Positions 1 to 64,000 of a DNA stretch of 64,000 bases are shown here, piece after piece. This DNA comes from Chaetoderma sp. LZ-2023a (taxonomy: Eukaryota > Mollusca > Caudofoveata > Chaetodermatida > Chaetodermatidae): assembly GCA_034401795.1 (NCBI GenBank), contig CM067367.1, positions 77,633,579 through 77,697,578 of the forward strand, written 5' to 3'. The notes under the pieces are model-generated. The model made no database searches, was not told the origin of the DNA, and saw nothing but the letters and a program-made list of their open reading frames with translations. Position numbers and translations under genes: made by a program. The stretch's first letter is position 1; every line of letters begins with the position of its first letter.

Positions 1-17
1 GACATGGAAAGCGGGCC

Positions 18-159
18 TAAGGCCCGTTTTATAAGTCGAACTTTCTGTCGCCCCGCACTATTGACGACCGGTTGGTTGATTTATATAGCGGTTTCTGCCA
101 TTTTAGCTAGATTTAGCTGTCACGGCACTAGAGAAGTTCGACTTATAAATCGGGTCTTA
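18..159. mobile_element. Small inverted-repeat element (MITE-like), 142 bp
   Basis: The two ends are 26-bp inverted repeats (18-43 and 134-159) matching at 24 of 26 positions; the arms share ATAAGTCGAACTT at their inner ends. The ends start TAA and finish TTA, which would fit a 3-bp TWA target duplication of PIF/Harbinger-type elements, but that class is only inferred. No coding capacity. No second copy seen in this window. Confidence 0.6.
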
Positions 160-320
160 GAAGCTTAATTTATGTGCATAGATGCAAAGAAACGTAATAA
201 ATCATAACATGTGATGATCTCATTATGAATAGATCAATATAATATTTTAAGTTGTCAAGTTGAAATAGAGATAGGAGTTCCTAAATCAAATTCACAACTT
301 AAAAATGGTTTTAATTCATA

Positions 321-607
<287 letters not shown>

Positions 608-981
608 GAATGTGAACATGGACGATAAACAAAGCGAAACAAGAACACACCACCCTTACCTTCCCTCCCCACCAACAATTTCAAGGGAGTTAACTCTTTA
701 AGATTATTTACTCCGCCACCGGCAGGAAAGTAAAAAAAATTGACAGCCATGGCGGTGCTGAGTGGGTAGGCCCGGGCGCCAATAGCGCATCCCCCCGCAC
801 CCTCCTCCGCCCCCCCCCCCCGCCTCCCTCCCACCCCACGCCATCCTCTAAGATCCGCCGCTGAGCGCACGCGCATACTCAGATTCACGCACGCGCAAAT
901 TCACGCACGCGCAGATGTACGCACGCGCAGATGCAAATACCTATTTCACTTACTGGGTGAGTGTAAATGGAGCTTAAATGT
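608..981. other. Non-coding GC-rich segment
   Basis: No gene seen. It holds a C12 run (810-821) and a short tandem motif of the type ACGCACGCGCAGATG repeated about four times at 881-935. The frame through it on the minus strand is a read-through of the adjacent tetranucleotide array. Confidence 0.6.
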
Positions 982-1430
982 GTCACCAGATATTAAAACC
1001 CGTCTTATTGGGCCACCTTACAGACATCAGACACTTTGTCAACATACATTAACACCTGTCGTACTGGACCATTTAGACAGGAGACTCTTTGTCACCATAC
1101 ATTGAAAAGTGTCGTATTTGGGCCACATTACAGACAGGAGACTCTTTGTCAACATAGATTAAAACCTGTCGTATTGGACCACATTACAGACATGAGGCTC
1201 TTTGTCACCATACATTAAAACCTGTCGTATTGGACCACCTTACAGATATGCGACCCTTTGTCACCAGACATTAAAACCTGTCGTATTGGACCACCTTACA
1301 GACAGGAGACTCTTTGTCACCAGACATGAAAACGTGTCTTATTTGGCCGCCTTACAGATCGGTAGACACTTTTAACTCTATAGACTGTAAAACATGTCTT
1401 ATTGGACCACCGTATAGACTAGAGGTACCT
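982..1430. repeat. Minisatellite, about 8 units of about 56 bp
   Basis: Units begin CACCAKACATTAAAACC and end GACTCTTTGT. Units are directly contiguous, without unique spacers, so this is not a CRISPR array. The central units (about 1090-1320) are most alike and the outer ones most diverged, as expected for unequal crossing-over. A 56-bp period is not a multiple of three, so the short frames in it are not genes. Confidence 0.9.
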
Positions 1431-1790
1431 ATGTGTGTATTGGCTGTGTTAATTATGGGTGTTGATAGCCACGTATTGGCATCGCACTGCAGGGTTAGAG
1501 GCAACTACCCCAATCTTCGATTGCTCCTATCCCTAAAACGGAAATTCACAGACAAACGCATGCGTACTAGCGAAACTACTGTACTGAAGACTGAGTATTT
1601 AACCTCTCCGTCGTCTTATACCCAATACTGAGAGGCAATGTCAAATGAAGATGAGGGTTCCAACCACAGATACTAATGCTATATATCGCTAATGATGCCT
1701 TCAAATGTGGATTTTTGTAATTGAGAATCTCTTTATGAATGAATCCAAAACAGAGTTCACACACATATACCTATCGACAAAGCATGAAAC
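1431..1790. other. No feature recognised
   Basis: Unique-looking non-coding DNA between the minisatellite and the LINE fragment. Short frames have no recognisable motif. Confidence 0.4.
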
Positions 1791-1799
1791 TTCGTGGCG

Positions 1800-2410
1800 G
1801 CGAACAATGGAGGAAAAGTTAAATCCTGGGCCCACTGCTTTGCAGTACTGCTGACATTTCTGCACGCTGCGTCATGGGGAACATAGCTTTCCAGTTCTTC
1901 TGGAAGCTATGGATTCGTAGATCAAAGATGTCCTTGATAAAGAGGCTACGTTTATACAATGCAACCTGCGTACCCTTGATGCGGTATAACTGTAACAGCT
2001 GGGCAGCTCCAAAGGCAGCTCTAGAGAAACTCGATGCCTGCCACCGCAAACACCTACGCACCACCACTGGACACCGATGGCCAGCCAGCAAAATTTCCAC
2101 CGATGCACTATACAAGATGTGTAATACGTCGCCGCTGTCTGTAAAAGTCGCCCAGCTAAGATGGTCCATGTTTGGCCATGTGCTAAAAATGCCAGAAGAG
2201 ACACCAGCAAAGAGAGCCTTGGAATTCGCCCTAGTCGGACCCAGCAAATACAAAGCCAAGAGAGGACGTCATTGCATAAATCTGCTAAGCGTGCTACGAG
2301 GTGACCTCAAGAAAGCGGGACTCGATATACTCAAGTCAAGAATAGACATGAGGAAGCTAAGGATTTCGCCTGAGGACAAGACACAGTGGGTAAAAGTGAA
2401 GGCGGACTGA
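1800..2410 (+). pseudogene. RTE-like LINE reverse transcriptase, C-terminal part
   Basis: An open stretch of 178 codons from 1874 carries the typical tail of RTE-like non-LTR polymerases: a thumb-like segment with RLRLYNATCVPLMRYNCNSW, then LRTTTGHRWPASKIS and RWSMFGHVLKMPEETPAKRA. The catalytic palm, fingers and endonuclease are absent, so this is a 5'-truncated dead copy. The stop at 2408-2410 is followed by a 3' region with GCAGCTGTATGATG and a short (CTA)n run (2411-2450); the same 3' region recurs at 44855-44895. Product when intact: reverse transcriptase acting in target-primed retrotransposition. RTE-clade assignment is by recalled family resemblance; other LINE clades are possible. 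Confidence 0.75.
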
Positions 2411-2551
2411 ATGCAGCTGTATGATGTTTCTACTACTACTACAGTCGCAGAATACAGTAATCAAACATACAGAAACATGCCACAGTCTACTGACAAATAA
2501 TGACTTCCTCACCATAGGACCACTCTATGCCGTCACAACTAACAGTTAACA

Positions 2552-3292
2552 GTGGAATTCGATGTTTGCAAACTCTTTCTACATTCACTTGCAATGTTTA
2601 GTTCTTATTATCATCCGAACCATCATTTGGCATGTATCTTGCGGGAGGAAACAAGAATGATATCTATTTCCGCCTTGAAACAAAGAAAGGAGCAGCTCTC
2701 AAATATATCAGTGCCAATTCAACCAGGCATGGACAACAGAAAATCGCTTACAAGAATATCCGTTTTATCTTTCCTCGGATGCGGGACAAATTCCTAGGTA
2801 TTTGGAATAGGCAAATCTGTCGGACTGAAGCTCATCAGTGGCAACAAGTTATTCCGTGCCCATGCCATAGCGGCTGTTGAGAAGGCCCTAGTAATTTTTC
2901 ATAAAGGATTACAGAATGACAATCTTGACACGACGAGGCATCCGGAATTCCAGGAGATTCTTACTATCAGCAAAAGGATCATCTACCCAAACATGTTGCC
3001 AACAACATCTGCGGTGAGGAAGTACCACAGTCATCAGATCCAACGGTGGAAGCGGAATACCTTGGAGGTTGTTGAATGGGGCTGGAACGTTTCTGAAGGA
3101 ACAATGGCATCAGTACACTCGGACATGGATCCTGAGCAACAGTCCCTTCGCGAACTAGTGAGATGCACCTGCAAGGCGGGTTGTGGAACTTTGTTGCGTG
3201 TGTGCAATCGTCATGGGCATGATTGTTTGTCGGCTTGTTCTGAATGCAAAGACATTTGTCAAAACACGTCCAATGATGACTTAGTTACTTAG
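2552..3292 (+). pseudogene. Transposon-associated protein with C-terminal CXC (tesmin/TSO1-like) cysteine cluster
   Basis: The frame is open without a break from 2798 to 3292. It reads HPEFQEILTISKRI, then LPTTSAVRKYHSHQIQRW, then VEWGWNVSEGTM and finally a cysteine-rich end (CTCKAGCGTLLRVCNRHG, then CLSACSECKDICQN). This order (LPPT-S-A...H..R...Q.W, a WGW turn, then a CXC-like zinc cluster) is one I recall from uncharacterised proteins abundant in arthropod and mollusc genomes, probably transposon-encoded. Upstream residues (2552-2797) are in the same frame but separated by a stop, and a second frame is open at 2632-2880, so the 5' part is frameshifted. One expected Cys pair near LLRVC looks altered. 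Function is unknown; zinc binding is inferred. Confidence 0.6.
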
Positions 3293-3914
3293 TCCTTTGC
3301 TGCTGAATAGCCTAGACATCATGTAGCAGATCGTTTTTGTCTCCTTCCATGTCCTCAGTCGGTTCTTCTTGTACCTGTCAGGCATGCGGGTGGGTGCGGA
3401 CGAGCTGAATGGGAAAGTCAGTTTTGAAAATATGGTCTTTGTAGAACTTTCCTTAAAGGTGTTAAGCGTAGGAGTCATGACAACCTATTCAGGTAGACTA
3501 ATCCAGTAATTTGCCGCATGCATACTGAAGACTCTCTTCTCTGTGTTGGCTTTACAGTGTTGCTTTAGTAGTTTGTAGTTGTGGCCTCGCGTGCGGTTTG
3601 CATCCTCGGGTGGCAACAGATTCTCACGATGTACATCATAGATGCCATGAACGTACTTGTACGTCTCAATTAAGTCGCCATGCAACACATGGGGTGTCTT
3701 TCAATCCTGCTATCAGGTGTGTTGCTCGACGAAGGCCATTTTCGATAAGGCAGATATCCTGCTTGTACAAAATGGACAATACAGCATTCCCATATTCTAG
3801 ATGTGGTCTCACTAGGATTGTGTACAGCAGCACACGCGTGTTGACTCTCAGGCAGACAAAGGATCTTAGTATCTTACCAATGATCTGGTTGGCTTTGTTG
3901 AGTGCTGTCTCCAC
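3281..3914 (-). pseudogene. CR1/L2-like LINE reverse transcriptase, C-terminal part (frameshifted)
   Basis: Reading leftwards from 3914: KANQIIGKILRSFVCL, LYTILVRPHLEYGNAV, DICLIENGLRRATHLI, then after a frameshift near 3680 HGDLIETYKYVHGIYDV, then VFSMHAANYWISLPE, a stop at about 3483, and in the same frame TPTLNTFK. This is the ordered C-terminal signature of Jockey-superfamily LINE polymerases (RPHLEYA...RRATK...DLIETYKI...WNSLP...NTFK). No catalytic domain is present. One frameshift and one in-frame stop show it is dead. It lies tail-to-tail with the CXC protein fragment on the other strand. Confidence 0.8.
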
Positions 3915-4138
3915 ATGCTGGAATTTAGACTATTCTGAGCAAATTTGAGTGTTAAGCGTTGGTGTTTCAGGCCTAAAGAGAAATAATTCGCTTAAAAATT
4001 GAGGGAATTGCCCGAAATTGGAGTTTGATGAGTACCTTTTCATGGTAAAGCAATGTAGCAAGTGTCAGTACATTATCTTGAAGCATATGGAAAAGGACAA
4101 CCAATTGGGACATACGAACATACGGATGTACACACATA

Positions 4139-4545
4139 TGGACGGGTGGACGGACGGACAGACGGATGAATTGACGGACAAACTGATGTCTAGATGGATG
4201 GATGGACGGACGGACAGATGGATGGACAGATGGATGGACAGATGGATGAACAGATGGAGGTGAAAAGGAGAGATGGAGGGGCGGACTGACCAACGGAGAG
4301 ATAGAATGGCGGGTGTGGGGCGAATGGGTGGGTGGGTGGGTGAGCAAGTGGCCGGGCGGGCCAGGGTGGCGCTGTGGCAGCTGCTGGGATGGGTGGTTGG
4401 ATGGACAGATAGACAGGCACACATGCAGGCAGGCAGACATGCAGGCAGGCAGACAGACAAGCAGGCAGGCAGGCAGGCGGGCGGGCGGGCGGGCGGGCGG
4501 GCGGGCGGGCAGGCAGGGAGGCAAGCGGGCTGCCAGGCAGGCAGA
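4139..4545. repeat. Imperfect GATG/GACG array followed by nested GGCA-GGCG-GGCA array
   Basis: 4139-4260 is an interrupted GATG/GACG/GACA array; 4420-4545 is a GGCA array that contains an inner block of GGCG (about 4478-4510) and returns to GGCA. The nested architecture parallels the array at 321-607. Long PACLPACL-type frames are repeat artefacts. Confidence 0.9.
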
Positions 4546-4905
4546 GACAGACACACAGCTAATATTTACACGTTTCATGTTTCCAAGCGTGTTAGAAAAC
4601 GTGTGTACACCAATGTGGGTCTTTAGTCGACAGAAATGTTTGCAAACACCAAGTGAATTACAGGGAAATGGGCAGATGCGTGTTGTCGAATTACTCATTT
4701 ACAGGAATTGTTCTTTGGTCAGGCTTCGAAGAAACACGTCTAATTTAATCATTGTGGATAGGTTCAGATTGCACGTGGTGGACGACAAATGAAAGGGTTT
4801 CATCAGAGGTTGTATTCACGCTGAAACACGCCATATAGTTTCAGAAGTTGTCAGCAGAATGGAGAAAAGGTAAACATTTTTTTGCTACTGATTTACTTGC
4901 TAAAT
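4546..4905. other. No feature recognised
   Basis: Non-coding interval between the tetranucleotide array and the first family A element; no motif of note on either strand. Confidence 0.4.
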
Positions 4906-5240
4906 CCAATGGACCTTTCCAGTTTTTGCTATACACAGCCCACCTCTAGCTAAGCTCCACCAACACCTCGCTCGTGTTGGGATCGATCGATCCCTGAGCG
5001 CGCTGACTATCAACTTCCAGAAAACTATGCAGATAAGCCGTTAAATATTTTGAAACTAATTTGACTGGTTGCTGCTGCTGCCTATGGCAGCAACAGCGCC
5101 CAGTCAAATTAGTTTCAAAATATTCAACATAATATTTATTAAATAGTAAAGACAAAGAATTCGTACAACAACGAACAGTCCTTACGTATGCGTTCGTGAC
5201 GTACTTATTATCGATGGATAAAGTGGAAAGGTCTATCATA
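4906..5240 (-). mobile_element. Family A palindromic MITE, near full length
   Basis: The ends are short inverted repeats (GGACCTTTCCAG at 4910-4921, its complement GGAAAGGTC at 5222-5230). The centre (about 5042-5125) is an 80-bp imperfect palindrome: TTTGAAACTAATTTGACTGG, GCTGCTGCC, a TATG turn, then the reverse complement. Outside the palindrome are the family's other marks: ATCGATCGATCCC, TAGCTAAGCTCCAC and AAAGACAAAGAATTCGTACAAC. Open frames through it on the minus strand (YFETNLTGRCCC) are copied with the DNA and are not conserved genes. Confidence 0.85.
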
Positions 5241-5540
5241 TCACAGTTAGTATTGACAACATACTATATACAGCCTTGCTATATAGTAAATGAAAACGTT
5301 TCAAACCCTTTTGCTAAATATGCAAAATATAGCAATCTGCTATTTTATAATTAATTACATCATATATCATAAAACTGCCAAAGACAATTTGTAATATGTG
5401 TAATATGTTTCGAAACGTTTTCGTTTTTAAACGCAAGTTTTGAACGCAAGGTTGGACTACCAATAAGCTAACCATATACGTATGACGTCATGTGCTTACA
5501 AGTAAAGGAGTACAAATTAAAACCGAATAGTGGGAATGCA
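5241..5540. other. AT-rich non-coding interval
   Basis: No gene or repeat boundary seen; contains several copies of ATATAGCA/TGCTATAT-like words around 5275-5340. Confidence 0.35.
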
Positions 5541-5775
5541 GAGTCGGCTTGGAGTAGTGGCTAGCACTCAGGACTATTTAACCAGAGAACCCGGTTCGCG
5601 CCTTAGCTCTGCGCTTTCTCGCCATCCTTGGAAATATGGGCAATCTCCTTGACTCCTTGCATCTCTTAGTCGGGAGTATAAAGGGGTACCAGTGCAAAAT
5701 TGGTGAATATAGCTGTAATAGTGTAATACACTTAAAATAAAACCAGCCTAGATATGGCCTGAATGGCATCAAGAA
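5541..5775 (+). repeat. tRNA-derived SINE-like element
   Basis: The head has the two internal RNA polymerase III promoter boxes at tRNA spacing: an A-box-like TAGTGGCTAGCACT (5554-5568 region) and a B-box GGTTCGCGCC (5593-5602). A tRNA-unrelated body follows to about 5775. It abuts the next family A copy. The call rests on box spacing; the cloverleaf is not intact enough to be a functional tRNA gene. Confidence 0.5.
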
Positions 5776-5781
5776 ATTCAT

Positions 5782-6182
5782 GAATCCAGGTTCTCAGTCA
5801 ATCATATGACAACATAATCAACTACATGACGTGTAGGGTGACGTCATAATCACTTACGTCATGAATACCTCGATTTAGTCCGTCTTAAATGTTTAATAGT
5901 ACGTCATGTTGTACGAATAGTATGTCTTTATTATTTAATAAGCATGCTGTTAAATATTTTGATTTACATTTGTCTGGGCGCTGCTTTGAACTAAATTTGT
6001 CTAGGCAACACCAACAGCACCAAGTCAAATTAGTTTCAAACTATTCAACAGTTTACATGTATGGTTTTCCAGAAATTGAGATTCAGAGAGTGCAGTGATC
6101 GATCGATCACAACGTGTGCAAAGCGTGTGTGAATCTTAGCTAGCGATGGGAAGGGCATGGCTAAAACTGGATTCCATCAATA
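5782..6182 (+). mobile_element. Family A palindromic MITE
   Basis: Carries CATATGAC, GGTGACGTCATAATC, the ATGTCTTTATTATTTAATAA segment, the right palindrome arm (AGTCAAATTAGTTTCAAA, 6022-6040), TCGATCGATC and the TAGCTAGCGATGGG end. The left palindrome arm is rearranged, with a duplicated CTGGGCGCTGCTTTG-like piece. Confidence 0.8.
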
Positions 6183-6356
6183 GGGAATTGACATAGCCAA
6201 ATCAAAGCAACTCAATCGTCGAATACAGGGATTGATTGGAAGCTACGTGCAGCCATATTCTGGATATTCTCTGTCCTCTTTGTATTGGCATTTGAGTCGA
6301 TTCTAACGCTTTGACGGGGAAATGTGCAGAATCTCTATCTCAAGGGCACCATACAT

Positions 6357-6672
6357 ACAATGGAGGAAGGCAATTTTAGCTATACGCCGCCCATCTCTAG
6401 CTAAGCTCCACCCAAGATCTGCTTGTGTTGGGATCAATCGATCCCTACACTCCCTGAATTTCAATTATCAGACCACTATACATGTAAGCTGTTGCTGCGA
6501 GTCAAAATTGTGCCAAAATATTGAACAGAATGTTTATTAAATAGTAACGACATACAATTCGTACAACTTGTCGGACTATTAAGCGCATGTGACTGACTAT
6601 ATCGCGTCATTCGTGACGTAATTGATTATGACGTCAGCCTAAATTGTCTGAGGAACTGGATCTTTCAACTCA
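6357..6672 (-). mobile_element. Family A MITE with the central palindrome mostly deleted
   Basis: Both flanks of the family are present (CTAGCTAAGCTCCACCCAAG, ATCAATCGATCCC; then TTTATTAAATAGTAACGAC and ATGACGTCAG), but the centre is reduced to AAGCTGTTGCTGCGAGTC. Loss of palindrome centres is the expected fate of cruciform-forming DNA. Confidence 0.75.
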
Positions 6673-7279
6673 GACAGGTTTGTTGCGGATCGTCTCCCCT
6701 TTCGTAACAGACTTACATCATTCGATTCTGACGTCAGCTATCGTATGGTGTATTTTTATTATGACGTCACGGATACTTTACTTATAGATCGGATTACTAG
6801 ATTATCCAAGGGATATATTGGGTATACATTTTATGCTACAATTTATGATTGCTGATTATATTATGAGGATGTAAAAAAAAATACACGCTAGAATGCAAAA
6901 AAGAGTAAAATAATTGTATTAAAAGTTAGAAAATAAAGACAAATCTAACGAAAAAAGAAGCTTTGGATAGAAAAGGGCCCATGCTATAGGAAAACGCGCA
7001 AGCTGGCCCAGGTGACAGAATAGACCAATATGTAGAGATTTTAAATATATAAATTTGAAATATAATATAGATAATCGAATTTCACTAAATCAGATAGCAA
7101 GCCTATTTTAATACTCGTTGAATTTACCCATGCTGGTACTGCGCCTTCGGGGAGGATCTAACATATTATTATAGGGTGGATCTACGCTGGGAGGGGTGGG
7201 GGTGTCAGTGAAGTGGTGTCCCTCCTAATGTGGTAAAATGAAAGTTGGACGCTCTATGTTTTGAAAGATAAACAACATC
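6673..7279. other. Non-coding interval with CRE-like sites
   Basis: Contains CTGACGTCAG (about 6730) and ATGACGTCACG (about 6764), resembling a diverged family A flank, then AT-rich DNA with no gene. Confidence 0.4.
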
Positions 7280-7439
7280 TTCATTTTGTGTCCAAACCGT
7301 GTCTATGATTCAACACTATCTATGTTTATTCTCAACGGGGTTGGTTCAGCGACCACACCTTCATTTTGTGTCCAAACCTTGTCTATGATTCAACAATGTC
7401 TATATTTGTTCTCAACGGGATTGGCTCAGCGACCACACC
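7280..7439. repeat. Two-copy 80-bp tandem duplication
   Basis: The segment starting TTCATTTTGTGTCC at 7280 repeats exactly 80 bp later at 7360; the copies end GCGACCACACCT and differ at a handful of positions. No coding motif. Confidence 0.9.
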
Positions 7440-7704
7440 TCCCCCTGGACCCAACCTTGAACAGTCATAATTAGTGACACCGTAAAGGTTATGACAGAAT
7501 CGACTAGTCTACACAACTCAGACAAGATGTAATGGGATATCTTCTTAATGGTTCGTAATGCACCCGTCCTCGTGATGATACTACACACTCCCTTAAAATA
7601 CACCACTTGTGGCGTGTCTTTGAAGCGTTTCCTCTGCACAATCAATATGAATATATGGTCCTAGATCCCTAACAACGAACATATTAACAATTTCCACTAC
7701 CGAG

Positions 7705-7800
7705 ACCAATGTCTCAGTTTTAGGACAGCTTCACGGGAACGCTGTCAAAGACAGCAACGACTCTAAGTCAAATTAGATTCAAACTATTCGACTGTAAATT
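7705..7800 (+). mobile_element. Family A remnant (palindrome only)
   Basis: GGGAACGCTGTCAAAGACAGC, then CTAAGTCAAATTAGATTCAAAC and TATTCGAC: a strongly diverged version of the family A centre and right arm. Confidence 0.5.
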
Positions 7801-9342
7801 ATCTGTGTCGTAAAGAAGCTGTTGTCTTTGGTGTGTGCTGGTTAAACGTTAATACTGGTATCCGTATGCGTGTCCGTCTTCTACACAGCAACACGTGGAA
7901 TTATCAGTTCCTTATTGTACGCGAAGAAAATACATTGTTAGAGTGGCAAGTCCAGGCAATTCTACTATCTCAGATTACTCTATTGGCTACACAAAATGTT
8001 TAATTATGTGAAAACAAACGTATTTAACTGCCAAAGAAACAAAAGAAATATGCTTATTGCAGCGATTATCAACTAGTGAACCTGAAGTTTTATCGAGCAT
8101 CCGTTAGACGCCCTGTTTGCCTTACTCAATAATTAAGAACACCCGCATGTAATAACAAAAAGTCAATGCCACCGGAATTGGACATCTTTGAGCGCTTAAT
8201 ATACTGGCATATGTTTATAATATCGCATCTCGCTTGCAGGTGTTTCATTACTTGTGGTTGATGATAATGTAAGAACACATCTATAGACCAAGAAAAGCCA
8301 ATGTGAAACAAAATTATTACGTTTCATGGCGGAATATAGTTGACTGTGCACGGTGAAATAGTTTGGGGTGAAACTATCAACGGCAATCAACACGATCTGA
8401 AAGGTAATTTCTAAATTATTATTTTTTATTTGAATTCAATTCAATTTTACTTCACGCAGACTGTGTACAAAGTATGCGGGTATGTATGTGTTCCACTCAT
8501 CCCATTCCATGTTAGTGTAGAGAAACAAGCACCTATACTAATTAATGATGTATTTGAATGTATACAATGTCATTAAAGGAAAGGATCCGAGAACTAGTAT
8601 ATGCTCTTGAATGCCAACCATATATAATACTCATAGTAACCCGCATACACCACCCCCGCCCCCACCCCGTAAGAACAGAAAGAAATCAGAACAGAAAAAA
8701 GCTGTTAGATACCATTTATGTCACTCAGGCGGGAACCAATTAGCGACGCTCTGGTGTATGCAAAGCAAATAAATAATATAGCCGGTCGTATAAGCACAGT
8801 TATATTCCCGCCAAGCCGATTAGCCACTATGTCCTACAGGTAAAATACTGTTTAGCTTTAAAACAATTTCACTGAAACCCGTTGTTTCCAGAGACGTTCC
8901 AGTACGTTCAATCACAAGAATCTAAAAATATGCAATAGGCATCATATTGCGACCTTGGAAACCAGAAGTGCATTTTTAAATCATTTTGACAGAAACTTGA
9001 TGCTTCCACCAGAAAATGTGACTTTCAAATATAACGTTTTCAAAAGGATCAATAGTCAATTAGCAATAGTAATTTTCGCTCTACATCGGCGCCTATAGAG
9101 AATACTATTCATACCGCTTACAAAACTGTATCCAGGTGTGCTTTCGTTATATTCAGGTAGGCATATGCCGTATACCTGCACGTACAGTACTTCGGAGAGC
9201 GAAGCACCAGAGAACTCGCTAATTGGCTCCAAGTTAAGTTTTTCAAGTTTATTGAGGTTCTCCCAGGTCACAATGTGACATATCGGGATTACAAAATAAT
9301 AATTAATTTTTACAGGTTTAAGTGAGATTTACCATTAAAAGA
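7801..9342. other. No gene recognised (1.5 kb)
   Basis: Read on both strands; only short frames without family resemblance. No repeat of the window's named families is obvious here. Confidence 0.4.
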
Positions 9343-9448
<106 letters not shown>

Positions 9449-9560
9449 ACAAAGCTTATTGTTATCATCAGTGCTATAATATGAACATTATTGGTGTAGA
9501 CATTCTTGTTATCAACATCGGTGACAGCATTATCGACAAATACAACATAAACACATTACA

Positions 9561-10127
9561 TGGAATGACGACTGAGTCCCTGGTAGGCCATCTTCCATTA
9601 CGGTCACAATCTAGAAACCCGTATAACATACGTCATGGTAACGCTCTAACTCCGTTCCGATGCCGCACTGAGCTTTGTCGTAGTTAATATTTTCCAGCAA
9701 CAGTCGTCAATTGGAACTCCCTCCCTGCACCTGTTATAATGTCTAGGACTGCAAAGCTATGTCCCCAATACGACCACCACCTCCCTGTTACTACGTAGGT
9801 TCTCGCCTTGCCAATATAGCACTAAGCAGGCGAAGAAATGGCTGCAGCTCACTAAACAGACACCTATTCAACAATTTTATACTGGACAGCCCTATGCGTG
9901 CATGTGGATATCCAGACGAATCTGCCAAACACTATCTGTTTCATTGCCCAATTTACACCAACCAAAGGGTTATCTTGCAAGACGATCTCGCTTTGAAAAA
10001 TATCACCATAGCGACATTAACAGCCAAGAACCTCCTATATGGCAACGAAAACGCGAACGCGGAACAAAATATCATAATATCGTCTATCCTTTGTGAATAT
10101 ATAACTAGAACTAACCGCTTCAAATAA
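9561..10127 (+). pseudogene. LINE X reverse transcriptase, C-terminal tail
   Basis: The LINE-derived reading starts GMTTESLVGHLPL, continues to FPATVVNWNSLP in the first frame, and after a stop (at about 9687) and a +/-1 shift continues MSPIRPPPPCYYVGSRL, CSSLNRHLFNNFI, a zinc-ribbon-like ACGYPDESAKHYLFHC and ends ITRTNRFK (stop 10125-10127). The homologous copy at 37570-38198 has the same order. These are the last ~190 residues of a Jockey-superfamily polymerase; fingers and palm were never copied. Confidence 0.8.
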
Positions 10128-10266
10128 CGCCGCAACTAACCAGCTGCTTCCTCGCCTAACACTGCCTCCCAATCTCAAGCATTAACAGCTTTCACATTTT
10201 CATACAGCTTTCATCTGATACTTCGTTCGTGACAGCGTGCAGTCTCAACAAAGTCAACAACATGCC

Positions 10267-10269
<3 letters not shown>

Positions 10270-10332
<63 letters not shown>
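10270..10332. repeat. (CT)n microsatellite in the LINE X 3' UTR
   Basis: About 31 uninterrupted CT units. The other LINE X 3' UTRs are also CT-rich at the corresponding place (38300-38395 and 48520-48770), so pyrimidine tracts are a property of this family's UTR. Confidence 0.9.
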
Positions 10333-10334
<2 letters not shown>

Positions 10335-10550
10335 TGCACGTACGCAGGTACGCACGCACGCTAGCTTCATAACAGCAAGAATAAGTTTGTGATAAGGACA
10401 TACTCCACAGCTAGTAAATTTGTAAAAATATACTTTATGTCAATATTGTAACATATTTCACATATATCTGTTTGCATTTTAAATTTATATTTAGATATAA
10501 TTTTATAGTAAGTTCCGACATCTTGACGTATTTATTGCATATATGTTTAC

Positions 10551-10626
10551 TTGTATGGGAGCCACGGTCATAAGACACATGTCTTATCGTGCTTCCATTT
10601 GATGAAAAATAAATTCTGTTTAAACC
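10551..10626 (+). other. Conserved 3'-terminal hairpin of LINE X
   Basis: GTATGGGAGCCACGG is followed by the stem ATAAGAC (10570-10576), loop ACAT, and GTCTTAT (10581-10587), then CGTGCTTCCAT and the TTTAAACC end. All three LINE X copies keep the stem although the loop differs (GTA at 38528, TTATAT at 48989), so pairing rather than sequence is retained. By analogy with other LINEs it may be the reverse transcriptase's 3' recognition structure (inference). Confidence 0.7.
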
Positions 10627-10638
10627 AAACACATTACA

Positions 10639-12277
10639 CATTACACACATGCGCTCCTAGATGTAGTAAATGCCTTTTCTCAAATAATCCAGATTCATTT
10701 CCTTTCTTTACCGATGGTAGTTTATTTAATATTGTATGAAATAGCCAATAAACATCATTTGTTATTTCCCTTTTCCCTTCGTTTAAGCATTACCTCTTAG
10801 CGCGCCGGTGCCAAAATAAAATATATTTTCTATACTCTGTGCAGAACCACGCCAGTTTAAACTTTCGAAACTGTCTGCATGAGCTGTTTCTCTCTTTGAC
10901 AGCAGCAGCGTTCAAGATTTCAATATTGCGTCGTCAATTGTTTTATTAACAAATCTAAGGACTATTTTAATACAGTATGGGAAAGCGACTCGAAGGAATT
11001 CCATAAATAATTGTTTCAATTTTTCTTGCCTTGAATAACTAAGATCTGTACTTGATAACAGAGATATAGTTATGGTGACAATCATTTATTTAGTTGATGC
11101 GTGTACTTAGATTATGGGAACGTACACAATTTTACTTTCGATCATAGGAAAATGTGTCTGTGTGCGTGGGGTGGGGTGAGGGATTTCCCATCCAGACCAC
11201 GGCCTTGCGCGCCCTGATTTCAGAAACTTACCCTACACAAGACATTTGTACTATCTCAGTTGAAATGCGATTTCCAATTTAGATCTTACTAAATGAGTGT
11301 GACAACCCAGATAACGCAGCTTACTGGGCCGATTCTCTGCCGAAACCGTGCCGATACTTTCAGTATCGGCCGGGGTCGGTCCACAATCGGTCCGGTAATC
11401 TGCATTATCAGATATATTTAGTGCATAATGGCAGAGTTTGAGATTCTATTTATCAAGTAAGATAGTATTTCCAATCTTCATATCGATCTTAGTAAGTTTC
11501 TTAACATTTTACCTTTTTCCACAGTAAAAGTTGTTAGCAATGCGCAACAAATTAATACCGACAAACGCGACATATTATTATTTCAGATTTGAAATTACTT
11601 ACCGGTATTTCATTAAAATACCGGAATATCAACAACATTTCAACAGTAATAAAATATCGTCTCCGCCTTTGTGTTTTTCTGGGCCACATTGCATAAAGGT
11701 AGTTGTTTCTGCTTTACGGGAATTAGCTTTTTTATGTAAGACGCAAACGTCAATTTGCAGTGGAGTTATGGGCCAGATGTTGGTATTTTCAGGTACGTTG
11801 AATTAAAAAAAAATGTATTGCACGACATATTTTTAGAATCAGAAAAGCAAATTGATTGAGAAAATAGTTGGTATCAATCTTTAAAAGTATCTTTAAGCAA
11901 ACGTTTAAATAAAAATATGATGGCGCCAATAGTTTTTTGCTGCGTTCAAACAGGCTAACCCGTGATGGTTGTATTAATTAAGAGAAAATATGTCAAGTAG
12001 CTGATCTTCTGATCAACATAGCATTAGCTGTAGGAGGATACATGTTGAAAGAAATACAAACCTGATAGAAATGTGAACATGAGAATACGATTATAAAAGC
12101 TTAAGTAGCGGGTTGCTGAATTTCACATTCGCATCTCTAGTCCGATTATATAAAGCAGATTCCAAAAGTAGCCATTGTATGCGTCTTCATCTTAGCACAT
12201 TGCTGTACACATGTCTTCTTAGTGAAAACAAGATTCGTCTCGCTGATGTTGTAGTCATACTCTAGTCTATGCCACGC
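10639..12277. other. Non-coding interval with two small hairpins
   Basis: No gene recognised. It contains a perfect 9-bp stem GCCGATACT/AGTATCGGC (11350-11370) inside a GGCCGAT/GGTCGGTCC-rich patch (11315-11400), and a second stem CCGGTATTT/AAATACCGG at 11602-11624. A GACAGCAGCAGCG patch near 10900 may be an old family A centre. Confidence 0.4.
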
Positions 12278-12688
12278 TTAACCCCTCTTGTGTCACCAGC
12301 ATCTCAAAGCGCTCAAAATGCAGCCAATATTAATTAACCATTTAATGGTCAAGAAACATTATAAGAAAAGTTTCGCACTTAAATTTCCTACAACCGGGAA
12401 TTCCCAATGACCCCTACAAATGCCGTTTTTGGCGGGCCAGACGATTCATGGATTAGTAGTCAAGAAAATCGAAAATTCAGCCAGCCAGTATCCATATGTA
12501 GGCCACGAATGTCCTAGTTTTAAAATGTACAACTGGAATAACTGGCTCGGTCACCGAGCCAGTCATTACAGTGGAAAATTGTCTAAATATGACACTCTTG
12601 GCCTACAAATGGACGTTTCTCAGCATACATCATATACCTTTTGGCCAGTTTGACAATTAAACAGCTAACTTCACACAAGAGGTGTTAA
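12278..12688. mobile_element. Family B palindromic MITE, full length with terminal inverted repeats
   Basis: The ends are inverted repeats: TTAACCCCTCTTGTGT (12278-12293) and ACACAAGAGGTGTTAA (12673-12688). The middle (12531-12574) holds the family B palindrome, AACTGGAATAACTGGCTCGG followed by its near reverse complement. A second long copy lacking the palindrome is at 61190-61515. Class unknown; no transposase. Confidence 0.85.
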
Positions 12689-14467
12689 TGTCTTGTTACA
12701 AACACCGAGTGCCTGTCCTTGTGTGACATATGTTTGTTTCTGGCTGTAAAATGTACTATTATGCAGACAGCAGGATAAAGGTATATCATTTCATTAGGAG
12801 TCCTTGTTTGACAAAATATTGACTTGGCATGTGCTTATCTTCGAACACACAATGCAGGGAAAGGATTTCACATTTATATGAACTTGATCATGCCAGATAA
12901 TAACGTATATTGTTGTATACCGTTCTTATCACACAGAGAGAGCACTTTAGACATCTTACGATATACAGTATGTCTTGGTATACATTCGTGCCATTGTATC
13001 TGTCTCAAGTGAGAGCCGTTCTTGTTCATGAGCAATTAAACACATCTCTACAGCAATGTTGTATACTCCACTATATCATTTATTTTCAATCCACTAACAG
13101 TTTTAAGTTTCGCTTTATTTGCTCCAATGCATGGCCAATTCCTACGTTACAGAGAGGTGCATGGGCATTCTTTGCATAGGTTTCATAATTCATAATTAGC
13201 TAATCATTTCCCAGATATATGGTTCCTTTATTCGGAGACTAATTATTGTGTCAGATACGCATGGATATACTGGTCATACACCGGTCTGTATTCACAAGAG
13301 AATTAAGCACACAGTTTTTCAATGGATGATACCTGAAAACCCCGGCGGTTTTCCGTTATAAATGGGAGAATGACAAGTGCGAGTCATATATGCATCCACA
13401 TCACCATGCATGTTCTGAAATTCTCTTCACGAACTGCATTGGCGTGTCCTAGTGCTTCAGCTATCAAATGTGTTATACCAAACCAGCTCTTTGTCGAAGG
13501 CTTTGTGCTGCTTGGTTGAGTGAATTTGTTAATTCTGCTCCTGCTACCCAAGAAACGGGTTAAACAACACTTGGAATGTGATTAATGTAGACAGTACGGT
13601 CATGTTTACTGTAATTACTGTATACTTATTGTTGCTGATCAGTAAATATCATCTTGACAACCTGCGTCATCGATGAAAAGTTCATCAATGGAACAACAAA
13701 CACTATGGACATAGTTTCAAATTCATTGAAAACCTTCTTCCTTCTTGAATTCTGGTTCAATCGCCTTTAATTGTATCGCTCACATGTAATTGTCAATGTC
13801 CAACGTAATGATAACATTCTTGTTTGATCTAATAATATATGCATGTATGTGCTATGTGATGTGCATGTCGAGGGAACAGCAAGTCTTATAGACCATTCAT
13901 TGGTGTTACTATGAGTGTCATCATCTGCACTTCTGTCAGTATCATATTGTCATCTGAAACCAAAGAATGGTACGTTAGCAGAAGTAAATTCTTATGGTGT
14001 AGCTGAATCTGTGCCTCCATGTGTCATGGCACTAGGTGTGTTAATTGAGAGCTTCAATTGTGCATATTTCTTCATTTTGCATGTCTGCACTGCCAGTTGA
14101 GCTTCATTGACCATGGTTTAATGATCATCAGAGAGTAGCATGTGCTGATATCTCAGTGTTCTTAACATCATGCTATTTATGGAAATGGCAATATTGTCCA
14201 TAGCAAAGAATAGTTAGTCATCCTCTAACTACTGGTTTCCTCAGAGCATATGACAAGAGGCCACATTCAAGATAGGTGACAAGCAGCTGACTTGGACTGT
14301 AAGTGTGAACCCTTTGTCCTACAACTATCATGTGTTGATTATCAGTTTTAGAATGGCAGAATCAAATTTCTACAAGTTTTGGTGTATACGTCATTGTTTT
14401 GGGATTTGGCTTCATATATGATTATTTGTCCAGTGTTGGTTACTGAAGTGTCGGCAATTAAAGTGGT
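12689..14467. other. No gene recognised (1.8 kb)
   Basis: AT-rich, apparently single-copy DNA. Frames up to 89 codons are present but show no recognisable motif or splice context. Confidence 0.4.
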
Positions 14468-14868
14468 AATTGATCATTCCAATTTACCCATCAATCATAT
14501 GGCGTCATAATCAATTACCCGACTTGTATATGACGTAATAATCAATGGCGTTATGAATGACGTAGGTAAGTTAGTTAGGAACGCTTAATTGATGACGTGT
14601 TGTTGTACAAAATGTATGTCTTTAGAATTGAATAAAGATGCTGTTGAATATTTTGAAATTAATTGGACTGGGCGCGGTCGATGTGATAGGCAGCAACAGC
14701 ATCCAGGTAATTTAATCTCAAGATTGTCAACAGCTTACCTGTATAGTTTTCCGCAAAACTGATAGTCAGGCAGTTCTGGGATCGATCGATGCCAACACGA
14801 CTAAGTGGGGGTGGAGCTTGGCTAAAGATTGGTGGGGCATAGCTGAAACCGGATTACTCCATTATAGA
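14468..14868 (+). mobile_element. Family A palindromic MITE
   Basis: Has the CRE-like left flank (TATGGCGTCATAATCAATTA, TGACGTAATAATCA), TGTCTTTAGAATTGAATAA, a palindrome decayed in its right arm (14640-14735), ATCGATCGATGCC and the right flank GGTGGAGCTTGGC with GGGGCATAGCTGAAAC. Confidence 0.8.
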
Positions 14869-15848
14869 TCGTCTGTAATCCATGTAAGTAGAATTATTCG
14901 AGAGACCGGGATAGCATCCCTGTCGTCACATATGAGGGATCCATAAAATAACCAACTGTTCGATGTTCATCCACAGGACTTGTGCGCATTCAAAACTGTT
15001 GCCACGTCCTGTTCTAATGATACCTGGTCATCTTCTTTACGAATTGCATTATCCTTTGTTCTTTTGGCCAATAATGATTTATATTCTGTGGAATACTGAC
15101 GAGAGACTTCTATATAGTGGGCATTGGCCAGATTCATATGTTAATTCATGCATTGTTTTGTATTAACAAATGTCCATAATCTTCTAGCGAAAAAGATAGA
15201 CCCTACCCCCACCATCTGCACCACCCCACCAATTTAACCCCCTGGTTATACAAAGCAATGAATTAACAGATGTATCTGTACCCATGCCAATATCAGTACT
15301 TTCACAATAATCCCCTCTACAAAACTACCTGTGTGTAGGCTTTAGTAACTCATCAATTGACATAATGCCATCACCATTAAGACGTCTACACAGCGTGTTC
15401 AAACATTCAATATTTGTTATTATTTCTTTTTGCCGCAGATCTCGTTATTGAGTAAATCTGTTTTCTTGGCTGGCATAACGATGTGTATATTTCATATAAG
15501 AATATGTGTTGGTATTTTACGCCGACGGCTCAAATATCATTAAGTGATATGGTTTGTAACCCGTTGGGTTGAGGGTGCTGGTCGTCGTGGTCGTGATGGT
15601 GTTGGTGCTTGTTCTGGTTCTGATTCTGGTTCTGGTTTGGTGGTGGTGTTGGTGCTAGTTCTCGTGCTGGTGGTTATGTTGGTAGTGTTGTTGGTGCTGC
15701 TGCTGGTGGGGTGCAGGTAGCGGTGGTAGTTTCTAATACAAGTCACTAATAAAGGTAGCTAATATTGGCAGCCACATTTATCATATTACTTATTAGTTGG
15801 TGGATTGCTTACAAATCTCTTCGATAAAGCGGCAAAGTTTCTACAGTA

Positions 15849-15850
<2 letters not shown>
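14869..15850. other. Non-coding interval with a GT-rich low-complexity patch
   Basis: 15560-15730 is GTGGTGTTGGTGCT-like low-complexity DNA, giving a threonine-rich frame on the minus strand that is not a gene. The rest shows nothing recognisable. Confidence 0.45.

Positions 15851-15898
<48 letters not shown>
15851..15898. repeat. (GA)n microsatellite abutting the Gypsy LTR start
   Basis: About 24 GA units end exactly where the retrotransposon's TGTAG start is inferred (15899). The second copy of the element (50839) has no such repeat on its left, so the GA tract belongs to the target or arose after insertion. Confidence 0.9.
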
Positions 15899-15900
<2 letters not shown>

Positions 15901-16271
15901 TAGTTCGGATCGACCGGTCGGATATCGGCCGTACCAGCCAAGCTGGGTACGCGCCACCCGTCCTGGATTCGTTTCCTGAACACGCCCCCCTGGGTAGAGC
16001 CATAAGCGTGTATAGGCCTATGGGAGAGATCGTGTTACGAAAACGACTAAGTTCGTTAAAACGCATGATGCGCATGCGCGCACCAGGATGCTGTTTTGAT
16101 GGAGCACGTAGTTACGACCAAGATAGTACCCTGTATTCTTTATTGATTACTTGTACCCGCTAAATCTGACATTCAACGGGATTTTTAAATCTGTAAACCA
16201 TTTCAAAATCGTTTGAGAAATGGCTGAGTTGTCCACGGAAACCCTTCTTGATTATCTTCAAAATATTGCCG

Positions 16272-16414
16272 TGACGTCATAACCACGTGGACGCAAAACT
16301 CTAGAATATTCTAGAACATTCGGCTGCGCTATTATTAGCTACGCGCTGATTGGCTGTTGCTCGAACGATGATTGGTTGGAGCCTGCGCCTGTGACGTCAC
16401 GGGGAGTATAAAAG
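16272..16414 (+). promoter_or_regulatory. Heat-shock-type promoter in the Gypsy LTR-like region
   Basis: Within 145 bp lie CRE TGACGTCA (16272-16279), an E-box CACGTG (16284-16289), four alternating heat-shock boxes GAATATTCTAGAACATTC (16304-16321), two inverted CCAAT boxes (GATTGG near 16349 and 16370), a second CRE TGACGTCA (16392-16399) and TATAAAAG (16407-16414). The spacing of CCAAT, CRE and TATA is that of a strong animal RNA polymerase II promoter. The corresponding part of copy 2 has a TATATAAG box (50974-50981) but lacks the heat-shock boxes. Function is inferred from motifs only. Confidence 0.65.
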
Positions 16415-16758
16415 TAGACGCAATCCAGTGTTCGAGTGCATCCTCGGAGAGGGGCCGAACAGGTTGGATCTGTACCAGCTACTATCAGCGCAACAGACAA
16501 TATGCGTATTACTTCGCTATGTGTCGGGTTTTTCTCCCGTAGCTGGCAGTTGCCCAACCCACCGCACTAAAACAATTTTGTAGCTCTCTACTTACGGGAG
16601 TAGTTTGGAACTTTCTGATTATTGTTCGCGAATATCAATATCTACTTTGGAACACAAATTTGCGGTGAGGCCTTTACGGCCTGAATATGTGAGTCCACAG
16701 ATGTAGAGGCAGGATGTTCTTTGATGGATGACTTGCCGGATCTGCCGGCCACGCCAAA

Positions 16759-16776
16759 AAGTGGTATTTCGACTAT
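16759..16776 (+). other. Candidate tRNA primer-binding site
   Basis: TGGTAT follows AAAAG in both element copies (16759 and 51189; copy 2 reads TGGTATCAAAC). Retrotransposon primer sites typically begin TGG, pairing with the CCA end of a tRNA. The tRNA is not identified and the exact LTR end, expected just upstream, is not resolved. Confidence 0.4.
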
Positions 16777-17463
16777 CGCCGCACTGATATCGTGTAGGTT
16801 CTTCTGACTCTGCCAGGTGCGTCCTCATAGCTGGCTAACGTACCCAGCACCGTGAGGCTTTGTTTTGTATCTTCGTTTGCCTCAGACAACCCCCGCTTGT
16901 GATCGGGTTGTTTACACCTTCCATCCATGCCATCTGTGTATGGGAACTTTCTTCACCACAGTAGTATTATCGTATCTTTTGCTGACTGCTCGTTAGACAT
17001 CCTATTAGGCTTACAGTGCTGAGCGATGTCCTCCAGCCATGAGTGTTCTTGCGGAAATCTTGTTTGCGGAAGACAGCTTATGGGAACCAACATGCGGGAA
17101 CTTTCCAGCATCCTGAGAATGCATCAACGCACGTCAACTACGGAATGACGTATCAATTTCAGTAACACGGTGGCCTAACTTAAGAATGGCTACCGAGTAT
17201 TCAAGTAACTATGCTTCACAGTTTAATTATTTCTCTATATGGGTTTCGTTAATTATATTGTATCCGTAAGAATGGTCGCGATGACTAAAAGGAACTGTAA
17301 CGGTCTTAGGACCGCTAGTTATAATTTCTGTATTCTGTTTAAGGTTATTCTCATTTTCCTCAATGTGTTTCTAACCGCACTATACTAGGTTCGTTAACCT
17401 GTACTGATATATATATATATATACCTTGATCATTTGATACCGTATTGATTGTTCTGGTTAGAT

Positions 17464-17499
<36 letters not shown>

Positions 17500-19191
17500 C
17501 AGTGGCCATCCGTTCATATGTTTTGCTCATTTATAGAAAATATAGGACTGCAGTGCACGTAGGAAACACGATACAACAACACCTATATATGCAGCACTTT
17601 CTCCCACCACAAACAACTTTTCACTGAGGTCGCTGTCCATGCTATAACTCTGTTTAGTCCGTCATGCTACCGACTAAACCTTTTCTATTCATCTTGATAG
17701 GCTAGGTTCAAAATGATTAGAGACACTTTCTTCATTGCATACTCTGTAATATACTCTTCTCTTCCGGCAGTGCGATAATCTAGCCCCGCACTCCGGTAAG
17801 ACTCATAACTCCAAGATTTTGTCTCTCTTCATCCTCCACTCAGCCTTGTGTCTTCTTAATTGTTTGGATGTCTCTATCCGCACCATGGGCTGGTCCGACT
17901 CTGGGGAACTATTGGGGTTTCCGAGCAGTGATGGCCAGGGTGTGGTATCACACACATTCCCGCGTATCCTTGGACACTTAGTAGTTAGCCCTTTAGCCAA
18001 TGTAGGAAAGCACTGCGAAAACATATATTAATTATTATTTTATTTACTGAACCAAGCTCCCGCACCGCAGTGCAAAACAGGGCAACTTGTATATAAACCT
18101 AGTGACAGGTTAAACGGTTAGTTCCATAGGACCCGGTGACGGGCGATACGTAGCCCCACCGAATTCCGTCAGAATGTCCGGGCATGATATTTAGATCTGC
18201 CACGCCCTTGTGGGAAGGACATTTACGGTGGGTATTCATCTCTCTCACCCCACCATAACGATAGACCAATGGTCTAATACGCTTTCGTGAAAAGTAACCC
18301 ATGTCTTGTAACGTTTTATGTGGTTACGGAGCGGGATGTCCGGATTCTTATCCAGTTCAGAGATCTTACTAAGTAACACGTATGAGCGCTGTCTTCAGTA
18401 TTGTTGTCTTAGGGCATCTGTTCTCAGTGACAGCCGTGTCTAATAGTTAGGTAGATACCAGCCAGTTGCGGTCAAAAATAGTTCTTGTTTTGAAAACAGC
18501 TAAAAGCTAATTAAGCAAAGCGGAAGGCCCGCATAAATAAAGCGGCAACTACTAATTCAGCATACTAGAATCACATAAGACGGTGTCGAGGGAATCCATC
18601 GGGAATCGCCAGTTCCGTCTTCACGTAAAACAGCATGCACCCCTATAGTCATAATCTCACTAGGTATGGTATTTTCTTTCGCAAGCATTTTTGGCTGAAA
18701 TATTAGAGTGGGCCCATTTTTGCCTACTACTCTTCACCCACTTTAAGCCATGGCGACACCTTCCCGAGACGGAGGCCCACACCAGGCACTTGCCTCTCGC
18801 AAGGATTCGGCGACAACGGTCCACACGAGGATAATACTCCTCACACAAACTAGCACTAGGAGTAGTGCCCGCGTGAGGCACATAACTTTTCGTCCGAGAT
18901 AACCTTCCTTTCAGCTTAGAGGTATACTAACTTATATTAAGTTAATTAGTTAAGTCTCGTGTACGGGAGCCTCCCTTGCGGGGATACTTCTGTGGACCCA
19001 CGAGTTCATGTGGTACCTCCGGGAGCCCCATGTTTAAAAGTTCATCTACCTGTCTCTATGTCTCGTATTTTCGTATGCTCTTGCTATAGTTTTATCTAGC
19101 ATATTTATAATTGTTTAAGTAAAATCATTGTATGGACTTATATTTTTAGGTCCCCAAATCAAATCTTGTAAGTCCATAGATCACGAAATTG
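16777..19191 (+). other. Long Gypsy 5' leader (about 2.4 kb)
   Basis: This stretch has no convincing frame, yet it is shared with copy 2 (51206-53373) in blocks in the same order, for example CTTGATAGG(C/A)TAGG at 17691 and 52015, CTATTGGG(G/C)TTTC at 17911 and 52261, TAGTTCC(A/G)TAG at 18118 and 52455. It contains (TA)n tracts at 17409-17422 and 17467-17496. TTTTTAG just before the gag start (19144-19150) resembles a 3' splice site. Such a long leader is unusual; it may be part of a very long LTR instead. Confidence 0.6.
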
Positions 19192-21508
19192 CTATGGACA
19201 GGCATACTGGTGACACAAATTCTTGGGATGAGACAGTTGTGTTTAATGTTCATGACAATGGTCGCATGGACCCACCGGAACGATTGAGTACTACCGGCCT
19301 TAGGAGCCGGTTTTTGTTTCCCGCAGGGAAGTCTCGTACAAGGTCTGTCACTCTGAGACCGGATGCTAACCAGCGTCATCACTCGTCGTGCACTTGCGGT
19401 GTGGTGAGTCAACATGATACACCAGAATGGCCCGACGCTACCTGGCGAGCTACAGGTGGCGCCGTAGTGGGGCACGAAGAACATCATTAACCACACGCAG
19501 CGAGCTCACGCCCACACCATATAGTGAGCTCAGTTCAATACCATCTCCATTTACCGATGACTCCCTCAATCAAGAAGTAGCGTCCTACGATGGATTTTCA
19601 GCTCACATGCTCACCGACTATGCCAGAAATTCAGCAGAATCAACAACCCCGCACTATACCCTGTTTTCCCCTGTTAGCGATGGCACCTTTCGAGATGCCT
19701 CACAAGCGGGAGCAGAGTTTAGAACAATATCGGACGTCCGCGACAGGCCACCACCAACAGGGCCGAATCGTGGACGACCCCGACCAAGACCCGATTACGG
19801 GCATATCAACAGCCCTTCACACTACTATCATTCACCTGTGTCATCTACGGAAACTGTATCGCCGGGTGATGATCCACAATACAGACAACCTCCCACACCG
19901 CCCCCTTCTAGTGCAATGCTATGCTCAAGTGGAACCCCGCGGCCTTATCGGGAGGAATCAGCACCACCATTTCACCGGTATATCAGTCACGCAACCCATC
20001 ACGACTGTCAGCCACCTACACCACCACCATATGAGGAACGTCAGTCCTCACCTCGGAAGGAACGACCGTGCAATCGTCACAACAATCCGCCTCCCGTCCA
20101 TAGACCCATGCCGGTCTATGGCTCTACAACCGGGGCGGACTCAGTAAATTGGAGTACGCGTGTCCAAGCTCCTCGGCATCTGCATTGACGGGAAACACCA
20201 ACACCACCACCACCTGCACCACGACCAGCCTCCGCATATTCATCAAATTTCCAGATACCCGCACCACCCGGATTTCAGCTGCTTAATTCTTCCTGCGGTC
20301 TTGGCCGAGTCATCCTCCCCCCCCCCAAGTTTAGTGGGGAGAATGACTGTACCAATTAAAGAATACAGTTCGCGATCATAAGACGGACTAAGTGCTGGAA
20401 CGATCAGCAAATGGGTGAATTTCTCGCCGCAAAGCTTTCCGGAAGTGAGTACACACCCACCTACACACAATTTGAACGAGCATTGACGGAGCGATTTGGC
20501 GACACAGCCCTCTGAGAAACCAGTCGTCTTCAACTTAAAATCATCTGACGATGCATGGGAGAAACTCTTCCCGAGTTAGCTAGCCGAATCAGGAGGTTAG
20601 TCACCCGCGCATATCCGAGCACCAATACGGATGGCATGATCCATATGCATCTTGATACTTTTATCGATGCATTGAGCGGTGAACCCGCCCTGAAAGAAAA
20701 ATTATTTCTAGGTGACCACAGAAGTTTGTCCCAATTAACGGCAACCGCGGTTTATATAGAGAACTTTCTGGAGCGGGAAAAGAGTAACCGACACCAACTT
20801 CATCATATCAATCAAATAGAGGGTGCAGCTATCGCCCCGCCCGCTAATGCTCCCCCAGTTCACCAACACTGGCCACACAAACGTCACCACCACCAGCTAT
20901 GCAGAATTCCACTCCGAATCAAACTCCTAAGGGCACTGAATCAACTAGAGCCACTTCGGTGCCCATATCCGCCTTCCGGCTCAACTGCGGCTTCCATACA
21001 ACAACGTTCAGTGGCCGACCATCATCCACCGAAATCAGCTTTCACACTGACACCAAAATGCACGGCTTCACATTTGTCAGTGCCTACGTTGCCTCCCCCA
21101 TCCGCAGCAGTGACATCCCACTCTTTCTCCACACACAATACGGCTTCTTTCCTATGTAAAACGGCAGTGGTAGGTTGTAGCACCTCCGCTGAAACAACGT
21201 TTTTGCAAGCACCACGCCCCGCCACCAAGACACTAGATTCTCGGTGTCCTCTGGTAGTATGCAGAACACCACCCCATCCAGCATCATCTCCCGCATCCAC
21301 AGACAGTAGCGACTCTGGAGAAATGATTCACTCCGCCTCATGGATTCGCAAGTGCCGACATAGACGGAGGAACGCACGTTCTTGGTGGCATCACCGTTTC
21401 TTCTGTGCTTCACCAAAACATCCCATGAAGCATTGCAAGAAATGGCTTGCACAGGTGAAGCTTATCCGTCATCCCGTGCGCACCGCTGTCTACACCAATA
21501 CAGCCTAA
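19192..21508 (+). pseudogene. gag: Ty3/Gypsy Gag polyprotein, broken
   Basis: The likely start is ATG 19192 (MDRHTGDTNSW), also present in copy 2 (MDRHTGGTNS then a stop). After a frameshift before 19490, a proline-rich region follows (19500-20188; PPTPPPYEERQ). The capsid domain spans about 20300-20820: FSGENDCTN, QMGEFLAAKLSG, ERALTERFGDTAL, then ETLPELASRIRRLVTRAYP and FIDALSGEPALK, a clear Gypsy-type capsid pattern. In-frame stops occur after FSGENDCTN and after GDTAL. A zinc knuckle remnant RFFCASPKHPMKHC lies near 21398-21440; its first Cys position is Arg. Gag normally packages element RNA in cytoplasmic particles. Confidence 0.8.
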
Positions 21509-21680
21509 ACAGAGACGGCAACAACACCACCACCATTGCTACCCTCAGCTCCGCCTTCACCGCCCGCAGCCTTCACACCAGCGGCGATGGCGAACTGACC
21601 CTTTCCTCACTCAGCCATCCACAACATTACAAGAAGCTATACGGAAACAGTCAGTATACATACAGAGTGATGCTGCTCCG

Positions 21681-21859
21681 ATGCCATTATCGTGGGCAGC
21701 ATCATTGGAAACTCTTCCGCAGGTACATCGCAAAGTAATATACAAATATGCCTGTCTGTTTAGTGGCGTTTCCACCAGTGCCACTGTCGACACCGATGCT
21801 TCTATCACAGTATTTAACCAGCGCTTATATGAGAGCATCCCACCTCATAAGAAGCCTCA

Positions 21860-21860
<1 letters not shown>
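21681..21860 (+). pseudogene. Retrotransposon aspartic protease, N-terminal fragment
   Basis: The frame reads VSTSATVDTDASITVFNQRL then YESIPPHKKP. This is the active-site strand and following region of retropepsins, where DTGAS is expected; here the glycine is Asp (DTDAS). The coding region then runs into the (TA)n tract and is lost. Only about 30 recognisable residues remain. Confidence 0.65.

Positions 21861-21861
<1 letters not shown>

Positions 21862-21907
<46 letters not shown>
21862..21907. repeat. (TA)n microsatellite at the Gypsy 3' breakpoint
   Basis: About 22 TA units separate the protease fragment from unrelated DNA, so it marks, and may have caused, the truncation of the retrotransposon. 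Confidence 0.9.
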
Positions 21908-21912
<5 letters not shown>

Positions 21913-21984
21913 TATGGAACGCCATCATCAGGATGATAATCATAATCGCGAATCACATATACGTAATAAATAATAATAATGCTC

Positions 21985-22404
21985 CATAATTCACTTTTCC
22001 AGAGTATCCATCCATCATCTGACCTCGTATGACGTCATAATCAGCTCAGCGCGTGTATCATGACGGCACGATCATTATGTCACAAAGGCTTCCATATAGA
22101 CCGTCATCAAATGACAACTACTCAGACACCGTGTATGAATTGTATGTCTTTGTAATTCTTTGCTATTTAATAAACATGCTGTTGAATATTTTGAAACTAA
22201 TTTCACGGGTCGCTGTTGCTGCCTTAGGCAGCAACAGCACCCAGTCACATTAGTTTCAAAATATTCAACAGTTTACTTGTGTAGTTTTTTGGAAATTGAT
22301 AGTCAGGGTGTACAGAGATCGATTGATCCCAACACGAGCGAGGTGTGGGTGGAGCTTAGCTAGAGATGGGCGGGGCATAGCTACAACCGGAACGGTTCAT
22401 TGCA
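21985..22404 (+). mobile_element. Family A palindromic MITE, full length
   Basis: One of the best copies. Left end CACTTTTCCAG, CRE-bearing flank (CGTATGACGTCATAATCAGC), TTGTATGTCTTTG, palindrome 22180-22270 (TTGAATATTTTGAAACTAAT, GCTGTTGCTGCC, TTAG, GGCAGCAACAGC, ATTAGTTTCAAAATATTCAA), GATCGATTGATCCC, then GGAGCTTAGCTAGAG and GGGGCATAGCTAC. Confidence 0.9.
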
Positions 22405-22796
22405 TGTTCATTGCATGTGAGTGTCTCCTGTGTTTTCCGATCCTTGCCCATCCATTGTTTGCAAGCCCATATTAGCATTGTGTCATTCATTAAAATATCT
22501 CCGCTACATGGGAGATCCCGATAGGTACGCACTACGCAGGCTGTGGCGGTGTGGAGATAATCACCATACAGAACCACCACCTGGACCACCCGGCCTAACC
22601 CTGTACGATAATATGATAAAATGTATGTTCTTTCATTAGACCCAACATTGAAGTACACATTTGCAGCCAGTAAAAGTATACACTTACATTTTTTCAAGCA
22701 TGCTGGTGTGAATGTGCACTTTTAAAATGTTTTAATGAATGCCTAATGAATGTTATGCAATGAGATATAAGCTTGGCCGTGTAATGGCGCTTTCAA
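22405..22796. other. Interval with a TTAA-type transposon end
   Basis: 22698-22725 (GCATGCTGGTGTGAATG, GTGCAC, TTTTAA) matches the terminal repeat of the TTAA-flanked element at 62871-63484, so a fragment of a related element ends at 22725. Its other end was not found. No gene. Confidence 0.45.
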
Positions 22797-23118
22797 TTTT
22801 ATCCACCTATCATATGACGTCATAATCAACTATGTTACGTGTAAGTTGACGTCATAACCAATTACAGCATGATAGTACCTGTAGTATTCCGACACAATGC
22901 ACGAATTGTATGTCGTTGTTATTTAATAAACATGCCTATGGCGGCAACAGCGCCCAAATTGGTTTCAAAATATTCAACAGCTTACCTGTATGATTTTCTG
23001 GAAATTGATAGTCCGAGCGTTTGGCGATCGATTGAACCCAACACGGCCGAAGCGTTGGTGGAGCTTAACTAGGGATGGGCGGGCATAAATAAAGCAAGAA
23101 AAGTCCATTTATGGTGTT
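22797..23118 (+). mobile_element. Family A MITE with the left palindrome arm deleted
   Basis: Left flank has two CREs (ATATGACGTCATAATCAAC, GTTGACGTCATAACC). TTTAATAAACATGCC runs straight into TATGGCGGCAACAGCGCCC, so the left arm is missing precisely to the centre. The right flank ends GGGATGGGCGGGCATA. Confidence 0.85.
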
Positions 23119-23721
23119 TAATGAAACCGGTTGCGGCATTATATAATAACAACAACAGGAAAAATACATCAATTACCAGAATATTGAAATAGCACGCCTG
23201 TTGCTCAGAACCTGCGTGGAGACACGATGATAATGATTACAGACATCGCTGCTTCTGCGATGTTAATCGATAGAGCCTTTTGATGGCATGTGTCTACGAA
23301 ATATCTCGCACGTGTGGTGTCCTTGGAATAGCTACACTTATACATGCCTATTCCTCATCAGACATTACCGGTAGTAGGTGGATTATTAAAAACGCAGCTG
23401 TTTCATCATATGAATGGATGTCTGTATACGTATCTTGGGTGTGGTACACGCATAATAGCGACATTGTCATTGACATACAATTCATACAACGTGTCGGAGT
23501 ATGTGCCAGGCAGGCGGGCTGGTGGGTATGTTGGGCGGGCACGTGAGGGAGGAAAATCCATGGGCTGGTGGTCGGGCGGGCAGGCTGGTGGGTATCTGGC
23601 CGGTCGGCCGGCCAGGGGTGCGGTGGAGTTCATGTGGGTGGGTGCACAGACGGGTGAACCATAGCTTCGTCTCTATGTACCCTGTTTATGTGGCTGCGGT
23701 GTCTTGGCAATTAGGGGCGCT
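23119..23721. other. Non-coding interval, GC-rich GGGCGGGC patch
   Basis: 23464-23500 (GACATACAATTCATACAACG) is a small family A fragment in minus orientation. 23505-23650 is GGCGGGC/GGTGGG-rich. No gene. Confidence 0.4.
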
Positions 23722-23926
23722 TAAGGCTGGTTTTCCACGTAGGCGGTTTTAAATAACGCCCACTACGCGAATGTGTCAATTAGTGACGTAATGTCATGCT
23801 CTCAAACTCGCAAGATGCATTTTAGCTGTTTGTTGTTTTTACTTAAAGTCTAGTTAGGTGCATTTGTTATTGAGTTATTTTAGTTTGCTGAACTGCTTGG
23901 ATTGATATTTCTTGATAAACTGAGCT

Positions 23927-24270
23927 ATGTCATCAAAAGCGGAGGAAAAGTTGTTACTATTTCTACTACTAAAGAAAGAACGATTGCATAACACGATGCT
24001 TGCTCTGTTACTTAGAAGACGGCACCTAATGACGGCAAAACGGAAACATAGATTTTGGGTTCATGACATCATACGGAGAAGGTCTGCACACGGTGCTTAT
24101 GATAATCTAGTCAGGGAACTTGAACTCGACAGAGACAAGTATCACGCGTATTTCCGCATGTCAGCCCAGCAAATGGAATATGTTTTGGCATGTGTAGGGC
24201 CAGTTATCAGCAAACGGAGTTTCATACGTGAAGCAATTTCTGCCAAGCAACGATTGGCAATATGCATAAG
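23927..24270 (+). CDS. PIF/Harbinger transposase, exon 1
   Basis: ATG at 23927; 114 codons plus two bases up to the donor AAG|GTAATG (exon end 24270). The sequence carries the HARBI1-like N-terminal pattern: RFWVHDIIRRRSAHGAYDNL, LELDRDKYHAYFRMS, QQMEYVLACVGPVISK and SFIREAISAKQRLAICI. This is the DNA-binding, helix-turn-helix-rich half of a DDE transposase. The exon is intact, but its partner exon lies inverted directly downstream (24279-24650). Joined across phase 2 they would make R in the conserved IRFLAT segment, supporting the exon boundary. Confidence 0.85.
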
Positions 24271-24278
24271 GTAATGGC

Positions 24279-24650
24279 TTAATATACTCTTTCTTTTATA
24301 TCTGACTGCCTCCCATAAGCTCCGATATCAACGTATATAAACTTGTATGACGCATCTACCAATGCCATCAGCGCCACTGAAAACGTGCCCTTGTAATTAT
24401 AGAATAACGAACCACTGTGAGACGGTACACGCATGACTACACGTTTGATGGCAATGGGGATAGTTCCACCTCCGCTCAAAGTGTGCTGCTATCTCCTGCC
24501 AGTCGGTGGGAGTCTGTGACATGTTCATAAGGGCAGGTTGCATGGTGCCCCATATGGCAGAACACACCTCTGGCACCAACTTTGACACAGTGGTCACACC
24601 CACGCAATACTGTGTAGACAGAGACACGTGTTTCAACAGTGGCTAGGAAT
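24279..24650 (-). pseudogene. PIF/Harbinger transposase, exon 2 (inverted and frameshifted)
   Basis: On the minus strand TTTCTTTCAG|A (acceptor at 24651-24652) is followed by FLATVET, then after a 1-base shift STQYCVGVTTVSKLVPEV, EIAAHFERRWNYPHC, then after another shift GSLFYNYKGTFSVALMALVD and YVDIGAYGRQSD. These are consecutive blocks of the PIF/Harbinger catalytic domain. The block with the first catalytic Asp (normally GAIDGKH-like, after PHC) is missing through small deletions. The exon ends at GRQSD; the C-terminal third with the last Glu is absent. It sits on the opposite strand to exon 1. Confidence 0.85.
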
Positions 24651-24741
24651 CTGAAAGAAAAAAGCAAAGAAGTTATTAATTCACTAATTTACTAGGCAAC
24701 TCTTTGAACCTGAAAGTCCAAAATACGAGATATTATTTACG

Positions 24742-24890
24742 ATTTAATAAATCTTCTGTTGAATATTCTAAATCTAATTTGACTGGGAGCTGTACTGCAT
24801 TTGGCCGCAACAGGTTCCAGTGAAATTAGTTTCAAAATATGTAACAGGTTATATGTGTGATTGACTCGAGATTGAGATTCTGAGCATATA
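24742..24890 (+). mobile_element. Family A variant inside Harbinger A
   Basis: GTTGAATATTCTAAATCTAA, TTTGACTGGGAGCTG, a poorly paired centre, CAACAGGTTCCAG and GAAATTAGTTTCAAAATATG. This belongs to the GGGAGCTG subfamily also seen at 30631, 41340, 43205 and 63609. Confidence 0.65.
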
Positions 24891-25051
24891 ATTGAATATT
24901 CCTGAAAATATTTCTAAAGTTGCATATTTTCAACAGTTGGTAGGCTTCTCATGATTACACTACAACTTTTCTTTTCAGTAGTACATAGCCAATGAGAAAG
25001 CGAACCAACACAGCCACAGTTCCCATGCCCTCCCTGTCACGTGTCATGTAG

Positions 25052-25246
25052 GATTCCTCTTCAGTCGGCATGAGGAAAAGTGGTCAGGCTGGTGGAATTG
25101 AGAAAGTGGATTCGATGTTAACAGGGGTGTCAAAGCAAATGCAGTCAACGGAGGCGGATATTAGGAAAGTTCAAGAGGGCATTGACGTACGCCAACATGC
25201 CAACGAGGATGATAACTTCTACCTTATGATTTCGAGGAGGATTTAA
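25052..25246 (+). pseudogene. Possible C-terminal exon of the Harbinger MADF protein (weak)
   Basis: Open without stops from 25052 to TAA 25244-25246, containing MRKSGQAGGIEKVDSML, VSKQMQSTEADIRKVQEGID and EDDNFYLMISRRI. The last part resembles the acidic D-D-x-F start of C-terminal segments in Harbinger-linked MADF proteins. A possible acceptor CTTTTCTTTTCAG ends at 24978, but a TAG at 25049 interrupts the frame. It is on the plus strand whereas the MADF exons are on the minus strand. Low certainty. Confidence 0.3.
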
Positions 25247-25358
25247 AGATTACTTTGTGGCTCGTCCACTACCCTAGCAAGCAGAATATGTTCAGAGAGG
25301 ACTCTTTGATTAATGCGTTTACAAACACTTACCTTAGTGTACAGTCAGACGTATCATT

Positions 25359-25360
<2 letters not shown>

Positions 25361-25416
<56 letters not shown>

Positions 25417-25428
25417 GAGAGAGAGAGT
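25361..25428. repeat. (GA)n microsatellite
   Basis: GA repeats with a single GGA interruption near 25405. The open frames across it are artefacts. Confidence 0.9.
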
Positions 25429-25619
25429 GGTTGTCGGCAGCATGTTCCTCCTCCCCATCATGAGTATCTATGTCGCTATCAGGAAACTCTGGTTGGCTCT
25501 GAGCAATATTGCTCACTGTGCTGTAAATTAGATTGTAACATTATAAATTCCTATTCACTAGATATAAATATTTTATTCAAGGAAATGAAAGCTGTCGAGA
25601 CAGTGATCTGTTCGTAAAT

Positions 25620-25905
25620 AATTACTGTCGCCCAAACGAAGTTTGGAGAGACTATTGCGACAGTCATGTGTGTCTTGACCAAACTTGGGGGTAGGTTGCC
25701 GCTGGGGTCGCGAAGAAATGTATTCATTTTTGGGTCAAATGGTCACAGGTCAAGAGGTAAAAGGTAAGGATCGTTACAAAATCGTTGTAGTGTGATAACT
25801 ACAGTTCTACTGGAGTGATCTTTACCAAACTTGGAGGCAAAGGTAAAAGGTTAAGGGTCAAGAGGTCAAGCATAAACGATCAAGAGGTCAAAGGTCACGA
25901 TAAGC
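25620..25905 (+). repeat. AGGTCA-rich repeat with a perfect DR1
   Basis: GTGTCTTGACCAAACTTGG at about 25670 and ATCTTTACCAAACTTGGAGG at about 25820 are diverged copies of the same unit, each followed by several GGTCA words. 25885-25897 is AGGTCAAAGGTCA, a perfect DR1 nuclear receptor half-site pair. This ACCAAACTTGG...GGTCA style is known to me from dispersed invertebrate repeats. Confidence 0.5.
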
Positions 25906-26172
25906 GAAAAGCGCGGACGGGCGAGACTAGGAATCCGGAATCCTTGTTTCTATTTACATTAAGACATTCGGAATCATATTATGTGGTGAGCATTTGACTA
26001 TTCTGTGTTTTAAAACCGCTTAGATAAATCATGATTCAATTTATATACATTCATCAAATGTAGGTTCCTAAATGTTTAGTTTATCCATGAAAATTTAAGA
26101 TTTCATGGATGTAATTAATAAAACAAACATCTAAGTAGGCAGGATGGTCTTTCTGAAATTATATGCATACAT

Positions 26173-26351
26173 TCAATAAGGATGCCCTAACCTACGGTCA
26201 GCAATGTGCTGGCCTAAGAAGGAGAGCTGCTCACAGAAAACCATGTTTCCCAACTTTGATGTACCTGATCCGCTCGTTTGGCTCTGACGACTTCGCTTGG
26301 TCTTTTTGTAGGTATACCTTTTATGTTTCCATTTCTTTCGCAAAATGTCAC
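26173..26351 (-). CDS. Harbinger MADF (Myb/SANT-like) protein, exon 2
   Basis: On the minus strand, TATCTTTACAG| precedes 26351. Exon 1 leaves one base, so the junction codon is Gly, then DILRKKWKHKRYTYKK, TSGSGTSKLGNMVF, CEQLSFLGQHIADRR and a stop at 26173-26175. The W-x-x-x-R-x-x-Y and the C-terminal FLQLSFL-like strand complete the MADF trihelix begun in exon 1. The frame is open from the junction to the stop, so the predicted 114-residue protein is unbroken. The partner transposase is dead. Confidence 0.75.
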
Positions 26352-26500
26352 CTGTAAAGATATAATAACAAATGCTTCAAATATTAATAACGCTATAAAT
26401 AATGTCTCTAGATAGAGTAATGCTCCACAAAAGTTAGTTATTGCAACAGCAGTAAATCCAGACAGGTTGGAATATTGTTGTTGGTAGGCTGTGTGTGTTT

Positions 26501-26883
<383 letters not shown>

Positions 26884-27028
26884 ACATTAAAAAAAACCGC
26901 ATTGGCAGAGGAATATAATTAAAAATTTATTTACCTAAATTTGTCCTATCGAGACCAAGTTTAGATTTACTTAGAGTAGTGCCCTCTTGAAATTAGTTGG
27001 GGTAAAGTGAACTAATCAGTAGATGCCC

Positions 27029-27065
27029 TCGTCTCGTCTCGTCTCGTCTCGTCTCGTCACGTCTC

Positions 27066-27160
<95 letters not shown>

Positions 27161-27161
27161 A
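27029..27161. repeat. (GTCTC)n-(GTCT)n array in the MADF intron
   Basis: Six GTCTC pentamers (one with CAC) change into about 24 GTCT tetramers. A pentamer-to-tetramer transition suggests stepwise mutation of one array. Confidence 0.9.
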
Positions 27162-27276
27162 TCACGTCATTCCCTCCGTTCGTTCAGTCATCTCTGCTCT
27201 TCTAGTCTGTATACTTTGCACTATTGATGGCTTATATGTTTCTAGATATAGACCTGTAATTAGAACTGTATATTAC

Positions 27277-27442
27277 CTGTCATTCCTTCTACATTCAATT
27301 TCTTCGAAATCTTCTTCCAGCAGTAGTTGACCCATCTGTTGTCTTTATAACATGGCACAGATGTGTCATAAAGAGCAGGATTTTCTCTGACCATACCAAT
27401 TAACATTTCCATCTCCGCGGTTGATGGCTTGGGTTCACTCAT
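27277..27442 (-). CDS. Harbinger MADF (Myb/SANT-like) protein, exon 1
   Basis: ATG at 27442-27440; 55 codons plus one base to the donor GACAG|GTAATAT (exon end 27277). Sequence: MSEPKPSTAEMEMLIGMVRE, NPALYDTSVPCYKDNRWVNY, CWKKISKKLNVEGMT. This is the first half of a MADF/Myb-SANT-like trihelix (L-I-x-x-V-R-E-N-P-x-L-Y-D then W-x-x-I-x-x-x-L). In PIF/Harbinger elements the MADF-like partner helps the transposase enter the nucleus and bind DNA. The 925-bp intron to exon 2 is filled by tetranucleotide arrays. A diverged paralogue of this exon is at 28760-28900. Confidence 0.8.
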
Positions 27443-28257
27443 TGTGGTACGTATGACTGATAAACAACAACGACACTAATATAATGAGTGTTGGGCGATG
27501 ATTGCTGGACAGTGTACCCATGTGCTCGTAAGTGGAGGCATGTGCATGCACAAAACATTCTTAAAAGTAGGAACGTCCCAAGCATGACGTCATTTTATGC
27601 ATTTCCAAAGCAGCCGAGCCGCTAATGGGGTGAAAAAAACCTCGAGCAATCGAGCACTCACGCAGCTACCCGAGTATATGGAAAAGATTACATTGCAAAA
27701 CAATTATATCCATTTTTACCCGCCAACCGCCAGCCGCTAGCATCCGTAAAAACCGCCTACATGGAAAACCAGCCTAGCTTTTCCATACCACGCGATCTGC
27801 CGCGAGCGGCTAACTGCCTAGCGGCTAGCGGCGCGGATAGAAGATTTCCATTGCAGGCGTTTTTAAGCTACTGCCGCGCGCGAATCGTTCTGTTAGTGAC
27901 GTAATTTCCTGCTCTGGTATCACTATGTCTTTAATAGATAATTCTAGATTCAAGTGTTTTCTATATACATTTCTTTCCGGTTGTAGTAGACACAGTTATT
28001 CTTGTGCATTTTCTACTTAGAATTATATAGATTGATGATTTAGTAAAATGTTGTATGGCAAGCTTAATAGCGGTTCATTTGCTGTACATTCAAATACGTA
28101 TATCTCCTTTTGCACAGTAGATTACAATGTTGTTAGAAATACCTGCTTTTGCATTACAATAACTATAATAAATGTTTCAATGTTTTACACATCATGGGGT
28201 TGTACCCTTCATTTTAAAAGTTATGTAAATTTACTGCCTCAGAAAAGCGATAAACAT

Positions 28258-28440
28258 GCAAGTATGCATGTGGGCAGGCAGCCAGGCAGGCAGTCAAGCA
28301 GACAGGCAGGCAGACAGACAGGAAGGCAGGCAGGCAGGCAGACACGTGTAGATTCATCTATGGATGTACGGATGAATGGTTGGTTGGGAGGAAGGATGTA
28401 TGCATTGGAGGATAGATTGATGGGTGGGTTGGTGCGGACC
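28258..28440. repeat. Imperfect GGCA then GATG/GTGG array inside element B
   Basis: GCAGGCAGGCAG and CAGACAGACAGG words (28270-28340), then GGATG and GGTGGG words. Frames across it are artefacts. Confidence 0.8.
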
Positions 28441-28759
28441 TGGGTGGGTGATGGACGATTGGACTTACAGACGAATAGGTCAAAAGTGAATGGGCACGTT
28501 ACAAACGTTTTCTCTGATTTGATTTACTAGTCTCTTGATGTCAGTTTATCAATCAGATGAGCAGAGGTGGAGGAAATTGATCAGATTTTAAGGCGATCTG
28601 CCTGTAAGTTAAAGGATCTCCATGGCCTACTGATGTGACAAACTGGTAGCCGATGTACCAACCCTGCTTAAGATAATTGTCTATTACAGATATTTCTCAA
28701 AATTAACACCGATTATAAATTATTTGATAAACGGATATACATGTATGTGTATCTATTAC

Positions 28760-28900
28760 CTGCAACATCGTCTATCTTGAGGTTCTGGGCAATTTGATCC
28801 ATACCTTCTTGTCTCTGTAGCTGTCCAGAGACGCCAGATTTAGCCGTACCTCTTCGATCAACATCTCCATCTGTTTGGTCGTTAATTTGGGATCAGATAT
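28760..28900 (-). pseudogene. MADF exon 1 remnant in element B
   Basis: On the minus strand: ISDPKLTTKQMEMLIEEVRL, NLASLDSYRDKK, then after a 1-base shift MDQIAQNLKIDDVA, ending at GTTGCAG|GTAATAG (donor at 28759-28753). It matches element A's exon 1 position by position (SEPKPSTAEMEMLIGMVREN), including the donor, but the initiator is ATA and the NPxLYD motif is eroded. Two frames are needed, so it is dead. Confidence 0.75.
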
Positions 28901-28917
28901 GTGAGCTTATGCCATGG

Positions 28918-29216
28918 CCACCGTCCGTCGTCCATCCGTGGTCCGTCCATCCAATGTCCGTCCGTCGTCCGTCAATCAACTTCTGCTTTAAATCACTACT
29001 CCTCATTAACCTCTTGGTCGATTTTAACCAAATTTGACTTTGGTGATCCTACAGTGGTAGAATAGGGAGCTTCTATGCAGAATTTTGATTGGTCAGTTTT
29101 TCCGGTGGCCATCTGTTTCAATGTGTTTGAAGAATCATGTATATTTAAATGCAAATGTTTCAAAGACTAATGGTCCAAGTGAGCGTTACATGCCCTTGGG
29201 CCTCTTGTTCTAATCA
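28918..29216 (+). repeat. Dispersed repeat with (CCGT)n head and GGGCCTCTTGTT end
   Basis: CCGTCCGTCGTCCATCCGTG head, then CTTCTGCTTTAAATCACTAC, CTCTTGGTCGATTTTAACCA, and an end at CCCTTGGGCCTCTTGTT. I recall repeats of this construction (a GTCCGTC array, a ...TTGGTCGATTT...ACCAAA body and a CCTTGGGCCTCTTGTT end) as common in mollusc and other marine invertebrate genomes. It appears inserted into element B next to the MADF remnant. Confidence 0.5.
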
Positions 29217-29494
29217 ATGCCGTCAATACAGCAGCTGAAAGAATGCCGACTAGTGCCTACACGTGGTTGTAAGCGCATGCACATGCATGAGCAGAGCAAT
29301 TTGGAAACCCTGGTTTCCCGAAAATGACGTCATCCTCTGGATTTCCCTAGTGCCGAACCGTGCGCAATCCGTGCAAAATCGCAAGATAGTAAAGCAACTA
29401 TCTCGATTTTAGGCGGCTACCGTGCTTCTAGCCGCGCGTGGCAAATCGCGTGGTATGGTAAAGCTGCTTTGGCGGCTTAGCGGCTGAACTTGGT

Positions 29495-29640
29495 CATATC
29501 GATTTGAAGCCCAGGAAAGGTATACTTCTTGAAAATTCATCACTGGACTGACTGGCGCTGCCATCTCACTAGCTATTCCAGTGGTAACAAAAATAGCCTT
29601 CTCTTGGCCTGCAAATAGACATTGCTCAAGACGTTTTAGC
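29495..29640. mobile_element. Family B palindrome copy
   Basis: TCACTGGACTGACTGG at 29539 pairs imperfectly with CTATTCCAGTGGTAAC (ending 29589); flanked by CTTCTCTTGGCCTGCAAAT, another family mark. Confidence 0.7.
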
Positions 29641-29726
29641 CAGTTTCGTTTTCGATTTCGGTTGCTAAGCATGCTTTTGAAAAGTCATTGAAGTACACAT
29701 ATCGAAATAAAAGTCAACTTGATCGA

Positions 29727-30191
29727 TCATCTGGTAGACATGCACGATTACGTGATTAAATCGAAAATCGAGATTATTTTTTAAATCGTGACTTTATATG
29801 ATTAAAAATTATATAACCGAATCGTGGTGAATAATTTCTACTGCATAAAATATTTCAAATCCTACGTTTTAATTACTTTTAATGCGATCGGTGACGAACT
29901 GGACATTTGCGGGTCAAGAGAAGATTATTTTTGAAAAAGTATCACTGGAATTACTGGCTCCCGAATTGAGCCAGCCATTCCGGTGATGCATTTTCAAAAG
30001 TAGTCTTCTCTCGGCATGCAAATGGACTTTTCTAAACACCGGTGCCGTTTTCGTCAATGATATGCTTTTGTTGTTATGTCTGAGTTATTTATACCCAAGC
30101 TGATTAATCGAGTAATGACGATTATTATTTTTATTATTAAATAATCGATCGTGAACAATCAAAGCAATAATCGCACACACCTACCATCTGG
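29727..30191. mobile_element. hAT-like MITE with 8-bp target duplication
   Basis: The element 29735-30183 begins TAGACATGCACGATTA and ends with the complement of TAGGTGTGTGCGATTA. It is flanked by TCATCTGG (29727-29734) and CCATCTGG (30184-30191), seven of eight identical, the duplication length of hAT elements. The interior has many GATTA/AATCG words. A family B palindrome sits inside it. Confidence 0.7.
29900..30033. mobile_element. Family B palindrome nested in the hAT-like element
   Basis: GGACATTTGCGGGTCAAGAG, then ATCACTGGAATTACTGGCTC (29941-29960) pairing with GAGCCAGCCATTCCGGTGAT (29968-29987), then CTTCTCTCGGCATGCAAATG. It is younger than its hAT-like host. Confidence 0.75.
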
Positions 30192-30589
30192 TGGTTAGTG
30201 TTCTAGATGATTTCATGTGGATGGTCTGGACCGAAGTAACTCACTCTCTCACTTCATTTCCCGACACTACTGTAGTTCATGTCGCTCCAGGAATCCACGT
30301 TGCTCTCTATGGCAGTGACTAAATGGTATTCCAATATTCGACAAAATACTGACTTCATACAATTTACAGCGTATATATGTCAATAGCAAACTTGGGCACG
30401 GACGTGAGTCGTTGACTAACCATCAGGCATGACCCCATGGGATAGGCAAATTGGATACAGGCAGCATCACATTGGCATTGCCATAGAGAATAGCAGTTCA
30501 AGGAAGCAATACTTTCGAACTAAACACTACCCACCTCACCCCCATTACGTATTCAGCTCTTTCATAGAAAAGCGTAATCCGTTCAAACT
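30192..30589. other. No feature recognised
   Basis: Non-coding interval; nothing recognised on either strand. Confidence 0.4.
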
Positions 30590-30760
30590 GAATATTTAGA
30601 ATCTCAACTGCAAAGTGACTATACAAGTAAGCTGCCGAATATTTTGAAAAAGTAATTTAACTGAAAGCTGTTGCTGCCTATGACAGCAACAGCTCCCAGT
30701 CAAATTAATTTCAAAATAATCAGCATAATAGTTATCACACTGTAAATAAATGTTAGCATT
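30590..30760 (-). mobile_element. Family A copy, GGAGCTG subfamily
   Basis: AATATTTTGAAAAAGTAATT, GAAAGCTGTTGCTGCC, TATG, ACAGCAACAGCTCCC, AGTCAAATTAATTTC: palindrome 30633-30722. Flanks truncated. Confidence 0.75.
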
Positions 30761-31201
30761 TGCCCTTTCTGATATAAATGGGTAACACTAAGTATTGAAT
30801 AACGCGTTCAACCCTGTCTATAACAGTATATAATTATCTAGTGTTTAAGGATCGTGTAGTGCGTTCTAAATTTGCCCCTGCGTGCAAGAGTAGACAATAG
30901 GAAACACTTCCGTTCTTTAGCTGTTCCGGAAGAGCATCTCGCTGCTCCCGGACAGTCTTTATTCACATCGTGATCCGGGGTTCTTTCTAGTGTCGTTCAC
31001 ATCGTCTTCTCCGTGTCGGAGTGTGGCAGATATAGAGGAGACATAGTGTTTGCGCTTTATCCAGAGACATGTTCGAGAGATAAAGGATAGAGGCTATAGC
31101 ATTTCAGTACTAACATCAAAGAAAGTAAGAAATGCAGAATTTGCAAGTAGAAAATTATTTCCATCGCATCATCTGTAGGCACATCTATCAATCCTTCGAC
31201 A

Positions 31202-31202
<1 letters not shown>
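30761..31202. other. Non-coding interval with a short hairpin
   Basis: TGTTCCGGAAGAGCA and TGCTCCCGGACAG (about 30921-30956) form an imperfect stem. It could be a degraded LTR fragment (TGTAGTGCG at about 30856), but evidence is thin. Confidence 0.3.
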
Positions 31203-31281
<79 letters not shown>

Positions 31282-31310
31282 TGAGTGCGTGCGTGCGTGG
31301 TGCGTGCGTG
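31203..31310. repeat. (TGCG)n tetranucleotide array
   Basis: About 26 TGCG units with two TGAG variants. Gives an RACVRACV frame that is not a gene. Confidence 0.95.
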
Positions 31311-31494
31311 AGTGTATGGGTGCATGTGTTTATCCGCTAATATGGCGGCCCTCTCCATGGCGGTTCCATGCGGTCATAAGCTGGAGAGGGCACATCTCAT
31401 AAGACCGGTGGGGCCAGGGAAAACAGGAGATAAATACAAATTCTCCAAAATGGAAGTCCATTGCAAGACAGTCTTGCTCTCTCACTTCTTGGAA

Positions 31495-31870
31495 AAAGTT
31501 ATGAATTTCTGGCTATGCCCCGTCAATTTAAAGCTAAGATCCGCCCACTTTGGACGACCGATGTAATCGATTTGAACATCTCAATTTGAATTCCAGTAAT
31601 CTAAATTTCTAGATAACTATAAAAGTAAACCAGTTGACTATTTTGAAACTAATTGGAGAAGGGGGCTGTTTTTCTGCCTATGGCAGAAATAGCTTCACGT
31701 CAAAATGTTTTCAAAATATTCAACAGAATGTTTATTGATTTCTAAATTCACTGACATACAGTTCGGACATTTTCTTCACGGACTATTACCATCTTCGTGA
31801 GAGACCAACATCATTTTGATTGTGACATCAGCTACCCGAGTAACAGATCGGCTTCCTCCATTGACATTGG
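31495..31870 (-). mobile_element. Family A copy, diverged subfamily
   Basis: TGGCTATGCCCCGTC end, then palindrome 31640-31730 (TTTTGAAACTAATTGGAG, GGGGGCTGTTTTTCTGCC, TATG, GGCAGAAATAGC, TTTTCAAAATATTCAACA) and a GACATACAGTTCGGAC flank with TTGATTGTGACATCAGC. Confidence 0.7.
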
Positions 31871-32034
31871 AGATCTAGGTTTAATAAAAACATCGGATTC
31901 AAAGAGCCACCATCTGGCAATTATGCTTATCGTAATCCACCAGATAATTTGAATAAGTACAGGGACTGCACTCAGACCGGATTGAGCAACCGCATTTATA
32001 GGTAACACGCAATACGCCAGAGAAATCACACAGT

Positions 32035-32225
32035 CAAAAAGTTTCAAAATATTCAACAACTTGCATGGTATAGATACCATGATATTGAGATTCTAGGAAT
32101 CAAGGATTCAAAGTATACAATTTGATTCTAGGATAGGGCCTACGTAATAGGTGGGTGGAGCTTAGTTAGAGGGGGTAGGTGGGGGGGGGGTGGACATAGC
32201 TAGAGGTGGGGGCTTTCTTTTGGAG
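32035..32225 (+). mobile_element. Family A right-half copy
   Basis: TTTCAAAATATTCAACAACTT, ATTGAGATTCTAGG, then GGTGGGTGGAGCTTAGTTAG. The left half is absent. A G10 run (32181-32190) lies in its right flank. Confidence 0.6.
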
Positions 32226-32269
32226 GCGGAAAACCCTAATGCAAAATATCGCTATTAAATTTACACTTT

Positions 32270-32545
32270 TAGTGATAACCGAGCCCGTCATTCCAGTGGT
32301 TAATTCTAAAAAATAAATTTCTGTTTGTCTGCAAATGAAAATTTTCTGAAAGAAAATTGGAAATTTAAATGACCAAATTTAGTCATTAAATGGTTAACAT
32401 TTCGGCTTAATGGATATCCAGATATTTACAGGCCACGAGAATCGTTTTGAAAAATTGTCTACTGGAATGACTGACTCGCTTACCGAGCCAGTCAGTAATG
32501 ATAAAAGTTCAAATACGGCGTTGTCTTGGCTTCAAAATGGTCATA
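32270..32545. mobile_element. Two partial family B copies
   Basis: 32277-32310 holds a half palindrome (CGAGCCCGTCATTCCAGTGG). 32457-32503 holds a fuller one, CTACTGGAATGACTGACTCG pairing with CGAGCCAGTCAGTAATG. Associated words CAGGCCACGAGAATC and TCTTGGCTTCAAAATGG are also in the 12278 copy. Confidence 0.65.
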
Positions 32546-32682
32546 CGTTGCTTATTCTCAAGACCAGTTACAAAGATTGGTTGAGGACGGCTTGCGCACC
32601 AATAATATAATAACTAATAGACTCACGTCAACATTTCCAAATTAAATTATTCTAACATAACAGCAGTCATAGCCAGTGTAAG

Positions 32683-33158
32683 GCCTCTTGTGTCAACTTA
32701 ACTCTGTAATGGCTAAGTTGGTATAGTGACCTCTGCAGTGATCTTTAGAAATGTCCATTTGCGGGGTAAGAAAAAAATATTTTTTTAATTTACCACTGGA
32801 ATGACTGGCTCGGTATCGAGCCAGCCATTCCAGTGGTAAATTTAAAAAAGTCTTCTCTTGGTCTGCAAATGGACATTCTTAACGACCACCATCAAATATT
32901 GGTGTGGGCCGTCTCTTCTTGGTCTGCAAGTGGACAATGGCTAAGCAGAAATGTACTTGCCCATTACACTTTTGACGAATGTCCATTAAGTTTGAAGGAT
33001 AACAGAAATCAATGTTTGGGTAATTTTCGTTATAAATTGACATAATACTCTTTTTGACTGCTAAAATCAAAATTTCCCTGAAAAGTATTGACAATTAAAT
33101 CGTTAGTTGAAATAATAGGTTTTTTGAGCGCTGTAATGCGCTGTTGACACAACAACTC
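32683..33158. mobile_element. Family B element with the best-preserved palindrome
   Basis: A CCTCTTGTGTCAACTTAAC end (about 32686) and an inverted TTGACACAA (about 33142) are weak termini. The centre 32752-32878 is a 127-bp palindrome: AATGTCCATTTGC outer arms, AATTTACCACTGGAATGACT inner arms (32787 on) with only a 4-base turn (32813-32816) and one mismatch over the inner 26 bp. Confidence 0.75.
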
Positions 33159-33219
33159 TCCATAATCAAGTCTTAACTCTGTAAGCAATGTATGATACAA
33201 GCCAGAAATTCATTTGATA

Positions 33220-33290
33220 TAAGGAATATTCTGTTGAATATTTCCAAACAAATTTCTCTGGAACAAGTTGATGCAGATTAGTTTTAGGAG
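33220..33290 (+). mobile_element. Family A relic
   Basis: TTCTGTTGAATATTTCC, AACAAATTTCTCTGG and GCAGATTAGTTTTAGG preserve only the two palindrome arms' edges. Confidence 0.35.
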
Positions 33291-33354
33291 ATATAATTAT
33301 TGTATCCGTTAATACCTATATTGTTGCATTAAAATTGAGAATTCCAAGCTGAAA

Positions 33355-33724
33355 CAACTACTGCAACAAGCACATCATCATTAACAACATCATTAACAAC
33401 AACAAGAAAAAACCCAACAACAACAATAGCAGCAACAATAACAATGACAATGACAACGATTACAATACGACGACCACCACCACCACCACCACCACAAGCA
33501 CCACCACCACCACAAGCAACACCAACAACGACAACAACCTCAACAACAACAACAACAACAATAATAAATATAATAATAGTAATAATAATAAATAACAACA
33601 ACGATTACACCGACGCCAACACCACCACCACCACCACCAACAACAACAACGACAACGACGACGACGACGACGACGACAACAACAACAACACCGACAACAA
33701 CAAGTAGAACGGCAACAACGACAA

Positions 33725-33773
<49 letters not shown>

Positions 33774-33776
33774 AAC
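33355..33776. repeat. Complex trinucleotide array (CAA/CAC/GAC/AAT)
   Basis: Blocks of ACAACA, CACCAC, GACGAC and AATAAT over 420 bp. The open frames it generates on both strands (poly-Thr, poly-Val and others) are artefacts. Confidence 0.9.
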
Positions 33777-34079
33777 TGAAATATAGATATCAACTGCACA
33801 AATTGGACAATACACTATTTCCCTCACATGCTATGATAAATAGAGGTGTGAATAAAGAGAACGGAGGCGGAAGCTGAAACTCATTCTTATTTATGAATAA
33901 ATATAAAAGAAACCGCACTAAACTAAGATCGTTCAATTATTCGTATTAAAATAACGCCTTAGAAAACGGTGTAGGGGTTTGAAGAATTTTGTGGGAGATG
34001 GTTTAATTGGAATTTACCTGAGTAAATTGAAGACATGCCGTCACTGGGCGGTAGTACCAAGGTATGTACTATATTATAA
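33777..34079. other. No feature recognised
   Basis: Short AT-rich non-coding interval. Confidence 0.4.
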
Positions 34080-34200
34080 TAAGTAAACAATATACTCTAA
34101 TTTGGCGGTGAGTTGTCGCTGCCATAGGCACTAACAGCACCCAATCAAATTAGTTTCAAAACATTCAATAGCTTACTTTGATTTTAAATTTAGATTCTAC
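34080..34200 (+). mobile_element. Family A copy, palindrome and right edge
   Basis: TCTAATTTGGCGGTGAG, TTGTCGCTGCC, ATAGG, CACTAACAGCACCC, AATCAAATTAGTTTC. Confidence 0.6.
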
Positions 34201-34313
34201 AAATTCAGCTTTCAAAGTTCCAAACCGGTTCCATTGAGCGGAAAAAAGTTGGAGGTTCTAAGCCCGTCCAACGCTTTACACTCAATACAATTAAATAGAA
34301 TTGAAGGTAAAAT

Positions 34314-34328
34314 GGGGGGGGGGGGGGG
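34314..34328 (+). repeat. G15 homopolymer
   Basis: Fifteen consecutive G, the longest of five G runs of ten or more on the plus strand of this window. Nothing coding nearby. Confidence 0.95.
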
Positions 34329-34744
34329 TCGTTCTATTTTTGCCCAAATTATGACGGCTTTGTGATGATCATTTGTGGTAAATAATCAGAATCCTTTTCC
34401 ATCTCTAAATCTATTTCCTTTATCATTCAGCGATTCTCTTTCCATGGCGACAATATTTTTTGACCAGGGTGCTGATAGTTTTGAACAAAGTTGGCGTTAA
34501 ATTATTAATATCTTTTCAAACTAGTTCGACATTTGTGTTGTTATTAAATCGGACATAATTTTGAATTTGAGTTAGTATTTTTTAAATATGTTGCAGATGG
34601 TTAAAGAATATGTCATGTGAATTTATTAACAAAAGTCATTGAGTATAATTTAAGAATTCTACCATTCCAGCTTAGAATTGCGACAAATCCAGCGTCTCTA
34701 ACCCTGACCCTTTGAACTCTGAATTCTCAGAATCTCAATTTCAG
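34329..34744. other. No feature recognised
   Basis: AT-rich non-coding interval. Confidence 0.4.
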
Positions 34745-35040
34745 GGTAATTATACATCTACCTATACAAATCTGGCTGGAACTTGTCGCTGCTATAGGTA
34801 AACAACTAGACAGTATAAGCTGATCAATATTTTGAAACGAATTTGAATTGGCGGCTGCTGTTGCCTATGGCACAAACAGTCCCGGTCAAATAAAGTTCAC
34901 AATATTCAACAGAATATTTATTACATTGTAAACGAATTTTCGAATTCGTTGCCGAAAGTGGGTCCATTTTAATCCTTTAAGCCATGCATAATATTCTGTT
35001 AAATATTCTGAACCTAGTTTTACTGGGAGCTATGGCTATC
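34745..35040 (-). mobile_element. Two overlapping family A relics
   Basis: First, palindrome at 34828-34915 (ATATTTTGAAACGAATTTG, GCGGCTGCTGTTGCC, TATGGC, ACAAACAGTCCC, AATATTCAACAG). Second, 34988-35037 has only a left arm (TGTTAAATATTCTGAACC, TTTTACTGGGAGC). Confidence 0.6.
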
Positions 35041-35314
35041 TTAGGCGACCAGGCAGGGTGCACGGTAGGGAATCGCCATTGCTAGTCTTACTTGATATTA
35101 TTAACAATTTCATGTTACCGGACGAATATATATAATAGTTCAATATGCAGTGGACTATGAATGTCTGTGGCCTACTGACAAAATTTCTAGGGCCTCGCGC
35201 ATAAGGGGGGGGGGGGCTCGCGCTTTGACCAACACATATTTTACGGGGTTTTAAATAGGCTACGTAACGCAACGAAGAGTCATCTAGACAACGGTAATAC
35301 AATCGTCTTAATTA

Positions 35315-35420
35315 ATGTCCATTTGCGCCCCCAAAGACGAGTATTTTCTGAAAGTTTACCACTGGAATGACTGGATCGGTAATCGAGCCAGTTAGTCAAG
35401 TCTATTGGTCTTAAAAAGTT
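35315..35420. mobile_element. Family B partial copy
   Basis: AATGTCCATTTGCGCCCCC, then TACCACTGGAATGACTGG and TCGAGCCAGTTAGTC. The right outer arm is lost. Confidence 0.7.
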
Positions 35421-35454
35421 ATAATTTTCTTGAAAATTTTTGGCCAATTAGTAA

Positions 35455-35604
35455 CTAATAAAATTCTGTTTTGGATTCATTCCTAACGGGATTCTCAATT
35501 CTTAGTTTGCTTGCATCTATTGGGAGAAGTTCGTCAAGGGGTTTCTTTTCCTCATCTTTGAAGTCCACACTGTCGGCATATTCCATCCATAGCGACATAT
35601 CCAT
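35455..35604 (-). CDS. Unrecognised short open frame (49 codons), possible exon fragment
   Basis: Reads MDMSLWMEYADSVDF, KDEEKKPLDELLPIDASKL, RIENPVRNESKTEFY. Composition is protein-like (balanced charged residues, no low complexity), unlike neighbouring frames. Upstream there is no clear promoter or acceptor. It may be a transposon or host pseudogene fragment; family not recognised. Confidence 0.3.
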   Translation of the reverse strand: MDMSLWMEYADSVDFKDEEKKPLDELLPIDASKLRIENPVRNESKTEFY

Positions 35605-36019
35605 GTCCGAAAAGGACAAAGTGTAGCTTTATAAAGAGAACAAACGATATTTTAAAGAATTTTCAAATAGATTACGCAATATGAAAGCCCAAATCCCTAA
35701 AACAGATCTGAAAAATGTTAAAAATCATACACATACGGAATGTGTGCCAGTTTCTCAAGAAAGCCTTATTAAATGAAGTGGCAAGCTATGCTATGGAACG
35801 TGATTTCAGAATCTTAGCAAAGATAAGCAAACATGAGGAATTAAATAATCCAATTTCAGTTGTCACGGAGCGAGCCTCCCTGTAGTGCTCAATTCCGCAA
35901 TTCAAATTGGAAAGTTGTTGTCTAGGGGTTAAATATCGGTAAGATCTACCGTTAATCAATTCATTTGATCCGAATTGCTTAACTAAACCGAAGTTAAGTC
36001 AATGGAATTATGACTCAAA
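35605..36019. other. No feature recognised
   Basis: AT-rich non-coding interval. Confidence 0.35.
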
Positions 36020-36390
36020 TGAATTCAAGATGGTGGTTGACAGAATCAAGAGACGCAAGATGGCGGTCTCTTTTTCAAATTGACTCAACATGGTAACATC
36101 ATCTTTCGAAGATCCAATATGATGACTTCTTGACGTCAGAATGACCTTATAGGGCGATCTCAATATCCAAGAAGATACAGGGTTACGAAATGGAAAACCA
36201 ATCTGAAGTGTAAATCCATCGGAGACCCAAGATGGCCGCCAATGACAATTCTAGGATTTACCAGACGTCGACTGATGTTAAGTTAATATGACGTAATTTA
36301 TGATTGGACCATCTCGATGAACTTGGAAATCGAATGAGGTGTGAATATTATGACGTAATCATAAAGTGTGTAAAGATGGCGGACTGTCAA
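36020..36390 (+). repeat. Cluster of CAAGATGGCGG-like motifs
   Basis: CAAGATGGTGG (about 36027), CAAGATGGCGGT (36055), CAACATGG (36086), CAATATGATG (36116), CAAGATGGCCGCC (36228) and AAAGATGGCGGA (36372). The core AAGATGGCGG matches the YY1/TISU motif. The spacing is irregular, so this may be a decayed repeat of the CAAGATGGCGGCC type. Confidence 0.5.
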
Positions 36391-36689
36391 TTCCTACTTG
36401 GATGACTCATTGAACGACCCGTCGAGATTAAATTCTATGGTCCTATCTCAACGGTCGATGAATTGGTTGTTAATCAAGAATTTGGATTGGATATCCCAGA
36501 CAAAGTTTTAAATTATTAATTCCTAAGAACGGAATTAAACTAACTGGATATCATTGTTGGCAGCGAAAGCGACTGTGCAATTGATGATATTTTTAATTGA
36601 AATGATGTACATATATTAAATATTTTTAACAACTGATATTGGTATCCGTTTTTCTTTGTCTAACGCATTCTAGGAATAAAAGATTAATA
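36391..36689. other. No feature recognised
   Basis: Non-coding interval with no motif of note. Confidence 0.35.
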
Positions 36690-36760
36690 TGAAAATTTAC
36701 TACTGGAATGATTCATTCATCACCGAATTTCATTATAAGTGTGGTAGTCAGTATACCATT
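36690..36760. mobile_element. Family B fragment
   Basis: TTTACTACTGGAATGATTCA, then CACCGAATTTCATTATAAGTG: palindrome eroded. Confidence 0.4.
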
Positions 36761-37185
36761 AAGTAATTACTAACCTATACTAACTAAATAATTAAGATGA
36801 ATAGTATATTATGTTTTGTGTTTGTTGGTGTAATGTCATACCAAAATCTACATATCTTTCGTAGAGACGTAAAGACTGTAGCCCATCATAGTTGAGTTGC
36901 TTGACCCTGGAGAGATGGTCGAAGAAGATGATCCGAAATAGGTCGTGCGAATCCGGAATAATAATCGATATATATGTATGATATAAACACAGGCACATGA
37001 ATATAAGGAGCGTGACGTCACTGGTGACGTCACTGGTGAAACATATAAGAGCAACGCCCAATGTGGGCGTTAAAGCACAATGACGTTAAACGAAATGGAG
37101 ATCCAGAGGTGATTCGTTGAAGACTATCCTCGGATGACTGCTGTTAAGAATCGAGTCGCGAAATGTAATTCGAAGAAGACTACTG
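36761..37185. other. Non-coding interval with duplicated CRE
   Basis: TGACGTCA occurs at 37013-37020 and 37025-37032, 12 bp apart in a tandem GGTGACGTCACT. Otherwise nothing recognised; this is the target into which LINE X copy 2 inserted. Confidence 0.5.
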
Positions 37186-37196
37186 AAGAAGGTTCA

Positions 37197-38198
37197 ACGC
37201 GCAACGAGCCCACATCCTTTTCAATCAACTTCAAAGATTCTAAAATTCTACCGTCAACTGATCATAAGCACCTCGGCATTACCTTTAATAACAAAGGGAA
37301 TTGGCTTAACCATGTGAGTAATCTCATAGCAAACGCTCAACACAAACTCTCCTTACTGAAAGGTCTAAAATATATTCTAGACCGTAAATGTGTACAAAAC
37401 ATTTATTAGACCATCTTTAGAATATGCAGATGTTGTGTGGGACAATATTCCACAATATCTTGCAATTCGGTTAGAGGATATCCAAAAAGAACGGTATGTG
37501 GAATGACACGTAGTGCGAGCACTGAAGACCTGTACTTAGAAACAGGCATCGAAACCTTGTCAAGTAGACGTGATTTTCATAGATTATCTTATGCTATTTA
37601 AAATTATTAACGGGATGACCTGTGAGGGTCTGGTCAACCATCTTCCCACACTATCCAAGCACGAAATCCTTACAATATCCGTTATCCGAATTTCTTCACT
37701 CCATTCCACTGCCGTACTGAGCTCTTCTATGGATCCTTTTTCCCAGCAACCGTCCGCGCCTGGAATATGCTTCCTGTGCCGGTGAGAGATTATGTAACTC
37801 TTCTAGAATTTAAAGGCAAACTCAAGGCTATGTCCCCCATACGACAACCCCCTGAGTGGTATTACGTAGGCCCGAGGTTTGCCAACATAATTCTATGCAG
37901 GCTACGAAACGGTTGTAGTTCTTTAAACCGACATCTATTTGACAACTTTCTGTCGGAATCTGCCAGTTGTTCTTGTGGGCACAATGATGAATCTACAAAC
38001 CACTACCTCTTACATTCTGCCCTTTTTAACGAGCAAAGAGTCGTTTTCCAAAATCAGCTTGCCTTGAACGATATTTCTCTTGCTAATCTTACGGTCAACC
38101 AGCTTCTATACGGGACTTACACTGCCAAATTGGAAATGAACAAACTGATCTGTAATACGGTATGTCAATACATAATTAACACCAACCGCTTTCAGTAG
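37197..38198 (+). pseudogene. LINE X reverse transcriptase, C-terminal part
   Basis: Reads TDHKHLGITFNNKGNW, AQHKLSLLKGLKYIL, then after a frameshift near 37395 FIRPSLEYADVVWD, then GMTCEGLVNHLPTLSKH, FPATVRAWN-like remains, and in a third frame KGKLKAMSPIRQPPEWYYVG, NGCSSLNRHLFDNFL, CSCGHNDESTNHYLLHS and INTNRFQ (stop 38196-38198). This is the thumb and C-terminal zinc-ribbon-like region of a Jockey-superfamily polymerase; the last zinc ligand is Ser here but Cys in copy 1. At least two frameshifts. Confidence 0.85.
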
Positions 38199-38499
38199 CT
38201 TCCCGTTCGCGAACTTATAGTGTAAGGGGTAAATGGACAGCAACCCAACACGTACAGGTCGGGGCGAAGGCAGCACCTAGAGCTCACCTCTGCTTTTCTT
38301 CCATTTGATCTTATTCCTCGCTCTCTCTATCTCTCACCCTCTCTCCCCTCCTCCCCCCTCTCTCTTTCTCGGTCTTTCTTCCTACTCTCCCCACCTCATA
38401 CTCAACATCCACACACTTATGCACACTAATAGACTACAATTAATTAAACTATTATGATTTGCCGCCATTTTGTTTTAAAAAAGTTTTGTATAATCCGTA

Positions 38500-38587
38500 T
38501 GTGTATGGGAGACACGGGCATAAGACTGTAAGTCTTATCGTGCTTCCATCTGAACAAAAATAAAATAAAAGAAATCACGTTTAAACC
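38500..38587 (+). other. Conserved LINE X 3' hairpin, copy 2
   Basis: GTATGGGAGACACGGGC, stem ATAAGACT (38520-38527), loop GTA, AGTCTTAT (38531-38538), CGTGCTTCCATCTGAAC, then TTTAAACC. Perfect 8-bp stem. Confidence 0.7.
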
Positions 38588-38604
38588 AAGAAGGTTCATT
38601 GGCG

Positions 38605-38695
38605 GGTTCTGGAGGATAAGTGGTTCCCCATGGCTGACTTGAACCCGGAGCCGGCAGGCGTGATGGTAGGTGAGCTACTGAGTTGTCCCTAGGGC
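38605..38695 (-). repeat. tRNA-derived SINE-like fragment
   Basis: On the minus strand: AACTCAGTAGCTCACCTACC (A-box-like) and GGGTTCAAGTC (B-box-like) at tRNA spacing, then CAGCCATGGGGAACCAC. Body short or absent. Immediately downstream of the LINE X insertion. Confidence 0.4.
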
Positions 38696-39379
38696 GTGGA
38701 GAGGTGTTTGATAGCTGAATGTCTATTGAAATGTGATCGCAGATCAGGCAAAAATGGTCGACCGATCGATTACCTCAGTTCTCTTGTAGATTTCTTGGCC
38801 TCCTCCATAGGAATCAATTACGGCACCTAGGACTATCACTACTAATTCAACTTAATATAAAACGTTGATATTCAACTACTTGGCATTATAACTTAGCTTG
38901 TTCCTCTTAAAAGGAAACACTACCGCTCACATAAAATAATAAGAAGAAAACTTTTTAAAAACTTCACATTTGAAGACCAGACACATCTCGCTGGTTTCAC
39001 GCCTGCACAGACGCTAATCTTGCTATTCACTGACACATGCTTTGGTGGCGATTTTCGCGCCGAGAAGCATGTATAATGCCATATATGGACGTTGACTGAT
39101 CAATCATAGTATTGAGTGATCACTCAACCCTATCGAAATCAGACAAAATAGTCTATCGTGTCAGATTAACATTCTTACGCCCATAAGCAATTTATAAGCG
39201 GCCGTATTCAAATTTTAATTTTGTTTGTGACGCCATCAACTTAAAGTTGACGCGTCTCTTCTTACACAGTAGATAAGATAAACTCTGCTACATACCAGCT
39301 TAAAAACACTAAAGCGTATGGCACTGGCCTAATAATAAACAAATTTCTAAAACATCGAAAGGACTCATGCTACAGCTAT
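38696..39379. other. No gene recognised
   Basis: Non-coding interval; possibly the decayed upstream part of the following LINE. Confidence 0.35.
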
Positions 39380-40163
39380 ATACATAATTATTCAACGCAA
39401 TTTATAATATATATAAAATATAAATGGCAAACACCTAATAAAGCATACAAAGAAATAAAGTCTACATTTAGCTTTAAAAAATAATTAAAAACATTGTCAC
39501 ATAGCGAGGCTATAATGTTGCTACATTTTCGAACACTAAATCATCAACTCTCAATCGAATCCAAAAGATGGGAAGGCATTGACCGGAATGAAAGACTATG
39601 TTCGGTGTGCAAAAAACCGTTCACTTCCACTGTATTAAGTACAAGATCCCGAGACACCTATACATACCACAGTATTTTGTAAAACAAATCACTACAGAAA
39701 ATAACACAAGGCTTGTTTAGAATATTCAACAAGCCAATGCTTATTAGGTTGTGTAAACATCTGAGGTTATCGAAAAAGAAAAACACAAATTGGCATTACT
39801 AATGGGAAAACAATCTCAGAAATATAGGGCGAAGGATGATGATATAATACAAGAGAGAGGACAACACAAAGCGTATGACAACACCGGAAATTGCTGACAA
39901 CATAAGGATTAGCGTGACACCATTGAAGATTACTATGACACAATTAACTATTACTATGGCGGCATTAACAATTACGCTGAGAAAATTAGCGAAACAAACT
40001 ATTACTTTGAAAATATCGACGATTACTGCGACAAGAAGGATAACTCAGAACATTACTGCTAATGTAAATTTCTACCGCCTCAAATATAATAATTTCATTG
40101 TACACCTCATATGCCAAAGGAATTTGACCTGAGAGAATAAAGATAACTGAAACTGAAACTGAT
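39380..40163 (+). pseudogene. LINE Y reverse transcriptase tail with a 3' microsatellite end
   Basis: 39494-39680 reads SHSEAIMLLHFRTLNHQLS, IESKRWEGIDRNERLCSVC, the zinc-ribbon region of LINE polymerases (LR..NH.L.IE..R......R.C..C). Further blocks (YFVKQITTEN and KHKLALLMGKQSQKYRA) follow in another frame. Downstream is a 21-bp-period repeat (39889-40060), then AATAAAG and (ACTGAA)n at 40137-40163. The family differs from LINE X. Confidence 0.6.
39889..40060 (+). repeat. ATTACT minisatellite, period 21 (and 30) bp
   Basis: ATTACT-like words recur at spacings of 21, 21, 30, 21 and 30 bp, with TGACA or TGGCG after them. All spacings are multiples of three, keeping one frame open, but this is low-complexity (ITxTxLTIT) and probably not a protein. 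Confidence 0.6.
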
Positions 40164-40529
40164 GAATTTACAGTCTAATATACTTTCTGTTGAATAAGTT
40201 CAAACTAGTTGGATAACTTCGCTTTGCTAGAAATGGGAGAGGCTGGTGTGTTATGCAAAATATGTTGACTTTTCTTAGGTCCTCTTTAACATATTGAATA
40301 TGTATATTGAACTTGTGATATGTGTTCCTGATTCAACTCCATAACTAATTTTTTTAATGTATTTATAAGGCATGACATCATCATTTTTTAGATTTGCAAT
40401 TACTTTGAGACACAGTAATACGTTGATGCGTACGCCGGCTCAGCCCATCCCTTGTACGTGGGATTAAAGAACGTAAATTTGGAGACTACGAATCTGTTTT
40501 GAAGCATTTACGGCTGAAATTACTGTAAA
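40164..40529. other. No feature recognised
   Basis: Contains a weak family A edge (CTTTCTGTTGAATAAG) near 40188; otherwise nothing. Confidence 0.3.
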
Positions 40530-40835
40530 TTTTCAAAAATAATCTATGCTAAGCTTCACCCACACTTCGCCCGTTTTTTTGATCGATCGATCCCCGTGCT
40601 CCTTGACTGTCGATTTCCAGAAACCCATACAGATAAACAGTCAAATTAGTTTCAAATTATTCAACAGAATATTTATTAAATAGTAAATACATACAATTCG
40701 TACCACAACGCTTAGTCTGCCATCAATTAAAAGTTCGTGTCGAACCCACCGACATCATGAATTACGCATATTGATTATGATGTCATCCTACACGTCACGT
40801 AGTAGATGGAGGGATAAACCGGACTCATGTATTAT
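40530..40835 (-). mobile_element. Family A MITE with one palindrome arm deleted
   Basis: GCTAAGCTTCACCCACAC, ATCGATCGATCCCC, CAGATAAACAGTCAAATTAG (junction where the arm is missing), TTATTAAATAGTAAATAC, ATACAATTCGTACC and CCTACACGTCACGTAG. Confidence 0.8.
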
Positions 40836-41324
40836 TACGACACGATATACAGCAATACAAGTAAATAGCTAGCTTGAAAATAATGGATCAACGGAATAAT
40901 ATGATAAGAAGGCAACATAAAATGGCCACTTATTTGCATAAAAGTCAAGTTTGTTTAAATGTTTCCAGGGTTGAGACAAAGTGAAGGATCAATGAATGCG
41001 AGTCATTAATGCTCAGTAATAACCTGTATGTTTCGATCGCGCTAGCTTGGCTGTCGATGGCGGATCCATGTCCGCAGCAATTATCAGTCATTTTGCTGTG
41101 CTAACATTTATCTTCGTGACCTTAAGATGGAATTTTAGGAAGCAGATTCGTTAGAACGTCTTTGATCAAACGCTGCGTCGTGATAAAAACCTGCGTATGT
41201 TTTGGTGCGGTCTAGGAGTCACGTTATTCCACATGCCCAGTGCAAACACATCCAAGAAAGGAAACTCGTATGCGCAAACCTAACACATGCACACCTAAAG
41301 ACCAAAACACCAAATACAATATAT
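40836..41324. other. No gene recognised
   Basis: Non-coding interval; nothing recognised on either strand. Confidence 0.35.
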
Positions 41325-41445
41325 GATTTAATAAATATTATGTTGACAATTTTGAAACTACTGCAGCTAGAGACTGTTGTTGCAACAGGTTTCTTTGAAA
41401 TTCGTTTCAAAATATGTGGCAGCTTACCTGTATAGGTATTAGTAA
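41325..41445 (+). mobile_element. Family A copy, short variant
   Basis: TATGATTTAATAAATATTATG, TTTTGAAACTACTGCAGC, GACTGTTGTTGCAACAGG, TTCGTTTCAAAATATGTGGC, AGCTTACCTGTATAGG. The palindrome is compacted to about 70 bp. Confidence 0.65.
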
Positions 41446-41484
41446 ATTAATAACCTTACAATTCAGGGTTCGAGGGGTTAACAC

Positions 41485-41710
41485 GCACATACGCACGCAC
41501 GCACGCAAACGCGCACAAACGCGCGCACACACGCAGGCACAGAATATAAACATCAAAATGTGTATGTTGTACGGTGGTCGTCGTGGTGGTCGTCGTCGTC
41601 GTTGTCGTCGTCGTTGTCGTCGTCGTTGTCGTCGTCGTTGTCGTCGTCGTACTAGTTGTCGTCGTCGTCGTCGTTCTAATCGTCGTCGTACACGTCGTCG
41701 TACTCATCAT
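41485..41710. repeat. CGCA-rich patch and (GTC)n array
   Basis: 41485-41540 is ACGCACGCACGCAAACGCGC; 41571-41705 is an interrupted GTCGTC array. Poly-Arg, poly-Val and poly-Thr frames are artefacts. Confidence 0.85.
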
Positions 41711-42051
41711 TTCATTTATTACTATCAAGCCCGATACAATCATGGAATATGCGGACAAAACATATCTAGGCCGGTAGAAATAATAATTATACTTATCATA
41801 GTGTGTGGCTACAGAAATTATAGTAGATTGAGAATGCTACAGCTGTGCATGCAATAGGCGTGTGCATATTCTATGCAAAACAAACTTATTACATACACCG
41901 AATAGATCTTTATTTTTTCATTTGTGCAATTTATTCTCTAATATTCTGGAAAAACTGGTATCTGGGGATTTCATCTTTTAAACATTAACCGTTCACAATC
42001 TGATGGCAATATTACATCTTTTAAAGTGTCAATATCAAGGCGACTGGAGTA
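41711..42051. other. No feature recognised
   Basis: AT-rich non-coding interval. Confidence 0.35.
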
Positions 42052-42122
42052 GATATTTTAACAAATTTGGCGGACGATGTTGCTGTCGTAGACAGAATCA
42101 TCTTCCACCAAATTTGTTGGAA
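42052..42122. repeat. Palindrome of a distinct type
   Basis: TTTAACAAATTTGGCGGACG, ATGTTGCTGTCGTAGACAGAATCAT, CTTCCACCAAATTTGTTGG: the arms CAAATTTGG and CCAAATTTG pair, and the centre resembles family A (GTTGCTG..GACAG). It may be a distant relative of family A. Confidence 0.45.
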
Positions 42123-42565
42123 AAAGAATAGCAGTTAATCTTTTAAATTAATTTGAAAACCTAAAATTTGGCATCGGTGTAGTAAAGGTTAAAGAGGATT
42201 TTTCGATGCAGCATCGATTCCATTACCGGCTTCGCAGTTTTTCTTACCACTCGGTGTTCATGCAGCGTCTTGCCTCTAACGAACAATAGGTTTAAAATTC
42301 GAAAATGGTGGTTTATCGAGTGTCTAACAGTTAGCGGGTTCATATTTAAGGAACAGTGTTAGCTGTCAGGGTGGAAGGGGGTAAGCGTTTACTATTCACA
42401 TTTTGACTTAAATGCTTATATGCACAGCCGAAGGTTGCCTTTTGTGTGGCTATATTTCGTGAACACGTATTTCTCCATGTTACTTGTAATAAGTACCAAT
42501 GTGTTTCGCATGATATAACACATTTCCCAAATCTAGTACAACTGGTCATATATATATATTGATTG
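42123..42565. other. No gene recognised
   Basis: A 60-codon minus-strand frame (42161-42343) has protein-like composition (RKTAKPVMESMLHRKILFN) but no recognised family. Confidence 0.3.
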
Positions 42566-42746
42566 TGCACAAACAGGGCCAAGACAATCTCCCCTTTTTT
42601 CTCTCTTTATCTACACCCACCCCACCCCCTCTCATTCTCTCCCGCTTTTCATCTCCTTTTACCCTTCCGCCAATTCCGCCTCTCCGCGCCTCGCTTCTCG
42701 GCCATTCTCTATCTCTATCCCAACATTCTTCTCCTCACAGACAGCC

Positions 42747-42821
<75 letters not shown>

Positions 42822-42838
42822 CTCTCTTTCTCTCTCTT
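42566..42838. repeat. CT-rich tract with (CT)n core
   Basis: Pyrimidine-rich for 270 bp, with perfect CT repeats at 42750-42811. It resembles the CT-rich LINE X 3' UTRs, but the terminal hairpin is absent here. Confidence 0.8.
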
Positions 42839-43194
42839 GTAGCACAAAATGTCGAGTTTACTGACACACAGGACAAAGATTTCTATGCGGAAATCTTCAT
42901 TTATAGCAAGATATTCTAGAAAGATAATTAAATGGGTTGTTAATGCCCCATGTATATCACACATATATTGTATCTTTATGCTATTTTTAACATTACGCGA
43001 ACGCGAATCGTACAAGCAATCGAACACGAATCACTGTCCGACTCAATAGAAAGCACCATTTAGCGGTTCTCGGCACACATTTTGCCAACACTGTTGTACT
43101 GCATGTGTGAGAAAACCCGGTTCGTACGTATTGCACACATTCAATGCTATAATGTCCTTAACAAATTGAACTGGATGCGAAGACCCGTAGCCAA
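42839..43194. other. No feature recognised
   Basis: Non-coding interval. Confidence 0.35.
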
Positions 43195-43335
43195 TTTAAT
43201 GAATATTGTGTTGAATATCTTTTTAACTAAATTGACTTGGAAGTATTGCTACCTATGGCGGTAACAGGTTCTTGTCAAATTAGTTAAACACGTCATGTTA
43301 AATTCGTTTAAAATATTAAACAACTTACCTATACT
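43195..43335 (+). mobile_element. Family A copy, GGTTC subfamily
   Basis: TTGTGTTGAATATCTTTTTAA, TTGACTTGGAAG, TATTGCTACC, TATGGCGGTAACAGGTTC, TTGTCAAATTAGTT. Close to 24742-24890 in its centre. Confidence 0.65.
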
Positions 43336-43447
43336 TACCCATGCGGGTACAGTGTCTATACTTACATAGGCGGGTACATTGTAACTGGGATTCTGGGAAA
43401 ATCCACGTTCTAAAATGTCATTTGACTTCGTTTTGGTTGGGTGAAAT

Positions 43448-43850
43448 TCACCTTTCCAGAATATCTATCATCATATGACGTCATAATCAACTACGTGATG
43501 TGTAGAATGACATCATAATGAATGACGCCATGAATGACGTCGGTAAGTACGTTACGAAAGCATATTTGAAGACGGGCTATGCGTTGTTGTACAAATTGTT
43601 TGTCTTGACTATTTAATACATATTCTGTTGAATATTTTGAAACTGATTGGACTGGGCGCTGTTGTTGCCATAGGCAGAAACATCACCCAGTCAAATTAGT
43701 TACAAAATATTCAACAGCTTCCCTGTATAATTTTCAGGAAATTGATAGCTAGGGAATTCGGGGTTCGATCAATCCCAACACGGCGAGGTGTGGGTGGAGC
43801 TTAGCTAGTGATTGGCGTGGCATAGCTAAAATGGAAAGGTCCATTGAGAT
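43448..43850 (+). mobile_element. Family A palindromic MITE, full length
   Basis: Left end CACCTTTCCAGAATATC, right end ATGGAAAGGTCCATTG (43833-43848). CREs at about 43478, palindrome 43627-43712 (TGTTGAATATTTTGAAAC, GGGCGCTGTTGTTGCC, ATAG, GCAGAAACATCACCC, CAAAATATTCAACA), then AGGTGTGGGTGGAGC. With 4906-5240 and 21985-22404 it best defines the family. Confidence 0.9.
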
Positions 43851-43969
43851 ACCTGGCTGATCATGTTTTAGGATAATGAATTAACCCAGTGTGAATGCAT
43901 ATGGCCCAGCTGCTGAGAAATCACATACGGATCCTTCAATAATCGAGTCCTTCTATGATGAATTCCGCT

Positions 43970-44895
43970 AAGTATCAACATTGCAGCAAGATGGCAAGTC
44001 TTCCTATGCGGTGACTTCAATTCCAAACGTGGAAACAGACAAACAAACGGGGTTTGGTGCGTGTATTTGGTTACTACGGAATGGGAAAACACAACAGTAT
44101 TGAAGATGTATTAGTCGCCTTCATCTGCACTCGTGGTTTATATGCAACACATAGAGCCTCTAGGCACCCGAGCTGTCACCAACCAACATGGACAGAACAG
44201 ATAGCTAACAAGAAATCTAAAATTAGAAAAACAATCTTTAATAGGATTAGCTGCATACTGTGCGAGGTGAATGCAAAGACGTTACTCGGAGACGTAAGAT
44301 CCCACGGCGGTACATTCCGAACACAGACCAATGATTGGTCGCTTACCGACTGATCGAACGTGTTCTCATTTACCCGAGACCCGAAAAACAAAACATCCAA
44401 GGTCAACCAAGATCTCTCAAACCTATCTAACGACAAGGCCATCCATGCATCGCATAGGAAATCAGACGGCAAAGAATGACCTCAACTGTAAACCAAACGA
44501 AGCCCTAAGGAAAGTCCTAAAATATTGGAAGACATCAGCTGTTAAATCCATCGGTGTAACCCGGATTACCACCCAAAGGAAATCCTATTTTTTGATAATC
44601 CATTTGTTGCAAAGCTGTTTGGACAACAGAAAACACTGCGACTATGCATACATCAACACAGTAAGAACAAACTGAGCTAAGACAGAATTGAAATAAGATC
44701 CTGCGCCAAATCAGCGAATGATTGAAAGAACTCGCCATCAAAAAGATCAGGTAACCTGATAAATGAAATCACGTCCACCGATGATTCAGAGCAAGTACAA
44801 CATTAAAAGTCGGCACTCCACAGCAACATAGCAATCAAAATCTGGCTGTAGACGGACTGATTGCAGCTGTATGGTGTTTCTACTACTACAGCTGC
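43970..44895 (+). pseudogene. RTE-like LINE remnant: endonuclease fragments and 3' end
   Basis: One frame gives LCGDFNSKRGNRQTNG (endonuclease GDFN motif); another gives VFGYYGMGKHNSIEDVLVAF, RGLYATHRASRHPSCHQPTW and DVRSHGGTFRTQTND, matching the order GDFNAK..G..G.GE.NENG..L..F....L.I..T.F.H....K.TW...DVR known from RTE-type endonucleases. From 44855 (GCAGCTGTATGGTGTTTC and CTACTACTACAG) it matches the 3' end of the fragment at 1800-2450. The polymerase in between is largely deleted. Confidence 0.6.
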
Positions 44896-45090
44896 AGAGT
44901 ACAGTAATCATACATACTCCACAACAACCACTTGCTGTGCATAACTCTGATGGTTACTTCATCATCTTTGCCCAGGGAAAAGTGAAACAATCAACGAATG
45001 GTTCAACGATCAGTTCACACATACATAAAGTGAACAGTTACCGATATTTGAACTGCAAACACGGCCGATGCAAGAACGGTAACATAAGCA

Positions 45091-45348
45091 GAAGCTAGAA
45101 AAGCTTTACATCTGACGACTGGACGCCCATACACAAATGACGGCATTCATAACGCACGCCCCAAATATTCAGATAAACCCATCTCAAAACAAATCGCACA
45201 TATAATCAACTCTGCCTTTGAAGAACAGCTCCCTATCGATGCTATGGGAGACTCCTCGCACTCAAAAAGCATGAGAGGACCACCTGGGCATTTTTCCAAC
45301 CTGAGACTATGGCTGATATATATATCAGACGTGGAAGATCCCAGATAA
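45091..45348 (+). pseudogene. Unrecognised coding-like stretch
   Basis: Stop-free for 86 codons without low complexity; includes LHLTTGRPYTNDGIHNARPK, YSDKPISKQIAHIINSAFEE, QLPIDAMGDSSHSKSMRGPP and ends SDVEDPR. No start codon is evident. It follows the RTE-like remnant and may be from another mobile element. Not recognised. Confidence 0.3.
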
Positions 45349-45354
45349 CTTTAC

Positions 45355-46335
45355 TACATTGGGCCAACGTTGGCAATTGGTTGTCACCCTCGCCGTTGAC
45401 AATAAAGCATTAGGCCAATTATAGTCAATGTATAGACTAGATGTTATATACATGGGTTGGGCCGACGTTAGCATAACAGTGGCAAAATTACAGTTGGATT
45501 ATGGTTGTTGGGCCAACTTTGGCCCAGCAACTAATAGCCAATGTATATAATAATGTACATGTACGTTAATTTGGCAATGATTAGCCTACTGTTTGTTATC
45601 TATGATCAGTAAGTTAACGTAGGCCCATTTGATTATTAGTTTGGACGATAGAAATGTTTTAAATCTTCATTTCTCAAGGGAAGTAACTCTGTAACTCGAT
45701 AGCCAATTATTTTACAGATTAAGTTGAGGCCACGTTAGAAATAACGCGATAGAGAATATTTCGAGTAAGTAGTCCTTTACCTGAAAACAAGTATGTGGTC
45801 TAAATACTATCTCCTCTCTAAATACTGTTATCCTGTAATTTAATATAAATAAATCGTGTGACAACCATCATACGAATTTTGCAATATCCTGTACATAATG
45901 GCAAATACAGCTAGGCGTAAGCGGCCAAAAATACTAAATACCAAATACCCAAAGAACATTATTACTGTGAAATGCCTTGCAAATCAAATTTCTAGCTCGA
46001 CACATTTTTTTAATGTGTGGCTCCTTTTACCAATGTGCTAAATAGATTGCGCATATAAAAGAACCTTTAACAAAAATTGTTTAATATTTCTTAAAGTTGA
46101 CACAACATGCAGAATGACGTTGGGACAACGAGGACAGTCAATGCTGGGCCAATGTTATGCTATGTCTGTTGGGGCAACGTTGGCTTGATGCGTTGGCCCA
46201 CCATGTTGGCCCAAAATCAGACTAAAAGGCGGAATTATGTTGGGCCAATGTAGACAGCCAATGTTGGACGAATATTACAACATATGTTGGGCCAACATTG
46301 ACCCAAAGTTTAGCCAAGGTAACATTGTTATCGGG
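45355..46335. mobile_element. Element with GGGCCAACGTTGGC subterminal repeats
   Basis: Both ends hold clusters of variants of TTGGGCCAACGTTGGC: at 45359, 45457, 45509 on the left and 46151, 46172, 46190, 46237, 46286 on the right. The words appear in both orientations (GGCCCA and TGGGCC). The 550-bp AT-rich middle lacks them. This suggests a non-autonomous DNA element with subterminal transposase-binding repeats; class unknown. ORF absent. Confidence 0.5.
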
Positions 46336-46337
46336 GT

Positions 46338-46349
46338 GGGGGGGGGGGG
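46338..46349 (+). repeat. G12 homopolymer
   Basis: Lies at the right edge of the GGGCCAAC element. Similar runs: 32181-32190, 34314-34328, 35205-35216, 49238-49250. Confidence 0.95.
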
Positions 46350-46469
46350 CGATATGCTACTCGTCTCTCCACAATAGAATAATAAATACGTGTGGTGCAA
46401 TGATGAATGAATTATGTACACCTTTTCACACGTTTCGGAATCGATTTGCTACTTTGAAACATGGATTCC

Positions 46470-46790
46470 CATACCCTAAATTTCAATGAAATTATAGAGG
46501 TGAGTTGCTGAAGATTTGAAAAGTAATGACTGTGGGTTGTGCCATCTTTGGAAGCACCATCTCCCAGTCTAATTAGTTTCAGAATATATAACAAAATATT
46601 TTTCAATTGTGAATTCACTAAAGACATATATTTCGCACAATTTTGAGACGAACCTTTCGATTCTACTGGTAGTTAGGAGCAACGTTATTCTGATCGTGAT
46701 CTTCACTAATTGATTATGACATTATATTTATTTGAGTGACAGCTTGGATCCCTCACTAATCTTTCGACATTGACAGAATTTACTTAGAAA
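46470..46790 (-). mobile_element. Family A copy, diverged subfamily
   Basis: AGATTTGAAAAGTAATGACTG, weak centre GTGCCATCTTTGGAAGCACC, CCCAGTCTAATTAGTTTCAG, AAGACATATATTTCGCAC, then TTGATTATGACATTATA and GAGTGACAGCTTGGATCC. Shares its right flank with 31740-31860 and 49050-49120. Confidence 0.6.
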
Positions 46791-47315
46791 TATCAAAACA
46801 AATATGCCGATAAGATACAGCGAGCGAAAATCACAGACCACATATGCCTACAAAAAGCTGTTTCATCTGGATCAATCAGCGTGTCTAGAGTACATAAGTG
46901 CATGCATAGATCTCACATTGACTATATCCTCGATATTCATCAAAGGGAATAGCATCTCTGCAGCACAGCGCTAATGGATGTATCGGAACTCGCCCTTGTT
47001 CAAAGCCTGCAGCAGCTCTCGTTCAATTTAGTTTCACATATTCACCAGAGTGTGTGCTGAATGGATAAATCCAGTCTTAGCTATGCCCGACCTATCTGTA
47101 GCTTCCGTCACTCTTTGGATCTCATTTTTCCAGAAAACTATACAGGCTAGCTGTAGAATCGAAATCTCGACCTTTAAATTCAAATCTTAGACCAGCCAAT
47201 CACGAGCAATTTTACATATATGTAAATTTATGCTAGCCAATCGGATTTCTATGTCACGCTAGGGTACGTGTATACTTGTTTACGTTTCTGCTATACGTCT
47301 GTACGTTTGAAACAA

Positions 47316-47461
47316 TCATGGCGCCGATGAAGATTGTTGTTTCGGAAAGAGATGGAGAGGGATGTGCGTTCTTCGTGTATGCAACTTTATCACTTCAACC
47401 ACTCGGTAACTCGGCTATTCCTCTTGCTGATGTATGTTGGCCTAAATACCTATACGACTAG
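47316..47461 (+). CDS. Possible short ORF in the nested element
   Basis: From the ATG in ATCATGGCGCCGATG: MAPMKIVVSERDGEGCAFFV, YATLSLQPLGNSAIPLADVC, WPKYLYD, stop. Good initiation context but only 48 codons and no recognised domain. It could be an exon fragment of a captured gene or chance. Confidence 0.25.
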
Positions 47462-48059
47462 ATACCTACTTCGCACTTGAGCAAGGCTACCTCTAGTGCT
47501 GAGGCATTGCGTTCCGGGTCTAAAAATAGCATCCTGGCCTGTTTGTTAAGAAGAAACTTAATGCGTACGAATGTATGCGTCTGTGTATCGAATCTCGACA
47601 TACTAGCCCTAACTAATACCGTCGGCCCTTGCTCTAAAATTCGGGGACGCTCCACTACTCCGACAACCCAATAGTCCGACAATTTTACCCACTAGACCGT
47701 CATCCCAATAGCCCGACAATTATAGCCAGTTAGTTAGACAAACCGGCACAAGGCGCTCACACGCACGCCCACCCAACCTACTCGCCCGTACATCATCATC
47801 ATCATCGTCGTTACCAGAACCAGTAGCAGCAGCAGCACGACCACCTCCAACACGACCACCACAACAATCACCGCCACAAGCAGCAGCAGCCGACCACCAC
47901 CGTTATTGTAGCCGCCACTTCTCTCGATCAAGACGAGCAACAATATAATCCACATACACATTTCCACAAAATGGCGGTTTATCTCTGCATGACCTAGAAA
48001 TCTGATTGGCTCGCACATATTTACATAATTGTAAGATGGCTCACAATTGGCTGATTTAA

Positions 48060-48220
48060 GATTTGAATTTCGAAGCCGTGTTTTGAATTTAGAAGTCGAG
48101 TTCTGAATTTTGATTCGAGTTTTGAATTTCGATGTCGAGTTTTGAATTTCGAAGTCGAGTTTTGAATTTCGAAGATTGAATTTTAAATTTTGAATTTTGA
48201 ATTTTGAAAATCGAGCTTTC
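48060..48220. repeat. 20-bp minisatellite GTCGAGTTTTGAATTTCGAA
   Basis: About seven units, the central ones most regular, grading into TTTGAATTTTGAA at the right. The unit is contained in the adjacent terminal inverted repeat, so it seems to have grown from the transposon end. Confidence 0.85.
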
Positions 48221-48375
48221 TGGGCTTTCGTAATTAAGCCGACTAAATCGCGTCATCATGTCGTAATTGATTATGCCGTCATCCTACACCTCACGTAGTT
48301 GATTATTACGTCACATGCTGGATGAACAAACTGGAAAGTTCCATTGTAAGTTCTCTTACTTACTTATCCTCTTCG

Positions 48376-48736
48376 AAGTGGTCAAGTAACTTACTATTTG
48401 TTAAATTCGCAACTATAAGAGCGAAATGCAAACAGCCCAACATATACAAGCATGGTGAACGCAGCATTAAGAGCTCCTCACCTTACCTTTCTCACTCTTG
48501 TCAAATTCTTAGTTTATACCCTGTTTCTCATATTCTCCTCTCCTCTCTTTTTGTCTCTCTTTCACTAACTCTCCCCCCACCCCACACACATACACACTCC
48601 ATCTCAACCCCTCTTTCTCTCTCTCTCTCTCTCTCTCCCTCTCTCTCGCTCTCTACTTCCCTCCCTCCTCTCTCTCTCTCTCCCCCGCTCTCTCCTTCTC
48701 TCTCTCTCCCGCTCTCCCCCCTCCCTCTCTCTCCCA

Positions 48737-48767
<31 letters not shown>

Positions 48768-49050
48768 GCATTATGCACACACGCACTAATACGTACGCAC
48801 ACACGCACATATTCACGTACACATACGTAAGCGTGCGAACTACCTAGACAATTGTAATCAGTGGTTGATATAAATTATCATTTAACTAGTATACATACGT
48901 TACTATTTAATTATGTTTCATTATACCCCATCTTGATGTATTTATTAATGTATTGTATTTGTATGTATGGGAGATACGTGTATAAGACTTATATGTCTTA
49001 CTGTGCTCCCACTGAACAAAATAACATTATTTTTAAACCAAGTGGTCAAG
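48376..49050 (+). mobile_element. LINE X copy 3: 3' UTR-only insertion with an 11-bp target duplication
   Basis: AAGTGGTCAAG occurs at 48376-48386 and 49040-49050. The 653-bp insert has no polymerase codons: it starts within the 3' UTR (compare GCAGCATTAAGAGCTCCTCACC with GCAGCACCTAGAGCTCACCTC near 38260), has a CT-rich tract (48520-48770), ACGCAC words, and the terminal hairpin ATAAGAC/GTCTTA (48982-49000) with CTGTGCTCCCACTGAAC and TTTAAACC. Confidence 0.9.
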
Positions 49051-49237
49051 ATGACGTCACATTGATTGTTTCGTCAGCTATTTAGTGACCTAATTGATTA
49101 TTAATTACATACTTGAGTGACAGCTCACGTCCAGCCATTTTGAGCCAAGCCAATTTGCAATTAGTCTGGCATTGCTCTGCTAGCAGACCCTACACATGTA
49201 AGTGAAATTTCTAGAAAATTGTTGTTGTCTTATTGGC
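49051..49237 (-). other. Family A flank relic
   Basis: ATGACGTCACATTGATTG, TTTAGTGACCTAATTGATTA and GAGTGACAGCTC match the CRE-side flank of the 31495 and 46470 copies; no palindrome. Confidence 0.4.
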
Positions 49238-49407
49238 GGGGGGGGGGGGGTATGTGCCTGTATGTTTTAGCCGAAGCAAGTCTAGGTATGAGGTTAACCA
49301 CCTCATATAGGCTAGCTTCTATTAGCGTCGGATTAAGCCTATTTCAGACTTGGGTCTCGGGCCTAATTAGTTGTGTGGGCCCTTATTGGGTGCGTCAAGA
49401 CGGGAAT

Positions 49408-49491
49408 GGCTGCTGCTGCTGCTGCTGCCGTCGCCACTGTCGTCGTCGCAGTCGCCGCCACCGCCGCCACTTCTGCTACTACAACTACAAA

Positions 49492-49540
<49 letters not shown>

Positions 49541-49545
49541 TTTTT
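49408..49545. repeat. (GCT)n/(CCGTCG)n/(ACT)n array
   Basis: GCTGCTGC, then CGTCGCCGCCACCGCC-like, then 20 ACT units to 49536, then a T7 run. Frames are artefacts. Confidence 0.9.
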
Positions 49546-50838
49546 TGGTAGCATGTCAAATCAGTATATTTTTATCCCCATAACAATAAAATCAGTATAT
49601 GTTGTGTACTATGGATTTCCACATGACCCACTGATCATATTCGATATCCATAGTAGCTAAAAACATACTGATTGAAGGAAACATTTAACATAAGATAAAT
49701 TAAGAAAATAAACGATTATATCAGCCATGTGTAGAAATAAACAATAACTTTATGATAGTCAAACGATTAATCTAAAAATTCAAAACAGCTTGATGTTTCC
49801 CTTTAACAATTCCAAGCAACTACCGCAATAACATACCATTACAATTGTGAGCATAGGCTGAGAAATAAACACAGCGATCGGGCGGAAGAAGAAAAATCTT
49901 GAATCTTGAATTTTTAAGACACTGTCAACCAGGAACAAATTAATAAATATGCAACGTTCCGCAGGATAATTTTTAAAAAGTAAACGCCTAGATATTACAC
50001 TGCGCGCAGTGAATCGATAATGTAACCTACACAATTGAAGCGGGTTGAAAATTAACAATCGATTTATAACATTTCACTACCCATGACAAATTCTATAATT
50101 ACCCCAGTACAAACACGAGTATGTGTATCCAGGATATATGTTCACATTCTATAATGGGAAGCGGCTGACATTGAATGTTTACATTTTTTTAAAGAATCGA
50201 CATTACTTTTGGCTCAAACGGACAAAACGTTATTATAGAAATATTGTTATATTTATTTAACTGCTAAAACACTACGACTTAACCTATTCAAGTGGTCACG
50301 TAACGTTGGCGACATGTATTAACTCTTTCAGAGCGAACGTTTCCGATTTTCAATCTTAATCTGATTAGCAGTTAGCTTTGGAGCATATGTGCCTGCCGAA
50401 GCTGTTGCTGAGCGAAGGAAATGCTAATTATTCTCATAGCAACAGCCCAAACATGCACGCACGCACTCATGCACACACGCACTCCAACACCCACCGATAC
50501 TGCATTTTAAAATAATAATTAAAAATATATATTTATAATTAGCTTTTAAATATAAGAACCATCAAAACAAAGTATTTTGGGGAAAATCACATTTCCAAGC
50601 GCACAAATGCATATACTATGCATTTACCCATTTCACTCTTCAATTAAGATGGATAAGAAATAATCAGATCTGGCGAACTAATTCAAATTCACCAGATCAC
50701 CAGTTAACTTAAAAAGAGTGAAGTCTATTTTTAGTCAGTGCATCATGAAATTCAGATCTAAGGCAATACAAAAGCAAAGCATAAAAGGTGCACTTCAAGC
50801 GTTCAAAACTGCTAGAGATAAGCTCTGTATATGATTCT
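49546..50838. other. No gene recognised (1.3 kb)
   Basis: AT-rich non-coding DNA. GCTGTTGCT and AGCAACAGC near 50401-50449 may be the last trace of a family A centre. Cleaner than most of the window. Confidence 0.4.
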
Positions 50839-53650
50839 GTAGCGCGGATCGGCGGGACGGGCACGAACCGTCCCGGCTAGGCTGGCTATGGAACGACCGT
50901 TCTGGCTACGTTCCAAGCACGCAACCATGGCTTGGATAGCACGCGTGTGTAAAGCCATATGAGAGAGGTTTTCTATATAAGTCCGTGAGATTGCGTAGCG
51001 CGCATGCGCGCGCGTCAGAGCTTCCCTGACAACACGTGTCAGCGTAGGGAGAGAATGTGTACTGACTGACTGTGGTACCCTTCACCACAACAGTGACTTT
51101 CGGAATTCAGTTGTCCTGTGCTTGTAAGCAATCGGAACATCCGCGATCACTATGTTTTTGTCGTCGGATCTTCCGGACCAGGCTGAAAAGTGGTATCAAA
51201 CTTCCGCACAGCATGTCGTGTGATTAATTAACTTTTAGGCCACAGTCTGGTGGGACTCTGACTGGTACACTGCAAGAGCTATACGATGTATCATGTACGG
51301 TGTACCCAGCTATGTAATGCAATGTTTAATTACAACTGTAGCCCTCCTTGTTACAGGCAACTTTCAAACTACCGTCACCGGACGGACACGTTCTAGCATA
51401 CTGTGTAAATTCACATATTAGTTTTTATGACTATCTAATGGGCATCTCTCTACAGCCGTTCTTCTTCACCATCTTGATAGTGAGTCGCATCAAGAGTTCA
51501 CCTGCGGACACTTCCCAGCAACTTCAGTATCGTGCCACCTCGCGTTCCTCATCTGTAGCGCATTCCTACAGTGAATTTTTAACCCGTCCCGTACCAATGA
51601 CCAATAGGTACTCAAGTAACTATACTATTGTACTATTTATTCACTTTTTCCGATATAGGTTCTGATGACTAATAGGTACCTCCCCGGTCGTCTGAGACCG
51701 CATTTTATAATTTCCATCTTTTTACTGTATATATTGTCCTTATTTTGTGTTTACAACTAACAAGCACCGCAAGGTCCTATGACCTGATATACCGTTAACA
51801 CTGTGATAGTTAGCTATTTATATGGCAAGTAGCCATCCTAGTAATTTCGTTTTGTTTATATAAAAACTCTAGGACGCAGTACGCTAGGCTATACCACACA
51901 GCAACAAAATATCCGCATCACTATTTCCCCCTAGCATCAATTTTACACTGAGGTCACTGTTTATGATCACCTTATTCGGGTCTGACAGGTGATCGAATAC
52001 ATCCGGCTATTCTAGCTTGATAGGATAGGTTTAATGTAGTTAGGGACAATCTCTCCGTAACAGACATTTGTGTACGCCTCTTTTCCGGCTGTAGAGGATA
52101 TGTAACACCACAAACCGGCTAGATTGTATAAATTGGCCAAATACCTCAGGGCCTCTTATTAATACTGAGTGATTGTCTCTTTCTACGCTCCTCTAGCCAC
52201 AAGGCTTAATAATTGTCTGGACTTCCCATCGACATGTTGCCATGATCCGACTCTGGGACACTATTGGGCTTTCTGAGCGGTGAAGACTAAAGTGTCGATT
52301 TCGCATACATCCCCTCTGTATCTTCAGATACCAGTTAGCGTAGATAACCCCGCCAAAGTAGGAAGCATTGCGAAAAGATATACATATTATGTAAAACAGG
52401 CCTGCGGTGCATCTCTGGGCATTGTGAAACTTAACCCTAATGACAGCCACACGTTAGTTCCGTAGCACACGGGTGACGGACGAGACGCAGATCTCCATCC
52501 AACTCTGTACAGTGACTGGGTGCAGTCTTAGAACCCACAACGCCCTCACGGGAAGGTCACTAAGGAGGGATATCTGCCTCTTACTCCCCGCCATAAAATA
52601 CTATTGCGCTTTCTAAATTGCTTATGTGAACAATAACTTGTCCTAGTGATGTTATATGTGGTTGCGGGGTGATATGTAACAGGATCGTTATGAGATTCTG
52701 AAACAGTCATTCCGTAACATGTCCGCACGCTGCCTTTCTGAGGAAGATGCTGTGTGGGGTAAACTTCGGGAAACCAGGCATCTTTGCCAGTTAGACTCAT
52801 GTGTCAAAAGATAGGTAGGAATCCCTGCCACTTGCGGCCAAAGCTTGGAAGCGAATCTAACAAGTAAATGGTAGGTTAGAATAGCAACTACCAATGCAGT
52901 ATCTTTGGACCTACATAAGACGGTGGCCTTTGAATTCTTCGGAAATCATCCGCTCCATCTTCATGTAAACCAGCGTGCATCACATTAATTATAATTTCAT
53001 TAGATTGACATACACTACACATAACATTTTGATTGAACAAGAGTGTCCTTTTTGCCAGCTCTCTTCCTCCGCTTCGGCGTTAAAGGCATTTTCCTGTGAC
53101 TGAGGCCCGTGTGAGGCAATTTCCTCTCGCAACAATATTATTTGTGTTAGGGGTATAGCGATTTATATTAAACTATATAAGTAGCCTCGTTAGGACGCTC
53201 CCTTGCATGGATACCTCTCGGATATATACGGATCTGTCAGGTACCGCTGACGAGCCCACGTAAACAAGATACCAACTTAGTTTTATGTACTGTACACTTT
53301 CTCTCGTCTACTAACATTGTTTGTGTAGTAATATGTTTTTGATTTATTATAATCCCTAGACTCTTGAAATAAGTTATGGACCGTCATACCGGTGGCACCA
53401 ACAGTTGAGATGAGACCGTGAGGTTCAATCTCGGCGGCAATGGTCGCACGGCCCCACTAGAATGTTATCGATCCACCGGATCTAGAAGCCGGTCGTTGTA
53501 ACTTCCAGAGAGTCGTGATACGGGATCCACAACCCCAAGAACCTTAGCTAACCAGGCCTCCCGCGCATTTTGTACATAGTGTGCGACAGAGCGGAGCAAC
53601 ATGATGGACCAGCGCGTACCCCCGTGAGCTACAATTCACTGACTATAGTA
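50839..53650 (+). mobile_element. Ty3/Gypsy retrotransposon copy 2: LTR-like region and leader only
   Basis: Begins TGTAGCGCGGATCGG, has TATATAAG (50974-50981), the primer-site-like TGGTATCAAAC (51189) and blocks of leader in the same order as copy 1 (16777-19191), then the gag start MDRHTGGTNS at about 53376 followed directly by a stop. Homology fades near 53640 (copy 1 position about 19455). The LTR-like part is several hundred bases shorter than in copy 1, lacking the heat-shock boxes. No pol genes and no 3' LTR. Confidence 0.8.
50974..50981 (+). promoter_or_regulatory. TATA box of Gypsy copy 2
   Basis: TATATAAG, at the equivalent place to TATAAAAG in copy 1. Upstream CRE, CCAAT and heat-shock boxes are missing here; a CACGTG lies downstream at about 51033. 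Confidence 0.4.
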
Positions 53651-54091
53651 CAACGATGCTTCCCAATAGGCCCGATCCGCACACTCAAACAAATTAACAA
53701 GATTTTGTTTGCATTATTAGTCAGCTCATAAGGGGTTTAATTCATGAAATAAAATTGCATCTTGGATTAGGTTGATATCTACTGTAATAATTGTCCACCC
53801 GTCAGATATCGCCCTATTAGGTAGAAAAGAAAATACATTTGAATTGCTTCCTGTAGCCGCTTCAGAAGGAGTTGCACGTCAATGGGGCATAAACACGTTA
53901 CCGGTGTCATCTAGTGATTTCCATTTCCGTGTTTTCCACATCTACAATATCACACAGATTGTAAATGCCATGTGTAGCAGAAGAAGTGTAATATAAATCT
54001 CTGCCTTCATATAGAATATGAGTATCCTCACAGGTGCTGACTGAAGGCATGATCCCAGCAAAGGGACGAATCTTCTTTCTTTAGATCTTAT
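53651..54091. other. No gene recognised
   Basis: A 74-codon plus-strand frame (53772-53996) has protein-like composition (LLPVAASEGVARQWGINTLP) but no recognised family. Confidence 0.3.
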
Positions 54092-54388
54092 CTAAAGCAG
54101 TTTTAATGTCCAAAATATTGAAGGAATCTGTCTGTAATTCGGTGGTAGTTTAGAAGAGCAGAAAAAGGATTTAGCTGAAAATCGCTCAATATACCTTTCT
54201 ATAAGACATCTAGACACACTTGACCACCGATTATCTGAATGAAGTAAATCATCTAATAATATCAGGCTTAGAGAGACGCATTTAATTATTAGGTCTGGGA
54301 TGGTAAGCCAGACATCAAGCTTATTATTAGTACAGACACACTGTGAGACAAGGTGGATTTTACATTCCCACAAATAATAAAATATCAT
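54092..54388 (-). pseudogene. LINE polymerase C-terminal tail
   Basis: YYLWECKIHLVSQ, then LTIPDLIIKCVSLSLILLDD, LHSDNRWSS: the FLW.gK..r......GGL..PD......LRLSW....... tail of L1-group polymerases. Confidence 0.65.
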
Positions 54389-54618
54389 TTGGCAATTTCT
54401 TCTTCAACATGTTGACGCATATTAAGAACTGCAGCAACATACCAACGTTGCGACAATATCAAATTATTGATCCCTATCGCCCATCCAAAAATATTCAAAC
54501 GACGATGCTTCCACCGGATACTTGTCTTGCTCATTTTGGAAAGCAGGTTTGTCAAGTTAATGGAATCACGGTTTGATCGACTGAAATGTATGCCTAAAAT
54601 CCGTATTATGTCAGTAGT

Positions 54619-56100
54619 TCAATTGATGCATAATGGCTGATCATTTCGTTCTTTCCATGAACCCAAAAACAAACCTACTGACTTCTCCTTATGAATTCTG
54701 AGCCCTGACACTCTTTGGAAATTCTCTAAAATAAGATAGAGTCGATTAAAATCACTGTTTTGACCAACAAAAATGATCGTATCATCAGAATATTGTGATA
54801 AGTTCACTGGTACCATAACCCATGAAATCACAGTCCGTGATAACCAATATCTTCTCTTATTGTCGCTCCGAAGGTGTCTATGCAAATTACAAATAAAAGT
54901 GCTGACAGTGAGCAACCTTGTCGTACCCACGTTCTAAGACATGCGGCTGGCTTATAAAATTATTCACACGGTATCTTCTAGTAATACCATTGTGCAATAT
55001 TCGAATCCATTTAATGAAATGTGGCCATAAGCCTATACGATTTAATGACATTAAAAGAAACTTCTACTCCACACGAGCAAAAGCATTTTCATTAACTAAA
55101 GCCGTAATGGCTCCTTGACTGTTATCCTTTTCAACCCACTGAATCAGATCTCTAATGAGAACAGTATTGGTTTTCATTGATCTACCATGTATTGAACTGC
55201 TCGAAACAGGGTTAATAACATCTCCCAGAACCGGACCTAGTTGTATTGACACATCTCTAGAAATAATCTTGTAATCAATTCCAAGGAGAGAAATCGGCCT
55301 ATGATTTCGTAAATCACTTCAATCACGCCTTTAATTAACAGTCGTACATAAGCTTGCGACATTGTAAAAGGAAGTTTTCTTAGTCGAAATCTCACTCCTT
55401 TGAAGAACCTCACAGTATTTTGGACCAATTGTAGAATGTATTATAACACTCAACTGGCAGGCCATCTCCCTCTAGCGATTTTCCATTCTTCATAGTTTTG
55501 AGTGATCTAGCCAGGTCCACCAAGGTTAAAGATGCGTCACAGGTATCAGCCTATAGTTGTGGCAATGCTTCCTTAATATCGTCAAGTAAATCTGCTGCCA
55601 CATCTTCATCACTCTCTTCAAATTTATATACATTTTCATAAAACGTTTTTACAGTTTCTAGTATATCTTCATTTGAATTAACAATTGTGCCATTTATTTC
55701 AAGGCCTATATTGATCTTTTCTACACCTCTAGAATTTTCTATCCCACAAAAGTGTTTTGTAGGCTTTTTCATTCAATATACAAATGGCGCTTGATCTTCC
55801 TTTTGCGCATTCAGCATTATACATTTCTATGTGTGATAATTGTAACCTTGTTTCTTCCAAAACATCAGCCAAGTGAACATCGGCACTTGAAACCTTACGA
55901 AAAATTACGGTTTCTAGACGAGTCAATCATTTTTTCTTCCTTGCGCATTTTCCTTGCATTTTGAGAAGAATACTGGCTAGAAATTTGAGGACACTAATTT
56001 AACATCTTCCCACCAAAGAAATCAAGTTCTCAGATTCAGATGCACAGTCTAACCTGCCAAAGACGTTCAACACAGCGTTGAAAATCAACAACAATCAGCA
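54619..56100 (-). pseudogene. LINE reverse transcriptase, pre-RT and palm regions (broken)
   Basis: Pre-RT: KPTKHFCGIENSRGVEKINI and EDILETVKTFYENVY (55772-55600). Fingers: SSSIHGRSMKTNTVLIRDLI (55200-55130). Box A reads ALVNENAFARVE where LDFEKAFDRVE is typical, so the catalytic Asp is lost. Box C reads LSQYSDDTIIF (54810 region; YADD in most relatives), followed by LYLILENFQRVSGLRIHKEK and LFLGSWKER. Several frames are needed. Confidence 0.8.
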
Positions 56101-56339
56101 AGGAATTGTGCATAGTTTCCAAAACCCTGGTCCACGTGTAATCCACTCTACGTTATCTAGCACAGTAGATACTGGACATGGTTAGAAAATGTGACAGGAT
56201 ATATAGAGGATATATATGTCTAAACCTGTCTCTTTTAGCTCCCTTTGTGCATAAATCCTGTCTAAGCGGGAGGCCCTATGACCATTGGTTGTTACTCTTG
56301 TATATTCATACCTATCAGGATTTCATAATCTATAGCTAT

Positions 56340-56822
56340 CTAATAATTGCTCGCTATCACATACTTCCTGCAAACGACGGTGAGACGTATCAGAGTAAGT
56401 CGATAACGACAGCCTGCCTTCTCCGAATTTAAAACACAATTAAAATCACCACCAGCAATACAGTTTTCTAACCTATCATGACTTAGTTGTGCAATGTGTG
56501 ACAAAAATGTAGTCAATCCAGGTATTTCAACAGACACCACCACCCATCTGCCATTACTATCAGCTTCCGTTGAAAGGGCATTTAATAGACTCAAACAACT
56601 GGCTAGAACTAAGATTGCCACGCCAGTATTTAAATCGGTGGTATTATAATAAAAGAGTTCACCCGTAGAAAGCTGTTTGAGATGTTCTACTACTACAATA
56701 TTATAGATCTTTGTTTCCTGTAGCATGACAATGTCAGCATTCAGCTCGAATAATTTCTCTAGCAGAACGCCCTGCTTTACTCCATCGTTCAAACCGCAGC
56801 AATTAAGTGAGCAAATTTGCAT
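56340..56822 (-). pseudogene. LINE endonuclease (APE-type) domain
   Basis: Starts MQICSLNCCGLNDGVKQGVL and has ADIVMLQETK (catalytic Glu in LQET) at residues 30-38, RWVVVSVEIPG in the middle and the GGDFNCVLN catalytic Asp/Asn motif near residue 125, then ends at a stop at 56340. It is the Mg-dependent nickase that starts target-primed integration. The C-terminal SDHxP part is missing from this frame. Confidence 0.8.
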
Positions 56823-56963
56823 TATGATAGAAATCTATAAATAAAATGCTTTTTTAACCCAGTCAGCCCTATTATCCCGTTCTGGCGTCTGTTTAGAATT
56901 TCTTGATAACAAATCAGACCCAGTTAGTGGGAACAATTCAACAGGTGTATCAACCTCAATTGA

Positions 56964-57850
56964 TTAAGATGAAAATCTTGTTTGTCCCAATACCAGGCTC
57001 TCTGTATCATCAAGAGCGTCGGTGACATTATTCTCTGGATTTACGTCAGTAACGTCTTCTGGAGGAGTACGAGATATAACTGTCTCCAAAATTATCATCT
57101 TATTAGCATGCGTTGCCAGGACTGGATCCCCCGCTTTACTAACAACGGGGACACCACCCATACTAACAACGCGCGCCCATTCTTTCTAACAAGGGTGTCT
57201 CCACCCTTACTTGCAATTCTGTCATCATCCTTAGTAACAATGCACGCATATATGTACGGTACAATAATATTATTAGATTTTTCACTAGAAGTGAGTGTGG
57301 CAGGCACTGGGACCACATCGCCAAAGCTCACGCTGCCCACATTACGTGCGCAATTCATTAGTGACCGCTTGTCACACCCAGACATAAAAACATCCGAGGA
57401 ACCACACAACAGACACACTTGTGTCTGTAAGGGCAGGACTCATATTACAGATACGACACTCTTTGGCCTGTCCTCTATACCAAACAGGAAAGAAAAGAAG
57501 CTGCAATCAATAGACACCTTTCCTGGAATTGGTTTCCCAATCTTTTCCAGCCACACCCGTCATATTCCATTCTCTTCCAGAGGTGCCTTAACTTTCACAA
57601 TCAATTTATCTGAATCTACCTCTTCAATCTTGCATACTTGTCCATTGACAATAAGGCTCGTTTCCAAAATTTCTTTTACACTTCTTCCGAACTTCCTTTA
57701 CAATGCGAGACATTTTCCCCTGTATTGATTAACCCTTTTAAGGCATTTGGTTTGGCGCTTAAAATGTCTTTAAAATTCATGATGGACATCGATAGCATTA
57801 ATGGACCACCCAGGAGTAGTAATCCTAATATTTAACGGCTGTTCTTGCTA
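56964..57850 (-). pseudogene. Tx1/L1-like LINE ORF1 protein
   Basis: The frame with single in-frame stops reads NFKDILSAKPNALKGLINTG, EILETSLIVNGQVCKIEEVD, SDKLIVKVKAPLEENG, VWLEKIGKPIPGKV, then FGIEDRPKS and a knuckle-like VCLLCGSSDVFMSGCDKRS. The 57418-57095 part is open. The CxxC....H/F....C cluster suggests a damaged zinc knuckle; ORF1 proteins of this group bind element RNA. Assignment relies on position plus the knuckle and is moderate. Confidence 0.5.
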
Positions 57851-57920
57851 GTTGACATATTAAACACAAGCAGTCGCCTTGGCCCAGCGTATGCCAAGCA
57901 ATACGCTTGTCTACCGTAAA

Positions 57921-57971
57921 GTTCGGATATGTTGTCGGGGTAAGCGGGGAACCTCGACAACATATCCGAAC
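57921..57971. repeat. Perfect 17-bp inverted repeat
   Basis: GTTCGGATATGTTGTCG (57921-57937), a 17-base spacer, then CGACAACATATCCGAAC (57955-57971). It lies just outside the 5' end of the Tx1-like LINE. Confidence 0.9.
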
Positions 57972-58223
57972 GACCAGGAGTATAATCGGACCACGGTATT
58001 ACGGGGTACAAATTCGTATCACGTGGTAAAAATTGTACTTGATTACTCACGCTTCAAGCGAGAGTAAAAGTGTGCGCATACGTAAATAGGCAAGCAACTA
58101 CATGATACTTCCGGCCGAAGTACTGCGACAACCGCAAAATTTTGACAATCTTCCTTTTTGCATTAATTACATCATTTAATATAGCAAACGAGAAAAGCCG
58201 ATTTTGTACGCGCAGATCGCTCT

Positions 58224-58497
58224 GCGCCCATGTTCCAGAAGCTCTCGTTATGTTAGCGATATCGTTACACCATACTAAAGCAATGGGTGTAACGATATCG
58301 CTAGCGAACGATAGCTTCGGGAACATGGGCCCAGTGGCTAGCTAGTAGCGTCGTACTCGCCGTGCGTTCCGTAGAGACAACATTCCAGGGCCCATGTTCC
58401 CGAAGCTATCGTTCGCTAGCGATATCGTTACACCCATTGATTAAGTATGGTGTAACGATATCGCTAACATAACGAGAGCTTCTGGAACATGGGCGCA
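58224..58497. repeat. Inverted duplication whose arms are themselves hairpins
   Basis: The arm at 58224-58332 (109 bp) returns in reverse complement at 58389-58497, differing only around the central ACTAAAG/ACTTAATC, with a 56-bp spacer. Each arm is an imperfect hairpin: GCCCATGTTCCAGAAGCT ... CGATATCGTTACACC, turn, GGTGTAACGATATCG ... AGCTTCGGGAACATGGGC. The shared HVPEALVMLAISLHHT frames merely reflect the duplicated DNA. Confidence 0.95.
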
Positions 58498-58856
58498 GGT
58501 AAGCGGAGAGGTCTGAATAGAAGGCCAATCCTGCCAAGTACAAATGCGCGTATTAATAACAAAACAGTGGGATAAAACAACCAGATAAAGTGACAGAAAA
58601 AGGCACCACACTAGCCGTATGCCAATAAATATCAATGGCATGCAGCTCACTGCTTGCGCCCCGGTTTTCGAAATTGAAAGCTAGGCACAAAATACAATAA
58701 AGCACAGGAAACTACACCAAAATACAAAACGCCTAACTCAACCAAATTCGCTTATGAAGAGAACAAAACAAAAATAAGTGAAAATGAGCAGTAGTGGCGA
58801 AAATAGTCATCAGAATTAGCAAATCCAAATTCAGTACATCTGCCAATGACTACTAA
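58498..58856. other. No feature recognised
   Basis: Non-coding interval. Confidence 0.35.
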
Positions 58857-58915
58857 TGCTACTGCTGCTACTGCTGCTGATGCTGCTGATGCTACTGCTG
58901 CTGCTGATGCTACTA

Positions 58916-58986
<71 letters not shown>

Positions 58987-59173
58987 GATGCTGCTACTAC
59001 TACCACTACTACTACTACTACTACTGCTGCTACTACTACTAATGCTACTGCTGCTGCTGCTACTGCTGCTGCTGATGCTGCTACTACTGCCACTACTACT
59101 ACTACTACTACTGCTGCTACTACTACTACTAATGCTACTGCTGCAGCTGCTACTGCTGCTGCTGATGCTGCTG

Positions 59174-59213
<40 letters not shown>

Positions 59214-59217
59214 CAAA
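58857..59217. repeat. (GCT/ACT/GAT)n trinucleotide array, 360 bp
   Basis: Higher-order pattern: blocks GCTGCTGAT, (ACT)n, and AATGCTACTGCTGCTGC recur about three times at about 85-90 bp spacing, so the array grew by segmental duplication as well as slippage. Long Leu, Ala or Val frames are artefacts. Confidence 0.9.
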
Positions 59218-59247
59218 TAGAATAAATTCGTTACGTATGTGTCTGTA

Positions 59248-59304
59248 TGCGGTGGGATATTTTCAAACTAATTTGACTGAAAGCTGATGTTGCCTTGAGC
59301 AGTT
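59248..59304 (-). mobile_element. Family A left palindrome arm
   Basis: GATATTTTCAAACTAATTTG, ACTGAAAGCTGATGTTGCC; the homology ends at the palindrome centre, where an RT fragment begins. Confidence 0.55.
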
Positions 59305-59640
59305 ATGTTCCTTCTTTATCCTTTTCCTCGTAATGATGGTATCATCCAAGATTGTACGTTATCCGATGCACTGTACTCGATTTGCATTGAAACAACTTTC
59401 ACACAGGCATTTGAAAATGGATTAAAACCAAAAACATTGCCTGGTGCTACAGATGAAATAGTTGTTTGCTCAGCTTATGTTGATGACTAGCTTTGCCTCA
59501 AGTAACAATTTTAGTCATCATTAGACCATTGTCCTGGCGCATACGAAGCTGCCTCGAATACCAATCTTAACTATGAGAATGCAGGACCTTGGCTAGGCTT
59601 ATTGTATCAACAGCCTCTCAAATCGCTTTAGATGCTACTT
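59305..59640 (+). pseudogene. LINE reverse transcriptase palm fragment
   Basis: TLSDALYSICIETTFTQAFE, GLKPKTLPGATDEIVVCSAY, VDD: the QGCPLSPxLYxLxIE box and the catalytic box (YADD in relatives, YVDD here), then a stop, and in the same frame HCPGAYEAASNTNLNYENA, WLGLLYQQPLKSL, matching the FxxASGxxxNxxKSxxLWLG block. Two or more stops. Closest in style to Tx1/L1-like polymerases. Confidence 0.65.
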
Positions 59641-59864
59641 AGCACTGATTAAACATTTATGGTTAAGGTTTGTCAACATTTTTTTGTCCAACATATATCT
59701 ATGTGCACACAAACAACAGACTAGCTTTGTAAATTTATCACTGGCATTTGCAAAATATGTCTCTGTTGTCCTGCATATGGATATCTTTCAAGGCGAGTGC
59801 CGATGCTATTTGTGCCGAGTTGAACATTCAAATGTCAGGAAAATCCCAATTTTCCTTTAATCCG

Positions 59865-59930
59865 TGTCCATTTCCATGCTCACATACGATTTTTCACCAC
59901 TGGAATGACTGGTTTTGTTACCGACTTTCC
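59865..59930. mobile_element. Family B fragment
   Basis: GTGTCCATTTCCATGCTC and TTTTTCACCACTGGAATGAC, GTTACCGA: left half of the palindrome. Confidence 0.55.
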
Positions 59931-60140
59931 CATCATCATCATCCTCCTCATCATCATCATCCTCCTCCTCATCATCATCCGACTCCTTTTTACTTCTTCT
60001 TCTTCTTCTTCTTCTGCTGCTGCGTCTTCTTATTCTTCGTCGCCATCGCTCTCTTCTTCTTCAGCATCTTCTTCCTCTCTTCCTCCTTCTTCTACTTATA
60101 CTTCTCATTCTCATTATTCTTATTATTATTACTCTTATTT
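59931..60140. repeat. (CAT)n/(CTT)n low-complexity tract
   Basis: CATCATCATCCTCC then CTTCTTCTTCTTC with interruptions. Frames are artefacts. Confidence 0.85.
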
Positions 60141-60609
60141 GCAAAATTATTATGGGACGATATAAACTCGACCGTCTCTGGCACAATAACTTTGGCAAGA
60201 AGAATGTCAATCGAGCTTTAGAATAGCGTTTTCTGATTTCCTTGGTTGAAAGCAGCCACGGATGAAGTTTTTACCACTCCGTTCCACAAAAGCGGTACCG
60301 TGTGAATCAACGAACTGGAATCGGTTTTTTGCACGTGCATCCATTAACAAAGATGATTACATATGACATTTTGTCTCAACAGCTGCTAGTTTTTTCTGAT
60401 AGAAGGTTAAGTTATATCAATGTCTCCTGTATCTATCCGTACTAAGATAAAATATAATACATTACTGAGACCAGAGAAATGAAAAGGCCACGATCTATTA
60501 AACCCCACCCTAATGCATACCAGATTTCAACATCACCTTGACAGACATACACGCACTTGCCCACATGCACACACACACACACAATAGCGCTGCGTGAATC
60601 CAGTTTTCG
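60141..60609. other. No gene recognised
   Basis: Short (AC)n at 60569-60581; otherwise nothing recognised. Confidence 0.35.
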
Positions 60610-61010
60610 CTATTCCCCGCGTATGCACATTCCTAACCAAGCTCTGCCCACGTTTTGTCTGAGATGGGATCAATCTAACACTAAGCTCCCTGAATCGCAA
60701 TTTGTTAGAAAAATATACAGGGAAGCTGTTGCATGTTTCGAAAATAATTGGACTGGGTGCTGTTGCTGCCTATGGCAGCAACGTGGGCAGCATGCAGCAA
60801 CAGCGCTCAGTTCAATTATTATTTAAATATTCAACAGCATGTTTATTAAATAGTAAAGACATACAATTTGTACAACGTGGCGGAATCTTAATCGTTTATG
60901 ACGGACCCAATTACTTGGTTTATGACGTAATTGATTATGCCGTCAGTCTACATGTGACCTCGTTGATTATGATGTCATAAAATTGATTGATAGACTGGAT
61001 TCATTTATTA
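60610..61010 (-). mobile_element. Family A palindromic MITE, full length
   Basis: Has GGATTCATTTA-like outer end, TATGACGTAATTGATTATG, TTTATTAAATAGTAAAGAC, and a palindrome (60735-60838) whose centre has an extra GTGGGCAGCATGCAGCAAC duplicate of the turn region, a replication-slippage scar typical of hairpin DNA. Confidence 0.85.
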
Positions 61011-61059
61011 ACCAAGGCAATCACGTCTACCCCCACAAGATCGCCTGTGGTTAGAACCA

Positions 61060-61140
61060 CTCACGTGTCAATTGACGTCACAACAAATATGACGCATTGA
61101 AAAATCCCTCTTGGAACTGCGTGAATTGTATGTCTTTGAT
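61060..61140 (+). mobile_element. Family A flank fragment
   Basis: TCAATTGACGTCACAAC, GAATTGTATGTCTTTGATTA; the palindrome is missing. Confidence 0.5.
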
Positions 61141-61189
61141 TATTGTGCAATGTACGCCACCACATCCCCACCCCGCCCCACCCCATCCC

Positions 61190-61515
61190 ATCACCATGTG
61201 TCAATATCGCCTTAAAGCGCTCAAAATGCGACCCATGTTAATTAACCATTTAATAGTGGAGATCGTTCACAACGAAATTATAATTTTCGCACTTAGATAT
61301 TCCTACAAACAGACATTCCTCATAAACAGATGGCGTTTTGGCGGGCCAGACGATTCATGGATTAATAGTCATGAAGATGCAGCCTAGCCAGTGTCCATGT
61401 GTAGGCCAAGAGTGGGCTATTAAAAAAAATAATGGACGTTTCTCAACACACATCGTAGGCATTTTGGCCAGTTTGACAATTAAAAAGTTAACTTGACACA
61501 AGAGGGGTTAATACA
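61190..61515. mobile_element. Family B long copy without the palindrome
   Basis: GCGCTCAAAATGCGACCC, TTAATTAACCATTTAATAG, TTTTGGCGGGCCAGACGATT, TGTAGGCCAAGAG, TTTTGGCCAGTTTGACAAT, and the right end GACACAAGAGGGGTTAA. Nearly collinear with 12278-12688, except that the central palindrome has been lost (about 61411). Confidence 0.8.
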
Positions 61516-61529
61516 CGTTAAATTGTATT

Positions 61530-61700
61530 CTTTTGATAGGCAGCAACAGGTCCCATACAAATTAGTTTCAAAATATTCCTTGTATAGTTACCTTCAAGTT
61601 TATATTCTGGGAATCCAAAGCTTCAAATAACTTCAACACATGTAAAACGAGGGCGGAGCTTTGCTGGAAATTTGCGCGGCATATCTGGAAACGAATCCTC
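61530..61700 (+). mobile_element. Family A right-half copy
   Basis: GATAGGCAGCAACAGGTCCC, CAAATTAGTTTCAAAATATTC, then GGCGGAGCTTTGCTGG and GCGCGGCATATC. Confidence 0.6.
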
Positions 61701-62334
61701 CTGTTATGTGATAGTACGGAGCCGCCACGGTTAGAAGCCACGGGGCCGCGCCCACATCACTCCGCCAGCGCCACCCTAACTCCCGCGATCGTAATCATAT
61801 AGACTACACGTACGTACGTACGTGCGTACATATACTTCCGCACTTTCTTGTTTTATGTATGAGTATCTAAGGTATATAGAATATACATGTATAAAGACGG
61901 TTGCTTCTGTAACACGTCTATGACAAAAACAGGATAACTAGTATTGCGTTTGATTATGTTCTTCATCATTGAAGAATACATACGCTGACATTTCGTCTTA
62001 ATCAATCATTAATCACATATACAGTCGCCAATCGAACTCGCATCATACTACGTGTGGAAATTTCCGAGGTACCGTTAGACATTTCCGATAGGGTCCCGGA
62101 GAAGCGATCTCGTGGCATTTCATCGGACGATGTTTGCGTCGTAAGTTCATTTACGACAGACATTCCAACAGATGTCTTATGTAAGGAAGCGCGCAGAAAC
62201 ACGTTCATTATGGAATAGAACGAGTGCGGTGTTTAGGGTGGTTTAAGAGTGCGTGCATTTTTGTATAAAGTGTAATTAAGAATTTATACCATATAGACAA
62301 CATAGCACAGATTATGTATGATGCATGGGAGACT
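61701..62334. other. Non-coding interval with an unrecognised minus-strand frame
   Basis: 62002-62208 on the minus strand (MNVFLRASLHKTSVGMSVVN, SSDEMPRDRFSGTLSEM) has protein-like composition but no recognised domain or splice context. ACGTACGTACGTACG near 61808 is a small microsatellite. Confidence 0.3.
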
Positions 62335-62400
62335 GTGTTGAATATTTTGATAATAATTTGACTGGAACATGGCGTAGTTTCAACATATTCAATCAACAGC
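62335..62400 (+). mobile_element. Family A relic
   Basis: TGTGTTGAATATTTTGATAA, TTTGACTGGAACATGG, TAGTTTCAACATATTCAA: both arms' edges, centre lost. Confidence 0.5.
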
Positions 62401-62870
62401 ATTCCAGTGTACATGTATTGGAATTAAGCTACTCGATCCTTGAGAGTTGACTCGTTCATTAGACATATATTTCTAACGGGTTGTGTTAGAGATAGAGAGA
62501 ATTAAGACACATTTTAACGATTTCAAATATTTTAAATCGGATTTCGGATTGTATGCCGCTGATGATGTGCAATATACACTGTATTTAGTTATTATTATCA
62601 GCGGTATTCTGAAAACAGTTTTACTGGATATCATTGCTGTCTTTGAAGACATTTCGGCAAACGTCTTTGTAGTCGTTAAAGGAGTTTGACAGACATTTGT
62701 TGTGTACTTGAAAATGTTTGTTTGAAAGTCATTGTTGTATGATCAAATATTTAGATCACAATACCATTTTCCCATTACTGAGCGAGGGCAATTATGCATT
62801 GTAAGCGGGGATATACATGACGTCTTATCTAACCACAGTGTGATTGATACCCCTAGTATATTAATATTCT
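62401..62870. other. No gene recognised
   Basis: Non-coding interval; a 68-codon plus-strand frame shows no family resemblance. Confidence 0.35.
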
Positions 62871-63484
62871 TTAAAGGTGCATATTCACACGAAAATGTTT
62901 GAAAACAAAATTGTTGAAATTATATACTTTTTATTTGCCCTGTAGGTGGGGCTTCGAATACACCTTCCGTATCCTCTGCGTGTCGTAAGAGGCGACTAAA
63001 GGAGGTAAGGGTGCGGTAACCCTGACATAAACCTCGAGTGCTGGAGACGGAAGCTCCACGCCGCACGGCGCACTCTAATAAACCATGGATCCACGCACTT
63101 AACGCTTATGATCATGGCGATAGTCACTTACAGGACTGGCGGTATGATCAGCGACCGAAAAAAAATATGTATATATATATATATATACTTTTAGAGGCTT
63201 ACATTGTGTACCTCAATGTAATGAAACGAAATACATCTTTACATATAATGATTTCATTCCATATAAATACATTTTGTAGGTTTACTTGTGAATTTGAATT
63301 AGTGACTCGTGGCTCTAATTCAACTTGACAACTTAAAAGTTTACATTAATGTATACATAATGAAATCATCATATGCTAAGATTTATTTCGTTCCATTACA
63401 TCTAGGCACACATTTGAAGTTTCTAGAGTATGTAATCTTAACAATTTTACTTTGAACCATTCTGCTGTGAATATGCACCTTTAA
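62871..63484. mobile_element. TTAA-flanked inverted-repeat element, about 606 bp
   Basis: TTAA at 62871-62874 and 63481-63484 flank ends AGGTGCATATTCACA and its complement TGTGAATATGCACCT. Similarity of the two ends continues inward for about 60 bp (AAAATTGTT, TATACT/CATACT). TTAA duplications are used by piggyBac and Kolobok; which one is not resolved. The interior has TGCGTGTCGTAAGAGGCGAC (62978-62997) and a short (TA)n. A related end is at 22698-22725. Confidence 0.65.
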
Positions 63485-63608
63485 ATATATCCATCGCATA
63501 CGATTTCTCGTCGGTTTCCTCCGACATATCGCCGACAAGTGACTCTATATGATTGGCATGTCGTATTGGCAAATTCGCTTGCCTTATGAGACGACATTTT
63601 CTGACCAC

Positions 63609-63705
63609 GATATTTTGAAAGTTAATTTGACTGGGAGATGTTGCTGACATAAGCAGCAACAGCTCCCAGATAAATTTGTTTCAAAATATTCAACATAATA
63701 TTCCT
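63609..63705. mobile_element. Family A copy, GGGAGATG subfamily, palindrome only
   Basis: GATATTTTGAAAGTTAATTT, GACTGGGAGATGTTGCTG, ACATAAG, CAGCAACAGCTCCCAG, TTTGTTTCAAAATATTCAAC. Lies about 170 bp upstream of the candidate host exon. Confidence 0.75.
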
Positions 63706-63874
63706 TACAGCGGAAAGAGTGCGTCGCTTCAGTTCTCCGCGTGTTAAAGAGTGTGTATGAAGAATGTGATTTAGTTAGAAATACGTTCAACGAGGAGAAA
63801 ACATCAATTCTTTATTATCTTGATGGATTATATATACGTATGCGGATATAAAGGTCGCGTTTACGACATCGCAT

Positions 63875-63887
63875 ACAAATGGCGGCC
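63875..63887 (+). promoter_or_regulatory. TISU/YY1-like start context
   Basis: ACAAATGGCGGCC overlaps the initiator ATG and matches the AAnATGGCGGC core of the TISU/YY1 element found at starts of genes with very short 5' UTRs. TATAAAG at 63847-63853 is 32 bases upstream of the ATG, which would also predict an unusually short leader. Confidence 0.4.
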
Positions 63888-63983
63888 ATTGGGTCAACAG
63901 GGGGAGGAGGAGGAGGAGGAGGGAAAAAGGCAATGGTTCGGCGATCTTCCCGGGCATCGATGGCGGGTGGAGCCGGAGGTGGG
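63879..63983 (+). CDS. Candidate host gene, first coding exon
   Basis: ATG 63879 in a good context opens a 35-codon frame: MAAIGST, a run of eight Gly, KKAMVRRSSRASMAGGAGGG, ending exactly at a consensus donor GGG|GTAAGT (63984-63989) in phase 0. Glycine-rich and basic N-terminus, no signal peptide. The DNA is more GC-rich than the surroundings, as typical of a promoter-proximal exon. The gene continues beyond the window, so its identity is unknown. Confidence 0.6.
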
Positions 63984-64000
63984 GTAAGTTTAACTTCTCA

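Follow-up and report, generated by a model that had tools for sequence, protein, structure and literature searches.

Within 64,000 bp of contig CM067367.1 of the mollusc Chaetoderma sp. LZ-2023a, a stretch that we refer to as the window, an initial annotation described about 25 copies of a MITE of one design, with matching short ends and a palindrome at its centre. This raises the question of where such a palindrome comes from and how it is spread. The repeat family is real: an iterated profile built from the four copies named as best found 32 segments in the window at E<1e-3 (weakest 18.1 bits), as compared with at most 2.5 bits in the reversed window and at most 5.0 bits in 20 dinucleotide shuffles. 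Broader profiles gave 36 segments for this family (family A; weakest 12.3 bits) plus one matching only the profile of a second type (B), the union covering 6,940/64,000 bp, i.e. 10.8% of the window. The single design, however, holds only in part, as A flanks or ends are present in just 15 segments (plus three weak ones) and the remaining segments match the core alone (Table 1). In the 2.44-Gb genome a 29-base word from the palindrome arm has 58,347 exact copies. A search for tRNAs in the window yielded none, Pfam on four of its long ORFs gave one endonuclease match and nothing else, and searches of open-licence PMC papers brought up none that describes the element.

Table 1. Copies of family A and of its core in the window.
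Feature	Position	Strand	Basis
A copy, diverged	31504..31837	-	165.8 bits; TTCAAA relic at right junction
A copy, diverged	46424..46754	-	102.5 bits; TTCAAAG relic
A copy, full length	14466..14864	+	330.5 bits
A copy, full length	43444..43846	+	A profile 5-401, 376.5 bits
Central palindrome of 43444..43846 copy	43625..43717; arms 43625-43669, 43673-43717	.	inverted repeat, 84% complementary
A copy, full length, young subfamily	21986..22403	+	398.6 bits; at least 39 other genome copies at 90-93%
Central palindrome of 21986..22403 copy	22179..22271; arms 22179-22224, 22226-22271	.	inverted repeat; ssDNA fold -40.7 kcal/mol, z -14.4
A copy, full length, alternative ends AATTCATGAATCCAG	5774..6176	+	336.3 bits; end comparison
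A copy, internal deletion within left flank	4907..5244	-	profile and alignment
Palindrome of 4907..5244 copy	5040..5128	.	inverted repeat
A copy, other ends, insertion in turn	60594..61011	-	331.5 bits; ends and alignment
A copy without centre and most of right palindrome arm	6358..6642	-	238.1 bits; alignment
A copy without left palindrome arm	22781..23110	+	253.8 bits; alignment
A copy without right palindrome arm and centre	40548..40834	-	123.6 + 59.7 bits; alignment
Diverged A copy, right half	32023..32220	+	59.5 bits; TTCAAAG relic
Diverged A copy, right half	61536..61702	+	88.0 bits; TTCAAA relic
A right-end fragment	47059..47159	-	30.8 bits
A left-end fragment (AATGGAACTTTCCAG)	48222..48347	-	79.4 bits; end comparison
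Core-only copy with GCAACTCTTTGAAC on the left, perhaps of TTAA type (B)	24696..24887	+	A core 110.6, B 88.4 bits; end motif
Core-only copy (also served as search query)	30574..30783	-	A core 127.7, B 97.3 bits
Core-only copy, right end B-like GTTCAAAGGGTCAG	34704..34939	-	profile and end motif
Core-only copy, right end B-like GTTCGAGGGGTTAA	41322..41487	+	profile and end motif
Core-only copy	63610..63749	-	A core 76.8, B 66.2 bits
Core-only copy	34097..34232	+	70.8 bits
Core-only copy	43192..43333	+	45.2 bits
Core-only copy	62311..62432	+	B 37.6 bits
Core-only copy, B fits better than A	7706..7855	-	B 41.1, A 30.6 bits

Family A is about 400 bp long and non-coding, with weakly conserved ends of about 14 bp (AATGGACCTTTCCA/TGGAAAGGTCCATT; end type GGACCTTTCCAG) and, in its middle, a palindrome whose arms measure 46 bp. 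Being short, with terminal inverted repeats, a defined target and many copies, it is a MITE, and its annotated layout is borne out by alignments, ends and empty sites. The palindromes of three of the best copies were found independently (arms of 43-46 bp, spacers of 1-3 bp), ten copies align beyond the palindrome with 82-90% identity to their own consensus, and the proposed loss of a single arm is visible at 6643-6360, 40833-40548 and 22783-23108. The left flank is indeed rich in a motif, TGACGTCA, which occurs 18 times in the window where 1.0 is expected, 10 of the 18 lying inside A-profile segments. Two details had to be modified. The sequence at 60610-61010, presented as a best copy, is an A copy, but its outer ends differ (ATGAATCCAG / CTGGATT) and its turn holds a 19-bp insertion. 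Likewise, the proposed left end AATGGACC is that of the general consensus (AATGGACC...GGTCCATT, beginning with GG, several columns being less than 60% conserved), but the young subfamily starts with AATTCACC, i.e. with TC and without GG.

The target could be read from both flanks and empty sites. In 40 young copies the columns before the element are A, A and T (37, 37 and 38 of 40), preceded by a pyrimidine in 31/40, and those after it are A, T and T (37, 37 and 39 of 40), followed by a purine in 35/40; a longer target duplication was undetectable in these copies (best z 3.2 in 2,601 tests). AAT and ATT are both present in 38 of 44 full-length copies, and in 8/44 the flanks, once joined, have an empty paralogous site that matches them across the point of insertion. 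Seven of these matches were displayed, and five independent sites read AATT (L019, L024, L047, L038 and L051/L052, counted once); the reading of L020 is unclear. This shows that A inserts at YAATTR with duplication of AT, although, with a target that equals its reverse complement, an element T...A inserted without any duplication would formally look the same.

Target and ends resemble those of ISL2EU elements of the PHIS superfamily, for which PMC4482050 gives the target A|AT|T with AT duplication, usually GG-first ends and an occurrence reported from animals only. A shows the AT duplication within AATT and the GG start in its general consensus, and the genome harbours YqaJ (67 matches) and DDE_Tnp_4 domains (at least 150 matches). 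In contrast to ISL2EU as described there, A is non-coding and only about 400 bp long, copies of the young subfamily begin with TC on the left, and a partner with A's ends was not found among three YqaJ/DDE families. A is most likely mobilised by an ISL2EU-type DDE transposase. Spy elements share an A/T-rich palindromic target without a long duplication, but enter AAATTT between AAA and TTT without any duplication (PMC11304231, PMC4482050), so that YAATTR and GG-type ends fit ISL2EU better; a Spy-type element was rejected on the third base from the centre, which is a pyrimidine in the 31/40 copies given above and A in only 5/40.

The core of A is not confined to A. Genome copies revealed it within two further MITEs, namely B1, of 192 bp, and B2, of 211 bp. 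Their ends, CCCTTTCACCGA and CCCTTTGAACCC, carry the CC[C/T]T terminal motif and 12-19 bp TIR given as the hallmark of piggyBac MITEs in PMC2872659. TTAA lies at both ends in 20 of 26 B1 copies; for B2 (20 copies and L101) it is found on the left in 9, on the right in 12 and on both sides in 5 of 21. By flanking TTAA and end motifs B1 and B2 are putative piggyBac/TTAA-type MITEs, and the genome contains 119 matches to piggyBac DDE domains. Positions 152-313 of A and 40-201 of B2 are identical at 143/162 positions, and A and the TTAA elements have the core plus its shoulders in common. The idea of a single-element palindrome therefore had to be largely given up, as the same core occurs in B1 and B2 with unrelated TTAA/CCCTTT ends; for the same reason the short copies cannot be regarded as merely decayed A. 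One palindrome thus appears to be spread by two different transposition systems.

Several A copies, all of them diverged, retain a relic of the B2 right end beside the core. Aligned to the terminal 15 bp of B2, 13 A right junctions score 150, whereas shuffled ends reach a mean of 104.7 and a maximum of 146 (0/400 reach 150). A predicted A-B2 junction word, in which one position could be either purine and another either pyrimidine, has exactly three occurrences in the genome, always with the B2 purine, as compared with none for the reversed control. The general A consensus, by contrast, shows no match to the B2 right end at this junction (741/1000 shuffles do equally well), the left 38 bp of B2, sought in A, did not rise above shuffles, and no core-free A was found among 40 scored of 712 candidates. 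From the core identity and the relic in some A copies we infer that A is probably an ISL2EU-type composite carrying the body of a B2-like palindromic MITE, whose arms later decayed independently. A B2-like element, i.e. TTAA-type, piggyBac-like and palindromic, would have inserted into an ISL2EU-type MITE and then lost its left ~38 bp, and the composite would have been amplified under A's ends. The strongest inverted repeat would then be central in A because A's middle is the body of B2, itself palindromic.

How the arms evolve bears on the upkeep of the palindrome. Over 150 copies, whose relatedness was uncontrolled, we counted 107 cells with complementary double changes versus a mean of 52.7 and a maximum of 68 in 200 shuffles; an earlier count gave 77 versus 31 in a sample that includes copies from duplicated repeats. 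Neither B2 alone nor B1 alone shows an excess of double changes over shuffles, and 39 young copies alone have 3 such cells versus a shuffle mean of 1.7, on which ongoing arm-to-arm conversion in young resident copies was rejected. In inserted young copies the arms diverge by 3.0-3.3% versus 3.9% overall. After insertion the two arms probably decay independently of each other, and between families they changed together, via either selection on source copies or templated correction within the hairpin. That the palindrome is kept because it is useful, e.g. as hairpin RNA or as a cruciform that aids transposition or evades silencing, would accord with the strong hairpin (z -14.4), the joint change of the arms between families and the abundance of the exact arm word, but we regard it as doubtful, given the little constraint in inserted young copies, the lack of an Rfam match reaching the gathering score and the identical pattern predicted by templated hairpin correction. 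As it concerns upkeep, this reading is compatible with a nested origin. We further speculate, as an unlikely case, that the palindrome acts in cis as a portable module, making its carriers more mobile or shielding them from silencing. It would have worked first for a piggyBac-type and later for an ISL2EU-type DDE transposase, i.e. for two unrelated systems at the least, while selection on source copies preserved its symmetry; if so, it would be a mobile element of mobile elements.

The nesting could also have run the other way, the palindrome being born in A or a third element and then captured by TTAA-type ends, giving rise to B1 and B2. A is free of the left 38 bp of B2, and exact right-end words are far scarcer in the genome for B2 (134) than for A (4,110), as this direction would have it. 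Nevertheless, diverged A copies hold more of the B2 right end than the young subfamily does, and the capture requires a ready-made piggyBac-like end already inside A, which renders it improbable. Least probable is an origin by internal deletion, common among MITEs, in which the arms, as subterminal inverted repeats, belonged to the autonomous partner and were joined once the middle was deleted: A left halves stopping at or near the palindrome centre do sit in YqaJ/DDE repeats (L063, L077, L065-L066, L071-L075), but where two copies were compared (L090/L091) the repeat is homologous beyond the A piece, which is therefore a nested copy and not the repeat's end, and the TTAA elements share the core with its shoulders.

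The comparison of L090/L091 also led us to reject the YqaJ repeat carrying A's left half as the autonomous partner, and L051-L053, where a nearly complete A copy adjoins YqaJ, was read as an insertion. Six stretches from three YqaJ/DDE families contained no A end pairs. When two copies each of these families, X, Y and Z, were compared, recognisable inverted ends were seen only in Y (C5/C9), and these differ from A's; X and Z have boundaries without recognisable inverted ends. Among the few candidate families looked at, the autonomous element with matching ends that the initial annotation suggested looking for was thus not found.

As a probable composite with a B2-like body, A has its nearest precedent in the piggyBac MITEs of corals (CMITEs), which, according to PMC2872659, share with the present elements TTAA sites, CCCTTT-type ends and one interior common to families with differing ends, and include CMITE-IN, a new element created by MITE insertion. 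CMITEs are, however, about 100 bp long, whereas the present elements have a long palindrome as their interior, the likeness being one of description; moreover, this interior also occurs in A, a MITE that has ISL2EU-type ends and duplicates AT. The case documents in sequence a palindromic MITE body under the ends of two transposase superfamilies, very abundant in a 2.4-Gb genome, with three families, one interior and two sets of ends, in which young residents appear to decay neutrally, yet families keep their arms matched. Whether MITE interiors affect transposition, which the coral study (PMC2872659) did not settle, thereby becomes testable. Finally, since A itself contains its target AATT, copies can insert into each other.

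The core of A (a MITE of ~400 bp with ISL2EU-type ends), i.e. its middle part including the palindrome, is also found in MITEs of the TTAA type. With a core-only window copy as query, 39 other places in the genome were fetched together with their flanks, and most of these turned out to be A. The consensus of the 40 sequences reads AATGGACCTTTCCAATTTATC ... left flank containing the TGACGTCATAATCA unit twice ... TTTACTATTTAATAAACATT and then the palindrome, followed on the right by CTTACTTGTATAGTTTTCTGGAAATTGAGATTCAGGGAGTTCAGGGATCGATCGATCCC and then GTGGGTGGAGCTTAGCTAG ... AAAACTGGAAAGGTCCATT, with several end columns below 60%; 10 of the 40, window copy included, match in the core only. In the young subfamily the consensus arms are 46 bp long with one mismatch, and the 39 fetched copies diverge from this consensus by ~3.9%; since they are the best matches to one window copy, the family as a whole is more diverged.

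Conservation in 40 young copies extends up to Y-AAT at the left boundary and ATT-R at the right one, and a scan of 2,601 offset/length combinations revealed no longer duplication (best z 3.2). For 44 full-length copies the two flanks were joined and matched against the window and the fetched loci; eight gave a junction-spanning match, and the seven displayed contain an unoccupied AATT at five independent sites (L019, L024, L047, L038 and L051/L052, the last being copies of one event and counted once); the displayed alignment of L020 gives no clear reading as unoccupied AATT. L019 and L038 are insertions within the core of another copy, L047 within the left flank of one. The net gain per insertion is the element plus AT, just like the A|AT|T signature described for ISL2EU (PMC4482050).

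The first of the TTAA-type (piggyBac-like) elements was found with a core lying in a YqaJ repeat. Of the 40 primary matches to this core, 14 (92-100% identity) were excluded as presumed copies of that repeat, and the other 26 (76-80% identity) belong to an element of 192 bp, B1 (TTAA-CCCTTTCACCGA ... TCGGTGAAAGGG-TTAA), with both TTAA intact in 20; two of the 26, L147 and L155, have common flanks. A further search yielded B2 (211 bp, TTAA-CCCTTTGAACCC ... GGGTTCAAAGGG-TTAA), for which 20 of 39 matches were fetched (L169 and L170 with common flanks); of 21 copies, 9 retain the left TTAA, 12 the right one and 5 both. B2 and A are alike in palindrome layout, and the A core is identical to B2 at 143 of 162 positions.

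The general A consensus matches B2's ends significantly on neither side, which counts against remnants of B2 ends in A. We inspected 14 A copies (10 of the 39 genome copies, four from the window), most picked for a low profile score, and in six TTCAAA directly follows the core (L108, L130 and the window copies at 31832, 46754, 32016 and 61532). The 13 tails, L099 being excluded for want of an alignable tail, fit the terminal 15 bp of B2 better than any of 400 shuffles of that end. A junction word was predicted from these tails; the genome contains it exactly three times, always with B2's purine, and lacks its reversed control. Some diverged A copies thus hold traces of B2's right end, and its left end is absent from them, so that the simplest reading of these sequences is that B2 would have inserted into an ISL2EU-type MITE, after which its left end would have been lost and its right end eroded.

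Nested elements, interiors common to different ends, and non-autonomous ISL2EU and piggyBac elements are already known kinds. In coral CMITEs, families of the piggyBac type have a conserved interior in common, and a MITE insertion gave rise to one new element (PMC2872659). Our search of open-licence PMC papers found no report of one palindromic interior shared by MITEs whose ends belong to two superfamilies.

The arms differ between the family consensuses in a paired manner: A has GGGCGC/GCACCC where both B families have GGAAGC/GCTTCC, and A and B2 have CTAAT/ATTAG where B1 has TTAAT/ATTAA. Against shuffles that ignore the relatedness of copies, 107 complementary double-change cells were counted in 150 copies of all groups (shuffle maximum 68) and 100 in the 111 copies that remain once the main young set is left out (maximum 82); neither B1 alone nor B2 alone has an excess. 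Among the 39 young copies, the two arms each diverge from the consensus by ~3% and are barely more conserved than the remainder (3.0-3.3% versus 3.9%), and complementary changes on both arms occur at the chance level (2 versus 0.6; by cell count 3, where shuffles average 1.7 and reach at most 5). Pairing of the arms is thus regained or maintained from family to family and not within resident copies, a pattern expected both from selection on transposition and from hairpin-templated correction.

Domain searches of the genome gave 67 matches for YqaJ, at least 150 for DDE_Tnp_4 and 119 for the piggyBac DDE. Three YqaJ/DDE families were each examined through a pair of copies. Inverted ends are recognisable in one of them, RTATACACRCGT, and differ from A's, whereas the boundaries of the other two show no such ends; none of the six stretches contains the pair of A ends. 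The family with RTATACACRCGT termini is a 4.8-kb element with two copies (L078/L079, i.e. C5 and C9) 97.8% identical. A YqaJ/DDE_Tnp_4 repeat (L065, L071-L075, L090, L091) carries a B1-type element and the left half of A; its B1-containing part as query gave 14 matches at 92-100%. As both lie at similar positions in several copies, these insertions seem older than the amplification of the repeat.

An iterated profile, started from the four best copies of the initial annotation, detects 32 window segments at E<1e-3 (reversed window <=2.5 bits, shuffles <=5.0 bits). With broader profiles, 36 segments of the A profile plus one matched by B alone occupy 6,940 of 64,000 bp (10.8%), compared with 1,271 of 25,000 bp (5.1%) in twelve stretches fetched for another reason. 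A flanks or ends are present on 15 segments and three weak ones (12-19 bits), the others matching the core only; ten flank-bearing copies have 82-90% identity to their own consensus. A 29-base arm word occurs exactly 58,347 times in the genome (reversed word 0) and once in the window, near the 1.5 per 64 kb expected from the genome count; exact right-end words number 4,110 for A and 134 for B2. If the window were typical, segments would total of the order of a million genome-wide, an extrapolation, the other 25 kb being half as dense.

The window also contains other repeats, among them a second palindromic family, which recurs in the flanks of the A copies L024, L027, L034, L040 and L041.

Other repeats and features in the window
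Position	Strand	Feature	Details
32738-32889		Second palindromic family	Arms 32780-32812/32817-32849, 94% complementary
near 12518-12617, 29915-30030, 32424-32544, 35307-35401		Relatives of this family	
58222-58498		Inverted repeat, perhaps a fold-back or hairpin element	111 bp, 98% complementary, spacer 55 bp
56340-56822	-	ORF, probably a LINE fragment	Endonuclease/exonuclease/phosphatase match barely above cut-off
320-607, 26504-26881, 27061-27160, 31202-31314		Microsatellite arrays	Long, tetranucleotide
981-1419		Tandem repeat	Unit 56 bp, 7.8 copies
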